This document shows positions 1-64,000 of a stretch of DNA of 64,000 nucleotides, piece by piece. Positions within the stretch are counted from its first letter, which is position 1. Each line of letters starts with the position of its first letter. The notes under the pieces were generated by a model. That model saw only the letters and a list, made by a program, of their open reading frames with translations. It was not told where the DNA came from and did not search any database. The DNA comes from Thermothelomyces thermophilus ATCC 42464 (taxonomy: Eukaryota > Ascomycota > Sordariomycetes > Sordariales > Chaetomiaceae). A program made the position numbers and the translations under genes. The stretch lies in contig NC_016475.1 in the NCBI RefSeq assembly GCF_000226095.1, forward strand, positions 620,001 through 684,000, given 5' to 3'.

Positions 1-1684
1 TACTATATTTTATTTAGTAAGACCTATCTCTAGGTCTATAGTGACTAGTTTGGAGTATAGTGCTTGTTCGTCTTTACCATTATCGTCATGTCCGAGACTA
101 TCTATATTACTACCCCTATCTTTATAGCTCGTAGCCGCTACTTCGATAACGTCCTTAGTGGTTTCGTCGATAGCTATAATTTCCTTTCTAGGGACTATCT
201 TCTACTCTTTCTTCGGGCTTCGACATTCTTGTTTGTAGTGCCCTTTCTTTCTGTAGTTGTAGTAGGTAACATTAGACTTGTCTTTGGTCGTCTTCTTCTA
301 GTCCTGCTTCTATGCTATATCTATATCTATAGCTCTGGGGTATATTCTATACGAGGTACTAATATACGCTCGCTTTTTCTTGTTGTTAGCCTTAACCGTA
401 GTTCCGTTTATTTGACCTTGTTTTTACTACTCTTATATATAGAGTCGATTATCGATTCTAATAGCCTATACGATATATTTGTCTAGGGTCTTAGGCCGAT
501 CGTACTTATATAGCTTGTCTTTAACCTTTTCCTTTAAGCTATTATAAAATAGTTATATTAACGCCTTGTTATTAAACTAAGACTTAAGCATGTCCTATTT
601 AAACTATATAGCGTAGGAGGTTACTAACTTAGTCCATTAGAGATTAGCAAGTCTTTTTTATATATAAATCTTCTTGTCTTTATCGCTAAAAACCTTCCAA
701 AGCTCTTCTTCGAAACGGTTATAAGATCGGAAGACTGCCTATATAAACGTGTCTTAGTTATCTTCGTCTTCCTTAGTAAGATAGTCATCTATATAGGCTC
801 AAACTATCTAAGTGCCTTGCCCTCTAGTCTTATAGCTATATAGAGGACTTTAGCTTTATTATCTAGAAACTTGTTATCATTAAGCTAGAAGTAAGATCGG
901 AGGTTTATTAGAAATCCTATAAGATCTTTCTTAGTTCCTCCGTATTTGCTAGGTAGTTCGATCTTAATACGGCTCGCTTTGGCGGTCTTAAGCGCCTCGA
1001 TTTTAGTATAGGCCTTATTGACTAGTTTCTATAAGTACTTTTCGCCGTGCTCGAGTTCCTTGATTTAGGCTTAAGTAGCCTTATCTCTCTAGTCCAACTC
1101 CTAGATCTGCTACTAGAGTTAACTAAGCTAAGCGAGCAGCTATTCGGCCGTAACGTTAGTAGCTATGTCAATATCGAGGTTAAAGTCACCTCCATTCTAA
1201 ACTATAACAGAATAAAGGGAGTGATAGCAACGTATGACGAACCTAGCTTAGACTACTTCTAAAAGGGTTTAGACGAAGGTAGATTGAGCAGGACAAATAG
1301 GTAGGTCGTCTAAGGGATTTGGTGAAGCCAAAGGGTTTATAACAACACTAGAGTTGTCTCTTACAGTAATTAGCAATGCCTGGTATAAGTACTGTGATTG
1401 TAGGTTGCTATTACTAGTGAACTCCTAGAGTCTACTATGACAAGTGACTATTTATATGTATATATACTTCTGTTGATCGCTTATAGTCCCCTTCTATCCT
1501 GTCCTTGGATCGCCTTTGGTAGTTAGCTATCCTCTACTATCTTTCCCTTTTGGCAATTGTTTGCCCGTGGTAGCCTGCGCTCCCTAGCAATCCTATGTCA
1601 GCCTCGCTTTGTGCCTTTCTTGATTGGTGGCTCATTTAGCCTGCTGCACCCCACCGGGTCGCGGTATATGGTTAGCTCGTGACA
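1..1684 (-). mobile_element. Ty3/Gypsy LTR retrotransposon, 5' part, cut by the window edge
   Basis: An AT-rich fossil element on the minus strand. Its 5' LTR lies at 1233-1684, and the leader and gag region run leftward from about 1215 to the window edge. The minus-strand gag resembles the better preserved gag of the element at 53763-61316, and the LTR end is the same family. The element is broken, with many disruptions and heavy transition mutation typical of RIP. The remainder (pol and 3' LTR) lies outside the window. It abuts the Copia element directly at 1685, so it probably inserted into that element. Confidence 0.8.
1233..1684 (-). repeat. Gypsy-family LTR (452 bp)
   Basis: The segment from 1233 to about 1475 is the reverse complement of the R/U5-like end of the 427-bp LTRs at 53763 and 60890. 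Both ends keep the TG...CA pattern (TATGAC at 1233, GTGACA ending at 1684). The rest (about 1480-1680, the U3-like part) is GC-richer and does not visibly match the right-hand LTRs, so this is a variant of the family. Confidence 0.75.
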
Positions 1685-4249
1685 CTAGGTAAAGAGCAGC
1701 CGATAGAGTTATTACTAGTAGTAGTAAGCTAGGAAGTTAATTAATTTAATCTTAGTAAAGATTCCTAGGATACTAATTTTCTCTAGAAAGCGTTATAATA
1801 GACCTAGTAACTAGTAGAAGACTCTATTATAATGCCTTGGCTACCTTTATTGTAAGAGAGTTTAGCGGTAGACTAACCTCTCTAATAAGGTCAAGACTTA
1901 GGGGTAAAGGAGCTCTCTAATACGTAGCCTATAAGCGAGTAATCAGTTCTAGAGACTCTTATAGCAGAGATATAAGTAATAGACGAACTTACCGAATAGA
2001 TAGAGAGCTTTAGAGGACTTTTAACCCCTAAATATATGCCTAAGCCCTTGGTGACTTGCCCTACGCCGGCCAGAAAAGGGGATGTCTACTAGGAAGTAAG
2101 AAGGTTTAAATTAAGGCCTTCCTAGTTGCTAGCTAGCTAACCAGACACTAGGGAGAGTAGGGGAGCTGCCAAATCTAGTAGAAGGATACCTTCTATAGAA
2201 GAATCTAGTATATATAGTATATTAATAGAAGAGCTAGAAGCTAGGGACGGTATTACTAATATATCGTACCTAGCTAGGGTATAGGAGTGGAGCATTAAGC
2301 AAAGTCCAGATTGGCTAATATATCCTCTAGAAGGTAGAAGCAAAGGAGAAGCTATTTAATAACCTTCTATAAGGAGAGGCAGAGGTAGGAGGAGGGCTTA
2401 TATACCTAAGGACCCTATACGGTCAAGCGAAAGGCTATAAAATAAAGAGAGGGTCAATTACTACTACTCCTTTATCTATATAATAAAGGAACTCTAACGA
2501 TAGTTCTATAAGACTTACCTACCTAATTAATAGGAAGCTTACCTAGAGGACCAGGGTATAAAAACGATATATATAGTGTTCGCTGCCGCTATATGATAGA
2601 AGGATACTATACGCCCTAGAGTAGCCCTAAATAAGTCACGTTAGTATATTAATGATCTTGCTCGCGTTCCTACTAACTGGCGAGACCTATATAACCACCT
2701 ATTAGAACAACAGTTTAAAGACGTAGCTCACGAGGAGATACGTAACTTGGAAAGTAGGGGAATGTGGAAGATTGTACTACGTAAGTAGGCGAAAGCGCGA
2801 CCTATCCTGTTAAAATAGGTCTTCGTATATAAGTTTGATAAGGACGGTTTCTTAGAGAAATACAAGGTAAGGATTTATATATAAGGAGATCTATAGGATA
2901 TTAGCTTAGTAGAAAGTATATATATAGCTACTCTGGTAGTATAGTCGTTCTATATAATAATAGCGATTATTATATACTTTGACTTGGAAGTTAAGTAGTT
3001 CGATGTAGTGTAAGCGTTCCTTAACGTTAAACGACCGGAAGACGATCCTATTATCCACAAATTACTAGAAGGATTTAAATAGCTAGGGAAATATATAGAG
3101 TTACAAAGAGCTCTATATAGCTTGAGAGACTTATTACTCTTATAGTATAAGGAGTTCTATAAAATGCTATTAGAACTAGGTATAGAACTATCGAGCGAAG
3201 AGAAGTGCCTCTTCCTAAGCTATAATAAATATATTATCCTAATCCTCCATATTAACGACTTCTTAGTCTTCTTCTATAAAAGTAATATTATAGTAGCTAA
3301 GCACGTAATAAAAGGAATCAAAGCTCGATATGATGTCTATAAGCAAGGTAATATTAGTTAGTTCCTTAGTATTAGAGTGATTCGAGACTAACCTATATAT
3401 AAGATATAGTTAGTCTATAACTAATATATTGGAAAGGTAGCAAGAAGATATAAGCTAGATATACCTAGTATGTATAAGCTAACTCCCTTAAGCTATAAAG
3501 AACTTAAGAAGTTCAAAGGGAGCACTACTAGTATATAGATTAAAGAGTATTAGAAGCTTATTAGATTAATCCTATACTATATAGTTATACTCTATCTAGA
3601 TGTTATATATACCTATTTAGTACTCTCTTGATACCTAACTAACCTAAGACTAGACTACTTGTCAGAGGTACGGCAAGTAGTAAGATATCTATTTAGGAGC
3701 TCTTACCTATCAATCTAGTATAGAGGTAAGCAAGCGCTAGGAAGTCCGACGCTTATAATCGCTAGGGACGCTTTGTACGTAGATGATCTAGATATATAGT
3801 ATTTATTATAGGGATATATCTTCTTCCTATTTGGAGGTCCTATTACGTAGAAGGCGTCACGCTAGGATACTATTATAACATCAAGCACTAAAGTAGAACT
3901 TTTGACGCTCTCCCTTACAGCAAGAGAGGCTATAGCACTTAAAAGGCTATTTACGGATATCAATCTTAAGCTTAGGGAACCCTAGAATATCTACTACGAT
4001 AATTAGCAAATAATAAAACTAGTAATAGCTAAGAACGAACATATAAATACTTACTTACGGCATATAGATATCTATAATATATAGTTATACTAGGAAGTAG
4101 TAAAAGGAACGTTTAAAGCTATATATCTACTAACTAGTTAGATACTAGTAAATAGGCTTATTAAATGACTTAGCTAATAAGCTTTCGAGCGTTAGAGGGC
4201 TCTCCTTAATCTTTAAGATATTAATTACAGGCTTATATAACTAGGGGGT

Positions 4250-5318
4250 AGAAAATTAGTCAAATTCGCCAAATAAAATACTACCTAATACTCCTTATCT
4301 ATTGCTATTAGCCATTGCTAGGATTAATAGCCTTACCCTTGCCTTTATCCTAGCCAGGTGACGATATAGCACCTAATACGTCATCAGACGCGCTAACGCG
4401 AGCATTATAAGCCTCTTTAATCTTGCCTAACTAGTAGAAGATATTATATATGGAGTAGGCGATCTTCGTAAAACGCGCGAGTTTAGCCTTATCAAGCTTA
4501 TAATCCTCTGTATCGTCTACACTAATACGTTTAAGGTCATTCCGAAGAACTATACGTAACTTTTTAAGATCCTATACGTAACTATTAGCGATTTGCCTAT
4601 ATATTAGGGGTAGAGGTTTAGAATCTAGGGACTTATAAAAGCCTTAGCTCTATCTAGTAAAGCCTTTATTAAATTCTTTACTAACCTAATATAAGAAGTA
4701 GGACTACTATTATAGTTAATATAAGCATCGTAAGAGCTATTAGATATATAGGTAATTAGTATATATATCCTTATACTTATAGGAACTATAGGTATAATAG
4801 TAATAGTAAGAGCTAGCGCTAGAATGATCACGACATTTACTAAAAGAACGTCCTATTAAAGCCGACTATATATACATTCTATAGGGTACCTTACAAAGCT
4901 TGCTAGCTTTAATATTACTATATTTAGTTAGCTCGAACAATCTTAATATAACTAGAACACTTACAATATAGAAGCTTTAATACACTTATACTTTCGAGGT
5001 ATTACAAGAGTAAGAGTCGACCTACTAGTAGTTATAGTATTTATAATAGGTATACCTAATAAGTCATCTATTAATTCAAGCATAGGAGGTATCATCCTAT
5101 TATTACTATAATTAAAACTAGTAATACTATTACTACTATAGTTATAATAGCTATATTTAATCTATAGCTTCAAAGGAATCGCTCTACTATACTCGACTCT
5201 TTTAGACTTCTAAATACAGAAGGCAGGCCCCTAAAAGAGCTATCAAGGTAAGAGTAACAAAAGATATAACACCAAGAATAGTATTACTATAAAGTGTAGT
5301 TAAACGACTATCGCCTTT
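4250..5318. repeat. Unclassified 1.07-kb insertion inside the Copia 3' region
   Basis: The segment is flanked by an 11-bp direct repeat, AACTAGGGGGT, at 4239-4249 and 5319-5329. The second copy is the polypurine tract just before the LTR. This looks like an insertion at the tract with a target duplication, although a duplicated tract is also possible. The block is AT-rich, has only short minus-strand open frames (4625-4831), and I recognise no domain or clear terminal inverted repeat. Confidence 0.4.
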
Positions 5319-5330
5319 AACTAGGGGGTG

Positions 5331-5490
5331 TGTCAGAAGCTATAGAGCTTCTGAGAGTATTAGCCATATATATGCCACAGCTGTATAAGGCTGTTTAACG
5401 CTTTGGCCAGTTCCTTTGTCTATAAATATCAGTCGTTTTGTCTCCTTTGTAGATAGTTCAACAAGGCACTCTTTTCCTTCGTATAGCCAC
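5331..5490 (+). repeat. Copia 3' LTR (end approximate)
   Basis: The LTR begins TGTCAGAAGC right after the polypurine tract. It holds a small inverted repeat (AGAAGC...GCTTCT) and a TATA-like TATAAATA at 5421. It is less AT-mutated than the internal region. The right end is uncertain (5470-5500), because no partner LTR is in the window. It forms the boundary with the gene island. Confidence 0.55.
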
Positions 5491-5821
5491 CTACTTCAAA
5501 CTGCTTTCAACGCTCCCGGAAGCTCATCACTGCGTTCGGCAATCCGGTTCTCAAAACACTGCTGTTGTACGGAGTAATTCCGCGGATTAATATTCCCTTC
5601 CAAACGTGCCCCACAGCGCGAGGCGCTAAGGATATTCCCAGCAGCCCCACCCCCAATGATAAGATAAGGTAAGCATTGGAAACAGTGCTGCAGTGGTTGC
5701 GGGCGACGCCACCAAACGGCAGCTTCCCTTCAAGGTGCCCGTCGCAAATCAGCGTTTTTGTTCCGACCAAACCAACTCCTCACCATCAGCCCGGGGCCAC
5801 TCACGCACCGCCGACCCCGCC

Positions 5822-8800
5822 ATGGCGCGTCTCGATGAGTTGCAATTCGACCCCGCTCGCCTCAAAAAGGCGAGCGTTGAGGACTACTCGTCCTCCGAAT
5901 CCGACGGCGACGAGGAAGACGAGTACTTGATGCCCTCGCGCAATCCGCACGACAGCGAGTTCGCCGATTTGAACCCGCGCAAGCGACGCCGCACCGGAGG
6001 CGACGCCAAGGAGCGCGCAGCACTGGGGATATTCGGATCCGAAAGCGAGGACGAGGGCCCGGGAGGGAGATGGAAGCACAAGCGTTTGCGGGACAAGGCC
6101 GTCAGCTTCGTCTCATCGGCGAAGGCTGATGAAGACTATGACGTTGAGCTCGATGATGACGATGACGATAATGATGATGATGATGAGGAGGAGGAGGACG
6201 AGGCAAATGACCAAAAGGTGGACGACGAATACGACGACGCCAATCCGGGCGCCGTACCAGCTTCCGCAGCAGCGGGTGAAGAGGATGAGGACGAGGACGA
6301 GGACGAAGCGATGGCAGGCGTGGGCTTGGGGTTCAAGGGTCCCTCTGCCGCCGCCGCCGCCGCAGGACAAGGCTTGGGATGGACCCCCCCAACACAGCAG
6401 GCAATGTTCAACAAGCGGCCGACTGCACCTCCAAAGCCGTTCGTCAAATCCAAGGTCGATAGCGCCAACCCCCTTGGCAATGGGTTTACGCCAACGTCAG
6501 CGCGGGGGCCCACGCTTCTCGTCAAAGACGAAGAACCGGCCACGCCTCGCCCCGTGTTGCCGAGCGCCTTTAGCAAGACAAAAGGGGGAAAGACGAAGAT
6601 CAATGCCAACTCCTTTGGCGCACGCATGCTGGCCAAGATGGGATACGTGGAGGGCCAGGGTCTCGGAAAAGAGGGCCAAGGGCGGAACGTCATCATCGAA
6701 GCCAATCTCCGGCCTCAGAAGGTCGGTTTGGGTGCGGTCAAGGAGAAGACCGAACAGGAAAGGCAGGAGGAGAAGCGACAGGCCCGTCTCCGTGGAGAGG
6801 AGGTGATAGACTCGGAAGAAGAGGAGAAGAAGAAGGCCGCCCGGAAGAAGAAGGCTGTGGCAGGTGGGATTGGCAGCAGACCGGGAAGCGGTACCAGCAC
6901 CCCGAAGCGCCCAAAGCCAAAATACATGACCCTGGACGAGATCAAGAAGGCCGCTCCGGGCCTCAAAATACCAGAGGCCTTCACGCCGATCCTCGACATG
7001 ACCGGACCCGGGAAGAAGTTGCTCACCTCTTCGTCTGGGTTGATGACTCCGACGGGCGGTGCCGCTCCCGCCGAGTCCGTCGAGGCCGCAGAGAACCGAA
7101 AACTCGTCAGGCGTGCTCAGAACGACTTCCTGGCAATCGTGGAGGAGTGGCAGGGTCTGCAGGAACGGAAAGCCTACCTCGACTTGCAGCTAAAGCAAGA
7201 GCAGCAGGAGCTAGAAGAGCTCTCGGCGAGCTTGCAGGGCAACAGATCCGTCACAGCAGCATCCGAGGCGGCCTCCAGACCGGCCGAGAGCGGCGAGGCG
7301 GAACCCAAAGCCGATATCTGTCACCGATTGAGCCAGGTCATCGCCGGTCTGGCGGAAGCGAGCAACTCCCTTTCCGACTCTATACTTCCTCAGATCAAAT
7401 CGGAACTCAGCTCGCTTGCCGTTGCAGCAATCCACCCCCTCTTCAACCAATACCGCCAGCTATGGGACCCTCTGGAGGAGCCAAAACCCCCCTTTGTCGA
7501 CGGCCTCAACTCCATCCGCGGCTTGTTGGGCCTCGACAACGAGACCAAGAAGACGTACCGCAAACCCACCGCCACTCCCTACGAGACCATGATGTACGAG
7601 CAGTGGCTCCGCACCCTCTCGGCCACCGTGCGCGAGTGGAACGTCCGCGACCCGGACCAGCTCACCGCGGTCCTTGACGCCTGGTCTCCCCTGCTTCCGC
7701 CTTTCGTGCGCGCCCAGCTCTTGCGGGATATCATCCGCAAGCTCGAAGACGCGCTGCAGAAGTGGCAGCCCAAGAAGCACACCAACAACCTCCCCCACCG
7801 CTGGATCTTCCCCTGGCTGCCCTATCTCCCGCCCTCCCACCTCGATCCGAGGAGCTCCACCGGCCTGGTCGCCGACGTGCGCCGCAAGTTCCGCCAGCTG
7901 ATCGACTCGTGGGACTTCCGGCGCGGCGTGATCCCGGGCCTAAAGCAGTGGAAGGACGTGCTCCGCCCGGCCGACGCCGGCGGGCGCGACTCCACGGCCA
8001 CGCCGTCAGCATCATCAACAACAACAACAAAGGACATGTGGCGGCCGCTCGTCATGAACCACCTGCTGCCGGGCATGGCGCGGTCCCTGCGCACGCACTT
8101 CCGCGTCGAGCCCCAGGACCAGGCGCCCTACATGGAGGTGCTCGACCGGATCCTCGAGTGGTCGCCGGACGTGGTGCGGCCGAGCATGCTGGGCGAGGTG
8201 CTGGTGGCCGAGGTGTTCCCGGCCTGGCACGCCGCGCTGTACCAGTGGCTGCTGCTCGAGGAGGCCGACTACAACGAGATCGGCGCCTGGTTCCAGTGGT
8301 GGCAGGACGAGGTCTTCCCGGACGACATCAAGGCCCTCCCCTCCATCGTGGCCGAGTTCGAGAAGGGCTCGGCCATGATCGAGCGGGCCCTCGACCTCGG
8401 CGACCGCGTCCGCGCCGACCTGCGCCCGCCCGAGAAGGGCCCCGCCCTCAAGACGACGCGGAGGGATAGGGACTCCGGCGGGAGGGCGGAGCCCGCGCCG
8501 GAGCAGCAGCAGCAGCAGCAGCAGCCGGCGGTGTTGGGCCGCAAGCCCGAGGAGATCAGCTTCAGGGACGTTATGGAGGCCTGGTGTCAGGAGCATGATC
8601 TGCAGTTCATGCCGGACCGGAGCCAGCTGCATGCCGAGGGCCCCATGTACAGGATCACCGGGCCGGAGGGGAAGAAGGGCGCCCTGGTTTACTTCAAGGG
8701 TAACAGCTTGTTTGCCCTGGCCAAGGACCAGAAGAACCCGCTCGAGATTCGGAGGGACAATGAGGAGGACTGGTGGACGGTCTTGTCGTTGGTGTCTTAA
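5822..8800 (+). CDS. G-patch spliceosome-disassembly protein, TFIP11/Ntr1 (Spp382) type
   Basis: The protein has 992 residues in a single exon. It is a homologue of tuftelin-interacting protein 11 / yeast Ntr1, which activates the DEAH helicase Prp43 to take apart the intron-lariat spliceosome in the nucleus. Visible parts in order are an acidic, basic-patched TIP N-terminus (about 1-110), a long Asp/Glu stretch (about 100-166), a G-patch at about 260-305 (NSFGARMLAKMGYVEGQGLG), a coiled coil (about 443-475), the GCFC-like region rich in conserved Trp/Pro (about 580-880), a short polyGln near 895, and a C-terminal conserved tail. I chose the ATG at 5822 (MARLDELQFDP) because homologues begin this way. 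An in-frame ATG at 5693 would add 43 residues that look like leader sequence. Confidence 0.92.
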   Translation: MARLDELQFDPARLKKASVEDYSSSESDGDEEDEYLMPSRNPHDSEFADLNPRKRRRTGGDAKERAALGIFGSESEDEGPGGRWKHKRLRDKAVSFVSSAKADEDYDVELDDDDDDNDDDDEEEEDEANDQKVDDEYDDANPGAVPASAAAGEEDEDEDEDEAMAGVGLGFKGPSAAAAAAGQGLGWTPPTQQAMFNKRPTAPPKPFVKSKVDSANPLGNGFTPTSARGPTLLVKDEEPATPRPVLPSAFSKTKGGKTKINANSFGARMLAKMGYVEGQGLGKEGQGRNVIIEANLRPQKVGLGAVKEKTEQERQEEKRQARLRGEEVIDSEEEEKKKAARKKKAVAGGIGSRPGSGTSTPKRPKPKYMTLDEIKKAAPGLKIPEAFTPILDMTGPGKKLLTSSSGLMTPTGGAAPAESVEAAENRKLVRRAQNDFLAIVEEWQGLQERKAYLDLQLKQEQQELEELSASLQGNRSVTAASEAASRPAESGEAEPKADICHRLSQVIAGLAEASNSLSDSILPQIKSELSSLAVAAIHPLFNQYRQLWDPLEEPKPPFVDGLNSIRGLLGLDNETKKTYRKPTATPYETMMYEQWLRTLSATVREWNVRDPDQLTAVLDAWSPLLPPFVRAQLLRDIIRKLEDALQKWQPKKHTNNLPHRWIFPWLPYLPPSHLDPRSSTGLVADVRRKFRQLIDSWDFRRGVIPGLKQWKDVLRPADAGGRDSTATPSASSTTTTKDMWRPLVMNHLLPGMARSLRTHFRVEPQDQAPYMEVLDRILEWSPDVVRPSMLGEVLVAEVFPAWHAALYQWLLLEEADYNEIGAWFQWWQDEVFPDDIKALPSIVAEFEKGSAMIERALDLGDRVRADLRPPEKGPALKTTRRDRDSGGRAEPAPEQQQQQQQPAVLGRKPEEISFRDVMEAWCQEHDLQFMPDRSQLHAEGPMYRITGPEGKKGALVYFKGNSLFALAKDQKNPLEIRRDNEEDWWTVLSLVS

Positions 8801-9423
8801 TAGTTTGTGCATGACCTTGCAGGCGGAACAGGTGATGGGAGAAAGAAATACAATGGTCATAATAAATAGTCCTTTGCGAACAAGGGTATTGTCGGTTATG
8901 ACGATATTAATCCGAACTTTCCAGCCCCAAATGGCGGCGATTGCTTTGGCAATGGATAGGATCCAACATTGGTACTGGTCCTTGCTCTCCACACGCTGTT
9001 GTCGGCTTAATTACTCCTCGCCCTAAGCTCCCCTCCCCCCTGCCTTCTATGTACATGTTCCTCCTCTGATTCGCCAACCGCTTTGCAGACACTCTAGACA
9101 GTAAGATGTTTTTTTAGCAACATGATCTGGATGACTCAGACGCATCACTACAATCTAATCGAAAAGGGGAAATCCATGTCTCTGTAATTTCCAAAGGTGA
9201 CAGCAGCCTGAACAAGGCCGTCCCGGACTGCGGATATTGGGGGGATGATTTGCAACCTCAGCTACCACCGAGAGTATCGGGGAATCGTCAAGCCATAAGC
9301 AAAACAAGATGGCGAACGACAAGATAAGGCCCGATCAGAAACGCAGAGCCAAACGCTGCCCTCGCTGTGCAAGAACATCCCGTGGCCAAACAGACTCGTC
9401 TCGCCCATCCTTCGCCTGACAAT
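8801..9423. other. Intergenic, convergent 3' ends
   Basis: Spacer between the convergent G-patch and calmodulin-like genes. It holds their 3' untranslated regions and one TAATTA at 9008. I see no gene in it. Confidence 0.6.
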
Positions 9424-10543
9424 TTATTTCATAATGCTGGCGAATTCGTGATCTAATTAATCAAATTATAAAATAACAGACGCAAACAAATGTCAGTCGG
9501 CCAAGCATCATAAAAAAAAAGAAGAAAAGAGAAGCGTGGGGGGTGGCAATTAAAGGGAGCGCGTAACGCACAGTCGATGGTGCCGTCGCCGTTGCGGTCG
9601 GCGAGCTTGATCATCTCGTCGAGCTCCTGGTCGGTCAGGTTCTCGCCCAGGGACTTGAGCACGTTGCGCAGCTCGTCGCTCGAAATGGTGCCGCTGCCGT
9701 CCTTGTCAAAGACCTTGAAGGCGTTGAGGAGCTCCTGCTCCGTGTCCACCTCCTTGACCGTCTGAGACATGAGGGTGAGGAACTCTGTTTTTCCAAACCA
9801 GTTGTTTAATTAGTTTTCCTGCTTGGGTTGTTCTGTCTCCGTCCTTCATCTCCTCGAAGCGGACCTGAAAAGGGCGGGCAATCAATGACTGACGATACCT
9901 ACCGTCGAAAGAGATGACGCCGTCGTTGTTGATGTCGACCTCGCTGACGAGGTCCCGCAGCTCGGCCTCGCTGGGGTTCAGGCCCAGCTCGCGCATGACC
10001 TGGCCGAGCTCATCGGCGGTGATGTCGCCTGGTTGCCCGCGCCCCGGACGTGTCAGTCAGTACGGCGACGCCAACGGAGAAAACATACCCGAGGCCGACG
10101 TGAGAAGGGGAAGTTGGGGGGGGTTGATTCTCACCTGTGCCATCCTTGTCCTGCACAGTTGGGAGACACAGTTACCAGAGAGGCGGGGTCAGTCGCTTGT
10201 CCAAAGCTTCAATATCCATCTTTATTTGTGCATGCGGGGGGGGGCAACTTGTGGTCGCGTGGTGCAGTGGTTCAATCGTGCTTTAGGGGGCCAGCACTAA
10301 GGACGTACAAAGATCTCAAAGACTTGCTTGTACTGGGCAATTTGGTCCGGTTGGAGTGTGTGGGCGCCCTGAAACCGCCGTGTTGTCAGCCATCGATTGC
10401 TCAGTAAAAAGGTGGCGAAGATCACGAATATCAATTTCAGTCGTTAAGGCATTGCCTGAGGCTCGGAGCAGGGAAGCGAGTCCGGTGGGCTACAAGGCGG
10501 TCTTATCTCACGCATGAGAGCGGGTGGATCCGATACGTACCAT
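9424..10543 (-). CDS. Calmodulin-like protein with four EF-hands
   Basis: Six exons on the minus strand join to 148 codons plus stop: 10543-10541 (the ATG alone), 10368-10309, 10150-10135 (a 16-nt microexon), 10028-9903, 9784-9572 and 9452-9424. All splice sites are GT-AG and all phases match. The product carries four canonical EF-hand loops at residues 22-33 (DKDGTGDITADE), 58-69 ([12 protein letters not shown]), 95-106 ([12 protein letters not shown]) and 131-142 ([12 protein letters not shown]), each with acidic or oxygen ligands at positions 1, 3, 5 and 12. It should be a cytosolic calcium sensor. It differs at many positions from the nearly invariant fungal calmodulin, so I read it as a calmodulin-like paralogue, not the essential CaM gene. 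An intron right after ATG is known from fungal calmodulin genes. The assignment of the ATG-only exon is the least certain part. Confidence 0.88.
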
Positions 10544-11509
10544 GTTGTGTGAAGTTTAAAAAAAAAAAAAAAGAAGGGACAAATTTCTTGAACCGCTTTG
10601 CTGGGTAGGGAGATGCAGAATGTTTGTTGGGGGGAAAGAATCGACTCGAATGAAAAGGTAATCGGGCTGGAATTTCGCAAGTGAATAATAATATGAGGGG
10701 GAGGGGCAGCCATGGCACCGGCCGATCATGAAACACGTGCATTTGTTGGCGCAAAAACGCGGCCCTGCCTTACCAGGCGCCTTACACTACCTGCTGTGTG
10801 AGCAGTGATTCGCTGGTGGCCAATTCTCCGCGCAGGGCAGGCTTCGGGGGTTCTGAGAAACACGCGCTCAACCCTAACCCCGCTCTTGCTTTGTAGTCCC
10901 CCGGTTTCCTTTGCGAAAGACGACTTGGGAAGAGCGCATCAACTTAGCACAGTAAGCTGTTCACTTCGAGGCTCGACGGAAATATGTGCCATGGATCTCT
11001 ATATCGATTTTTGGGAAGCCATTTCCTGCAGAACATGCATACTTAGTTTATAGACATGCGAACCGAAGTCTAACGAAGTACGGTCATAGTTCACAGCCCC
11101 ATAAGGCGACTTTGCAGGATCATCGTAAACGCAGTACCGTCCTCGTAAACACCTGGAATCCTAGTCTATCCTTGGACCATTACACCCCCCTTGCCGGCCA
11201 GAGCGGCTATTGGTTGCCTCCTTTGGTCTCAAGTTCCAACCGCGCGACTGAACATGAGGCGAACAGTCCAAGTCATAAGCGGCGGGTTAGCAGCTGCGAT
11301 GTCACATTACGTCACCGCAAGCTAGGAGGACACGCGACCTCCTGCTAAAACCGGTTCTCTATCACGAGTTGCCAAGGCCCAATAGTGTAAGTGAAAAAAG
11401 GAAGAGATGGATCATGGATTTTAAGCTGCACATTGCATGGTGCATTCATTCATTCGTTCCTTTTAATCTCTTGTTTCCATACCTAAGGTATTAATATTCG
11501 TTCTTCGCC
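10544..11509. other. Divergent intergenic region
   Basis: Shared 5' region of the calmodulin-like gene (minus) and the MFS gene (plus). It contains an A-run at 10558-10572 just upstream of the calmodulin-like ATG. No additional gene is supported. Confidence 0.5.
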
Positions 11510-13135
11510 ATGTGGTCGGTCATTCAGCAACGCCGGCTCCGACGACAAGCGGAGTCTCAGCGCAACGACAGCCAGACCGAGAAAGGCGGCCGAACAAGCT
11601 CCGGGCAAGCGACGGATGGCGATGCCGAGAAACCTGGCCAATTTAATAGTCAAGACAACAAGATCTGGGTCAAGACAACCGGCGACGATGACCCCATCGA
11701 CCCGCGTAACTGGCCCCTGCTCGACCGGTCCAAGAACATCGCCATCCTGGCCTATCTCATCTTCGTCCAGGCATGGGCCGGCGCCGCAGAGTCCATGGCC
11801 AACAGCGCTGCGAGCCAGGAGCAGGGCCACAGCAAGGTGGCCGAGAACCTGACCATAGCCATGTACCTGTTCGGCATCGGGATCGGTTCGCTATTCGCCG
11901 GGCCTGTGTCGGAGTCAGTCGGCCGGAACCCGACCTATCTCGTCTCGACGTTTTGTTTCCTGTTCTTTGTTCTCGGGGCGGCCATGGCGCCGACATTTGG
12001 CGGCCGGATCGCATGGCGATTCCTCATGGGCCTCTCTGCCAGCCCCACGCTGGCGATCAACGGTTCGAGCGTGAAAGACCAGTTCCGGCCGGTCAAGAGG
12101 GCGTTTGTGTTTCCGATTATTGCGTGGGCGAATGTGGCCGGTAAGCAGGTCCTTTAATACAAGCATTATTTCAGTTTTGCTCCTGGCGCTGACTGGTCTG
12201 CAGCCCCAATGATTGCGCCGGTCGCAGGTGGCTGGATAGTCGAGAGTCGCGGTCTGGGATGGCGCTGGACCGAATGGACCACGCTCATTATTTCGGCGCC
12301 TGCATTTATTCTGGCTCTCCTCTTTCTCCCCGAGACGTACCTCCCCATCTTGCTCGACTGGAAAGCTGCTGGTCTTCGCCGGGCCACCGGTGACGACCGC
12401 TACGTATCGCAGCATGCGGAATCAAGCACCTTCAAGGAACGGTTGAAGAAACAGGCCACAATGCCGGCCAGGTTTTTCTTCACCGAGCCCGTTGTTGCTG
12501 TATTGGGCATCTATCTTATCCTGGTTTACATCCTCCTGTTCACCTTCCTCTCGGGCTTCGACTACATCTTCAAGGACACTTACGGCCTCTCGACCGGAAT
12601 GACCGGCTCATGCTTCGCGGCGATTGCGGCAGGGACCACCGCATACACCCTCTTAGCGCCGGGGCTTAACAGTTGGTCGCGGAGGAAGACGGAGTATGTT
12701 AAGGGCGCCCCCGTGGAACCCGAGTTCCGCCTCTGGTCGGGCATTGTGGCCGGCCCGCTCTTGCCGCTCTCGCTGTTCTGGCTCGGGTGGGGAGACTACA
12801 GCAGCGTCTCCATCTGGTGCAGTCTCGCGGCGTGCTTCCTCTTTGGCATTGCCGTGCTCGCCATCTACGTCAGCAGCTATGAGTACATCATCGACAGCTA
12901 CGGCGAACACTCTGCCGTGGCCCTGTCGAGCATCACCTGCGTTCGGTATATGGTGGCGGGGGGAGTGGTCATGGCATCGAGGCCCATGTACAGCGGCATT
13001 GGAGTGCATTGGACGCTGACCCTGCTCGGCTGCATCGCTGCTTTGCTGGCACCCGCGCCCCTGGTGTTCTGGAAGTTGGGGCTAAAGCTTAGGAGAAAGA
13101 GTCCATATGCTGAGAGTCCGGATGAGGATAAGTAA
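11510..13135 (+). CDS. Major facilitator superfamily drug/polyamine exporter (DHA1 type)
   Basis: Two exons, 11510-12140 and 12204-13135, with a 63-nt intron, give 520 residues. The N-terminal about 75 residues are polar and cytosolic and end in the PIDPRNWP motif typical of fungal DHA1/FLR1-TPO-like transporters. About twelve hydrophobic segments follow, split by a central polar loop (about residues 290-320). Conserved landmarks are the loop after TM2 (GPVSESVGRNPTY), the segment PMIAPVAGGW in TM5, and GLGWRWTEW before TM6. It should export drugs or small metabolites across the plasma membrane by proton antiport, but the substrate cannot be told from sequence. No gene cluster surrounds it. 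Confidence 0.88.
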
Positions 13136-14044
13136 GAATGGGATTTCAGGTATTTAGGATCTGAGGGATAGAAATGATACCCTTTTGCCAGCAGGGGTTC
13201 GGCGTCGAAGTTCATGCATTCTTGTACGGGCTGAAACTGGATGGGACTCCAATCACCTCAGCCAATAGTTAGCATCTGATAGCAGTGTACTTAGCCTGAT
13301 CGGCTCTCCTTTTAATCTTGCAACAAAGCTACCCGGGGGCAAGTAGCATACGGTGGTCCCTGGCTCGAGCTTGGCTCTGAAGGAGCACAGCGTATGTCGG
13401 ACTAGTCGAAGACCTTTCGCAGATGGAAGAGCAGAGGGAAAGCCAGGATTATGGCAATACTTGCCTGATTGTAGGTCAGGATTCATTTGCAAATGACCAC
13501 TACTATAGTATATAATCCTAAACTCACTCAACTAGTTATCCCAAAGATACATTGCCTAAGCCAAATCCATTGATCCCTCTTTACGTCCACATGCTAGCCC
13601 ATGATGATCCCCATTCTCCCCAATGAAAAGACATCACTTCTTCTGCGTTACCAAGTGCACAGTCTTGATATGTTCCCCCTTGTCGTCAAGGCATACGGCG
13701 GTGATGTGCGAGCGAGAATCGGACTCGCTAGTGTGATCTGCTTCACTGGACAAGAAGGGTGTATGTCAGACAACCTGGGCCAATTGCACGAAGGAAGCCT
13801 TCAGCTGAGAAACAATTTGCTTACCGAGTCAGCACTAACCACCGGGTAGTTAAAATCAGAGCAGCTCGCTTGTAAAATGGTCGATTTCGATCTTGGCTTT
13901 GTGAGCTGAGCACTGCTTTCGTTCGCTTGAGGCTCAGTTTCCCCCAGTCCAGGCTGCATCGCACGTGCCACCAGCCAGGGTGTGAAAGACCCGTCAGTTG
14001 CCAGTGTGCAGTGCAGTGACGCGGTTCGATCAACGAGCACAACC
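13136..14044. other. Intergenic
   Basis: A 0.9-kb spacer between the MFS gene and the kinase gene. It has only short overlapping open frames on both strands with no recognisable domain. Confidence 0.5.
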
Positions 14045-15401
14045 ATGATACCTCCGGGCAACGAAAACACTGAGCAAACCGCACTGCCTGGTGAACCACC
14101 GATGACGTCCTTACTCAGCATCGGACAGCGCCTTAAAGGCCGCCTTTCGACTTATTCAATCGTAAAGGAGCTTCACAGGGCTGCCGACCAAGGCGCGGTG
14201 TTTCTCGCAACGTGAGTCTTTCAGGGATTCGATAGGGCGATACGGACTAAGAGGCTTTCCAGGAATCACGACGGCAAGAAGTGCATCGTCAAAAGCATCA
14301 AGGGCCACTGGCGTCTACAAAATGAGGCAGATATCCTCAAACGTTACCAGGGCAGAACCCCGTTTCTTCGTCCGCTCCTGGACGAGATTGTCGAGCCCTC
14401 AGACCCGCCTTCAATTGTCCTTAAGCACTTAGATACCGACCTCCTGACTGAGTCCAATCGCAAGAGGTTATCGCGCCCTGAAATCAAACAGGTTGCCAAA
14501 TGCGTTCTCCAGGCTCTTAAGGTATTGCACGAAGACGGAATGGTCCATACAGGTGCGTGTGTTCTCTGGTGAAACTCCCTTCGGGGGGCATCGCCTACCA
14601 AAGCAGATATCTTGAACCTGACACTCGGATGTAGATATCAAGCTGGACAATATCTTTGTCAACTACGGCAAAAACCAGCGATTCAGCGAGATACAATTAG
14701 GTGATTGTGGCGGCGTGGTGTCCCAGGACTCCGAGTTCGCCAAGGGCCACCTCATCGGCGCAGGCTTCACTCGAAGCCCAGAGGCCACATTCCAAATTCC
14801 ATGGGGAACCGCCACAGATATATGGTCATTTGGCAATGCTGTAAGGCGGTACACTGTGTGATTCGTGTCCCAAGGTCTTTCTAACCAGTGCATCCAGATC
14901 CTGAGTCTCCTCTATGGCGGCAACGTAAGCAACGTTCCCAGAATCACTCAATTTCTTGAAAGGTTCCCCAGAACCGAGACCGGCATACTGCTCACAACAC
15001 GTCTCGGAAACAGATGGCTGAACTGACAATGTTGACAGTACCATCTCTTCAACCCCGCCATCGACAAGGTCCGTCCCGAAGACGACTTGTACGAACTCAC
15101 TGTGCTCAAGCGCATGTACAAGTTCTTCGGCCCCTTTCCACGATCGTACGAGGACTTCAACGACGAAGAGACCATGATATTTGTGAACCACCTCAACAGC
15201 CAGGGCCCACCCGAAAAGCCCTTTCACCTGGTAACCAAGAGGGAAATTCCGCCGGCGGACAACGTGTTCATACGCAAGATCATGAAGCTGGATCCACGCG
15301 ACAGGCCCACGGCGGAGCAGCTTCTGCAGGATGAGTGGTTTACCGAGGAGTCGGAAGATACAAGAGATCCACTTCCTGGGGAGAAGGGAGATACCTCCTA
15401 A
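14045..15401 (+). CDS. Divergent Ser/Thr protein kinase-like protein
   Basis: Five exons (14045-14211, 14263-14552, 14635-14840, 14898-14924, 15039-15401) give 350 residues. The fold is a protein kinase: the ATP-anchoring Lys is K66 (CIVKSIKG), the catalytic loop reads HTDIKLDN (151-158, usual HRDxKxxN), the metal-binding motif reads GDCG (175-178, usual DFG), then comes an APE-like RSPEA and the DIWSFG helix. The Asp, Lys, Asn and second Asp needed for catalysis are all present, so it may be active despite the altered HRD and DFG. The family of short kinases with HTDIKxDN is expanded in Pezizomycotina, usually without known targets. The glycine-rich loop is weak. An alternative start at 14102 would drop 19 residues. 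Intron 14212-14262 is only 51 nt but has a good branch site (GACTAAG). Confidence 0.82.
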
Positions 15402-16475
15402 AAGTTGCGGCGGTCCTTGGTCATGTAAGAAGGATGTCAATGAAGTCCGAGTCAGTTTAAGGTATTTGGTCGAAAGCTTTCTGCGGTGCGCAATATGGCA
15501 CGAATACCACTATGGTATCGTATTATTGTAGCCTTCTGAGCTGTAGCGATTGCAGCCACCAAGCTGTAGCAGTAGCATTTATAGTACGAGCTCGGTAGAG
15601 AAGTGATCCCCTATTGACCGATTTTCTTGCTAGGTAGACAAATGCAAGCAGAGGCTCTGGAAGAGCTAGGCATAGGGGCTTCAAGGGCTAGAAGTTATTA
15701 GTGCTCCTATTATGTGTGGCGTTTGTTGCTGCTGTGGTGGCGCTGCTGCTGTGGTGGTGGTGCCGCAGGCAATAATTAATATATTCCCTTCCCAAATCCG
15801 CTGGTGAGATTGGTTGAGTTGCTGGAAGTGCAATCAATCAGACGAGTTGGAAATCCAGCCACAGCTCCCAAAGGATCGCAGCTCAGAGTCCTCGGACCTT
15901 TCTCTCGCTGTCCTCATTAGGTTAAAGTGGGCTATGAAATCTAAATGAACACAATACACAATCACGCGTACTTGTGCATACATATTAATTACCTGATTAC
16001 CTTATTGATACCGACCTACATTACCTGCGCACACTTGGGCGACTCGAGTCTTCAGATACGCGTACATCATCATTCTTGCGCCCCTCCTCCACATCTTCTG
16101 CAGTTCCGACGTCCTAGCCGAGGCCCAAACTCGGATGGGAAGCGAGTTGCTAACACTGCCCTTAAGATGCGTCCAGCGGTCGATGATGCATCGCTGTCGA
16201 AACAAAAGCAGCTCCCTGACGGTCGGCTGGACCGCACGGCCTTTTATTTTCCTCTTCCACCACAGAAACCGGTCTTCCCCTGAGCTTCGACACAGCACAC
16301 TGGGCACCAGAGTGACTACGTTCCCGCTGATTCGTCCGACATTTCCCCCGTTCCTTGACAGTCAGCCAATGTTTGGAAAATGGGTACGTAATAATACAAC
16401 TCGGTAACTCAATCAACTTCTTCTCTCCCCGCTCACCCGTCCACGTAGCCGACCCTATCATTGATTTCGCCCATC
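15402..16475. other. Intergenic with a dispersed repeat copy
   Basis: A spacer of 1.07 kb downstream of the kinase gene. It contains a repeat copy at about 15462-15650 (listed separately), two TAATTA sites (15773, 15986) and a GCTGCTGTGGTGG-rich stretch near 15730-15765. No gene is supported. Confidence 0.5.
15462..15650 (+). repeat. Dispersed repeat, GC-normal copy
   Basis: The sequence around GGCACGAATACCACTATGG (15497) and AGCTGTAGCGATTGCAGCC (15540) matches 47690-47880. The second copy is shifted by many C-to-T and G-to-A changes. The element is short and non-coding, of unknown class. It begins in the 3' flank of the kinase gene. Confidence 0.6.
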
Positions 16476-17356
16476 ATGGTAAGTAATTAATCCCAGTCCT
16501 TTTCTCTCGTCATTGCTTCGGCGCGCTTTTCTTTCTTTCTTTTTTTCCCCTTCTTCTCTTCGATGTTTGGGTGGGCGGCTGTGACACTGACCCCGGAGCG
16601 TTTCCAGCCCACAAGTTCCCGAGCCTGGAGTCGCGAGGGAGGTATGAACTCCAGCGCGACTGTGCCGCCATAGCGGCGGAGGCAGCCGAGCACGCAGTCC
16701 AAAAGTTCAAACCGGAGCAGATTATGGCCGACGCCGAAGCGAGGGGCAACCGCGCCCGCCGAGTCATAACGGCCCGGGAGGAGGCCGCCGGCGAGCCGAA
16801 GTACACCGTGACGCGGATGGACGTGCTCGAGGTCGACTTTTACCGCCTCGTGGCTACGGCGGCCAGGAGTAAGTGTTCAACTGGGCGCGGCATTCCGTGC
16901 TATAGCCTAGACATGGCAGAGTCCGGAGAGTTGCTGACGTGCTTGTTTTTATTCTTTTCTTTCCCTCCCTCCTTTCCCGTCACAGACCTTGTTCAACGGA
17001 GGAAGAGGGTCCTTGAACAGGATGTTGCCGAGAGAAAGGAGCTCGCCGAACGTGTCACCGGGGAGCTGAGCCGTCTTTCCGAGCAGTATCGTGCCTCCAA
17101 GGAAGACGTCATGTTAGCTTTGGAAGCCAAGGCCAGCAATGACGGCGGTTTTGGTGAGTCGGCTTTTACGCAAGGGGTTATTCACCCGGGGCTGACGTGT
17201 GGAGATTCAGTCATGGTTCCTAACTCTGAAAGCGTGGGCACCGAGCCGCAAGAGGGGAGCAGCGTCGAGGGGTGGATTCATGCAGCGGTGGACGACGAGT
17301 TTTGCGCGGGAATAGAAGTTGAGACGGACGACGACTGGTTGGTAGTTACGGCATAA
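16476..17356 (+). CDS. Hypothetical coiled-coil protein with acidic C-terminus
   Basis: I do not recognise a family. The best model is ATG at 16476-16478 followed directly by a GTAAGT intron, then exons 16616-16868, 16986-17153 and 17211-17356, giving 189 residues. The bulk is charged and helical (residues about 10-130, rich in Ala, Glu, Arg and Lys, probably coiled coil). The tail is acidic and ends ETDDDWLVVTA. The first acceptor is AAG at 16613-16615. The nearer CAG at 16606-16607 would shift the frame, and upstream 5' exons (an ATG at 16369 followed by GTACGT) are also phase-compatible, so the N-terminus is uncertain. The 57-nt last intron is a multiple of three and could be retained. Confidence 0.6.
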
Positions 17357-17751
17357 TAGTCGATGCGGCAGGTCCACGCGGGGAAAGCAGTACTTCATCG
17401 TCATTGTGAGAGAAGGACGGTCAGCTCCGACATAACGGCCCGCCAACTGGCAGGATGTGCAGAAAAAGGGCATCCCTCGCTGAAAACACGGAGGATGGCT
17501 AGGTACACATGACGTTTCCGGCAGAATGCCTAATTACAGGTTCCCTCCGGGGCAGTGCTGGCGCCTCTGTTGAGCTGCGAACGTCGCCATATCATAATTA
17601 GGTAGTCTGCCCATCGTGGGATTATATTGCTCATCTCGCGGGGATAAATAATTAATAGTGGCTCATTCCATCATGACAATGTTTGAATAATTACTCCCCT
17701 CGTGATTCCAGGCATAATCAATTAATTAATAATAATTACCAATTAAATCCC
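17357..17751. other. Intergenic, AT-rich, cluster of TAATTA
   Basis: The spacer between the hypothetical gene and the dead ammonia-lyase holds six TAATTA copies (17531, 17595, 17649, 17688, 17723, 17733), the densest cluster in the island. No gene is seen. Confidence 0.6.
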
Positions 17752-19350
17752 CTAGATGCCCGACTCCTTCCCGAACTTCATGATCCTATCGTGAAGTTCG
17801 CCCCTACGCAACGCCTCGTAAATCTCCCCCGCCATTGTCCCAATCGTCCCATCCCGGACCGCTAATAGCTCCTGTTCGATGGAGGAGGTAATAACATCCT
17901 CTCCGTCCGCTCCCGAGCCATTCGGTGCGCACCTGTCGGAGCCTCGCTTCTTGGCCTCCTCGGCCTTGCGCAGCAGCAGCGGAGGGCGGTCCTCGACGCC
18001 CCGGTTGAGCGGGATCCTCAGGTCCTTGCGCATGAAGTCGTACACGACCCTGGACGCCAGGCTGATGTAATTAGTCGGCCGTGGTCCGGCGGCGCGCAAA
18101 CTCGTCCCGCACGTCGCGCGTAGCACTCCCCCAGCGCCGCGGCCATCCGGGCCTGGTACTCGCGCAGCCCCTCCACCGACGAAGCGCCGCACTCGGCGAT
18201 CAGACGCCCCCAGCACCGCACCGAGCGACTCGTCCACGGCCGTCCGGCACCTGTCCGCGCGGTCCAGGTGCGCCAGCCGGTCCCACCGCCCGAGCACCGC
18301 CGTTTTCACCCCCTCCACGATCGCCTCCTTGTCCTCCTTCACCTTCTTTCCCTCTTCATCTTGGCTCCCCCGGCTCTCGCCACCGCCGTCGAAGAAACAG
18401 CGCTCCACGACGTCCCTGACGACGGCGCCCACGCGGGCACCGAACTCGAGGCGCAGACAGCGCAGGCCGAGGGCCTGGCAGAGGACGTAGGCGTAGGCGG
18501 CGTCGAGGGCGCAGCGGGCGGCGACGAGGGCCATCGAGTTGACGCTCTGGTTGGCCATCTCGGCCGGCAGCACGTGCGCGCTGACCGGGTGCGCGCACGC
18601 CGCCACCTCGGCCTGGCCCGGGTGCGGGCGGACCGAGGAGATGAAGGGGTGGTAGTTGTTGGCCGTCCCTCCCAGGGCTTCGGTTCCCATGGCCGTAAGA
18701 AGCGGGGCGGTTCCGTTGATGATGCCGAGCCCGTCCTTGGCCTGGAGGCGCAACGGTTCGAGCTTGGCCAGCTTGAGCGTCTCCCTTGCCGACAGGATCC
18801 TCGTCTTTCCGTCTTCGCTGCTGCTGCTGCTGCTGCTACCTACCCTCACAAAGATGTCGGGATTAATTACCCTCAATTGCGCCGGCGATATATGAAAGGG
18901 TGGATAGGTCTCCCGACGCAGAGATGCTGCCGCGTAGAGGCACCACGGGGATTACGTCGAGGGCCAGAAGCTTCATGACGGACTCTATGACGCTGATCCG
19001 CACGCCCGAATTGCCCCGCATAAGCGAGTTGCACTGACGATGGGGGTCGGGAGCGTATGGCTCCGCAGCAGGCCATTGTCCTGGCTCCGGTCTGCCTCCT
19101 CCGCGTCCGTCTTGTCGGCTTTGAGCAGGATACCAACGTTCAAATGCTGAATGGCTGCGCTCTGGAGCTGCTCAAGGTGCTGCGTTCTGGTGTCCGCGCT
19201 GCCGCCGAACCCGATGTTGACGCCATAGATGACGTTGCCGGCTTCGAGTTGGCGTTTCAGAAAATCGACGCTGTCGCTGACGAGTTGCAGATCTCTCGGG
19301 TCGCGAGACAGCATCGCTGTGCCCCCGTATCTGGACCAGACGTTAACCAT
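17752..19350 (-). pseudogene. Phenylalanine/aromatic ammonia-lyase pseudogene (PAL/HAL family)
   Basis: The minus strand encodes, in three frames, clear pieces of a fungal PAL: VIYGVNIGFGGSADTRT near the N-terminus, [12 protein letters not shown], the MIO-forming Ala-Ser-Gly in [51 protein letters not shown] and a C-terminal VVYDFMRKDLRIP helix. An intact enzyme would deaminate Phe to cinnamate and have about 700 residues; this locus could encode only about 530. Two stretches are missing: the one after NGTA (about 20-40 residues) and the large one between HPGQ and HPVSAHV (over 100 residues). The frame is shifted near 19055, at 18864-18869 and at 18068-18073. The latter two are 4-bp insertions turning TA into TAATTA. 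GC content is like its neighbours, so the loss is recent and not due to RIP. Confidence 0.85.
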
Positions 19351-21176
19351 GCGGACCTCCTTTCCTCTCCCCCTGTCTGGGCATGTTCAAGAAAGGGAGC
19401 GGAAACCACCTGGGGCTTACAAGGAGACGACTACGACATCGGCAAGGGTCAAGTCGCGGCCATTGCCTGCGAATGCGGCGTCTTAATGGTCTGAACTGTG
19501 CAGTCCAGTCTTTCTTGGCGACCTAGCCTTATCGCAGTTCAACGCCCTAGCGATAAACTGCTTGTATGTACATACGATAGAGTACATACAACGGTATCCC
19601 CTGTCTTTTGTAAAAAGGCGGCCGGAGGTCCGTTTCGGAGCGGACCCTAAGTGGCGCCGAGGCTCCAAGGCTGCGTGTGGATAATTAGGCACCTGGTTCT
19701 TTACTTTTTTTTTTTTTTTTTTTTTGGGTGAGGGGGGGTGTTCTGGGACCTGACGATCCAGGACTATGTATCACGTTCCCACGCGGTCTGAAATCTCCAA
19801 GCGGACACTTGGGTTTATTTTCCGCCTCTTGAATGGCATCTTTCGCCTGTCCAACGAAGGTCGGAGGTCATTTGGCATTTGGAAGGTGAAACTGACTAAC
19901 CTTGGACCAGAGGTGTCGCCGAATTGACCGCTATTGCCCTCTTGAGCTTGAGGCCCCCTTGACATGCTGTGATTCTCAGCTGTGTCCACATGTTCGTAGA
20001 AGGTAGCTAGCAGAGAGCTGCGAGGAAGAGAATTAGAAGAAGGCTTTGCCCTAGGCTGCGTAACCTCCTACCTCCACTTTCCCTTCAGGCACAAGGTCAG
20101 CCCGAGCCTCGGGTCTCGGTGCAGCCTTCAACAATAATCTGAAGCACTGTTCAACCTGCATGGAGCTGCATCAACTGCAAGGGGTGTCACACCTCGGAAA
20201 ACAGAGATTGTGCAAACAGGATCACACGCTTCGCGAAGTTTGCTTTTGTCTGGCATATTGAACTACTTGAGGAAAGGGGAACAGGGCGCAAGAACCATGG
20301 TAAAGTTCCTACGCTATATTCTTCTTGAACGGCCGCTTAGCTGCATCCACAGCCTGATGGGGTGCTGCTATTCCGCCTCACCTTAGGTAGATTGATAATC
20401 CTGAAGTGCTGCGAGTATTACGACAATCCTCGGCAAGCGGCCTATCGAACTCGAGCTCCTGTCAGGATCATCGATTATTAGTATGAGAACCAGATGGAAT
20501 GAAGACCACCCGAGAAATTTGAAAGAACTTCTTCCAAAACCCCACCTGATATTTGAAACGTGTGCGCAGGTAATGCTTTCCTCCTTCTCATCCAGCTGCT
20601 GCCGGAAAGCTTTTCAGCTGCAAAAGCTCTCAGCCAAGCACTGCAGCTCAGGTACTGCAGTTGCGCCTTGTGCTTTGACTCGACACTCCTTCCGGCTCCT
20701 TCTGTTTCACCAGCATGTCCGCACGCGCGCCTTCCTGCGCCCAGTCCGTTGCTGTCCGCACCTCCCAGGTCGGCCTTCCTCCAACGTCGTCCGACTAGCG
20801 GAACTCATGCCCAAAGGAGCACCATAGCCCTGGCACTTGACTATTAAGCAACGCAGTGCGAGTCCGCCGGCTGTCTTGCCTAGACGTATAAGATGAAGCA
20901 TGTGCCATCGTAACCCGCTTTTCACGTCAGGCAACAAGCTGGTTCCGAAACGCTCTAGCATGTTCTTTCCTCGTATCCTGCCAGATGAGGCTCTCTGACA
21001 TCTTCCGCCGCCTCGTGTCTTGTTTTATCCCATCTCGCCAGAACCCAGATACAAAAGGGGCTCAATATCAAAACAGGCATTGCCAACCGTCTTCTAGTCC
21101 CTCTTCAGACACAATCCTTCCCAACCCTCCAGTAACCAACAAGAGCTTCACAAAGAGAGTCACAGCAGCAGTCATC
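19351..21176. other. Intergenic, 1.8 kb
   Basis: The spacer between the divergent lyase pseudogene and the reductase gene. It contains a T-run at 19705-19725 and one TAATTA at 19682. Short open frames (20483-20827 and others) show no domain, homology or splice logic that I can support. Confidence 0.5.
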
Positions 21177-22448
21177 ATGCCTGGCGTTACTTCGAAGACT
21201 TCAGCGAGCAGCAAATATGACCAAATCCCGGGTCCGCTCGGATTGGCATCGGCTTCGTTAGAGGGCAAGGTCGCTCTCGTGACCGGCGCTGGTCAGTCCA
21301 TTAACCCGGGTCCTTTTCTCTTGTTCATTGGTGTCGCGGGCCATTGGTTCACTGCATGCAACGAAAAACGACGAGGGATTCAACATATCGGACTCGTCGG
21401 CCGTTTACCCCAACTCATGTCCGGCCAGCAGCCACACTCCCCTTCCAAAACTTCTTCCCCACTCACACAACCTCCATTCATATTGGTTCCGATGATCCAA
21501 TTGGCGGAATAGCATCCCAGTGGCTTTTGAGCACTTTCGCTCTGAAAAATACGACTGACAGTTGCCGTTTATGGAAATGTAGGTCGTGGCATCGGCAGAG
21601 AGATGGCCCTTGAACTCGGACGCCGCGGGGCCAAGGTCATCGTTAACTACGCCAACAGCGATTCGGCTGCCCAGGAGGTGGTCAATCTCATCAAGAAGAA
21701 TGGATCCGACGCCGCCCGCATCAAGGCAAACGTGACCCATGTCAACGAGATTGTGCGTTTGTTTGACGAGGCCGTCAAGAAGTTTGGCAAGCTGCACATC
21801 GTGTGCTCCAACAGTGGCGTCGTCTCTTTTGGCCACGTCAAGGATGTCACTCCCGAGGAGTTTGACCGCGTCTTCAACGTCAACACGCGCGGCCAGTTCT
21901 TCGTCGCCCGCGAGGCGTACAAGCACCTCGAGGTCGGCGGCCGCCTGATCCTCATGGGTTCCATCACCGGCCAGGCCAAAGGCGTACCCCGGCACGCCGT
22001 CTACTCGGCTAGCAAGGGCGCCATCGAAACGTTTGTGCGGTGCATGGCCATTGGTGAGTCGGGCATCGTTGATGAAGGACCTGATGCTCTCCTCACTCTG
22101 AGACTGACGATTCTCCAGACTTTGGCGACAAGAAGATCACCGTCAATGCGGTCGCGCCTGGCGGCATCAAGACCGACATGTACCACGCCGTCTGCCGCGA
22201 GTACATCCCCAATGGCGACAAGCTCGATGATGAGGGTGTCGATGAAGTATGACAAAACATCAATGATTCTTCTCTGATGCTACCGAGTCAGTACTAACTG
22301 AACGCTCCAGTACGCTGCCGGGTGGTCTCCTCTTCATCGTGTCGGCTTGCCCATCGATATCGCCCGCGTCGTTTGCTTCCTGGCGTCCCAGGACGGCGAG
22401 TGGGTCAACGGCAAAGTCATTGGCATTGACGGGGCGGCTTGCATGTGA
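21177..22448 (+). CDS. Tetrahydroxynaphthalene reductase (DHN-melanin SDR)
   Basis: Four exons (21177-21291, 21583-22053, 22119-22246, 22311-22448) give 283 residues, the length of the Magnaporthe enzyme. It is a classical short-chain dehydrogenase: NADPH motif TGAGRGIG (36-43), [12 protein letters not shown], catalytic Ser165 (GSITG) and Tyr179/Lys183 (YSASK), then [13 protein letters not shown], and the C-terminus [12 protein letters not shown] typical of this subfamily. It reduces 1,3,6,8-tetrahydroxynaphthalene to scytalone (and possibly trihydroxynaphthalene to vermelone) in the cytosol for cell-wall and spore melanin. No polyketide synthase or scytalone dehydratase lies nearby, so the pathway is dispersed. 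The first intron is long (291 nt). Related versicolorin-reductase-type SDRs are the main alternative. Confidence 0.93.
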
Positions 22449-23012
22449 GACATCGATGGACAGGTTTCCTAATAGAAGGTTCCAAGAAACAGATGGGTTC
22501 CTCAACTAAGGGATAGGGGTAATACGATTGTGCCGAAGGATATCAGAGAGTGCCAGGTGATCAGAGGTATACACCAGCTCGAACCAACGCTCCACCGGTC
22601 ACTGGTGGCCTCGCGAATCAAGAATTGTGAGAGCAGGCTCTTTCTGGTGGCCAGTATCACTAACTCTGCCAATCCGTTCATGGTGACGACTTGGACTCTC
22701 TGCGTTCTGGTTCACAACTCATGAAACTTCGAATCCGGCTATCAGATCTGATTAACCAAAATCCAGTTCAACCGGCGACATAAAGCTAATTTCTCAGAAC
22801 GCGTAAGCGAGCACGGCCACCTTCTACCCAGAGAGTGTCCAGCATCACGCAAGATATCAAATGGCACAAGCCAAGAGCAGTGCATCCGCCAAGTCTATCG
22901 TATCCATAAGCTCGTGTTACTAATGGCAAGAGCTCAACCACGGAGTGGTAAGCCCTGAATCAAAAGCTATTGGATAAGATAGAACACCAAAAATTAGTGC
23001 CTCTGTAAATAC
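22449..23012. other. Intergenic, convergent 3' ends
   Basis: The spacer between the reductase and the wall-protein gene. No gene, repeat or RNA was recognised. Confidence 0.5.
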
Positions 23013-24524
23013 TCAAAGCCAAGCAGCCGCGAAACCAAGGACAGCCGCTCCGGCAACCCCAGTCAGCTTCATCCGTGCCCTAGGCGCACCAGCCGTGACG
23101 GGGATGCCGGTCGACGTCGGATGAACCACGCTGTCGCCCGTCCCGGTGGGTGTGTAGTCCACAGCGGACGAGACTGGCCATGTCACGCTGCTGCTGCTTC
23201 TGCTGCTTCTGTCGATGGGGTAGCATCCCTTACCGCTGCCGGGGCACGAGACGTGCGGGGTCACCACGGACGAGAGCACGGTCGTGCCGGGTCGGCCGTT
23301 CGAGGGCGCCTTGGTGATGGTCGGCTGCGGCGGCGGTGGCGGCGGCTGCTGCCCCTCGGGGGACCACGAGGAGACGGTGATCGTGGATGCGGCGACGGTC
23401 TCGGTCACGATGGTGACGGGGCCGGTTGCGCCGGGCTCGGTGTGGCAGCGGTGCGTGGCCGGGCACGAGGTGACGATCCGCGTGGTGGTTTTATACACGG
23501 TCGAGACGGGCGGCGGCGGCGGAGGGGGGGCCGCCGCCGATGAGGAGGAAGAAACGGGAAAGAAGGAGGAGGAGGAGGAGGAGGCCGAGGGAGAGGATGG
23601 GCTTCCCGACGCCGACGGGGGAAGGACGGTCGAGAAGGTGGTTGAGTTGGCGAGCGGGGGATGCCAGACCGACTGCGGCGCGGAGGTGGTCGTTTCCCAG
23701 ACGGCAGTCGACGACGTCTCGGACGGCGTCTCCGTGGTGGCCGAGGTCGAAGTCCCCTCGTCGGCCGGCGGGGTCGACGTCGAGCTCACACCTCTGTCCG
23801 CGGCCGCCGTGGAACTGGATGACTCTCCGGTCGTAGTAGTAGGGCTGGGTTCGGGGAGGAGAGTGGGACCGTGGATCTCGGTGTGGCCAGGCCCCTCGTC
23901 CGCCGGAGACGTAGAGCTGGTAGACTGCTCGGTCGTCGCGCTCGGGGGATCTGGGAGTAGAGTGGGACCCGGGATCTTGGTATGGTCGTAGCCCTCATCC
24001 GTGGACGTCGAGCGGGTAGACTACTCAGTCGTCGCGCTCGGGGGCTCTGGGAGTAGAGTGGGACCCGGGATCTCCGTGTGGTCGTAAACGTCCTCCGTGG
24101 TTGTGGAGCTGGTTGACTCCTCGGCGGTGTTTGTCGGGTCCGGCAAGGGGGCCATGTCATCGGACGAGGTGGGTGTCGGATCCGGTAGCGGGGCCACACC
24201 ATCGTCGTCGGATGAGGTGGTCGAGGTGGCAAATGTGGTCTCGCTCGCGCCGCCGTTCCCGGTGCAGACAAAGCCATCACGGCAGCAGCCCTCTTCACCG
24301 TCGTCGCCAACCATGCAGCGCGCATCAGGGGGACAGCCACCCTTGTTGCCGGGGCAGCAGATGTGGTCGAAGGGAATGCAGCCCGTTCCACATCTCTGGA
24401 GGCCCAACTCGCTACAGGACTGGGCCATGTCGCCGTCGTTGCGGCGGAGAAAGAACGAAGACGAGGAACGGCCGGCAAGGGCCAGAGCGGGCAAGACGCC
24501 CAGGAATATTATAAATTTGTGCAT
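23013..24524 (-). pseudogene. GPI-anchored Ser/Thr-rich wall protein gene with one in-frame stop
   Basis: One open frame of 504 codons, broken only by a TAG at 24023-24021. The protein starts with a signal peptide (MHKFIIFLGVLPALALA). A Cys-rich module of eight or more cysteines (CSELGLQRCGTGCIPFDHICC and following, residues about 37-90) comes next, then a long Ser/Thr/Pro-rich stalk and a hydrophobic C-terminus (GVAGAAVLGFAAAWL) fit for a GPI anchor. The stalk holds three imperfect 32-33-residue repeats around HTEIPGPTLLPEPPSATTE. The stop replaces the Gln (CAG) found at the same place in the second repeat. Either the allele makes a 167-residue secreted truncated form, or it is a pseudogene, or the stop is a sequencing error. 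Everything beyond it stays in frame, so the lesion is young. Confidence 0.72.
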
Positions 24525-27500
24525 TTTTATTTTTTGTTAAAAAAATGAGCGTAACTAGTTGATCGCAAACCTAAAGTTAAATGAGCGTGGGAGTCCCAAA
24601 GGACAGAAACGAGCGACTGGGTTCGAAGACGCTGTGTGCCAGGAAACGGGGAGAGGAGTGGAAGACGGAAAATAATTTTAAATTCAAACGGAAGAGGTCA
24701 TGACTGGGACGATCATCAGCCCTCCCAGGCTGTCTTTGTAATGTCCACGAGCCGCAACGGGCAACGGGGGCATCATCTAGCCGGGACCGAACGTGGTGTC
24801 TGGGTCGATGAGGATACAACGCCAAGTCCGCATGTTTTGTTCTGGGAGGAACGGCACGGGGCATGGCCTAATTTCTTCAGGGGTCGAAGCTCTCAGCTCG
24901 ACGACCAGCCAAATGGCAGACCCTTGCTACAATTTCGAGATCGACACAGAACGCCTAACTACTCTCAGCGCCTGCGGTTCCGCGGTGATGTTTTTGGCAA
25001 ACACGAAATGAGGTGGCATGCGCGTTTTGAGGGTTAAACAATGTTGGGATCTTGTGTGCGTTAATATGACCAATTGGGACTTGGACGTTATAGGCAAGCT
25101 GCCCGAGCGAAGTCAAGCCCACACCGCGCCGTTGCCGTAGCTTCTGGCTCTGCAGGAAGAGAATTTGAACGGGCAAAGATGAATGAACAGAATTAATCCA
25201 CCTCAGAAATTGGAGAATTCAGTCCTGATTGACTGTTCCACTCATAATTAATACTCCGTATATAGGACCCTAAAACTGTGATCGCCCATGTCAGGGAACA
25301 CAAGCCTTTACGTTCCCAAGGTAAACACAACACGGCTGACATGGGACTCGGAGCAATTCAGATCGGGTTTACCCGAGCGTTAATTACCATTTCCATCATC
25401 CATGCCAACCAAGAAAACCACCTCGCCACGGCTCATTTCAGGCAACCTCAGCCCTGCACTCTCCCAAGCGTCCCATTTCACCCGAGTCTTCCAAATCCCA
25501 AGCGGAAATGAAAAGTCTGGCGACAATGAAAAACAATCAAAGCACGTATATATTTCCCTTTCCTTTTCAGTTTCTTTTGTTTACGTTGCATGATCAACGC
25601 AAGGGTAGAGGGTGATCCGAAGGGGGCCTGATGGAAGATGGTTCCAGTAGATGGAAGAAAGTTTGTAAGTTCAAAATAGTTCAAAAGTGCGATATCTTCT
25701 TCCTACATATACTGGCCCTGTGGCTCTGTATAAGTAGAGGGTAGGAACAAAGAACCCTCCGTTTGCCAGTCCGTTTGCCAGATCCACAGGGCTTATCTAA
25801 CCTCACATGACAAACGCGTCCGCAGACAAACGAACTGTATCAGGGCCACTCAGAGAAATAGTGGTGGGCGACTCTCACGCGAGGTAAATATTTAGAAAGG
25901 GGAGCTGGAGGTTTCAAACTCGGCGCATCAATGTGTATGTTCATGTCCAGGTATATACCATACTCTCGGGTACCTGTTATCCGTATAGTCAGGTAATTAG
26001 TTACATACACCGGGCGGGAGGCAACTGTTCCTTTTCAAGAATCACCCAACCACTCCCGCCAGCCGCACCAGCTGCCTGAGGAAATGGAGGGTATGATGCC
26101 TAATTCAACCGGGACCACTCTCTTGAATCACTATTACCTTGAGGGAAGCGGCTGGTGACTGGAACACTAATAAAATCTCGCCGAGCAGCTTTATATTTGC
26201 AGCTAATTAGTACTCCAATGTTGCCCCTTCCAGCTTTCGTCGTCCAAGATCCTGGGCCAGCCGAGATGCGGCTTGCTCAAAACTTCAGCCTCACGTGCAT
26301 GAAGCACCTATTTCAAGAAGGAAATATCCCCGTACTCGACCCTCACAGTTGGGCCATTGCGGGTATGCCCCAGCGGGCCGCTCCGCCCGGGCGAAAGCAC
26401 GAAAGGATCTCCGCAACCGTACGATGGCGCAGCCCATTCCTTCCTAAAACACGGGCAACTCATCCCGTAGAACCTTTGCGGGTTTGTGTAATTGATCGCG
26501 CATGTATGTACACACAAAGGTATAGGCTGACGTCTCACCTCAGCTATTAATTAGGGGCACCGATTCCAATGGTGCTTATGCTAGCCTCTATTTTTCAACG
26601 GCCTCCACAAGCTCCTGGCTTCCCAGGAATCTTTGTAGATGATGAGCTCGGCCTACTCTTTCTGGCTTCCCCCCCCCCCCCCCCCAAACTTGCAATTCAA
26701 GAGCGCATATCAAGTAGTACTCTCGTCGGTCTTACCCTGCTCCTCCGGCACATCTACGCATTATTAATCAAGGCGCTCAAATCCACTACAGTCGAACTCG
26801 GTCAGTTCGACGCCGATGTTGTTGTGGGACATCTCGTCGGCTTGGGAAAACGATGCTTCCGGAGTGCCTGTGCTCCCGGTGGTCGTCTCCATAGCGGGAA
26901 GGCCATTAGGTTCAAGAAAAAGCGAGGAGATGCGAGTATGATGTTGTTTCTGTTACGCCGTTGGTGTGGAATTAACGCTCTTGGTCCGTGTTTTAATTAT
27001 AGCACAGCCATCTTGGCCTACAGCCGAGGTGACCAGTTCAAACAGCCCTGAAGGGGACAAGGCCTCAATTGATTCCCGGGGAGGGCGTCTCTTGGCAATA
27101 TATGCCTCCATACACTTACACTTTTAGGTTGATAGCACTAACGGGCGCTTTCCCTGGTTCACGGCTGTCATCGAGTGTTCGTGTGCTCTGTGTATTCAAT
27201 CATCTAATTAGAGAAGCAGTGCGATGCAATGCATAAGCGTGAAGAGGATCCTGAAGCGAATTACAGGGGATACCAAAGTTTGTCTATCAGACGCCGGATC
27301 GATTAGAGGTCTCACAGGGTGCGGTGGGCATGCTGGAGCTGGATACTGGCCGCCTCGGACGTTTGGCGTCTTGAGCCCATGGCGAGGATGGGACCCCGAT
27401 ACCCAAGCCGCTTAGCTTGGTTTCGAAGGCCATGCGCAGTCACAGACAACTTAAAATCGGAGCTGATTTCGTAAGAAGACAGCGGTGCAATTAGGTAGAG

Positions 27501-28534
27501 CACAATGCATGCCAGTCATTGCGCCGATACCGCTGAGCGTCGATCAGGGCTGGTGAGGGCTCTCGTGTCTCTGGCTCGGAAACGATCTCGTTTGTCTCAG
27601 CAACCTCGAGACCTTGGTAGCTCGCTGTTTCGTTCTCCGCAGCCAAAAGTTTCCATTTGCTTGGTAGTTTCTGTTTCCAACACAGCACGGGCGGGGTTCT
27701 CGCCATCTTGGGGCTCAATGATGCCATAATTACACCTCCGGCAGATCGGTGTCCTTGGCGTGGGGGCTGCGGGACGGAATCTCACAACCTCCAGATTTAG
27801 TTTGTAGATCTTATTGATCTAGAAGAGTGTCGACAACGTCTTGGGATTGCTTTGCGTCCCGAGATGCATGTGATATTGGCTTGGTGGGGGGCTGATGCCC
27901 CCTACTCCGTACATCGCCGACCATACCTCCTCAGCTTTCACCCCTCATTCTCGTACGGCGGAGACTGTTTACGCAATTCCAAGAGCAAGACGCTAATCAG
28001 TCATTATTACCGCGACTTGCGTGACGATGCAAGCCTAATCCGCCAACAAATGGCAGTGGGGTTCGCGCACACGATGGATCGCGTCGAGCTCAAGGAGCTA
28101 AGCCTGGATGAGCGGGGAAGCTAGCGATCAGACAGCAACCAAGTCTCGGAACCAGCAATTAGCCCCCCCAAGTACTCAATGCACTCGATGAAGATTGGAT
28201 ACTCATGGTAGGTTCTGGTAATACCGGGCCCTCATTGTGGTCGGCGATCCTGATGATGAAATCTCAGTAGTTTTGTGCGCAATGTACTAGATACTGAGGA
28301 CATGATGAGGAGCAAAGGAGAAAGATAAAATCAATGGTTGCCTCAAAGGCTCGCCGTGTGACCCCATTGTGGAAGAGTACGGACAGCATTGGGACAATAT
28401 TCTTTCGCACAAACATCCCTCGCCGCGTCCCTAGAGTTCAGCCCCTGGAAGCAACCCCGCGCATCGCAGTGCTCCGAGTCTCCAAGGTCCAGGCAGACCT
28501 AAAGTTTTTTTTTTTTTTTTATATATATATAGCC
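24525..28534. other. Gene-free region of 4 kb
   Basis: No supported gene. It holds eight TAATTA copies (25245, 25381, 25994, 26204, 26548, 26994, 27205, 27727), two TACTCCGTA motifs (25252, 27903), a C17 run (26669-26685), a 12-bp tandem duplication TCCGTTTGCCAG at 25758-25781, and a TATA-like TGTATAAGTAGAG at 25726. The longest open frame (26569-27051) crosses the C-run and looks random. Base composition is unlike the RIP blocks. Confidence 0.55.
28503..28531 (+). promoter_or_regulatory. T-run and (AT)5 tract directly before the start codon
   Basis: A run of T (28505-28520) followed by ATATATATATA ends three bases before the ATG context AGCCATGG at 28535. Such tracts exclude nucleosomes and may hold the TATA or initiation region with a very short leader. 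Function is inferred from position only. Confidence 0.35.
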
Positions 28535-30037
28535 ATGGCGACCACTGAGGTGCCGGTGCATAGCAAGGCTCCTGCAAGTACGGACCCCGCGGTCTACCAG
28601 GAATACGAATCGAAATGGTCGACGTATCCCACCGACGCTGAGGGTTGGCTCCAGCGCGCGCGGGACGTAGCCGCCGTGCTGGCTGTGGATGCAGCCGCGC
28701 GTGAGAAGGCCAACAAATCGCCCAGGGCAGAAGTGGCCCTCCTTAAGCATTCCGGCCTGCTGCGGATTCTCGGCCCCAAGAAGTACGGGGGCGGCGAGCA
28801 GTCATGGAGCGTGGCATACAAGGCGATCCGCGAGGTTGCCAAGGGAGATGGGTATGGACGTACCCTGACCTTAACGGACTGATAACGTCGATGGTGTGGA
28901 CTAACCCTTCCGCAGATCTATAGGGATGCTCTTGGGCTACCACCTTCTCTGGTCACGCACCGCCAATGTGGTCGGCAACGATGAGCAGGCGGACCGGCTG
29001 CAGAAACTCATCATCGAGAACAACTACTACGTCGGCGGCGCCGTCAACCCGCGCGACAGTGACCTCAAGATCACCTATGACGACGAGAAGATCACGTACA
29101 ACGGCTTCAAGAACTTCACCACAGGCGCCGCCGTCTCTGACCTGATCGTTCTCGAGGGCGCCGTGGAGGGACGCCCCCCAGAGGAACACATCTTCGCCAT
29201 TGTCCCGACGGCCCAGGCGGGCATCATCTTCAGCTACAACTGGGACAATATCGGACTGCGCTTGACCGAGTCGGGTGCTGCCAAGATCGAGAATGTGTCC
29301 GCACCGTGGGCAGATGCTCTCGGGTGGGATCCAGCGACCAAGAAGCCCGATCCGGCAGTGCTAGGGATTGCCTTCCCGTCACTGCTGCTGCCTAGGTATG
29401 TCCTGCGAAGTCGGACACGACGATAGGCGCATCTGCTGACACGCCGCATAGCATCCAGCTCGTCTTTAGCAACTTCTACCTCGGCATAGCCATTGGCGCG
29501 CTGGAGTTTGCCAAGCAGTACACCGTCCGCCACACTCGACCATGGCCGTACGGCGGCGAGGTAAGTCGGCTACGTTTCTCTTCCCCTCCACCGGCCGCAA
29601 CAAACATGTACCCAACTCTAACCCCCCTGCAGAACAAATCCGCTGCGACCGACGAGTTCTATATCCTCTCCACCTACGGCAACTTCTTCGCGCACCTGCG
29701 CGCGGCCGAGGCACTCGCCGACAAGGCCGGCGAGGAGGCCGACAGGATTTTTGCCACGTACGGGAACAACCGGGCGGCACTGACGGCCCGGGAGCGGGGC
29801 GACTGGGCCGAGTGGGTGGCCAGCATCAAGGTGGTGGCGACCGACACGGGCCTGCGGGTGACGTCGGGCGTCTTCGAGGTGACAGGCGCCCGGGCGACGG
29901 CGAGCAAGGTCGGGCTCGACCGGTTCTGGCGCGACATCCGCACGCACACACTGCACGACCCGGTGGCGTACAAGAACCGCGAGCTGGGGAGGTACTTCTT
30001 GCTGGACCAGGTGCCGGAGCCGACGTGGTATACGTAA
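28535..30037 (+). CDS. DszC-like flavin-dependent monooxygenase (acyl-CoA dehydrogenase fold)
   Basis: Four exons (28535-28851, 28916-29395, 29452-29560, 29633-30037) encode 436 residues. The acyl-CoA dehydrogenase N-terminal helices contain LLKHSGLLRILGPKKYGGG, the central beta domain contains NPRDSDLKI and FTTGAAVSD, and the C-terminal helical bundle contains LGIAIGALEFAKQYT and TYGNNRAALTARERGDW. This arrangement is that of DszC/NdmC-type group D flavin monooxygenases, known in bacteria for dibenzothiophene and other S- or N-oxidation with reduced FMN. In fungi such proteins are annotated as desulfurisation-family, with unknown substrates. No flavin reductase sits beside it. The start ATG has a good context (AGCCATGG) and follows a T-run and (AT)5 directly. 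True acyl-CoA dehydrogenase activity is less likely. Confidence 0.85.
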
Positions 30038-31780
30038 AAGAAGAAAGATGCGAAGCGAATGAGTGGATTAGGTATCGGCCGGCGAGAAGCGTCTTACGTA
30101 CCGAATCTCTCATATATCCAATTATGTCTGCTCAAATTTCCCTTCTTTGCATCACCGGCTTTGTCAGCCATGCATTGACCCGACGACAAAAGACAAGGGA
30201 GAAAGGAAAAAAAAGAAAAAAATAGCCGTAAAAGGCCGAAGCAACAATGCAGAAGCAACAATGCAGAAGCTTGGACCGCACTATCTTTAGGTAGTAGTGT
30301 ATGAGGTACCCAACTCCGAAGGCTGGGTCATTTCCGGAATCCACAGCAAATAGTCCGAAACCGTGAAGCGAACCAGGTTAAATGGCGGCCACCACGCGAG
30401 TTTTCCGATAACAATGTACATACTGCGTAAAACGTGGCCAGCACGGGTCGCGCCGGAGGCGATCAGCAAGCTTGGCAAGCTAACCTCTATGAAACGTCCT
30501 TCCCCTCCTTGTTTCAGCGGCCCTGCAGTTGTCGCCCTCATCTCGGGTCACGCCAAGCGGTCGCTGCCCAGAGGCCTGGAATCTGGATTTTGCGGGGGTC
30601 CGTGTAGCTAGCATCTCGGCGTGCAATCAGAAAGTCGTCCGGGACATTTGCGCGATGCTGTCAGGGTGCCAATGTGCGCAGGGTCCGCCCACTGCAGGCA
30701 TAGTTCTGCGCATCATGTTTCGGTTGAACGGTTTCTCATGGCCCGCTTGCACTCCCGCTGTGCAACCGAGGGATGTTGCAGCCTGATCCTCATCGTCAAG
30801 TTTCATCGCCCTGTTACCAGCGCAACCCCAAACCCCAAAATCGGAGACCGAACGGAAAGCCCGCCGAGTGAAAGCTGGTCCGGGCGCCTGAACTCAGCCC
30901 GGGTTCTTCAGGCAGGCCAATCATCGACCGCGCACAGTGGGGTTGGTTAATGAACAGGCGCCCTGGGCGCCTGCCACCCCCAGAGGAGCACGAGGGCTCG
31001 ACGGCGAGCTCGCAATCCGCAATCAACGCAACCAACCTCATTTCTCCATTACATGAGGCTTCTCAAATACAGCGTCGCGACGAAGCAACTGCCGTCGCGC
31101 CCTCATCCCCCCCTGCCGGGCTGCGGCACTACCGACAATAGACGTCTCTTTTTTTCCTGCTCCTCAACTCTCTTCGGTCGTCTTGTAATTTTAGCATTAT
31201 TTGCATTCGACCTAGGTTTCTGTTGTACGTTGCCCCTTCTCCGATCGCCGGTTCGTAGACGGTCGGTCGGTCGTCCCGCCGAAATATCGCAGATCTCTCC
31301 CTCCCCCGGTCGTTGATCCAAACCTTCAACGTCGAGTCAACACCTTCCCCATCGCAAGCCCTCTGGCCCTTTCACTCTGGGTTCGACTCCTGTCATACTT
31401 CCTCGCTTTACACATCTCCCACATCGTGTTGGCATCAAGCGGCATCACCCCCACTTTCACCTCCCCACCAAACTCCCTCGCTAATCATTTCGACCCCGCC
31501 AGATCCCTAGACATTGAGATACCCGTCCGTTTCAACGGACCAATTTTCAGCTTCTGCATCGTCGCCGGATCACGTACACTCAACGTCTTCGCGACCGGTC
31601 CGCTCCTGGTCTTCGCCTGGTAACGCCGCGCAAGCCGCCCCCGTCCGTTCCCACCACCAATTCAACCCTCGTATGCGATTGCCGGGCACGCGCGATTTCC
31701 CCCGGAACCCCACCATCGCACCCTATTGTCAGCGCCCACTCTCCGGTGCCGTCACATAGAACCATCGAGCGTCGCCCAAC
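30038..31780. other. Intergenic and long 5' leader of the SAPS gene
   Basis: A spacer of 1.74 kb. It contains a 14-bp tandem duplication (GAAGCAACAATGCA) at 30239-30266 and a pyrimidine-rich C/T tract (about 31130-31500), common in leaders of highly expressed fungal genes. No gene is supported. Confidence 0.5.
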
Positions 31781-34700
31781 ATGTTCTGGAGATTTGGCGG
31801 TTACGCCAATGTCTCCACCATCGACACGATTCTTGAGCGGGACAACTTTGAACTCGAGGAGCTCCTTGACGAGAGCGACCTGGTGCAGGAGCTGAAGCAG
31901 CACAATGCACGCCTCGTGGAATACCTCCGGGATCCTCAAGTGCTCGAGAAGTTGTTGAGATACGTCGTCGCACCTAAGCTCGAACCGGTCGCCTCGCCCG
32001 ACGATGAGGAGGAGGACGAAGACGGCGACGAAAAGGCCAAGAACGCCTTGCGAGCGTCCACCGCCTCCGAAGGTTCTTCGAGAGCCGACGACACCAGCCG
32101 GGAGGATAGGGAAAAGAAGCGAAATCGCTACGCCCTCATCTCCACCGAGATCTTGTCCTCGGACACTTGGTCAATGTATGATGCGCTCATGGAGAGCAAG
32201 CCGCTTCTCCGTGATTTCTGGCAATTTTTGAAGCGCGACGCCCCGCTCGACCCCCTTCAAGCCAGCTATTTCACAAAGGTCAACGAATCGCTGTTTGACA
32301 AGAAAACGGAGGAAATGTTGGACCTACTCAAGTCGATGGATGGCGCGGTGCAGGACATCTTGCGACACGTGGAGTGTCCCATGATCATGGACCTCTTGCT
32401 CAAGATCATCAGCCTGGAACGTACCGAGAGCGGCCAGGGCATCGTTGAGGTACGCGTTAACCCTCTACTGTCGTGGTGTGCCAGGACTAACAAAGTCATC
32501 CGTTCTCTTTGCACAGTGGCTTTACACCCAGAATGTCATGTCGGCTCTCGTATCCTTTCTCAGCCCGGAGCATAGTTGGGCCACGCAAACTTCTGCAGCC
32601 GACTTCATTAAGGCTATCATCACCGTCTCCGCCAATGCGTCGCAAAACGAGCAGACATGCATTGGCCCAAATGAGCTCACCCGACAGCTGGTCTCGAAGC
32701 CGTGCGTCGAGCAGCTTATTAAGTACATGCTGGGCGGCGGCAACCCCCTAACTTGCGGCGTTGGCATCGTCATTGAGGTCATCAGGAAGAATAACTCAGA
32801 TTACGATCCCGAAGGCGTGGATATCAATGCTCCCCCGTCGAGTCGGGACCCGATCTATCTGGGCACGCTCCTCCGCCTGTTTGCCGAGCACGTTCCCGAT
32901 TTCATGAACCTAATCCTCAATGCGCCAGCCCAGAATCAGCACCTTTCCTCCACTTTTGGCAACAAGATTGAACCGCTTGGGTTTGACCGCTTCAAGACGT
33001 GCGAGCTCATGGCGGAGCTCTTGCATTGCAGCAACATGATGCTGCTCAACGAGCAGGGCGCCGAAGAGTTGATTGCCGCTCGCGACGCACAACGGCATCG
33101 ACTTCGAGCCGAAGGCCAGCTGCTGCCGGTGAGCAATCGCGAACCTGCCCCTGCCGAAGATCTTTCGATGCGAGTTTCACAGTCCTCGGCTTCTGAACAA
33201 GGCCGGAAACTGGAGGTCATGAACGCCACTGTGGAAGACGACGGCTTTGAGGAGGTGTCACATGCCGCAGACGAAGACAATACCCACGGCGTTCTGGAGC
33301 TTCCCGACGCGCCCGCGCAGCCACCTGCTCCACTGGTCGATAAGGACGACGAGGAATTCGTGGACGAGCCCCTAACATCTCCTAACCCGGGCGCGCATGA
33401 TCCGGCGGTTAGGCCTCACCTGCCCAGCAAAGAGGGAGTAGAGACACCGGGACGTGGTGAAGCAAAGACGGACATCCCTGCTACCGGCTCAGCAGTGGAG
33501 AGCCCACAGTCGAAATCCCAAGAGACGCCAGAGCGTGCTCAAGACCTTGGTACACAGGAGCCAGAGCAGGCTGTTAAGACGGATAGTACGCCGCCTGTAT
33601 CGGAAGGGGAAAACGCCGAGAACAAAATCGGGTCGGCAGCGCCAGTTGAGGCTGATTCTACAGCCCACGGAGAGATACAACCTCGCCCAGAGGACATTCC
33701 TGCGCCCTTGTTCTCGAGAGAGAACCGCCAATCAACCTCAGGCGAACCACCATCGTCGGCTGAAGGGGCAAGCGGCACAACCGTGACCGCTAGCCCAGAG
33801 CAAGATCCGAGACTCGATCAAGCAAAGACCGAGGATAGCTCGGCCCCGCAGCCCGCTCAGCCGGGTGGTGATAGTTCTGTCGCCACGGGTGATGCTGCGG
33901 AGCCCGCCCCTAGCGCCCCCGCCCAGCCCAAGCCGGTTGTTGGGGACTTTCTGAAGATGCAGTTCGTCGAGTACCGTGTCGTTCCTACCATTCTGAGCTT
34001 CTTTTTCCGGTACCCGTGGAACAACTTCCTCCACAACGTGGTGTATGACATTGTCCAGCAGGTGTTCAACGGGCCTATGGACAGGGGCTACAACCCCACA
34101 CTCGCCATTAGTTTGTTCGAGGCTGCCGACATTACCAATCAGATCATCAAGGGCCAACTCGCTAGCGAAAAGTCCCAGGCTGAGAGCAAGACACGCATGG
34201 GGTACATGGGCCATCTGACGCTCATCGCGGAGGAGGTTGTTAAATTTACCGAACGCCACCCGCCCGAACTTCTCAGCGAAGTGGTGCTCGAGAAGGTGAT
34301 GGCGCCAGACTGGGTCAATTACGTCGAGGGCGCTCTCGCCGAGACCCGTGAGCGTGATAACGCCATCCTGGGCGGCGTCCGCCCCGAGGTGGCCATGAAC
34401 CGTGCCAGCGGGCAGGGCCTGATGGGCGGCGGTTTCTCCGGTCTGAGCTCTATCGGGCTCGGCGGCGGGGCGTCGAGCGCTCTCGCTGACGCTGGACTCA
34501 ACGGAGGCTCGGACCTTGCTGAGGGCGCCGGCGGCGGTGGAATGGGCCCATTCTCTATCAGCTCTGGAACCCTGATGAGCGGCTTCGGCAGCTCGAGTGA
34601 CGAAGACGATGATGAGGAACAGGACACCGAGGAAGATGTCAACAATGAGGTATGTAACAATACTATTCTTTGAAAACCCTCTTTCTAGCTATGCTCTCCT

Positions 34701-36099
34701 CCCGGACCCGAGCAGGCCACGGCCTGGCCGTGACAAAGGCTCTCTGCCCAGTGGGATATGAACTCGCACAGCGCCATAGATGCACCACCAGGCTACGATC
34801 ACCTTTCGGATGCCGAGAGTGGTCCAACTCCGTATCCTGGGCGGAGACTGGCCAGAGTTCTCCTCATTTCTCCCATGACCGATGTCTCGCTTGGGTGCGA
34901 GGTATTGAGGTCAACCCGCAAAAGCTCTCGTAGTCGAGACTTGTCGGCAATGCTGTCCTCAACACAATTCTGCTGTGAACTTTGCGCATATTTTGAGCAC
35001 CCTCGATGCTGCCGCCGATTTTGGGCTCCTCAATAGCTAATGACGAATTACACAGTTTCGGGCTTACACCGATCCCCTCAACGCCAACCACAATTCCATG
35101 GATCCACCATCCATTCCACCTCCTCCACCTCCGCCCCCACCCCTCAATATCCCCCCTTCACGGGCGCGCCTTCAGCTTGCCGCCCGGTTAGCCATGAATA
35201 AGAAGAATGCTGCTACCGCTGCCGCATCTAACGGGGGCCAAGAAGGCAGCTCTCCCCCCACCGCAGACGATGCCACGGGTTCCGGGGTCTTCAGCCTGCC
35301 CAATACGTCTGCCAGCGAACGCCTGCGAAACCCCTTCGCTGATTACGAGGACGATGATGATGACAATTCTGGCAGCGGAAGCAGCGATGGCGAGCCCGAA
35401 ACGGTAGAAGGCGAGGAGAGCCTGGGCCTGGGCGCGGGCAACTCGACCTGGCATCGCGGTTCCTGGTGGCGGGATGTGGTCCGTGGCTCCCGTGGCAGGC
35501 GCAGGCGATCAGGAAGCCGCGACGAAGGCGATGCTCAAGACATGGAGATTGAACGTTTTGGGGATGGGAGGGACGATGACAGCAGCGACGAGGAGGGCGG
35601 GCGGCGGCTGGCCGACGATGACTACATTGAGGATGAGGAGTTTGGTGACTTCGCAATGCCCGAAGTTGAGGAGCGAACCACAAGCAGCACCGTGTCCGGC
35701 ATCGATCCCTCCCGGAAAAGTATCATCCACAAACCCACGGCAGTCCATCCCACCGCGTCGACGATCAAGAGCAGTGGCATCAGCCCCTTCAGCAGTCTCT
35801 GGCCATTCTCGCGAGAGAAAAGGGAGGGAGAGGAGGCGGCGACGGTGACGACAAAGAGTGAAGGGTCGAACGCCAGCGCGCCCGCGGGGAGCGCGCAGGG
35901 CAACGGGGGCGGCATTACGGAGGAGCCGGTGGAGTTGGCGAAGGAGGAGGAGGAGGAGGAGGCCGTGATTGGCGAGGACGGGAAGAAGATCGATCGGGCT
36001 GTAGAGGCTACCCGGCGAACCAGCATCGAGGACCCAGACGAGGATGAGGTGGATGTCGGGGAGGAAATCATTGTGCACCGCGGTGCTGGGGTCCAGTAG
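31781..36099 (+). CDS. SIT4/PP6 phosphatase-associated protein (SAPS family)
   Basis: Exons 31781-32449, 32517-34649, 34752-34901 and 35056-36099 give about 1331 residues. The N-terminus (MFWRFGGYANVSTIDTILER) and the helical-repeat SAPS domain over about residues 1-500 (EILSSDTWSMYDAL, FLKRDAPLDPLQASYFTKV, LEHPxCP-like HVECPMIMDLLLKII) identify the regulatory subunits of the PP2A-like phosphatase Sit4/PP6, acting in cell-cycle entry, TOR signalling and ion homeostasis. A long disordered Pro/Glu/Ser-rich insert (about 500-690) is followed by a second conserved block (GDFLKMQFVEYRVVPTILSFFF to HLTLIAEEVVKFTERHPPELL). The C-terminus is acidic with polyproline and RNPFADYEDDDDD. The third and fourth exon borders (34902-35055 intron, donor GTATTG) are my best fit and less certain than the rest. 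Confidence 0.9.
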
Positions 36100-36296
36100 A
36101 AATGGACTGCTGCTGCGCAGTGAGGCGGGGGAGCCGTACGGACAAGAGAGCACTGGTGGCACGATTTGGTACGCAGGGCACGTGAGATGAGTGATGGCTA
36201 ATTAGGGTCAGCTTATTATATAGAGGGATCTATGTATCGATGAAGGGTCTGTCGCGATTGTACTTATACTCTACATTGACCTTTTGATGCGTGTTG

Positions 36297-36347
<51 letters not shown>

Positions 36348-37128
36348 CCAACAAGGGTGTTCTGCCTCAAACAACAGCAACAGAGTCGAAGTGCCACTTG
36401 GGCGAAACGGCAACCTCGACTCTCTTAGCATGGCTCTCTACTGCAGGCAGCTCCGTTTGAAAAAGGATCCGAACGAACTCATGTGCCGCTAAGGGATAAT
36501 GCTGGGCAAAAAGGATCAACCACCATCCTAATTGTTCCCCGTCCCGATCAGCCAGCGGAACCAAGTTCAAGGTCATGTATGATACAACCGCTTCTCGGTC
36601 AAATGCTGGCGCTCTGCGGCGCCGCGTGGTTATCTCAAGGGCTCCGCATTGCCGCGTCACCAGAGAGGCACGTCTTGTTTCCAACGTTACAAAGGATCCG
36701 GATCCGTGCGGTTGCTTGGTTGCCGCACCGGAAGTCGATCACAGCCTCGGATAAAAGCCGCATGGGCGCCGGCGGCCGTGCCACACTCGCGGCATTTGAT
36801 CCCAACTGCCACTCGTCTAGCGGTTTCCCGGCCGATCTTACCTAACCGGCCACAACGTATGTATGTACGAAGGGGATACTTATATCTAAGGTGCATTCAC
36901 CTGATGCACCAGACCTATATAAACAGCCCCATTATTAATTAACGCCTGGTATTTACAGGTTCCTGTTCCCAACACCAACTCCCGTTTGTTGCCTTTTTTT
37001 CTTTTTTTTTCTTTTTTTTCGCCGGCGCCTTGTATGTCGGCTCGCTCGAATTAATTACAGTCTGAACTGGCGCGATTGATGCATTCTTCGTTCTCAACCA
37101 CCTCAGACACACCTGACTACTTAGTGCC
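36100..37128. other. Intergenic with a 49-nt T-run
   Basis: The spacer between the SAPS gene and the esterase. A T-run at 36299-36347 lies near the SAPS 3' end; TAATTA sites lie at 36199, 36936 and 37052. No gene is supported. Confidence 0.5.
36916..36923 (+). promoter_or_regulatory. TATA box of the esterase gene
   Basis: TATATAAA stands 206 bp upstream of the esterase ATG at 37129, in a GC-balanced context, the usual distance for a regulated fungal gene. Confidence 0.45.
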
Positions 37129-38658
37129 ATGTCAACGGTCAGCACCCAGGATGGCGCGGGCGCCAATGGCGAGCACGAGGCAGTCATCAGAAAAGAGGTG
37201 CCGTCATTCCTGACCAGGCTTTCGTACGCCGGCTACATGTACGGCTTGAAGAGCATCTTGGCCGCCTTCTTCTGGCTGCGCGAGTGGAAGGAATCCCGCA
37301 ACCCGCCCGAGGGCGGCCCCGACATTGTGAAGACGTACGAGTGCCGGCCACATCTCCCTGTTCGGTGAGTCAGTTTGTTGCCCGCGGTGCCCTCGTTTTT
37401 TTTTTTTTTTTTTTTTTTTTTTTGGTTTTTTTCCCGGGAGTTGGTGCGCTCATCGAGGCCACGCTCAAGCATCTTCTTTCCATCCTCCTACGACCAGACC
37501 TCCCCCGTCGCCTTGCCGACCCTCTTCACCATTCACGGCGGCGGCTTCTGTGTGGGCCACCAGCGCGACGATGACGAGTGGAACCGCGCTTTCGCCGATT
37601 CTTACTCGGTCCTCGTCATCTCGCTTAACTACTCCAAGGCGCCCACTTACCCCTTCCCCGCGGCGCCCCACGACGTCGAGGCCCTCCTCTTGGCCGCACT
37701 AGAAGACGCCTCCCTCCCGATCGACCGCGGAGCCCGCGCGCCGGCCAGCCGCACCGCAATCCTGGGCTTCTCGGCAGGCGGGAACCTCGCCCTGTCTGTG
37801 TCCCGTATGGTCCAACCCAGCAGCCGCCCTTTCTTCACCCGGGCGTTTTAAAACCTAATTATTATACAAGCCAATCGCAGCTAACAATGCCAACCGACAG
37901 AGCTCCCCGCGGTCCGCGCCCATCCCCTGGCGCCGCGCGCGGCCATCACGGTCTACGGCAGCCTGGACCTGAGCTGCCCGCCGCACGAGAAGCTGCAGAA
38001 CCGGCCGTACAAGCCGGCGCTGCGGGCCCCGCGAGGCAACTGGACCTGGACCGGGACCGGGACGGACCCGGTCCTGGCGCTCGCGCCGGCGTCCGACTGG
38101 AGCTACATCCCCTACGGCCAAGACCTGCGCGACCCGCTGCTGAGCCCGCTCTACTACCGCGACCGGGCCGCCCTGCCCGCCTTCGTGGGCGTCGTCGCCG
38201 CCGAGCTCGACATGCTCGCGCACGAGAGCTGGCGCTTCGCCTGCCGCCTGTCGCGCGGCCGTGCCGTGCCCGACCGCCGCAGCGCCGACGCCCGCCGCCG
38301 CGTCTGCGGCGACCCCCACGGCCGCGTCACCAGCCGCCCCGGCGAGCTGATCGGCCTGCTGCCCGGGAGGGAGGACGAGCGGTTCGCGTTTGAGGAGACG
38401 GTGTACGCCTCTCCTCCTCCTCCTCCTCCTCCTTCTTATTATTCTTCTGCTGGCTCTGGAGGCGGCGGCGGCGGCGGCGTGGCGGCCGTCGGGGGTGTCA
38501 AGTGGCTGCTCGTGCCGGACGTGTTGCACGGGTTCGACAACCCGCACATGAGGGCCCTGATGGGCGGGACCGAGACCATCAAGGACGCCGAGCTCAAGAC
38601 GGAGGCCTACAGGGCCGAGTTGGCGAGGTGGCTGAAGGAGGTGGTGTGGCGAGTGTAA
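37129..38658 (+). CDS. Alpha/beta-hydrolase, HSL-type esterase/lipase
   Basis: Three exons (37129-37364, 37470-37804, 37901-38658) give 442 residues. Hallmarks of the hormone-sensitive-lipase family are all present: the oxyanion-hole HGGGF (His101 onward), nucleophile Ser180 in GFSAGG, the acid Asp294 in AAELDMLAHE, and His400 in DVLHGFDN. It should cleave carboxylic esters or act as an acetyl-hydrolase. No signal peptide is evident, but residues 28-50 are hydrophobic and could anchor or form a lid. A low-complexity insert (polyPro then polyGly, about 360-385) precedes the catalytic His. The first intron contains a T-run of about 26, and its acceptor CAAG is inferred from the frame. The second intron holds a TAATTA (37856). 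Confidence 0.87.
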
Positions 38659-39004
38659 CTAACTATAGAGAGGCGAAAAGCAGAGGAGGGAGAGGGGGAG
38701 GGAGGGAGGAGGTGGGAGAGGGAAGGGGGGAGGTTGATGTCATTCCGTGCAGAAGCACGTCGAGAATATGTTCCGAGTTTCGCTCCCGCGCATGCGCATG
38801 CACTGGTCCGCAATTCTTCATACATAACAGCTGCGGCCATCACATTTTTTTGTTTGTAGAGTTGGATGGGCATTTTTGGAGCTACCATTTTTTGGGAACC
38901 AATGGAAGGGCAGTCAGTGTCAAGTGTCTTCTGTTGGATGTCTGTGTGCTGGCCACGGTCTCTGATAGGCTTTCACTATGACCCAACCAAACAAAATGAG
39001 TCAT
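38659..39004. other. Intergenic
   Basis: The 3' flank of the esterase, including a purine-rich GGGAGG tract (38680-38730). Nothing else was recognised. Confidence 0.45.
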
Positions 39005-39091
39005 CCCCTTGTGGTGTAGTTGGCTATCACGTTCGGCTGTAAAGGAATTTATTGAACCGAAAGGTCACCGGCTCGATTCCGGTCGAGGGGA
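39005..39091 (+). tRNA. tRNA-Tyr (GTA) with a 13-nt intron
   Basis: The acceptor stem CCCCTTG pairs with CGAGGGG (39084-39090), with discriminator A at 39091 and the C1-G72 pair expected for eukaryotic tRNA-Tyr. The anticodon stem is TTCGG/CCGAA with loop CTGTAA...A and anticodon GTA at 39039-39041. A 13-nt intron (39043-39055) sits after position 37, as is usual for nuclear tRNA-Tyr. The T arm is ACCGG CTCGATT CCGGT. The D arm is GTG/CAC. It ends before a T-run terminator near 39108. Confidence 0.93.
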
Positions 39092-39160
39092 CTCAACTTT
39101 TGCACCTCTTTTTTTGTTCTTTCTTGGGCTCAAGAACATCTTGACTAGCAACCCTTAGGG

Positions 39161-39299
39161 CCTAAAATGAGATTCCACGACTCGTTGTGCGACAGACGCG
39201 GAAGGGGAATGTTGGAAATGTCGATCTGGTCTCAATCTGCTGGTCTCCGCGGCGAGCAAAACAGGTAATGCCCCGCTCGCGAGAGAGGCTCATTTTAGG
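39161..39299. repeat. Short inverted-repeat element (139 bp)
   Basis: An 11-bp perfect inverted repeat, CCTAAAATGAG (39161-39171) and CTCATTTTAGG (39289-39299), encloses 117 bp of unremarkable sequence 70 bp downstream of tRNA-Tyr. It could be a MITE relic or chance. No clear target duplication is seen. Confidence 0.3.
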
Positions 39300-39407
39300 G
39301 ATCAAGGAGAAAAAGGAATGAGCGGATCATCCAAAAGTTCAGATTGAAGGATTTGCTGATACTGCGTAGGTCTTGCAAGCCCCTGGGTATCGATAATCTA
39401 TCAATCG

Positions 39408-41497
39408 CTACATTTCTCTTTTCTGTTTGTCCCCGTCATGAACCGACGCTCGGGACCACTTCGACCGGGCGCGGATCCTCCTCCCATAGACGAAGAACAC
39501 AAAGGGCACGGGTATTAGGAGAACCGAGAAACCGGCTGGTATGGACGACCCTGGGCCGACGCCGAGGTTGTGGAACAGCGGCCCGACGACTAGCGGAAAG
39601 GCGCACGCGAAGCACGACCTCAGAAAAGTGTTGGCAGCCACGGCGGAGGCGGCATACTTGGTGAAGGTGTCGACCAGGTAGTTCAGAGCAGCCTGGAAAA
39701 TGGTGAAGAAGCCGGTGCCGAGCATGACCAAGCCGATACAGGGGACGAGCCAATGGATGTCGGGATCCGAGGTCCAGCCGGTCAGGAACTGGCCGCCGGC
39801 GAAGAGGACGGAGCCGAGCATCATGGGCGGCAGGCGACGCTCCGGGACGGCCCTGTTCCCGGCCGCGTGGTAGGCCTTGTTGTAGAGCAGCTGGTTGTAG
39901 ACGTTGATGGCGCAGCCCAGGACGGCGCCGACGAAGATGCACAGGAAGGGCAGGGTGGCGACGAGGTGGGACCAGCGGCGGACCTCGGCAAAGATGATGG
40001 GGATGGAGCCGAGCTGCATGTAGAGGATGCCGTAGCAGAAGCTGGCGTAGAGGGCGACGAGGAAGCAGATCGGGGTGCGGAGCAGCTGGATGGGGCGCAC
40101 CAGGAACTTGCGGGCGAGCTCGGCGACGCTGACGTCCCACTCCTCGAACCTGGCGTGCAGCGCCCAGTTGCCCGTCTCGATGCGCAGCCGGCGGGCCTTG
40201 TAGACGAGCAGCTTGGGCGGGTACGACTCGTCGATGAAGATGACGGCCACCAGCAGGATGGCGGCCTGGATGATGCCGGCCAGGTACTCGGTCCAGCGCC
40301 ACCCCAGCCCGGGCTGCGCGACCAAGGCGGCCGACACGATGGGGCCTCGTTCCTCTTTGTCAGCAAACAAGGAAGTGGGAAAAAAAAAAAAAAAAGAGAG
40401 AGAGAAAGGGGGGGGGGGAAGAGAGGGAAGGAAGCGTTACCCAGGGCCGGACCGGCGACGACGGCCATGGCGTAGCCGGCCATGGCGATGCCGCGCTGGG
40501 CGGGGCCGTAGAGATCGCCGAGGACGCCGCCGGTGTTGGTGACGGGGGCGCTGGCGAAGAAGGCGCCCCAGAAGCGGGTGAGCATGAGGGTCTGGAAGTC
40601 CTTGCTGGTGGCGCTGGCGAAGCTGAAGCAGGCGGCGACGAACATGGGGGCGAAGACGGCCAGGCGGCGGCCGTAGACCTCGCTCAGGGGCGCCCACAGC
40701 AGGGGGCCGATGCCGAAGCCGACGAGGAACAGCGAGGTGCCGAGCACGGCGACCTGCGAGGACACGCCAAAGGCGGCGGCGACCTGCGCCGTGCCCGCGC
40801 TGTAGCACGACGAGGCCCAGGTGGCCGACATGGTGACGAGCCCGTACAGGAGCGTGGTCACCACCTTCTTGTGCAGCGGCCAGTTGAGCGGCTTGTAGGG
40901 GTCCTCGGGCCCGTCAAAGTCGACGAGGAGCTCCGGGCCGGTCGGGATGTGCGAGAGCGGGTGGGTGAAGGCGGGGACGGCGGGCCGGGAACGGATGCGG
41001 GAGAGGAGGTTGGTGGTGCGGCGGGTCAGGGTGTTGTTGTTGGTGGTGGTGGTGTTGTTATTGTTGCTGGCGCTGGCGCTGGCGTTGGCGTTGGCGATGC
41101 TCGCTCCCGTCAGGGTGCTCGCGCGCCGGCCGGCAGCGGTGTTGTGGCTGGCCACGGTGGTCACCGTGCTGGCGGAGCGGGCGCGCGAGAGGCGCAAGTC
41201 GAGAGGCGTCGGGCGATGGCCGTCATAGTCGTAGTCGCTGTCGGCGTCCGTGTCGTCATCGGTGTCTGCGTCGGCGTCGGTATCGGTGTTGTTGTCCGAC
41301 TTGGAGCCGGAAGCGTCGTCCTTGCTGCCGCGATGGCCATTGCGTTTCTCGCAGTCGCCATCACCATCGCCATCGCCATTGCCTTCCTTGGTTGAAGCGA
41401 GGCCCAATTCGCGCCCCGGATCGGTCTCAGTTCGCGCTTGGGACGAGCTGCCCTCGAACCGTTCTCGGTCCAAGTCGTCGGGGATCGGACCTGCCAT
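39408..41497 (-). CDS. Major facilitator superfamily transporter with long N-terminal extension
   Basis: Two exons on the minus strand, 41497-40441 and 40345-39408, joined over a 95-nt intron containing a homopolymer tract, give 664 residues. The first about 200 residues are low complexity and hydrophilic: Asp/Thr repeats, then Asn/Ala/Thr repeats, then an Arg-rich stretch. The transporter core follows with DPYKPLNWP before TM1, APLSEVYGRR in the loop after TM2, LTRFWGAFFASAP, and GLGWRWTEY before TM6. About twelve membrane segments are visible. It belongs to the DHA1 polyamine/drug antiporters of the plasma membrane, like the other MFS protein in this window but distant from it. The substrate is unknown. 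It is divergent from the SET gene with an 845-bp shared upstream region. Confidence 0.88.
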
Positions 41498-42342
41498 GTT
41501 TCAATTCGGCAGGGCATGTACATACTCCGTACTCGTACGGCCAACGGCCCCCTTATTAGGGGACCCTGGGTGGCCTCTAGTCGAGGCATGGCTGCCTTCT
41601 TATCCGAGAAGCAGGGTGTGGAGAAGGATGGCCTGCTTCGGCGCATTGCGCTAGTGTAGGGCCCGCTAGTAGGGCCCGCTAGTGTAGGGCCGATAGCTGA
41701 CGACGTCATCTCTTAGGTCGGGAGGACCCGCGGCAACTTGGAGCCTGCAAGTCGAGAAAAAAAACGACGAAAGAAAAGAAATCGAGAAACGAAGCGCAAA
41801 ATACGGTACAAATCACAATGCTATCCGGTTTCTGTTCAATTAGATTGGAATCGCAGAGTCGGCCGTGCTGTGTGAGACGAACAGAAAGAAAATGCCAAGC
41901 GACCGCAGTGACTGAACTGCTCAGGGGCCCGCCGGCTCCGGAGCTCAGTTACAGAGTGACTACTCCGTAGTGCAGGGCCGAGCCAAGGTTCGGACCGGTA
42001 TCGCCAAGCCGGGGGCCCACCTTTGGCAGTTGCGCCGATCCATTGCGGGCATTTTTCCGGATACTCGGGAGATGAAGTGGAAGTTCTTCCTTCCGGGGCA
42101 TGCATCAATTGGCATCGAACCATAGTTACAACCACAGGGCACACCATCCTCCCAATCATGGCAACAGAGGCCGCTTGAGACGATTTCGCAGAGTTGAGGC
42201 GCTGACCAATTAATCGATTCGAGAAGGTGGGGGGAGGAGAAACAGAGCAAATTTGCATGGCAGCGGGGCTCCGGAAATACCAAGGCTTCGATTTGTCGTG
42301 TTATTCCCAACACAGCAAATCCGAGAGAGCAAATTATGAATT
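41498..42342. promoter_or_regulatory. Divergent promoter region of MFS and SET genes
   Basis: It contains two TACTCCGTA motifs (41523 and 41961) and a threefold tandem repeat of GCTAGTGTAGGGCCC-like units at 41650-41691. No gene is supported. Regulatory role is inferred from position only. Confidence 0.4.
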
Positions 42343-43652
42343 ATGATGAACCAACACGACACATGCCGCTTCGGCGCGCTCGTCGAGTGGGCAGAGCAGC
42401 ACGGAGCCCGGCTGCATCCGTCGGTCGAGATCTACCTCGACCCCGTCAGCAAATACTCGCTCCGCGTCAGCCCGTCGGCGACCGAGGGCCTGCAACCGGG
42501 TTTCGCCGCAGTCAGCTGTCCGGCCCGAATCACGCTGTCGTATCTGAACGCCCTTGTCGACGGGCTCCTGGACCCCTCGGCTCTGTCGGATCGGTCGGCT
42601 CAGTCGGCTCGGCTGGACCAAGAGACCTCCTCGACCGGCGCGTTCCCTCCCCGCTTCACCCGGTCCGTCCCGCCCCACGTTCTCGGCCGCTTCTTCCTGG
42701 TCAAGGAGTACCTCAAGGGGAAGGATTCCTTCTGGTGGCCCTACATCGCCACCCTCCCACCTCCCGAGCAGGTCGCCGTCTGGGCCCTGCCGCCCTTCTG
42801 GCCCGACCATGACATCGCCTACCTGGAGGGCACCAACGCCCACGTGGCCATCCAGGAGATCCAGGAGAACGTCAAGCGCGAGTTCAAGCAGGCGCGCAAG
42901 CTGCTGAAGGAGGAAGACTTCCCCGACCTGCCAGCATACACCCAGCTGTTGTACAAATGGGCCTTTTGCATCTTCACCAGCCGCAGCTTCCGCCCCTCCC
43001 TCGTCCTCTCCGACGCCACCAAACGGCGCCTTTCCGCCCTCCTCCCGCAGGGCGTCCAGCTCGACGACTTCTCCGTCCTGCAGCCCCTGCTCGACATCGC
43101 CAACCACTCCCCGACCGCCCGCTACACCTGGGACACCACCAGCGTCCCGGACACCTGCCGGCTCATCTGCCACGACCCTTACCAGCCCGGCACCCAGGTC
43201 TACAATAACTACGGCCTCAAGACCAACAGCGAGCTGCTCCTCGCCTACGGCTTCATCCTGCCCGAGACGCCTTCCCTGCACAACGACTACGTGCACGTCC
43301 GCAAGCGGGCCCGGCAGCAGCCCCAGCCCCAGCCCCAGCACCAGCAGGAACGTGGGGAGGAGGAGGAAAGGCAAAGGGAAGGCGGCGGTGGTGGCGGTGG
43401 TGGAGAGCCCCCACCGCAGAGCTTCCTGATCTCGCTCCGGCCCATGGCGCACCCCAGCTCGCTCGCCGGCCGGGCGCGGCTGTCCTCCTCCTCCTCCTCC
43501 TCCTCCTCCTCGTCCGCCAGCCGCCTGGCGTCACTCCCCTGCTTCGCGCACTTCGAGCCCGCCCTGGTGGACGACCTGGCCGCGGCGCTGGCCTCGCCCG
43601 GCGAGAAGGAGGCGCTGCGTCGGTGGGGCGGCGATGGCCCGGGTCCCCACGA

Positions 43653-43684
<32 letters not shown>

Positions 43685-43974
43685 TTGTTGTTGTCCCGGA
43701 GGAGCTCAGGGAGCTCGTGGACAAGGTCAGGGGCATGCTGGCGGGCAAGGTGCAGTACGACTACGGTAGGCTGATGGAGGTGGAAGGGGTTGAGGAGGAT
43801 GGGGATAGGGAGGGGGAGGACGGCGAAGGAGGGAAAGGAGGGGAAGGAGGGGAAGGAGGGCTGCCGCCGCCGGCGAACCGGAACCAGGCGCTCGCAGCCG
43901 AGTATCGGGGTCAGTGTGCCAAGGTCTTGTTGGCTGCCTTGGAGGGGCTGGCGGTAGAGGACGGGCTGGGTTGA
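42343..43974 (+). CDS. SET-domain protein-lysine methyltransferase (SETD3/RKM/LSMT type)
   Basis: A single exon encodes 543 residues. The order is that of the non-histone SET family related to Rubisco LSMT, SETD3 and yeast Rkm proteins: an N-SET (FGALVEWAEQHGARLHPSV), a long iSET insert with a helical region (FFLVKEYLKGKDSFWWPYI to YTQLLYKWAFCIFTSRSF), then the AdoMet/lysine site with DIANHSP (251-257) and YNNYGLKTNSELLLAYGF (287-304). It probably methylates a ribosomal or other cytosolic protein. The C-terminal Rubis-subs-binding-like region is interrupted by low-complexity runs (Gln/Pro, Gly, Ser, Gly) coded by simple repeats. The first codons offer two ATGs (42343, 42346). Confidence 0.88.
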
Positions 43975-44228
43975 CCGCAGAGGTGTGTGCTAAGGCTGAG
44001 GTGCGAGGTTCGGAACAGCAGAGAGAGAGCCCTGGTAGATGCGTTTCGCGATTTGTTCATGGACAACCAAAGAGCATGCCAATACTTTTTTTACATGAGT
44101 TTGTAGTAATCATGGCTAGCTTAGAAAGAAAGAGAGAGTTGTGGCATTCGTAATGTGCTGTAGGACAGTGGGTGCGCCGCTGCTGCACAGCCTTTTGAGG
44201 GCGAGGGCCGTGCAACTTTTTTTGACGT
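43975..44228. other. Intergenic
   Basis: The 3' flank of the SET gene up to tRNA-Ser. Nothing was recognised. Confidence 0.45.
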
Positions 44229-44325
44229 GACAACTTGGCCGAGTGGTTAAGGCGACAGACTTGAATCTCCACATTCGAGATATCTGTTGGGTTCGCCCTC
44301 ACAAGTTCGAATCTTGTAGTTGTCG
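44229..44325 (+). tRNA. tRNA-Ser (TGA) with a 16-nt intron
   Basis: The acceptor stem GACAACT pairs with AGTTGTC (44318-44324), discriminator G. The class II long variable arm (TGGGTTCGCCCTC region) and the box A sequence TGGCCGAGTGG are present. The anticodon stem is ACAGA/TCTGT with anticodon TGA at 44262-44264, followed by an intron (44266-44281). The T arm is ACAAG TTCGAAT CTTGT. A T-run terminator lies at about 44342. Confidence 0.92.
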
Positions 44326-44671
44326 CTCGTCTCTCATCTCTCTTTTTTTCCCCGCTGCCATCCCCCGCCTGCGCTGAATGTAAAGGGATGCAGAACTCGA
44401 CGTTTTTGACACAACGCAGCGCATTCTGTTCTGCATGATAACCCATGACGTTCCATGTATGTACATGCCTCCGAGCTCTAGTAACTAAATCATGTCAATC
44501 GGCACTTTCGCTGTCTCCGTTGCAGAATGCAAGAAAACGTGGAACGAGCAATCGACACAACCTTAGCGTAAAAAGGTTGGAAACATTGCCGACAAGAGGA
44601 TGGGCCATTATTTGAAAGAAACGAAAAAGAAGCGTCATTAATGACAGATAGACATAAAAAGAGAGGAGCTT

Positions 44672-44757
44672 TGAGCCTGACCCGATTTGAACGGATAACC
44701 TTTCGATAGCCTCAATGGTAGCTGGAGTCGAACGCGCTACCGTTGCGCCACAAGCCC
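44672..44757 (-). tRNA. tRNA-Trp (CCA) with a 14-nt intron
   Basis: On the minus strand the acceptor stem GGGCTTG (from 44757) pairs with CAGGCTC, discriminator A at 44672. The D arm is GCGC AACGGTA GCGC, the anticodon stem TTCGA/TCGAA has loop CTCCAG and anticodon CCA, the intron is 44721-44708, and the T arm is ATCCG TTCAAAT CGGGT. Two G-T wobbles in the acceptor stem are tolerable. Confidence 0.88.
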
Positions 44758-44855
44758 TCTAAGCTCTTGTTGTTACTAACAGGGACGGTTCGGGAGAATA
44801 TACGGACTACAACCATCCTCGGCTCATTCATCGAGTCATTGGCCATTATCTCGTG

Positions 44856-44906
44856 TACCATTGCGCTACAAGCTCTCTAGTGTAATAAGCTCTTGTTGTT
44901 GCTATC
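44856..44906 (-). repeat. Truncated tRNA-Trp 5' fragment with flank
   Basis: TACCATTGCGCTACAAGCTC (44856-44875) copies the 5' part of the tRNA-Trp gene (44738-44757) with three transitions, followed by the same flank AAGCTCTTGTTGTT (44887). Only the acceptor 5' strand and D arm are present, so it is not a functional tRNA. It is a partial tandem duplication of the locus. Confidence 0.6.
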
Positions 44907-45782
44907 ACAATTTGTCGAGGAGCACATGTAACCAATCTCCACTCATTCATGACCCTGAGTCGGTTCAATACAAGACTCCGCCAGGGGTTAAGGGTTGATC
45001 TTGCGAGATATTCATCCCAAACGTTATTCTTAGCATCTTGCTCCTCGCTTCGTTGTTTGAGAGCTCGCTACATCACGAGGCTGCAGGTGAGCTTCCCAAC
45101 ATTGCTCTGATTGTGCCTTCTGCTGTCAACTATCAAGGGAAGGGCATTAAATTGCTGTCTGCTGCATCGTTTGAGAAATCTCGAGAATCGAATGGCTCCC
45201 ACATTCCGCCATCTCAGAGATCCAGGCCCTTCAGGGCTGCACAGGCAAGGGCCTAATTGTGGGATAGTGTCGGTTCCTGCGGCTAAATGCCGGGCAGGGG
45301 CCGGTATTAATCAATCTACTATGTATTTTCGACCTCGGCCAAGCCGGGCATCGATTTTATCCACCCGCAACCCGGGAGCTGGCTCTCGGCGAGGGACGCT
45401 CGCGCGACCTTGGCATCAGGTACCCCAGGTCGTTGCGCCCGCAGCTCCTGAAACGGGGCGGGCGACGATTGCCTCCGCTCCTTTTCCCCGGGCTACAACT
45501 TCATTTCCCCCACTTGACGCGGAGAATTACTTAGATGAAGATGAAGATGGAGAGGGGGGTTGGTTCCGGGCTCCTCTTTGCCCTCGATGTACAAGGATAG
45601 TTGTCAACAGGCGAGGGCTCCTTTGGAGGATATATATATATCGGGAGGGACCTAAGGGGATCGACGGGACGTTCACACCAAAGCTTGCGTGCGTCGGTCT
45701 TGTTCAGCCCTTCCAAGCATACTCGGGTCCACCACCCACAAAGTCAAGTCGGAGTCGGCCACATAGCCACCACGACAGCACC
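44907..45782. other. Intergenic and promoter of the chitin deacetylase gene
   Basis: No gene is supported. A strong TATA-like TATATATATA at 45631-45640 lies 143 bp upstream of the ATG at 45783 and is probably its core promoter. An open frame covering 45111-46106 continues into the gene but has no signal of coding before 45783. Confidence 0.5.
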
Positions 45783-46749
45783 ATGCTCGCCGAGACTGTC
45801 CTCGCCGGCCTTGCGCTAGCCTCCAGCGCCATCGCCGCGCCGGCACCGAACCCGATCGAGTTTGTAAAGCGGGCCCCAACCCCCGGCGTGGTCATCCAGA
45901 AGTGCAGCACCCCCGGAGTGCTCGCCCTTGCCTACGACGACGGCCCGTACCAGTACACGTCGCGGCTGGTGGACATCCTCGACGCCGCCGGCGCCAAGGC
46001 CACCTTCTTCTGGACCGGGACGCTCTACGGCTGCATCTACAACCAGGCTAACGCGGTCAAGAAGGCCTTTGCCTCGGGCCACCAGATCGCCTCTCACACA
46101 TGGTGAGCAAAACCGACAGCCCTCTCTTTCTCTCTATTATTTTTTTCTTTTCTCTTTTTCCATTGTAATAATGCTCACACAGACACATCAGGACCCACCC
46201 CCACTGGGCCAGCTTGGGCGAGGCGCAGATCCGGCAGGAGATCACCAAGCTCGAGGACGCCTTCGTCAACCTGATCGGCAAGAAGCCGGCGTACGTGCGC
46301 CCGCCCTATCTCGAGACGGGCGGCCAGGTCCTGCCGGTGCTGAGGTCGTTGGGCTACAAGGTCATCACCAACGACATCGACACGGGCGACTGGAACCACT
46401 ATTCGCCCCAGCAGAGCGAGCAGGCCTTCCTGCAGGCCGGCGCCGGCGGCAACGGGCACATCCCCCTCATGCACGAGACCTACGACTCCACCGTCAACGT
46501 TCTCACCCCCTGGCTGATCAACTGGGCCAAGCAGAACAACCTGAAGCTCGTCACTGTCGGTGAGTTTCCTGTTTAATTAACTCCCTTTCTCCCCCCAATC
46601 CCTAACCAGCGCGGCACGCGACGATATCCAAGACACGCTGACGAGCCGTTTTTAATCTTCTTCTTGTCGCAGCCGAGTGCTTGGGCGACCCCGACGGCGC
46701 GTACCAGGCCGGTAACTTTGAGCCTAATGGCCAGAACAGCTGCTATTAG
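45783..46749 (+). CDS. Secreted chitin/polysaccharide deacetylase (CE4)
   Basis: Three exons (45783-46102, 46192-46559, 46673-46749) give 254 residues. A signal peptide (MLAETVLAGLALASSAIAA) and a Kex2-like Lys-Arg at 29-30 (EFVKR) precede the catalytic NodB domain. All CE4 motifs are seen: AYDDG (Asp52, Asp53), SHTWTHP with zinc ligands His105 and His109, RPPY (143-146), DTGDW (170-174), and IPLMH with His201. It removes acetyl groups from chitin or chito-oligomers in the cell wall or medium, metal dependent. No chitin-binding module is present. The short third exon adds the Cys-containing tail ECLGDPDGAYQAGNF. The second intron carries a TAATTA (46574). Confidence 0.94.
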
Positions 46750-47689
46750 ACGGGTGATGCGTCCAAAGAATCAGTCCTGTGCCGATCCGGGAATTCGTGG
46801 GCCACAGGAACGGTTCCCTGCCAGTCCTGGTGCATACTTGATAAGCATAGCAGCTCCGAATTACATATCAATCAAGCAACATTTATTCAAGCTCCAATAT
46901 CCCCAATGTCCACAATGTCCCCAATGTCAACAGAGGATGCTCCGGTTCCTGTTTGTATAAGCCAGGTTGATGGCCAACTCCTGATGAAGTGGACGAAAGG
47001 GAGAGCCTTCGCGGGCGGTTGAATATCACTTGTTGGGCTTCACAACGCGGCCGGGCCCGATGTAGCCGAGAGTTCGCATCTGTACCTTGTTTCTGACGAA
47101 TGATCCGGTTGTGGAGAAAAGACATTCATTCCCCTTCCTCCCTGACAACTCGCCTCAAGATGTCACTTGGCCCGGAGAATGGCTTCCAAGTGAAACATCC
47201 CGAACTCTCGGGGGAGGAGATGATTGCTTGTCTCTTTTTTTTCTTGAACAATCTTGGAAGGCTGCGGTCCATGCCTTTCAAAGCCTCCCAATTGACCCGA
47301 ATATGATATTGCACAAATGCCTGCGAGCAAACTGCAACGCCTGCACTGACGAGACCAATTCGTCTTCAAGCCGCACCACCTTCAGAATGAACAAACAACT
47401 CACAGTATAGAAGCTGAGTTTTCTCATGCTTGCTAATCGAGGCCAGTTTTGAGCCATCTAGACCATCTAGGGCAGGCATCTCAATGTAGTTCGTTATAAT
47501 TAAGAAGGTAATTAGGTAGATTGTATCCCCAGGCAAAGAATGAGGATGGTAACTGCTACAGCATTTGACTGTCTGTAGGTCAGATCTGACTAACCCACCA
47601 ACAGGGATGACAAGCCAGGGTCAATATATATTTAGACAGCTTCTCTAAGTGCCTCTAAAGAATAATCAATACTTTTATCACCTACTTCT
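46750..47689. other. Intergenic, island edge
   Basis: The 3' flank of the deacetylase gene. It contains an imperfect 9-bp minisatellite (CCAATGTCC-like) at 46893-46930. AT content rises after about 47420 and TAATTA occurs at 47497 and 47509. No gene is supported. Confidence 0.5.
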
Positions 47690-47880
47690 ACAGACCGTAA
47701 CAGTTGGTCTAGGAGTGCCGCCTATGGCGCGAATACTGCTATGGTGTTGTACCTTTATAGCCTTTCTAAGCTATACTGATTATAGCTATTAAGCTATAGT
47801 AAGTAGTGCCTATTACTGGTTCGAATCTATAATCTTGTTACTAATTATAAGTGTTTAAACGCTATAGGAGACCATTTGCC
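47690..47880 (+). repeat. Dispersed repeat, RIP-mutated copy
   Basis: It matches the repeat at 15462-15650 over landmarks such as TGGCGCGAATACTGCTATGG (47724) and AGCTATACTGATTATAGC, with most differences being transitions. It marks the start of the AT-rich block. Confidence 0.6.
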
Positions 47881-48910
47881 TAGGTAAGTGACTATATCCC
47901 ACTACTTAAGTAGATACCTAAATGGTTAGATATAATGATAATACTATTAAGATTTAATAAACAAGCTCGAACTATAATAAGTACATTAGACCTATTACTT
48001 TATTATTAGAAATGCCTATTAGTATTAGGTTTAGAGGCTTACTCTAATAGAACTTTGAATTCTTAAGCTAGTAGTATCCCTTAAAGATACTAATTAGTAT
48101 TTAGCTTATATATAAGACTTTAATAACTATCTAATTAATAAAGATTACCTAGAGTTATAGAATCTTAATAAGTATATACTAAAAGGACTTATAAACTACT
48201 TTATTAAGTACCTTCTTTAGCTTTTAGATTAGGCGCTTATTCTACTATTATTACTAGAAATAAAAGCTATACTAGAAGTATAAGTTTAGGAAGAATCCTA
48301 ACTTAAGGGACCTTTAGAGACCCTAAAAATGCTAAGTCTTAATGGCCTAGTTTAATAATTTACTATATTACTAGAAACGGCCTTATAAAGGATAATTCTA
48401 CTTATCGGCCTATTAGATCTACTAGAGATATTAAGGCCTAAGCTAAACCTAGTAGGTCTAAGTCGATAAGATAATTAGGTATTAAGTAGACCTATTAGAA
48501 TTACCTAAACTACGATTATAACTGATATACTAAGGGAGCTTCTAGAAAGGGAAGAACCTTAATAAAGGTCTTCTTAAACCTTTCGGCTAACGGCCTATCT
48601 GATAGAAGGATTGCTAATAGTGATACTAATACCGGTAGGAGATAACCTAATTAAAGGGTATATATCTCTCTTACTATTAGAATTGACTAAGGAGACGATT
48701 ATAAGACTGCTCTAATAGGCTATAGTTAGACTCCTATAGAACGCTATAATTAAACTAATAGACATTAGTTCCCCTTAGCTATGGCTAGTACATATACTAC
48801 TATAACCAGCCACTAACTAGGCATAGAAGATTACTAATATTAGCTTACTCTAGCTAAATATTAACTAAAAGATTACTAATAACTAGCTAATCTTCTACTA
48901 TAAAAAGATC
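47881..48910. repeat. Unclassified RIP-mutated repeat DNA
   Basis: Very AT-rich sequence dominated by TAG/CTA words typical of heavily RIPped transposon remains. I cannot assign a family or orientation. No open frame of note. Confidence 0.45.
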
Positions 48911-50640
48911 TATTATTATTATATTATTATTATTATCTATCCTATACTATTATACTAATAAGCATGCTAGAGCCTCTCTAGTTATATATAAAGGAAACTA
49001 TACCTAATAGGCTAGATAAAAACCTCTATCCTACCCTTTAACGCCTAATCTAGAATACTAATATACTATAAAGAAAAGGAGAAGTAGCTAGAATAGCCCT
49101 ATAGAGGCCTTACTTTCCGGTCTAGCCTCCTCGCAAGGCGGTATTCCGGAAGCCTCCCTAGGTCTATTAGCCACTATAGAACCCTCCTTGTCAAACGATA
49201 GTTACAGGCCCCTATACCTTGTAAAACAAGGTCTAGGTCCCTTTACGACTATATTTCCTAGGATTCCTATATTTGGCTTCTTGATAGGTTTAGGCACTAT
49301 ACGACTAGGTGCTTGATAGTCTCCCTCCCCTAGCTATAGGTATAGTAAGGGGTACTAATCCCTGGGACTTAAACTCTAAAAAGGAAGTTATAGAGGCTAA
49401 TAGCCCCTATATAAGCCTATATTAGTAGGGAGCTCTAGGCCTTTATTAGGCCCTAGTACCTTTATAGGCCTTCCCCTATAAAAACTAGGTATAGGGGGTC
49501 CTTGTCTAATATATGCTATATCCTTTTACTAGCTTGGTTGGCCCTCTAGTGGTTACTCTAGCTTACTACTATAGCTAGTTCCGTAGCCTATAGCCTTTTT
49601 TATAAGGTCTATAGGGGGGGTTAACCCTCTCTATAGCCCTTCTAAACCTATTACCGGACTGTTAATCTTACTACCTCTAGGGCTATAGGCCTTAGCTCCT
49701 AGCCCCTTACCCCAGCCTTTCTCTTCTAGAACCTCTAACTTAGCCTATTATAGGCCTATTAGATAAGAGCCCTTATAGGGACCTAGGAGGCCCCTAGGCC
49801 TACCCTAGTCTATAAGAGTGGCTAGTCGAGTTTAGCTTTAAAGTTAGCTAGCCTTTTATTAAGGTAAAGATCGAAGGGTAGTACCTAGGCCTCCATTTTA
49901 AGGCACCAGATAAGAGTAGCCTTATAGGCCCTAGTAACTACTTAAAGGGCCTTATATTAGGCCTTCGATAGTTCCTTAGTAAGGCCTTCTAACTTACCCC
50001 CTAGCTTAGTAAGCATATAGAAGTTCGAGGCTCTATAAGCTAAGGCACTATAGATATACTTAGTATAGACCTTATAAGCCTATAGGAGGCTAGGGCCTTA
50101 GGTCTTTATAGTAAGCCTAGTTAGGGTAAACTCTTAGGTTTCTAACTTCTTAACTACCTTTATATAGTAAGGGCCCTATTATAGCTTTTAGTCTAGCTAG
50201 ACCCTAAAGAATCTAGCTAACTTTAAAGGGGCTATAGTAGTAGTACCCCCTCTAGGCTGTAAGAGCTCTAGCAATCGCGACTATTATTTCTAGCCCCTAT
50301 TAAAGTAGATAAGCTCGCATTTTTCTAGGGCAAAGGCTATACCCTAGGTTCTTACCTCCTAAAGGTAAGCCTTCTAGGCCCTTTATAGCTAACTATTATA
50401 GGCCTCCTTGGCCCTCTTAAAGGCTAAGAGGTTAATATTGTTAGTAAAACCTATTAAACTAACTATAGGGCTAGCCTAGCAAATGGCCTAATAAAGAGAG
50501 GCTATATAGAGGATAAATAGTATAAGAGAGAGGGGTAACCCCTATAGGACCCTAGCCTTTACTATTATATCCTTTATTTTCTAGCTATTAAAGTAAAGGA
50601 TAGCTACCTTATCCTATAGCTACTCTTTAACCTAGATTAC
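48911..50640 (-). mobile_element. Tad-like LINE, 5'-truncated copy
   Basis: A minus-strand copy of the 3' 1.7 kb of the LINE at 50641. Its 3' end has a TAA-repeat tail (48911-48936 as ATT units on the plus strand). It covers the end of the reverse transcriptase and the downstream region and ends at 50640 exactly where the tail of the next copy starts. Stops throughout, transitions dominate. 5' truncation is the normal LINE outcome. Confidence 0.75.
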
Positions 50641-53600
50641 TATTATTATTATTATTATTAGTCCTATATTACTATGCTAATAAGTATGCCAAAGCCTCTC
50701 TAGTTATATATAAAGGAAACCGTACCAAATAGGCCGGATAACAACCTCTATCCTACCTTTTAATACCTAATCTAGAATACCAATATACTATAAAGAAAAG
50801 GAGAAATAGCTAGAATAGCCCTAAAGAGGCCTTCCCTCCCGGTCTAGCCTCTTTATAAGGCGGTATTCCGGGAGCCTCCCTAGGTCTATTAGCCACTATA
50901 GAACCTTCCTTGCCAACCGATAGTTACGGGCCCCTATACCCTGTAAAACGAGGTCTAGGTCCCTTTACGACCGTATTTCCTAGGATTCCTACGTTCGGCT
51001 TCTCGGTAGGTTCAGGTACTAAATAACTAGGTGCTCTATAGTTTCCCTCCCTTGGCTATAGGCATAGTAGGGGGTACTAACCCCTAGGACTTGAACTCTA
51101 AAAAGGAAGTTACAGAGGCCGATAGCCCCTATACGGGCCTATATTAGTAGGGAGCTCTAGGCCTTCGTTAGGCCTTAGTGCCTTTATAGGCCTTCCCCTG
51201 TGAAAACTAGGCACGGGGGGTCTTTGTCTGACATATACTATATCCTCCTACCGGCTTAGTTAGCCCTCTAACGGTTGCTTTAGCTAGCTACTATAGCCAG
51301 TTCTATAGCCTATAGCCTTCTTTATAGGGTCTGTAGGGGGGGTTAACCCCCTCTATAGCTCTCCTAAACCTATTGCCGGACTACCGACCTTGCTACCTCT
51401 AGGGCTATAGGCTTTAGCTCCTAGCTCCTTGCCCTAGTCCTTCTCTTCCGGAACCTCTAGCTAAGCCTATTATAGGCCTATTAGATAAGAGCCCTTATAA
51501 GGACCTAGGGGGCCCCTAGGCCTGCCCTAGTCTATAGGAGTAGCTAGTCGAGTTTAGCTTTGAAGTTAGCTAGCCTCTTGTTAAGATAGAGGTCAAGGGG
51601 TAGCACCTAGGCTTCCGTTTCGAGGCACCGGATAGGGGTAGCCTTATAGGCTCTAGTAACTACTTAAAGGGCCTTATATTAGGCCTTTGATAGTTCCCTA
51701 GCAAGGCCTTCTGGCTTACCCCCTGGTTTGGTAGGCTTGTAAAAGTTCGAGGCCCTATAAGCTAAGGCGCTATAGATATACTTAGTATGGACCTTATAGG
51801 CCTATAGGAGGCTAGGGCCCTAGGTCTTTATAGTAAGCCTAGTTAGGGCAAACTCCTAGGTTTCTAGCTTCTTAGCTACTATTATATAGTAAGGGCCCTA
51901 CTATAGCCTCTAATCTAGCTAGACCCCTAGGAATCTAGCCGACTTCGACGGGGCTATAATAGTAGTACCCCCTCTAGGCTATAGGAGCTCTAGCGGTCGT
52001 GACTACTATTTCCGGCCCTTATTAAAGTAGATAAGTTTATACTTTTCCAGGGCAAAAGCTATACCCTAGGTCTTTACCTACTATAGGCAGGCCTTCTAGG
52101 CCCTCTATAGCTAACCATTATAGGCCTCCTTAGCCTTCTTAAAGGCTAGAAGGTTAGTATTATTAGCGAAGCCTATTAAACTAACCGTAGGGCAAGCCTA
52201 GCAAATAGCTTAGTAAAGAGAGGCTATATAGAGGATAAATAGTATAGGAAAGAGGGGTAACCCCTAGGGGACCCTAGCCCTTACTACTATATTCTCCATT
52301 TCCTAGCCATTAAAGTAAAAGATAGCTACCTTATCCCATAGCCACTCCCTAACCTAGACCATTAACCACTTTAGGAAGCCCTAGCTCTATAAAGTAGCTA
52401 GTAGCTAGGTATAGTTAATAGTGTCGAAAGCCCCTAAGATGTCAAGCTATAGGAGGGAGGCAGCTACCTTATACCTTTAAGCCTCCTAGACCTAAGCCGT
52501 AACAAGCCGAATAGCTAGTTCTATAGACCCATATTCCTAGTTACCTATCTATTTAGCTAGGAGGAGCCTATAGGCCTCTATAACGGCCGTTACCTTCTAG
52601 GCAATTATAGCCTCTAGTACCTTACCTACTATTAGTAAGAGCGTTATAGGCCTATAGCTATCTAGGGTAAAGTAGGCTTATAGGGGTTTGCTAGGCTTAT
52701 AGAGGACTATTATCTTAGCCCTTTTAAACTAGGCCAGAAAATAGCTAAGCTATAGGCTCTCTAAGGCTAGTTTTGCTAGTATCCGGTAGAGCAGTTACCT
52801 ATAGGCCTTTAATAGACCTATAGAGAGGAGGTCCTCCCCTAGGGCTTTCTATAGGGCCGCCCTAGCTAGTACTACCTTAACTTTACCTACTATAACCTCT
52901 TAGCTTATTTCGAACTTTGGCTCTTAATGGTCATTTAGATCTAGGTCATCGATACCCGATAGGTCCGCTTCCAGGTTTGGAAAGAACTTATCGGCCAGTG
53001 CTTTAGCCTTCTATTAATAGGTTATAAACCTTCCTTCGAAGGCTAGGAGCTTTAGAGGGTCGACTGGTAGGTGGCTTTATAGCCTTACCTACTGCTTTAG
53101 CCTCTATAATAGGTCTAGCTAGTTAGTTATCTCCTATAATATAGCCCTCTAGCTTTTAGTCTTTGCGGCTATAATAGTCTTAGCCTAGTCTTATAGGGCC
53201 TGCCGAAGTATATAGGGGTTCAGGGTACCCCCTATAGGCCCTCTCTACCTCCTTAGCCCTCTTCCGGGCCTCTTAAACCTCTTTCGTCTACTATCGAGCT
53301 TATTTACCACCTATACTAGCCTTCTTTACCAGGGCTAAGACCGTAGCTATCTCCTTAAGGGCCTCTATAAGCCTATCAAAGGCCTATAGAAGCTCCTCTA
53401 GGCCCTAGAAGATAGGCCTAGCCGGGGCCGATGCCTACCTACTAAGCCGGAGTAGGAGGTAGGCCGCCTTAGCCTATATAACCTCCTTGTCTAGGCTTTT
53501 CTAGTCCTACCCTTTTCTAGCTAGTATAGGCCTATTAGTCCCCTAGAGGGAGATGTTTAGGGCCTATAGGTAGTAATCGGATTTCCCGCGTTCCGCGATA

Positions 53601-53762
53601 TCCTTATAGGTCGCTTCTAGCCTGGCTAAGGCCTAGAATAGGTCTATTATAGAAGGCTAGCTACGTTAGTCCCCCTAGGGGGCCCTAGTGACCTAGCTAT
53701 AGGGCATACGTAGGTCGAGGTCTTACTAGTCTATAAGGCTAAAGAGGTCCCTAGCCCTTAGG
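50641..53762 (-). mobile_element. Tad-like LINE, longer copy (3' part)
   Basis: It is a minus-strand non-LTR retrotransposon. Reverse-transcriptase landmarks are visible despite many stops: a VLEAIIA-type motif near 52600, the DILGAFDTIN catalytic-block region near 52430, and the motif PLSYTIYPLY-like block near 52250, then FALEKYKLIYF at about 52050. The 3' tail is a TAA repeat at 50641-50660. It is interrupted at 53762 by a Gypsy element and resumes at 61317. It is dead by RIP. Confidence 0.78.
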
Positions 53763-54189
53763 TGTCACAGAAATATACATGCAGATGCCGCCTAAGCCAC
53801 TGGCACGAACAGGCCAATCAAGTCGAAAGAATGATAGACTAATCAGGACAGAATCACGCTTAGCAAGAAATGATCCTAACAGAGGATCACTAGCTCACGA
53901 TATAAGCCAGGTAAGCCAGTATAAATGATCACCACGACCGCTAGTGATCCTAGGAGTATATATACATATAAATAGTCACTCGTTATAGTAGACTCTAGGA
54001 GTTTACCAGTAGTAACAATCACAATTACAGTACTTATACCAAGCATTGCTAATTACTATAAAAGATAACTCTAGTATTATTATAAACCCTTTAGCTTTAC
54101 CAAATCCCTCAGACGACCTACCTACTCGTCACGCTTAGCCTGCCTCCGTCTGGACCCTTTCAGAAGAAGTCTAAGTTAGGTTTGTTATA
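53763..54189 (+). repeat. 5' LTR of the Gypsy element
   Basis: 427 bp starting TGTCAC, aligning end to end with 60890-61316. Contains a TATA-like ATATATACATATAAATAG region near 53960. Confidence 0.88.
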
Positions 54190-57100
54190 CGTTGTTACCA
54201 CTCCCTTTGTTCTATCATGGTTCAGAACAGAGGTAACTTCGACCTTGATATCGACATGGCTACCAACGTTACGGCCGAACAGCTGCTCGCTTAGCTTGGT
54301 CAACTCTAGTAGCGGATCTAGGAGTTAGACTAGAGAGATAAGGCTGCTCAAGCTCGAATCAAGGAACTCGAGAACCGCGAAAAGTACTCGTAGAAGTTGG
54401 TTAACGAGGCCTACGCCAAAATCGAGGCACTCAAGGGCGCTAAAGCGAAGCGTATTAAGATCAAACTACCTAGCAAATACGGAGGAACTAAGGAAGATCT
54501 CGTAGGGTTCCTAATAAACCTCCGATCCTACTTCCGGCTTAATGACGACAAGTTTCCGGACGACAAAGCCAAAGTCCTCTATATAGCCACGAGACTAGAG
54601 GGCAAGGCACTTAGATGGTTCGAGCCTACATGGAACGACTATCTTATAGAGGAAGATAAAGACGATCAAGACACGTTTATATAGGTAGTCTTTTAATCTT
54701 ATGACCGTTTCGAAGAAGAGCTTTAGAAGGTTTTTAGTGACAAAGACGAGAAGATTTATATATAAGAAAGACTCGCTAATCTCCGACAGACCAAGTTAGT
54801 AGCCTCCTATGCTATATAGTTTAGATAGGATATACTTAAGTCTTAGCTTAATGATAAGGTGTTAATGTAATTGTTCTATAATAGCCTAAAGGAAAAGGTT
54901 AAAGACGAGCTATATAAGTACGATCAGCCTAAGACTCTAGATAAATATATCGCGTAGGCCATTAGGATCGATAATTAACTCTATATATAAGAGTAGTAGA
55001 AACAAGGTCGAATAAACAGAACTATGGTTAAGGCTAACGATAAGAAAAAGCGAGCGTACGTCAGTACCTTGTATAGGACGTACCCTAGAGCTATAAATGT
55101 AGATATAGCATAGAAGCAGGACCGGAAGAAGATGACCAAAGACAAGTCCAATGTTACCTACTATAACTACAGAAAGAAAGGATACTATAAGCGAGAATGC
55201 TAAAGCCCGAAGAAAGAATGGAAACTAGCCCCTAGGAAGGAAATTACGGCTATCGACGAAACCACTAAGGACGTTATCGAAGTAACGGCTATAAGCTACG
55301 AAGACAAGGACAGTGATATAGATAGTCTCGGACATGACGGCAACGGTAAAGATAAATAAGTATTATACTCTGAACTAATTACTATAGATCTAGAGACAGG
55401 TCTTACTGAATAGGATATAGCAGGAGAATACGTACCGCCAGTCTTGATTCTCCTAGCCTTGAGGCAGTAGGGTTTTATAGTTATGTAGAGGCAGGATAGA
55501 TTATAGATAACTAATACCTAAGGAATCGAAAGACCTAGACCTAATGCTCTATTCCTCTAGGAACAAATTAAATAGTACTGTAACGAAGTTTTCTAACTTA
55601 ATACGGAACTACGCGAATAGGATAGGCGCTTGACTCGACTCGCCTAGCAGAGCGATAAGATAAAGGATGAAATAAGAGAACTCCGACGTATTGTAGAAGC
55701 TATCAAAGGAGAATAGCCTGTGATATATGATAGGCCCGATAGCTACGCCAAGTACCTTGACGATTAGTAACTTAGTAATGACATATGGAACCTAGAATAC
55801 CAGTTTATACGCGCGAACCACGGAAAAGACAAGCGTACGTAGGAAAGCTACTAGAAGAAACACTCCTACCTTAGCATTAGAGTACCTACAGTCTACGTAC
55901 AGTGGGAAGGATTCGGGAAAGAATTCCAATACCTCCTAGGCGACGCTACGTGACTATACCCTCGATATAAAGTACATGCGTAAGTGCCCTAGTTCCAATA
56001 TATGGCACACAAATGCCGATATTACTTCCGTAACAAATTCGAAAACAATCACTAGCCGACCTGACAAGGAAATGAGGACAGAAGCTTACGCCCTGTAGAA
56101 TAGGTCTACAATATAGGAAACAGAGCGGCCGAATTACTTTAGAAGATCGAAGCCCGTGATCTAGGAAGCATTACAATAGTTCCAAGACGAGCCTAGCCTA
56201 GGTACTGCGGAATAGGACAAGATATATAGGACTCGTGCTAGAGCGACGATTGCCTCTATCATACGGAAGAAAAGAAATTGCGAATTCAGGAGCTTCAGAT
56301 AAAGCTATAGTATGTACGACAGAAAGCGGAACGGACCTAATAGTAGGAAGCCGCAAGCACTTAATAGCTCACGGAAATGAGCACGATCGATGAAGCCGCT
56401 ATTAGCCGAATAACCGAAGAGGTTAGCACTAACCTAGGAAACGGGTCAGGGCCCTTCGAGGGGCCCGGAAACTATTAACGCCTATGTAACAGTAAGTGGT
56501 AGCATAGTATAGGAAGAACTAGTGTAAGAGACCATTATATCGAGACCTCCTGGTAGAAATATAGGAAATCGCTGTAATCTTTAGATAATAATGGCAAGAC
56601 AAGCGACTATAGATAATAGCACAATGGAAATAGCATGAAATGCTTGTACTAGTAAATAGTAGAGTAGAGATAAACCTAATTTCGCCAACACTTGTAAATT
56701 AGCTACAGATACCCTAGAGAATGAAGCGGAAGCATAGTATAGTCAAAGGGCCATTTCCGACGTAATAGGTACGTAGAGAGACCGAACCGATCGATATCAC
56801 TATAGTAGGGAAGACTATAGTAGTCGTATTTAGTATCGTGGACATAGGTAATGACAAAGATATGATATTAGGGTTACTATAGTATAAAGATTACGACCTA
56901 GACATTAGCTAGAAGAATAGTAGCTACCTACGACCCCGAATGGAGTCGTATTCGACTAGCAAGATAGGGAGTATACAAGGATCGCGAGCAGACGATGCTT
57001 AAGGAAAGGCATATCCTATAGATCTACTACAAGAGATGGACAGTGGCAGGCAGACTACTACGGACTCTAGAAGAGGCGGCATAACGATATTAATATTACG

Positions 57101-60100
57101 ATAGGAGGAACGAGCTAAATCGCTAATAGCTGTTCTCTCCGTTGACAAATGCGGAGCACTATAATTAGAGCAGTAGGTTAAGACAGGAGAAATCGCTAAT
57201 ATCGCTATAGACGGAACCAAGTTCGTATACTATTAGAAAACCGAGAGACGAGACAAGACTAGGGAAGTACCGAAGGAATACGAAAGACATCTAGCATTCG
57301 AACCAAAGCATCTAGAAGGATTACCAGAACATGGCCTATAGGATCACGAGATCAAGCTTAAGGAAGGAGCATGACTAAAGTTCTTCAAGATTTACTATAT
57401 AAGCTAGATATAGAACAAAGAACTTAAGCGATATTTGGAGGAGAACCTTCGAAGAGGATATATCTGCCTGTCGACATCGCTAGTAGGCTACCTAATCTTA
57501 TTTGTGCTTAAGAAAGATAGAAAGCTATAGTTATACGTTGACTATTAGCAACTTAATAAATAGACTATGAAAAATCGATACCTATTACTACTAATCTTAC
57601 GGCTCTAAGATTAGTTAGTAGGAGCCTAATATTTTACATATCTTGACTTGCTATCGGCCTATAACTATATATAGATCAAAGAAGACGACGAGTAGAAAAC
57701 GGCCTTTAGGATACCCTATAGCTATTATAAGTACCTCGTCATGCCATTTAGACTTACGAACGCGCTGGCAACGTTCTAAGCCCTGATTAATCAAGCTATC
57801 CGACCCTTTCTCGACAAATTTGCGGTATATTATCTTGACAATATACTTATCTTCTCTAAGACGATAGACAAACACCGGAAGCACGTGAAAGCAGTGCTAG
57901 ATACACTATATATATATAAGCTATTAGTTAACAAGGAAAAGAGCGAATTCCACGTTAGGAAAACGGTGTTTCTAGGATACGAAATATCCCTAGGATAAAT
58001 TTGGATAGAACCTTTAAAGGTTAAAGCTATCAAGAATTAGCTATAACCGACGTTAGTTACAGAAGTACGAAGCTTTATCAGATTTGCGAACTTCTACTAG
58101 ATGTTCATTAGGAACTTTAGAGCGATCGTACGACCTTTATACGAACTTACCAAGAAGAATGCTAAATTCCAATGGGAAGAGCGACATAAGCAAGCATTTA
58201 TATAGATCCGTAACGCCATTACTAAAGATCTAGTACTAATACTACTAGACCCTAAGAAGCTATTCGAGGTAGAAACGGACGCTTTAGACTATGCCATCGG
58301 AGGACAATTAGGATAATAAGACGAACAAGGGAAGCTACATCCTATAGCCTTCTTTTCAAAGAAGCTCGACGGACTACGTCTTAATTATCCGATTTACGAC
58401 AAGGAACTACTTGCGATTGTCGAAGCTTTTAAGGAATGGCGACTATACCTTAGTGGCACGATTGAACTAGTATAAGTATATACGGATTATAAGAATTTGT
58501 GATACTTTATAACGACGAAGGAGCTTAACAGACGACAAATACGATAGGCAGAATTCCTCGTAGAATTTAACTTTGAGATCTGCTATAAGAAGGGCAAAGA
58601 AAACGTATAAGCAGACATTTTAAGTCGACGAACGGATCATACGAAAGGACGAACGGGAACAATATTACCGTTGTTTAAGGAACGGATAGACGGAATGCTA
58701 TATTACGAAACGTAGACACCTATAGAAGATGATCCACTCGACTCGTTCCTAGAATACTATATAATCTTTCGAGAGGAAAGGATTAACGAGGTATAGTATT
58801 AAGTAGCACCTAGACTAGTAGTACCTAATAGAGTAGAAGAAAGAGATAGGAAACTTTGGTACCGAGGCAAAGTATATATCTATGACTAGGATCAACAGCT
58901 ACGGATAATTCGAGAACTCTACGAGTCGAAACTCGGAGGATATAAAGGAGTCACGAAGACTGTCATATAAGTTAAGAAACACTACGACTTTCTATAGTTA
59001 ACGGCACGGGTTAAAGAAGTCGTATAGAACTACGACATTTGCAATCGAAGCAAAACGGTACGACATAAGCTATATAGGCTACTTTAACTACTACTAATAG
59101 CTGACAAACTATAGAGCTTAGTCACGATAGACTTTATCACGAAGCTACCAGAATCTAAGGATATAGCCACAAGAGTAATCTATGATAGTATTCTTACTAT
59201 AGTAGATCGCCTAACTAAATAGGTATACTTCTTTCCCTATAAGGAGTCATAGATAGCTAAACAGCTGGTAGACGTGATCTATTGGCAAGTTACATCAGTG
59301 TATACTTGGCCGTAAGAATAGATTACCGATAGAGATACCAAGTTCGCGTCGAAGTTCTGGCAAGCGTTAATGTAACAATTAGGCGTTAATAGCAAGCTGT
59401 TAATAGCATATTACCCATAGACTGACGGACAAACGGAGCGACTAAACCAAGTTATTAAGCAATATCTCCGTTCTTACGTTAACTACTAGCAAGACGACTA
59501 GGTCATACTATTACTAACAGTATAACTTGCCTATAATACAACGCCGACAGAAATGACTAAAGTTATACTATTCTTCGCAAACTATAGATATAAAGCAGAC
59601 CTTAGGCAAGGACTAGAGGTCATAGTGCCGAGAGCAGCAGTCAAAGTGGAACAAATGTACGCACTATATAAAAAGCTTAAAAAAGAACTCGAGTTTGTCA
59701 AAACCAGAATGAAGAATTACTACGACAAATATAGGCTTGAGGGACCTTGCCTAGAGAGGGGAGACAAAGTCTACCTGATCGTATGGAACTTACAAACCAA
59801 ATAACCAAGTACGAAGCTAGACTTTAAGAAGGTCGGACCCTTTGTTATTAAAGAACGAATTTCGATATCTAACTACCGACTATCATTACCGTCATCTATA
59901 CGACTACAGACAGATGTTTTTTATATTTCACTCCTCGAACCAGTACCAAAAAATGCTAAGGTTATTATATATATCGAAGCAAAAGACGAGGAAGAAGAAT
60001 AGGACGTTAAAGAAATTCTGGATTTATATATTATTAATAGGGAACTATAGTACCTAGTCAAATAGCTTAATTTTAGACTAGAAGATAACTTATAGGAGCT

Positions 60101-60889
60101 AGTCAAGAACTTGAACTGCCCTAAGAAACTAGAACAGTTCCACCAGCAGAACCCGGATCGACTATAGGCACTAGCTCGGACAAAACAGCCAAGTCGGCCT
60201 CCGACAAATCTAGGCCTAAAGAAGACCAGTCAAACAGGACGTTAGTACCCTAAGACCGTACATCACTAATAACGCGTGCTTCGGACTCCCGCACCCTCTG
60301 TTCTTCTGCCTCTATTTCCTCTAGAGACTATATACCTCGACGAAACAGCTCGGAACCCTGCTCCTTTAAGAAACGTTTCTGGCGACGAAGACGAGCTAAT
60401 CAACCGATAGCTGTCTAAAGTTAAGTCTGAAGGATAAAAAGGGCCTCTTTAGTATCGGCCTCTTCTTACTCTATACGCTTTTGTTCGGATATAATCTTCG
60501 TTATTATAAAGAATTAGCTATAAACATTAAGGTAACAAACTAGGTCACAAATAAGCAGATACTACGTCGGAACCATCGTAAGAACAACCCTAACGTATAT
60601 ACTCGCTATAGTAGGAAGAGCCTAATGCTATATAATAAGCCAAGTTCTGCTTAAAATACTACGAATATAGTATAACGTCTACGCTAGAAGAATTAATAAA
60701 AGAAGTAAGTACGGCGCGCTATTAGGATTTCGAGGATCGGCGCTTAGAAACACGATCTGCCATCTTGTTAATTACTAGCAGTATAGAAAAAGGGAAAAAT
60801 TACAAGGTATATATGGAAAGGATATTAGCGCTATTTGAAATGGCCTAAAAGAGGGCTTTTAGGTCGAAAGCCTTAGAGGGAAGGTATCG

Positions 60890-61316
60890 TGTCACGGAAA
60901 TATATATATAGATACCGCCTAAGCCACTAGCACGAACGGGCCAATCAAGTCGAAAGAATGATAGACTAATCAGGATAGGATCACGCTTGGCAAGAAATGA
61001 TCCTAATAGAGGATCACTAGCTCACGATATGAGCCAGGTAAGCTAGTATAAATGATCACCACGACCGCTAGTGATCCTAGGAGTATATATACATGTAAAT
61101 AGTCACTCATTATAGTGGACTCTGGGAGTTCACCAGTGGTAACAATCACAATTACAGTACTCATACCAAGCATTGCTAATTACTGTGAGAGACAACTCTA
61201 GTGTTGTTGTGAACCCTTTGGCTTTACCGAATCCCTCAGACGACCTGCCTGCTCGTCACGCTCAGCCCGCCTCCGTCTAGACCCTTTTAGAAGAAGTCTG
61301 AGTTAGGTTCGTCACA
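60890..61316 (+). repeat. 3' LTR of the Gypsy element
   Basis: 427 bp from TGTCACGG to TTCGTCACA, followed directly by the target duplicate TTAGG (61317-61321). Confidence 0.88.
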
Positions 61317-62411
61317 TTAGGCTAAGCTTGTTAAATAGGTCCTAGACCGGGTAGTAGAGGTTAAAGTTACCTATAAGAACTAGAGGGTAGGTTAGCCGAG
61401 GTAGGGCTAGTAGGTCCTATAAGAGGGCCTGTTTGCCCTTATTATTATAGACTAACTAGAGTTTGAACCCCCTCTTTCCTAGGGCTAGAAAGGTTACCCT
61501 ATATTAGTTCTCTTCTGCTAAATAGTCCTACTAGCTAACCGGAAACCGTTTAGCCACTAGAATAGCCGCTTTGCCCTTAGGCTTATAGACTAGGTAGTAT
61601 TTCGAAGCCTAAGGGTAGTATATTAACCCTATAAACTGGTTAATCTATAGTTCCTAGATAGCTAGTAGGTTATATTTAGCCTCCTCTAGTAGGACCTTAA
61701 GGGCCTATTTATTATCTTAGGTATTCTACTAAAGGATCTTAATTTACATTTAAGGTAGCTAGGGTAGAGGACAAAGGTATAGTAGTAGTAGTAGGCTCTA
61801 TAGCTATTCCCCCCTTAGCTAGCTATAAGAGGGAGGGGGTTCTAGGCTATAGAAAGGAGATATAGGTCTATTAGGCATTAAACAAGGTACTCCTAGCTGC
61901 CTATTAGGCTAGAGTAGGCCTCCTATAGGGGCATTTAGCCCTAGTTTAGTAGTAGTCGTCATCCTCTTACTAGCTACTAAACTCGAAGGCTACCTTCTAG
62001 TATAGTTACTCTAGTAGTTAGAAGGTCTAGGGTCTATACTAGTAGGCCTCCCTAGCTCTCTCCTAGGCTTCGACTTTCTCTAGGTAGCCCCTATACCAGG
62101 CTATATAGAGACCCCTATAGGCCGTATACCTATAAGGGAGTTAGTTAGAGTAGGTAGGGCACTAGGCCTCCCTAGTCTTCCCCCCTTCCCTATAGGCCTT
62201 TACGCTATAACGGCTATAATAGGCCAGCCGCTAGTAATACTACTAGGTATAGCTAAAGCTCTAGCACCTATAGTACTACCTTAGCTCTAGAGCATCCTAG
62301 TAGGGTTCGTAATCTAGCACCTAGGCATCCTAGACCACGCCCTTATTATAGGCCTTCTAGGCCTCTTCAAGGTCCCATAAGCCTAGGAGTACCGTAGCCT
62401 ATTTCCTCTAT
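61317..62411 (-). mobile_element. Tad-like LINE, longer copy (5'-ward part)
   Basis: Continuation of the LINE at 50641-53762 after the Gypsy insertion. The minus strand keeps an endonuclease (AP/EEP-type) signature around 61330-61450, with the YPLVLIGNFN motif region. Sequence farther right should be the end of ORF1 or the start of ORF2. It is cut again at 62411 by a second Gypsy element. Confidence 0.7.
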
Positions 62412-64000
62412 TATCACGGAAATATATATATAGGACGCTGCCTAAGCTGCCTCCTTAACAGACCAATAGGACAGCAGGAATGATAGGCTAATTAGGACAG
62501 GATCACACTTAGCAAGAAATGATCCTAGCAGAGGATCACTAGCTTATAACATAAGCTAGGTAAGCTAGTACAAAGGATCACCACGACTATTAGTAATCCT
62601 AGGATTATATATATATATAGATAGTCACTTATTACGATAGACTCTAGGAGTTTACTAATGATGGTAATTATAATTCTAATACCTATATTAAGTATTATTA
62701 AGTATTATATAAGATAACTCTAGTATTATTATAAACCCTTTAGCTTTACCGAATCCCTTAGACGACCTATATACTTATCCTACTTAATCTACCTTTATCT
62801 AAACCCTTTTAGAAGGAGTCTAAGTTAGGTTTATTACATGTTACTATCACTCCCTTTATTCTATTATAGTTTAGGACAAAGGTAATTTCGACCTTAATAT
62901 CGATATAACTACTAACATTATAGCCAAATAGCTACTTACCTAGCTTGGTTAACTTTAGTAACGGATCTAGGAGTTAGACTAGAGAGACAAAGCTACTTAA
63001 GCTTAGATTAAGGAACTTGAGAACGGCAAAAAGCACTTATAAAAACTAGTTAACAAGGCCTACGCTAAAATTAAGGTGCTCGAGACTACTAAAGCAAGCC
63101 ATATTAAGATCAAACTACCTGGCAAATATAGAGGAACTAAAGAGGATCTTACAAGGTTCCTAATGAACCTCTGATCCTACTTCTAGCTTAATAACAACAA
63201 GTTTCCGGACGACAAAGCCAAAGTCCTTTACGTAGCTACGAGACTAGAAGGCAAGGCACTTAGATGGTTTAAGCCTATATAGAATGACTATCTTACTAAG
63301 GAAGATGAAGACGACTGAGACGCGTTTATATAGGTAGTCTTTCGATCCTATAACTATTTTAAAGAAGAGCTTTGGAAGGTCTTTAGCGATAAAGATAAGA
63401 AGATTTATATGTAAGAAAGACTTGCTAGTCTCTGATGGACTAAGTTAATAGCCTCCTATACTATATAGTTTAGATAGGATATACTTAAGTCTTAGCTTAA
63501 CGATAAGGTGTTAATATAACTATTCTATAATAGTTTAAAGGAAAAGGTTAAAGACGAGCTATATAAGTATAATCGGCCTAAGACTCTAGATAAATATATT
63601 ATATAGGCTATTAGAATTGACGATCGGCTCTATATATGGGAGTAATAGAAACGAGGTCGAATAAATGGAACTATAGTTAAGGCTAACGATAGGAAAAAAC
63701 AAGTATACGTTAGCACCTTATATAGGACGTATCCTAGAGCTATGGATATAGATGTAATGTAGAAGTAGGATAGGAAAAAGACGACTAAAGATAAGTCTAA
63801 TGTTACCTACCATAACTATAGAAAGAAAGGACATTATAAACAAGAATGTCAAAGCCCGAAGAAACAGTGGAAGCTAGTCCCTAGAAAGGAAATTATAGTT
63901 ATTGACAAAACTACTAAGGATATCATTAAAGTAACGGCTACGAGCTATAAAGATAGGGATGATGATATAGATAGTCTCAAACGCGATAGCGACAGTAAAG
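62412..64000 (+). mobile_element. Second Ty3/Gypsy copy, 5' part, cut by the window edge
   Basis: The 5' LTR at 62412-62838 (427 bp, same family) is followed by a leader and gag (about 62860-64000) parallel to the copy at 53763. It is more AT-mutated and broken. The rest is outside the window, so completeness and target duplication cannot be judged. Confidence 0.85.

Follow-up and report, generated by a model that had tools for sequence, protein, structure and literature searches.

TACATA/TATGTA is the Tc1 footprint, and TAATTA and TAATTG are homeodomain words. The accessible text of one study places the 5' cleavage by Tc1/mariner transposases two to three bases inside the element ends and describes an ISY100 donor that, re-ligated in vitro, gave a TATATA junction, that is, TA-N2-TA (PMC2170065). 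Footprints left by end-joining are flanked by the TA duplication, and that of Sleeping Beauty has the form TA-N3-TA (accessible text of PMC2874221). Among the Tc1-mariner families of Sclerotinia, all begin ACGT with the exception of TcMar-Pogo (accessible text of PMC4188875).

The window, which is the whole 64,000-nt stretch of DNA that we analyzed, contains a GC-rich island (~5.6-47.4 kb) with AT-rich flanks on either side; judged by genes and introns, the DNA appears to be fungal. An earlier count had put about 28 copies of TAATTA in this island, and exact recounting gave 28 between 9008 and 46579, out of 52 in the whole window; the example positions listed with that count were all exact. 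Taking the systems above as described in the available parts of the reports, the TAATTA sites resemble the ISY100 in vitro junction in their TA-two bases-TA form and in the putative gain of 4 bp at a target TA, although the inner bases here are AT and neither an element nor a transposase nor an excision event was seen. The TA-N3-TA spacing of Sleeping Beauty is not raised at this locus. With the Fot1-like and Tc1-mariner elements of filamentous fungi the sites have the TA target in common, while the ACGT ends from Sclerotinia agree in the first base only, and neither a copy nor a terminal inverted repeat of such an element was found in the island. The hexamer is identical to the homeodomain site, but here neither TAATTG nor most of the other words with one mismatch show enrichment. 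Coordinates of the principal features are collected in the table.

Table. Features of the TAATTA-rich island (positions within the window; strand "." where none applies).
Feature	Position	Strand	Basis or remark
Stretch holding 28 TAATTA	9008..46579	.	Most in spacers, 1 in an intron, 2 in a dead gene
TAATTA cluster, 6 in 208 bp	17531..17738	.	Just 3' of the dead lyase
Broken phenylalanine ammonia-lyase-like gene	17755..19386	-	PF00221; matches to solved chains
TAATTA at +1 frame change of lyase, candidate scar	18068..18073	.	Similarity, GC3, codon model
TAATTA at +1 frame change of lyase, candidate scar	18864..18869	.	Similarity and codon model
Eight TAATTA in one spacer	25245..27732	.	Dead gene not recognisable
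Four TA in 4-bp steps, TA-AT-TA-GT-TA-CA-TA	25994..26007	.	Chain count
TAATTA in short intron of alpha/beta-hydrolase gene	37856..37861	.	Pfam; intron bounds by eye

We measured the excess in a non-exon set of 25,058 bp, obtained from the island by masking 16 hand-picked exon-like intervals and keeping the dead lyase in. This set holds 28 TAATTA, where 3.8 are expected from base composition, 2.4 from an order-1 model and 2.0 from an order-2 model. Among its hexamers with at least 8 copies, TAATTA ranks first under the order-2 model (z 18.6) and second, behind poly-A, under the order-1 model. Other AT-only palindromes between 9008 and 46579 were less frequent: ATTAAT occurs 18 times, with 12 of these copies overlapping some TAATTA, followed by ATATAT and TATATA (13 each), AAATTT (6), AATATT (4), TTTAAA (3) and TTATAA (2). 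After correction for composition TAATTA thus lies far above both TTATAA and AATATT, the two words against which the original prediction had proposed to gauge it. We repeated the count with an automatic mask composed of open reading frames of at least 100 codons with raised GC3. This mask removes 11 of the 28 sites and leaves 17 TAATTA where 1.5 are expected; the figures are 11 vs 1.3 with the lyase region (17400-19800) left out, and 7 vs 0.7 and 10 vs 0.9 in two halves. In all four versions of the automatic mask, these included, TAATTA was second to poly-A. Across the whole window the count is 52 against 20.2 expected. We therefore regard the excess as confirmed, real and strong.

The original prediction had also placed TAATTA outside exons, apart from the two copies in the lyase. 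In the 16.7 kb of hand-masked exons we found none, with the two copies in the broken lyase again the exception. Absence from exons does, however, depend on the choice of genes by hand, since 11 of the 28 sites touch one of the automatically called reading frames, several of which are probably spurious, and 4 of the 28 (9807, 15986, 18068 and 18864) lie wholly within one. The site at 46574 begins directly after a reading frame that ends at 46573. Within non-coding DNA the sites are unevenly placed: for random draws of 27 out of the 898 TA in non-coding sequence, a cluster as tight as the six copies beside the lyase has P ~0.0004. The AT-rich flanks carry 3,297 TA, compared with 906 in the non-coding DNA of the island, and are without an excess (24 TAATTA, 33 TTATAA). 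RIP-type changes should not be expected to have erased TAATTA there. In searches for further dead genes, 24.5-28.3 kb, which includes the spacer with eight copies, gave no Pfam family at an E of 0.1 in six frames and no dead gene, and 13.1-17.7 kb gave weak protein-kinase pieces only.

Both coding copies of TAATTA lie in the broken lyase, whose minus-strand sequence from 19386 to 17755 matches aromatic amino-acid lyases (PF00221) and solved phenylalanine ammonia-lyases. At 18864 the lyase frame reaches a conserved Gly and then meets a stop beginning within TAATTA, after which similarity resumes in the next frame; a homology-free codon-usage model called a shift that overlaps this TAATTA under each of four penalties. 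At 18068 there is likewise a stop inside TAATTA. The frame upstream of it is marked by similarity (P 0.01, against 0.41 and 0.71 for the other two frames) and by a GC3 of 0.92, and the downstream frame is backed by phmmer, which also ran that frame weakly through the upstream side. Here the codon-usage model gave a frame change at the loosest of the four penalties only, and the pieces on either side, each searched alone in the PDB, returned no lyase match. With this loosest penalty the model shows eight frame changes in the lyase, three at the gene ends and five internal; leaving out those at the ends, two of the five coincide with TAATTA. Both copies sit at +1 shifts, as a 4-bp gain from TA to TAATTA would produce. 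Both lyase sites behave as such gains would, the +1 change being firmly supported at 18864 and moderately at 18068.

The signal extends beyond a single word. In 144 dinucleotide-by-spacing tests (16 dinucleotides x 9 spacings) TA-N2-TA was the strongest combination, with 97 occurrences vs ~40 (z 11); the runner-up was CG-N4-CG (z 7.2), and several others reached z 5 to 7. Pairs of TA at spacings 0, 3, 4, 6 and 8 were near background, spacing 7 was slightly below it, and spacings 1 and 5 were mildly raised. With TAATTA removed the TA-N2-TA class still counts 70 vs 36.6, including TACATA/TATGTA (17 vs 4.7), TAACTA/TAGTTA (11 vs 4.3) and TACCTA/TAGGTA (11 vs 4.5). One-base forms were mixed, TAATA/TATTA being raised (40 vs 22.3) and TACTA/TAGTA not (16 vs 16.3). 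Chains of three TA in this spacing occur 9 times where 2.0 are expected, and the one chain of four compares with 0.1. The spike at TA-N2-TA is absent from the AT-rich flanks. In the island, TAATTA and the TA-N2-TA class both have the arrangement of a Tc1/mariner footprint, in which the target TA flanks a few residual bases. Against the footprint reading, the neighbor TAATAA is raised as well, the TA-N3-TA spacing known from Sleeping Beauty is not, and the surplus of TACATA coincides in part with a TATGTACATA-like word.

As the best reading, though at about even odds, we take the bulk of the TAATTA excess to have arisen by insertion (TA to TA-AT-TA), likeliest through the activity of Tc1/mariner-type transposons. 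By this route cut-and-paste elements of that type, either autonomous or MITEs and all targeting TA, would insert and leave repeatedly: entry would duplicate TA, staggered 5' cleavage on exit would leave one or two terminal bases, and end-joining would fix these residual bases between both TA copies. The uniformity of TAATTA may best be accounted for by ends that start with AT and give a 3' overhang of these two bases, because this overhang is self-complementary and would yield TAATTA each time; alternatively, as in the original prediction, the ends could begin with A, one base being kept per side. The support consists of the excess itself, the narrowness of the enriched sequence, the effect across the TA-N2-TA class and the two +1 changes in the lyase. 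From these we infer a transposon as the probable maker, with ends A or AT, and an origin of the spacer sites (26 of the 28) like that of the lyase sites. The excision scars envisaged in the original prediction are partly supported: the excess, the raised class, the background level of TAATTG and the gain-like frame changes in the lyase speak in favor, whereas the clustering and the lack of an excess in the TA-richer flanks count against simple random scarring. The prediction had further spoken of a "burst" of transposition, which lacks support since nothing dates the sites, and had used the label "pogo", which gains nothing because, in the accessible text on Sclerotinia, TcMar-Pogo alone among the families does not begin ACGT (PMC4188875). 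Should the sites prove to be scars, short exact words could reveal past transposon traffic where the elements are gone, and a part of the small insertions found between genes and in dead genes would be explained.

That AT-rich words simply gather in spacers by composition or chance appears highly improbable to us, even though the AT content of spacers exceeds that of exons (GC 0.537 vs 0.624). Local dinucleotide shuffles (300 runs at each of two window sizes, 600 in total) predicted 2.9-3.1 TAATTA and never produced more than 10, whereas 27 were observed, one intron site being dropped from this test because its segment was under 40 bp; moreover, TTATAA has the same dinucleotides as TAATTA and yet occurs in 2 copies only. 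The shuffles and the TTATAA count together refute dinucleotide composition as the cause within this window. A mutational process unconnected with transposons could instead make 4-bp insertions at TA, by micro-duplication of TAAT or by fill-in of staggered breaks, and here the site at 18864 can also be taken for a tandem TAAT duplication, the flank continues AT at 12/56 TAATTA vs 182/1812 of all TA, and the AATT rotation class comes third among 4-mer tandem duplications (16, in raw counts). The tandem reading does not apply at 18068, however, two other 4-mer classes are commoner in the same raw counts (24 and 21), and the class effect requires TA on both sides; we judge this process quite unlikely.

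Homeodomain-type sites, which the original prediction named as the main alternative, are still the main rival. On this view selection would maintain TAATTA in spacers because it works as a cis-regulatory or chromatin motif, such as a palindromic site of the homeodomain type, an explanation that we regard as possible but doubtful. The confinement of the excess to the gene-rich island and its absence from the flanks would suit such a motif, as would the clustering. A regulator-like word, TACGGAGTA, is also enriched in the island (4 vs 0.06) and resembles the SomA site GTACTCCGTAC as given in the accessible text of PMC7667024, so motifs are able to create a word excess of this kind. But seven of the nine one-mismatch neighbors of TAATTA are at background, the raised ones being TAACTA (11 vs 4.1) and TAATAA (16 vs 6.0), and degenerate homeodomain-type sites showed no graded enrichment (TAATTG/CAATTA 11 vs 8.7). 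No long flanking consensus was found; at most, the second flanking base seems to favor T (24/55). In addition, the densest cluster lies 3' of a dead gene, and two copies fall at frame changes within that gene. If TAATTA is a regulatory motif, the island would carry it at very high frequency.

A broader form of the excision-scar explanation would see in the spacers the densely packed fossils of several TA-targeting transposons, now vanished, whose end sequences could be read from the scars alone, and we think this unlikely. Elements with AT- or A-ends would then have left TAATTA, those with CA-ends TACATA/TATGTA, and those with AC-ends TAACTA/TAGTTA. If true, scars would outnumber resident copies, at ~1 per kb of spacer, and could serve as markers of insertion in genomes purged of elements.

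We searched for a donor element, for filled and empty sites and for relatives. An inverted-repeat scan, which required 5 terminal bases to match exactly, allowed up to 6 mismatches in 22 and covered lengths of 60-4500 bp, returned 13 TA-flanked candidates in the window, none of them within the island. Pfam searches of ~14.8 of the ~22 kb of flanks gave no Tc1/mariner transposase; the families found there were reverse transcriptase, RNase H-like, integrase, Tf2-1-like and one weak DUF4939. With the flanks covered to this extent, no element whose terminal bases equal the scar residue was found in the window, a point against the transposon reading. In eight self-alignments of repeat copies (seven from the flanks and one from a tandem repeat in the island) none of the 18 gaps was 4 bp long, and so no empty sites appeared among these copies. 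Four window proteins used as queries in collection scans found no fungal relative. Viral-contig matches to the regulator-like word (L001-L003) were set aside as relatives, their reading-frame layout looking bacterial or phage rather than fungal. Among the matches listed in a literature search, titles and the starts of abstracts did not describe TAATTA as a footprint of excision in fungi or as a motif with enrichment; subscription journals lay outside the coverage, so earlier reports of Fot1 footprints may exist. The main text of a Fusarium motif-discovery paper, whose full motif list is in its supplement, contains no TAATT (PMC2853525). A Botrytis mycovirus paper contains TAATTA twice.

The AT-rich flanks of the GC-rich island hold decayed retroelement pieces, in which Pfam identified RVT_2, RVT_1 and a set comprising reverse transcriptase, RNase H, integrase and Tf2-1-like domains. 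A 1.4-1.5 kb repeat, with copies 82.5-85% alike, lies in inverted orientation across the two sides of the island, an arrangement through which the island could undergo inversion. Self-alignment also revealed two head-to-tail copies of a 1.7-kb unit, 87% alike, and a short tandem repeat (unit ~96-99 bp) is present within the island.

Repeats, retroelement remains and the broken lyase gene
Feature	Window position	Basis
Decayed retroelement pieces	1-4900, 48900-53800, 55300-60250	Pfam domains
1.4-1.5 kb repeat	3-1471, 53952-55420, 62606-63978	Self-alignment
1.7-kb unit	48915-52358	Self-alignment
Short tandem repeat	23791-24122	
Lyase	17755-19386 (-)	

A codon-usage model indicated more apparent frame changes in the lyase, a broken phenylalanine ammonia-lyase-like gene, beyond the two at TAATTA, the candidate excision scar; the gene therefore seems to be dead for more than one reason. 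In the island spacers (window 5600-47400), TACGGAGTA is enriched (4 vs 0.06 expected) and resembles GTACTCCGTAC, the word bound by the regulator SomA (PMC7667024).
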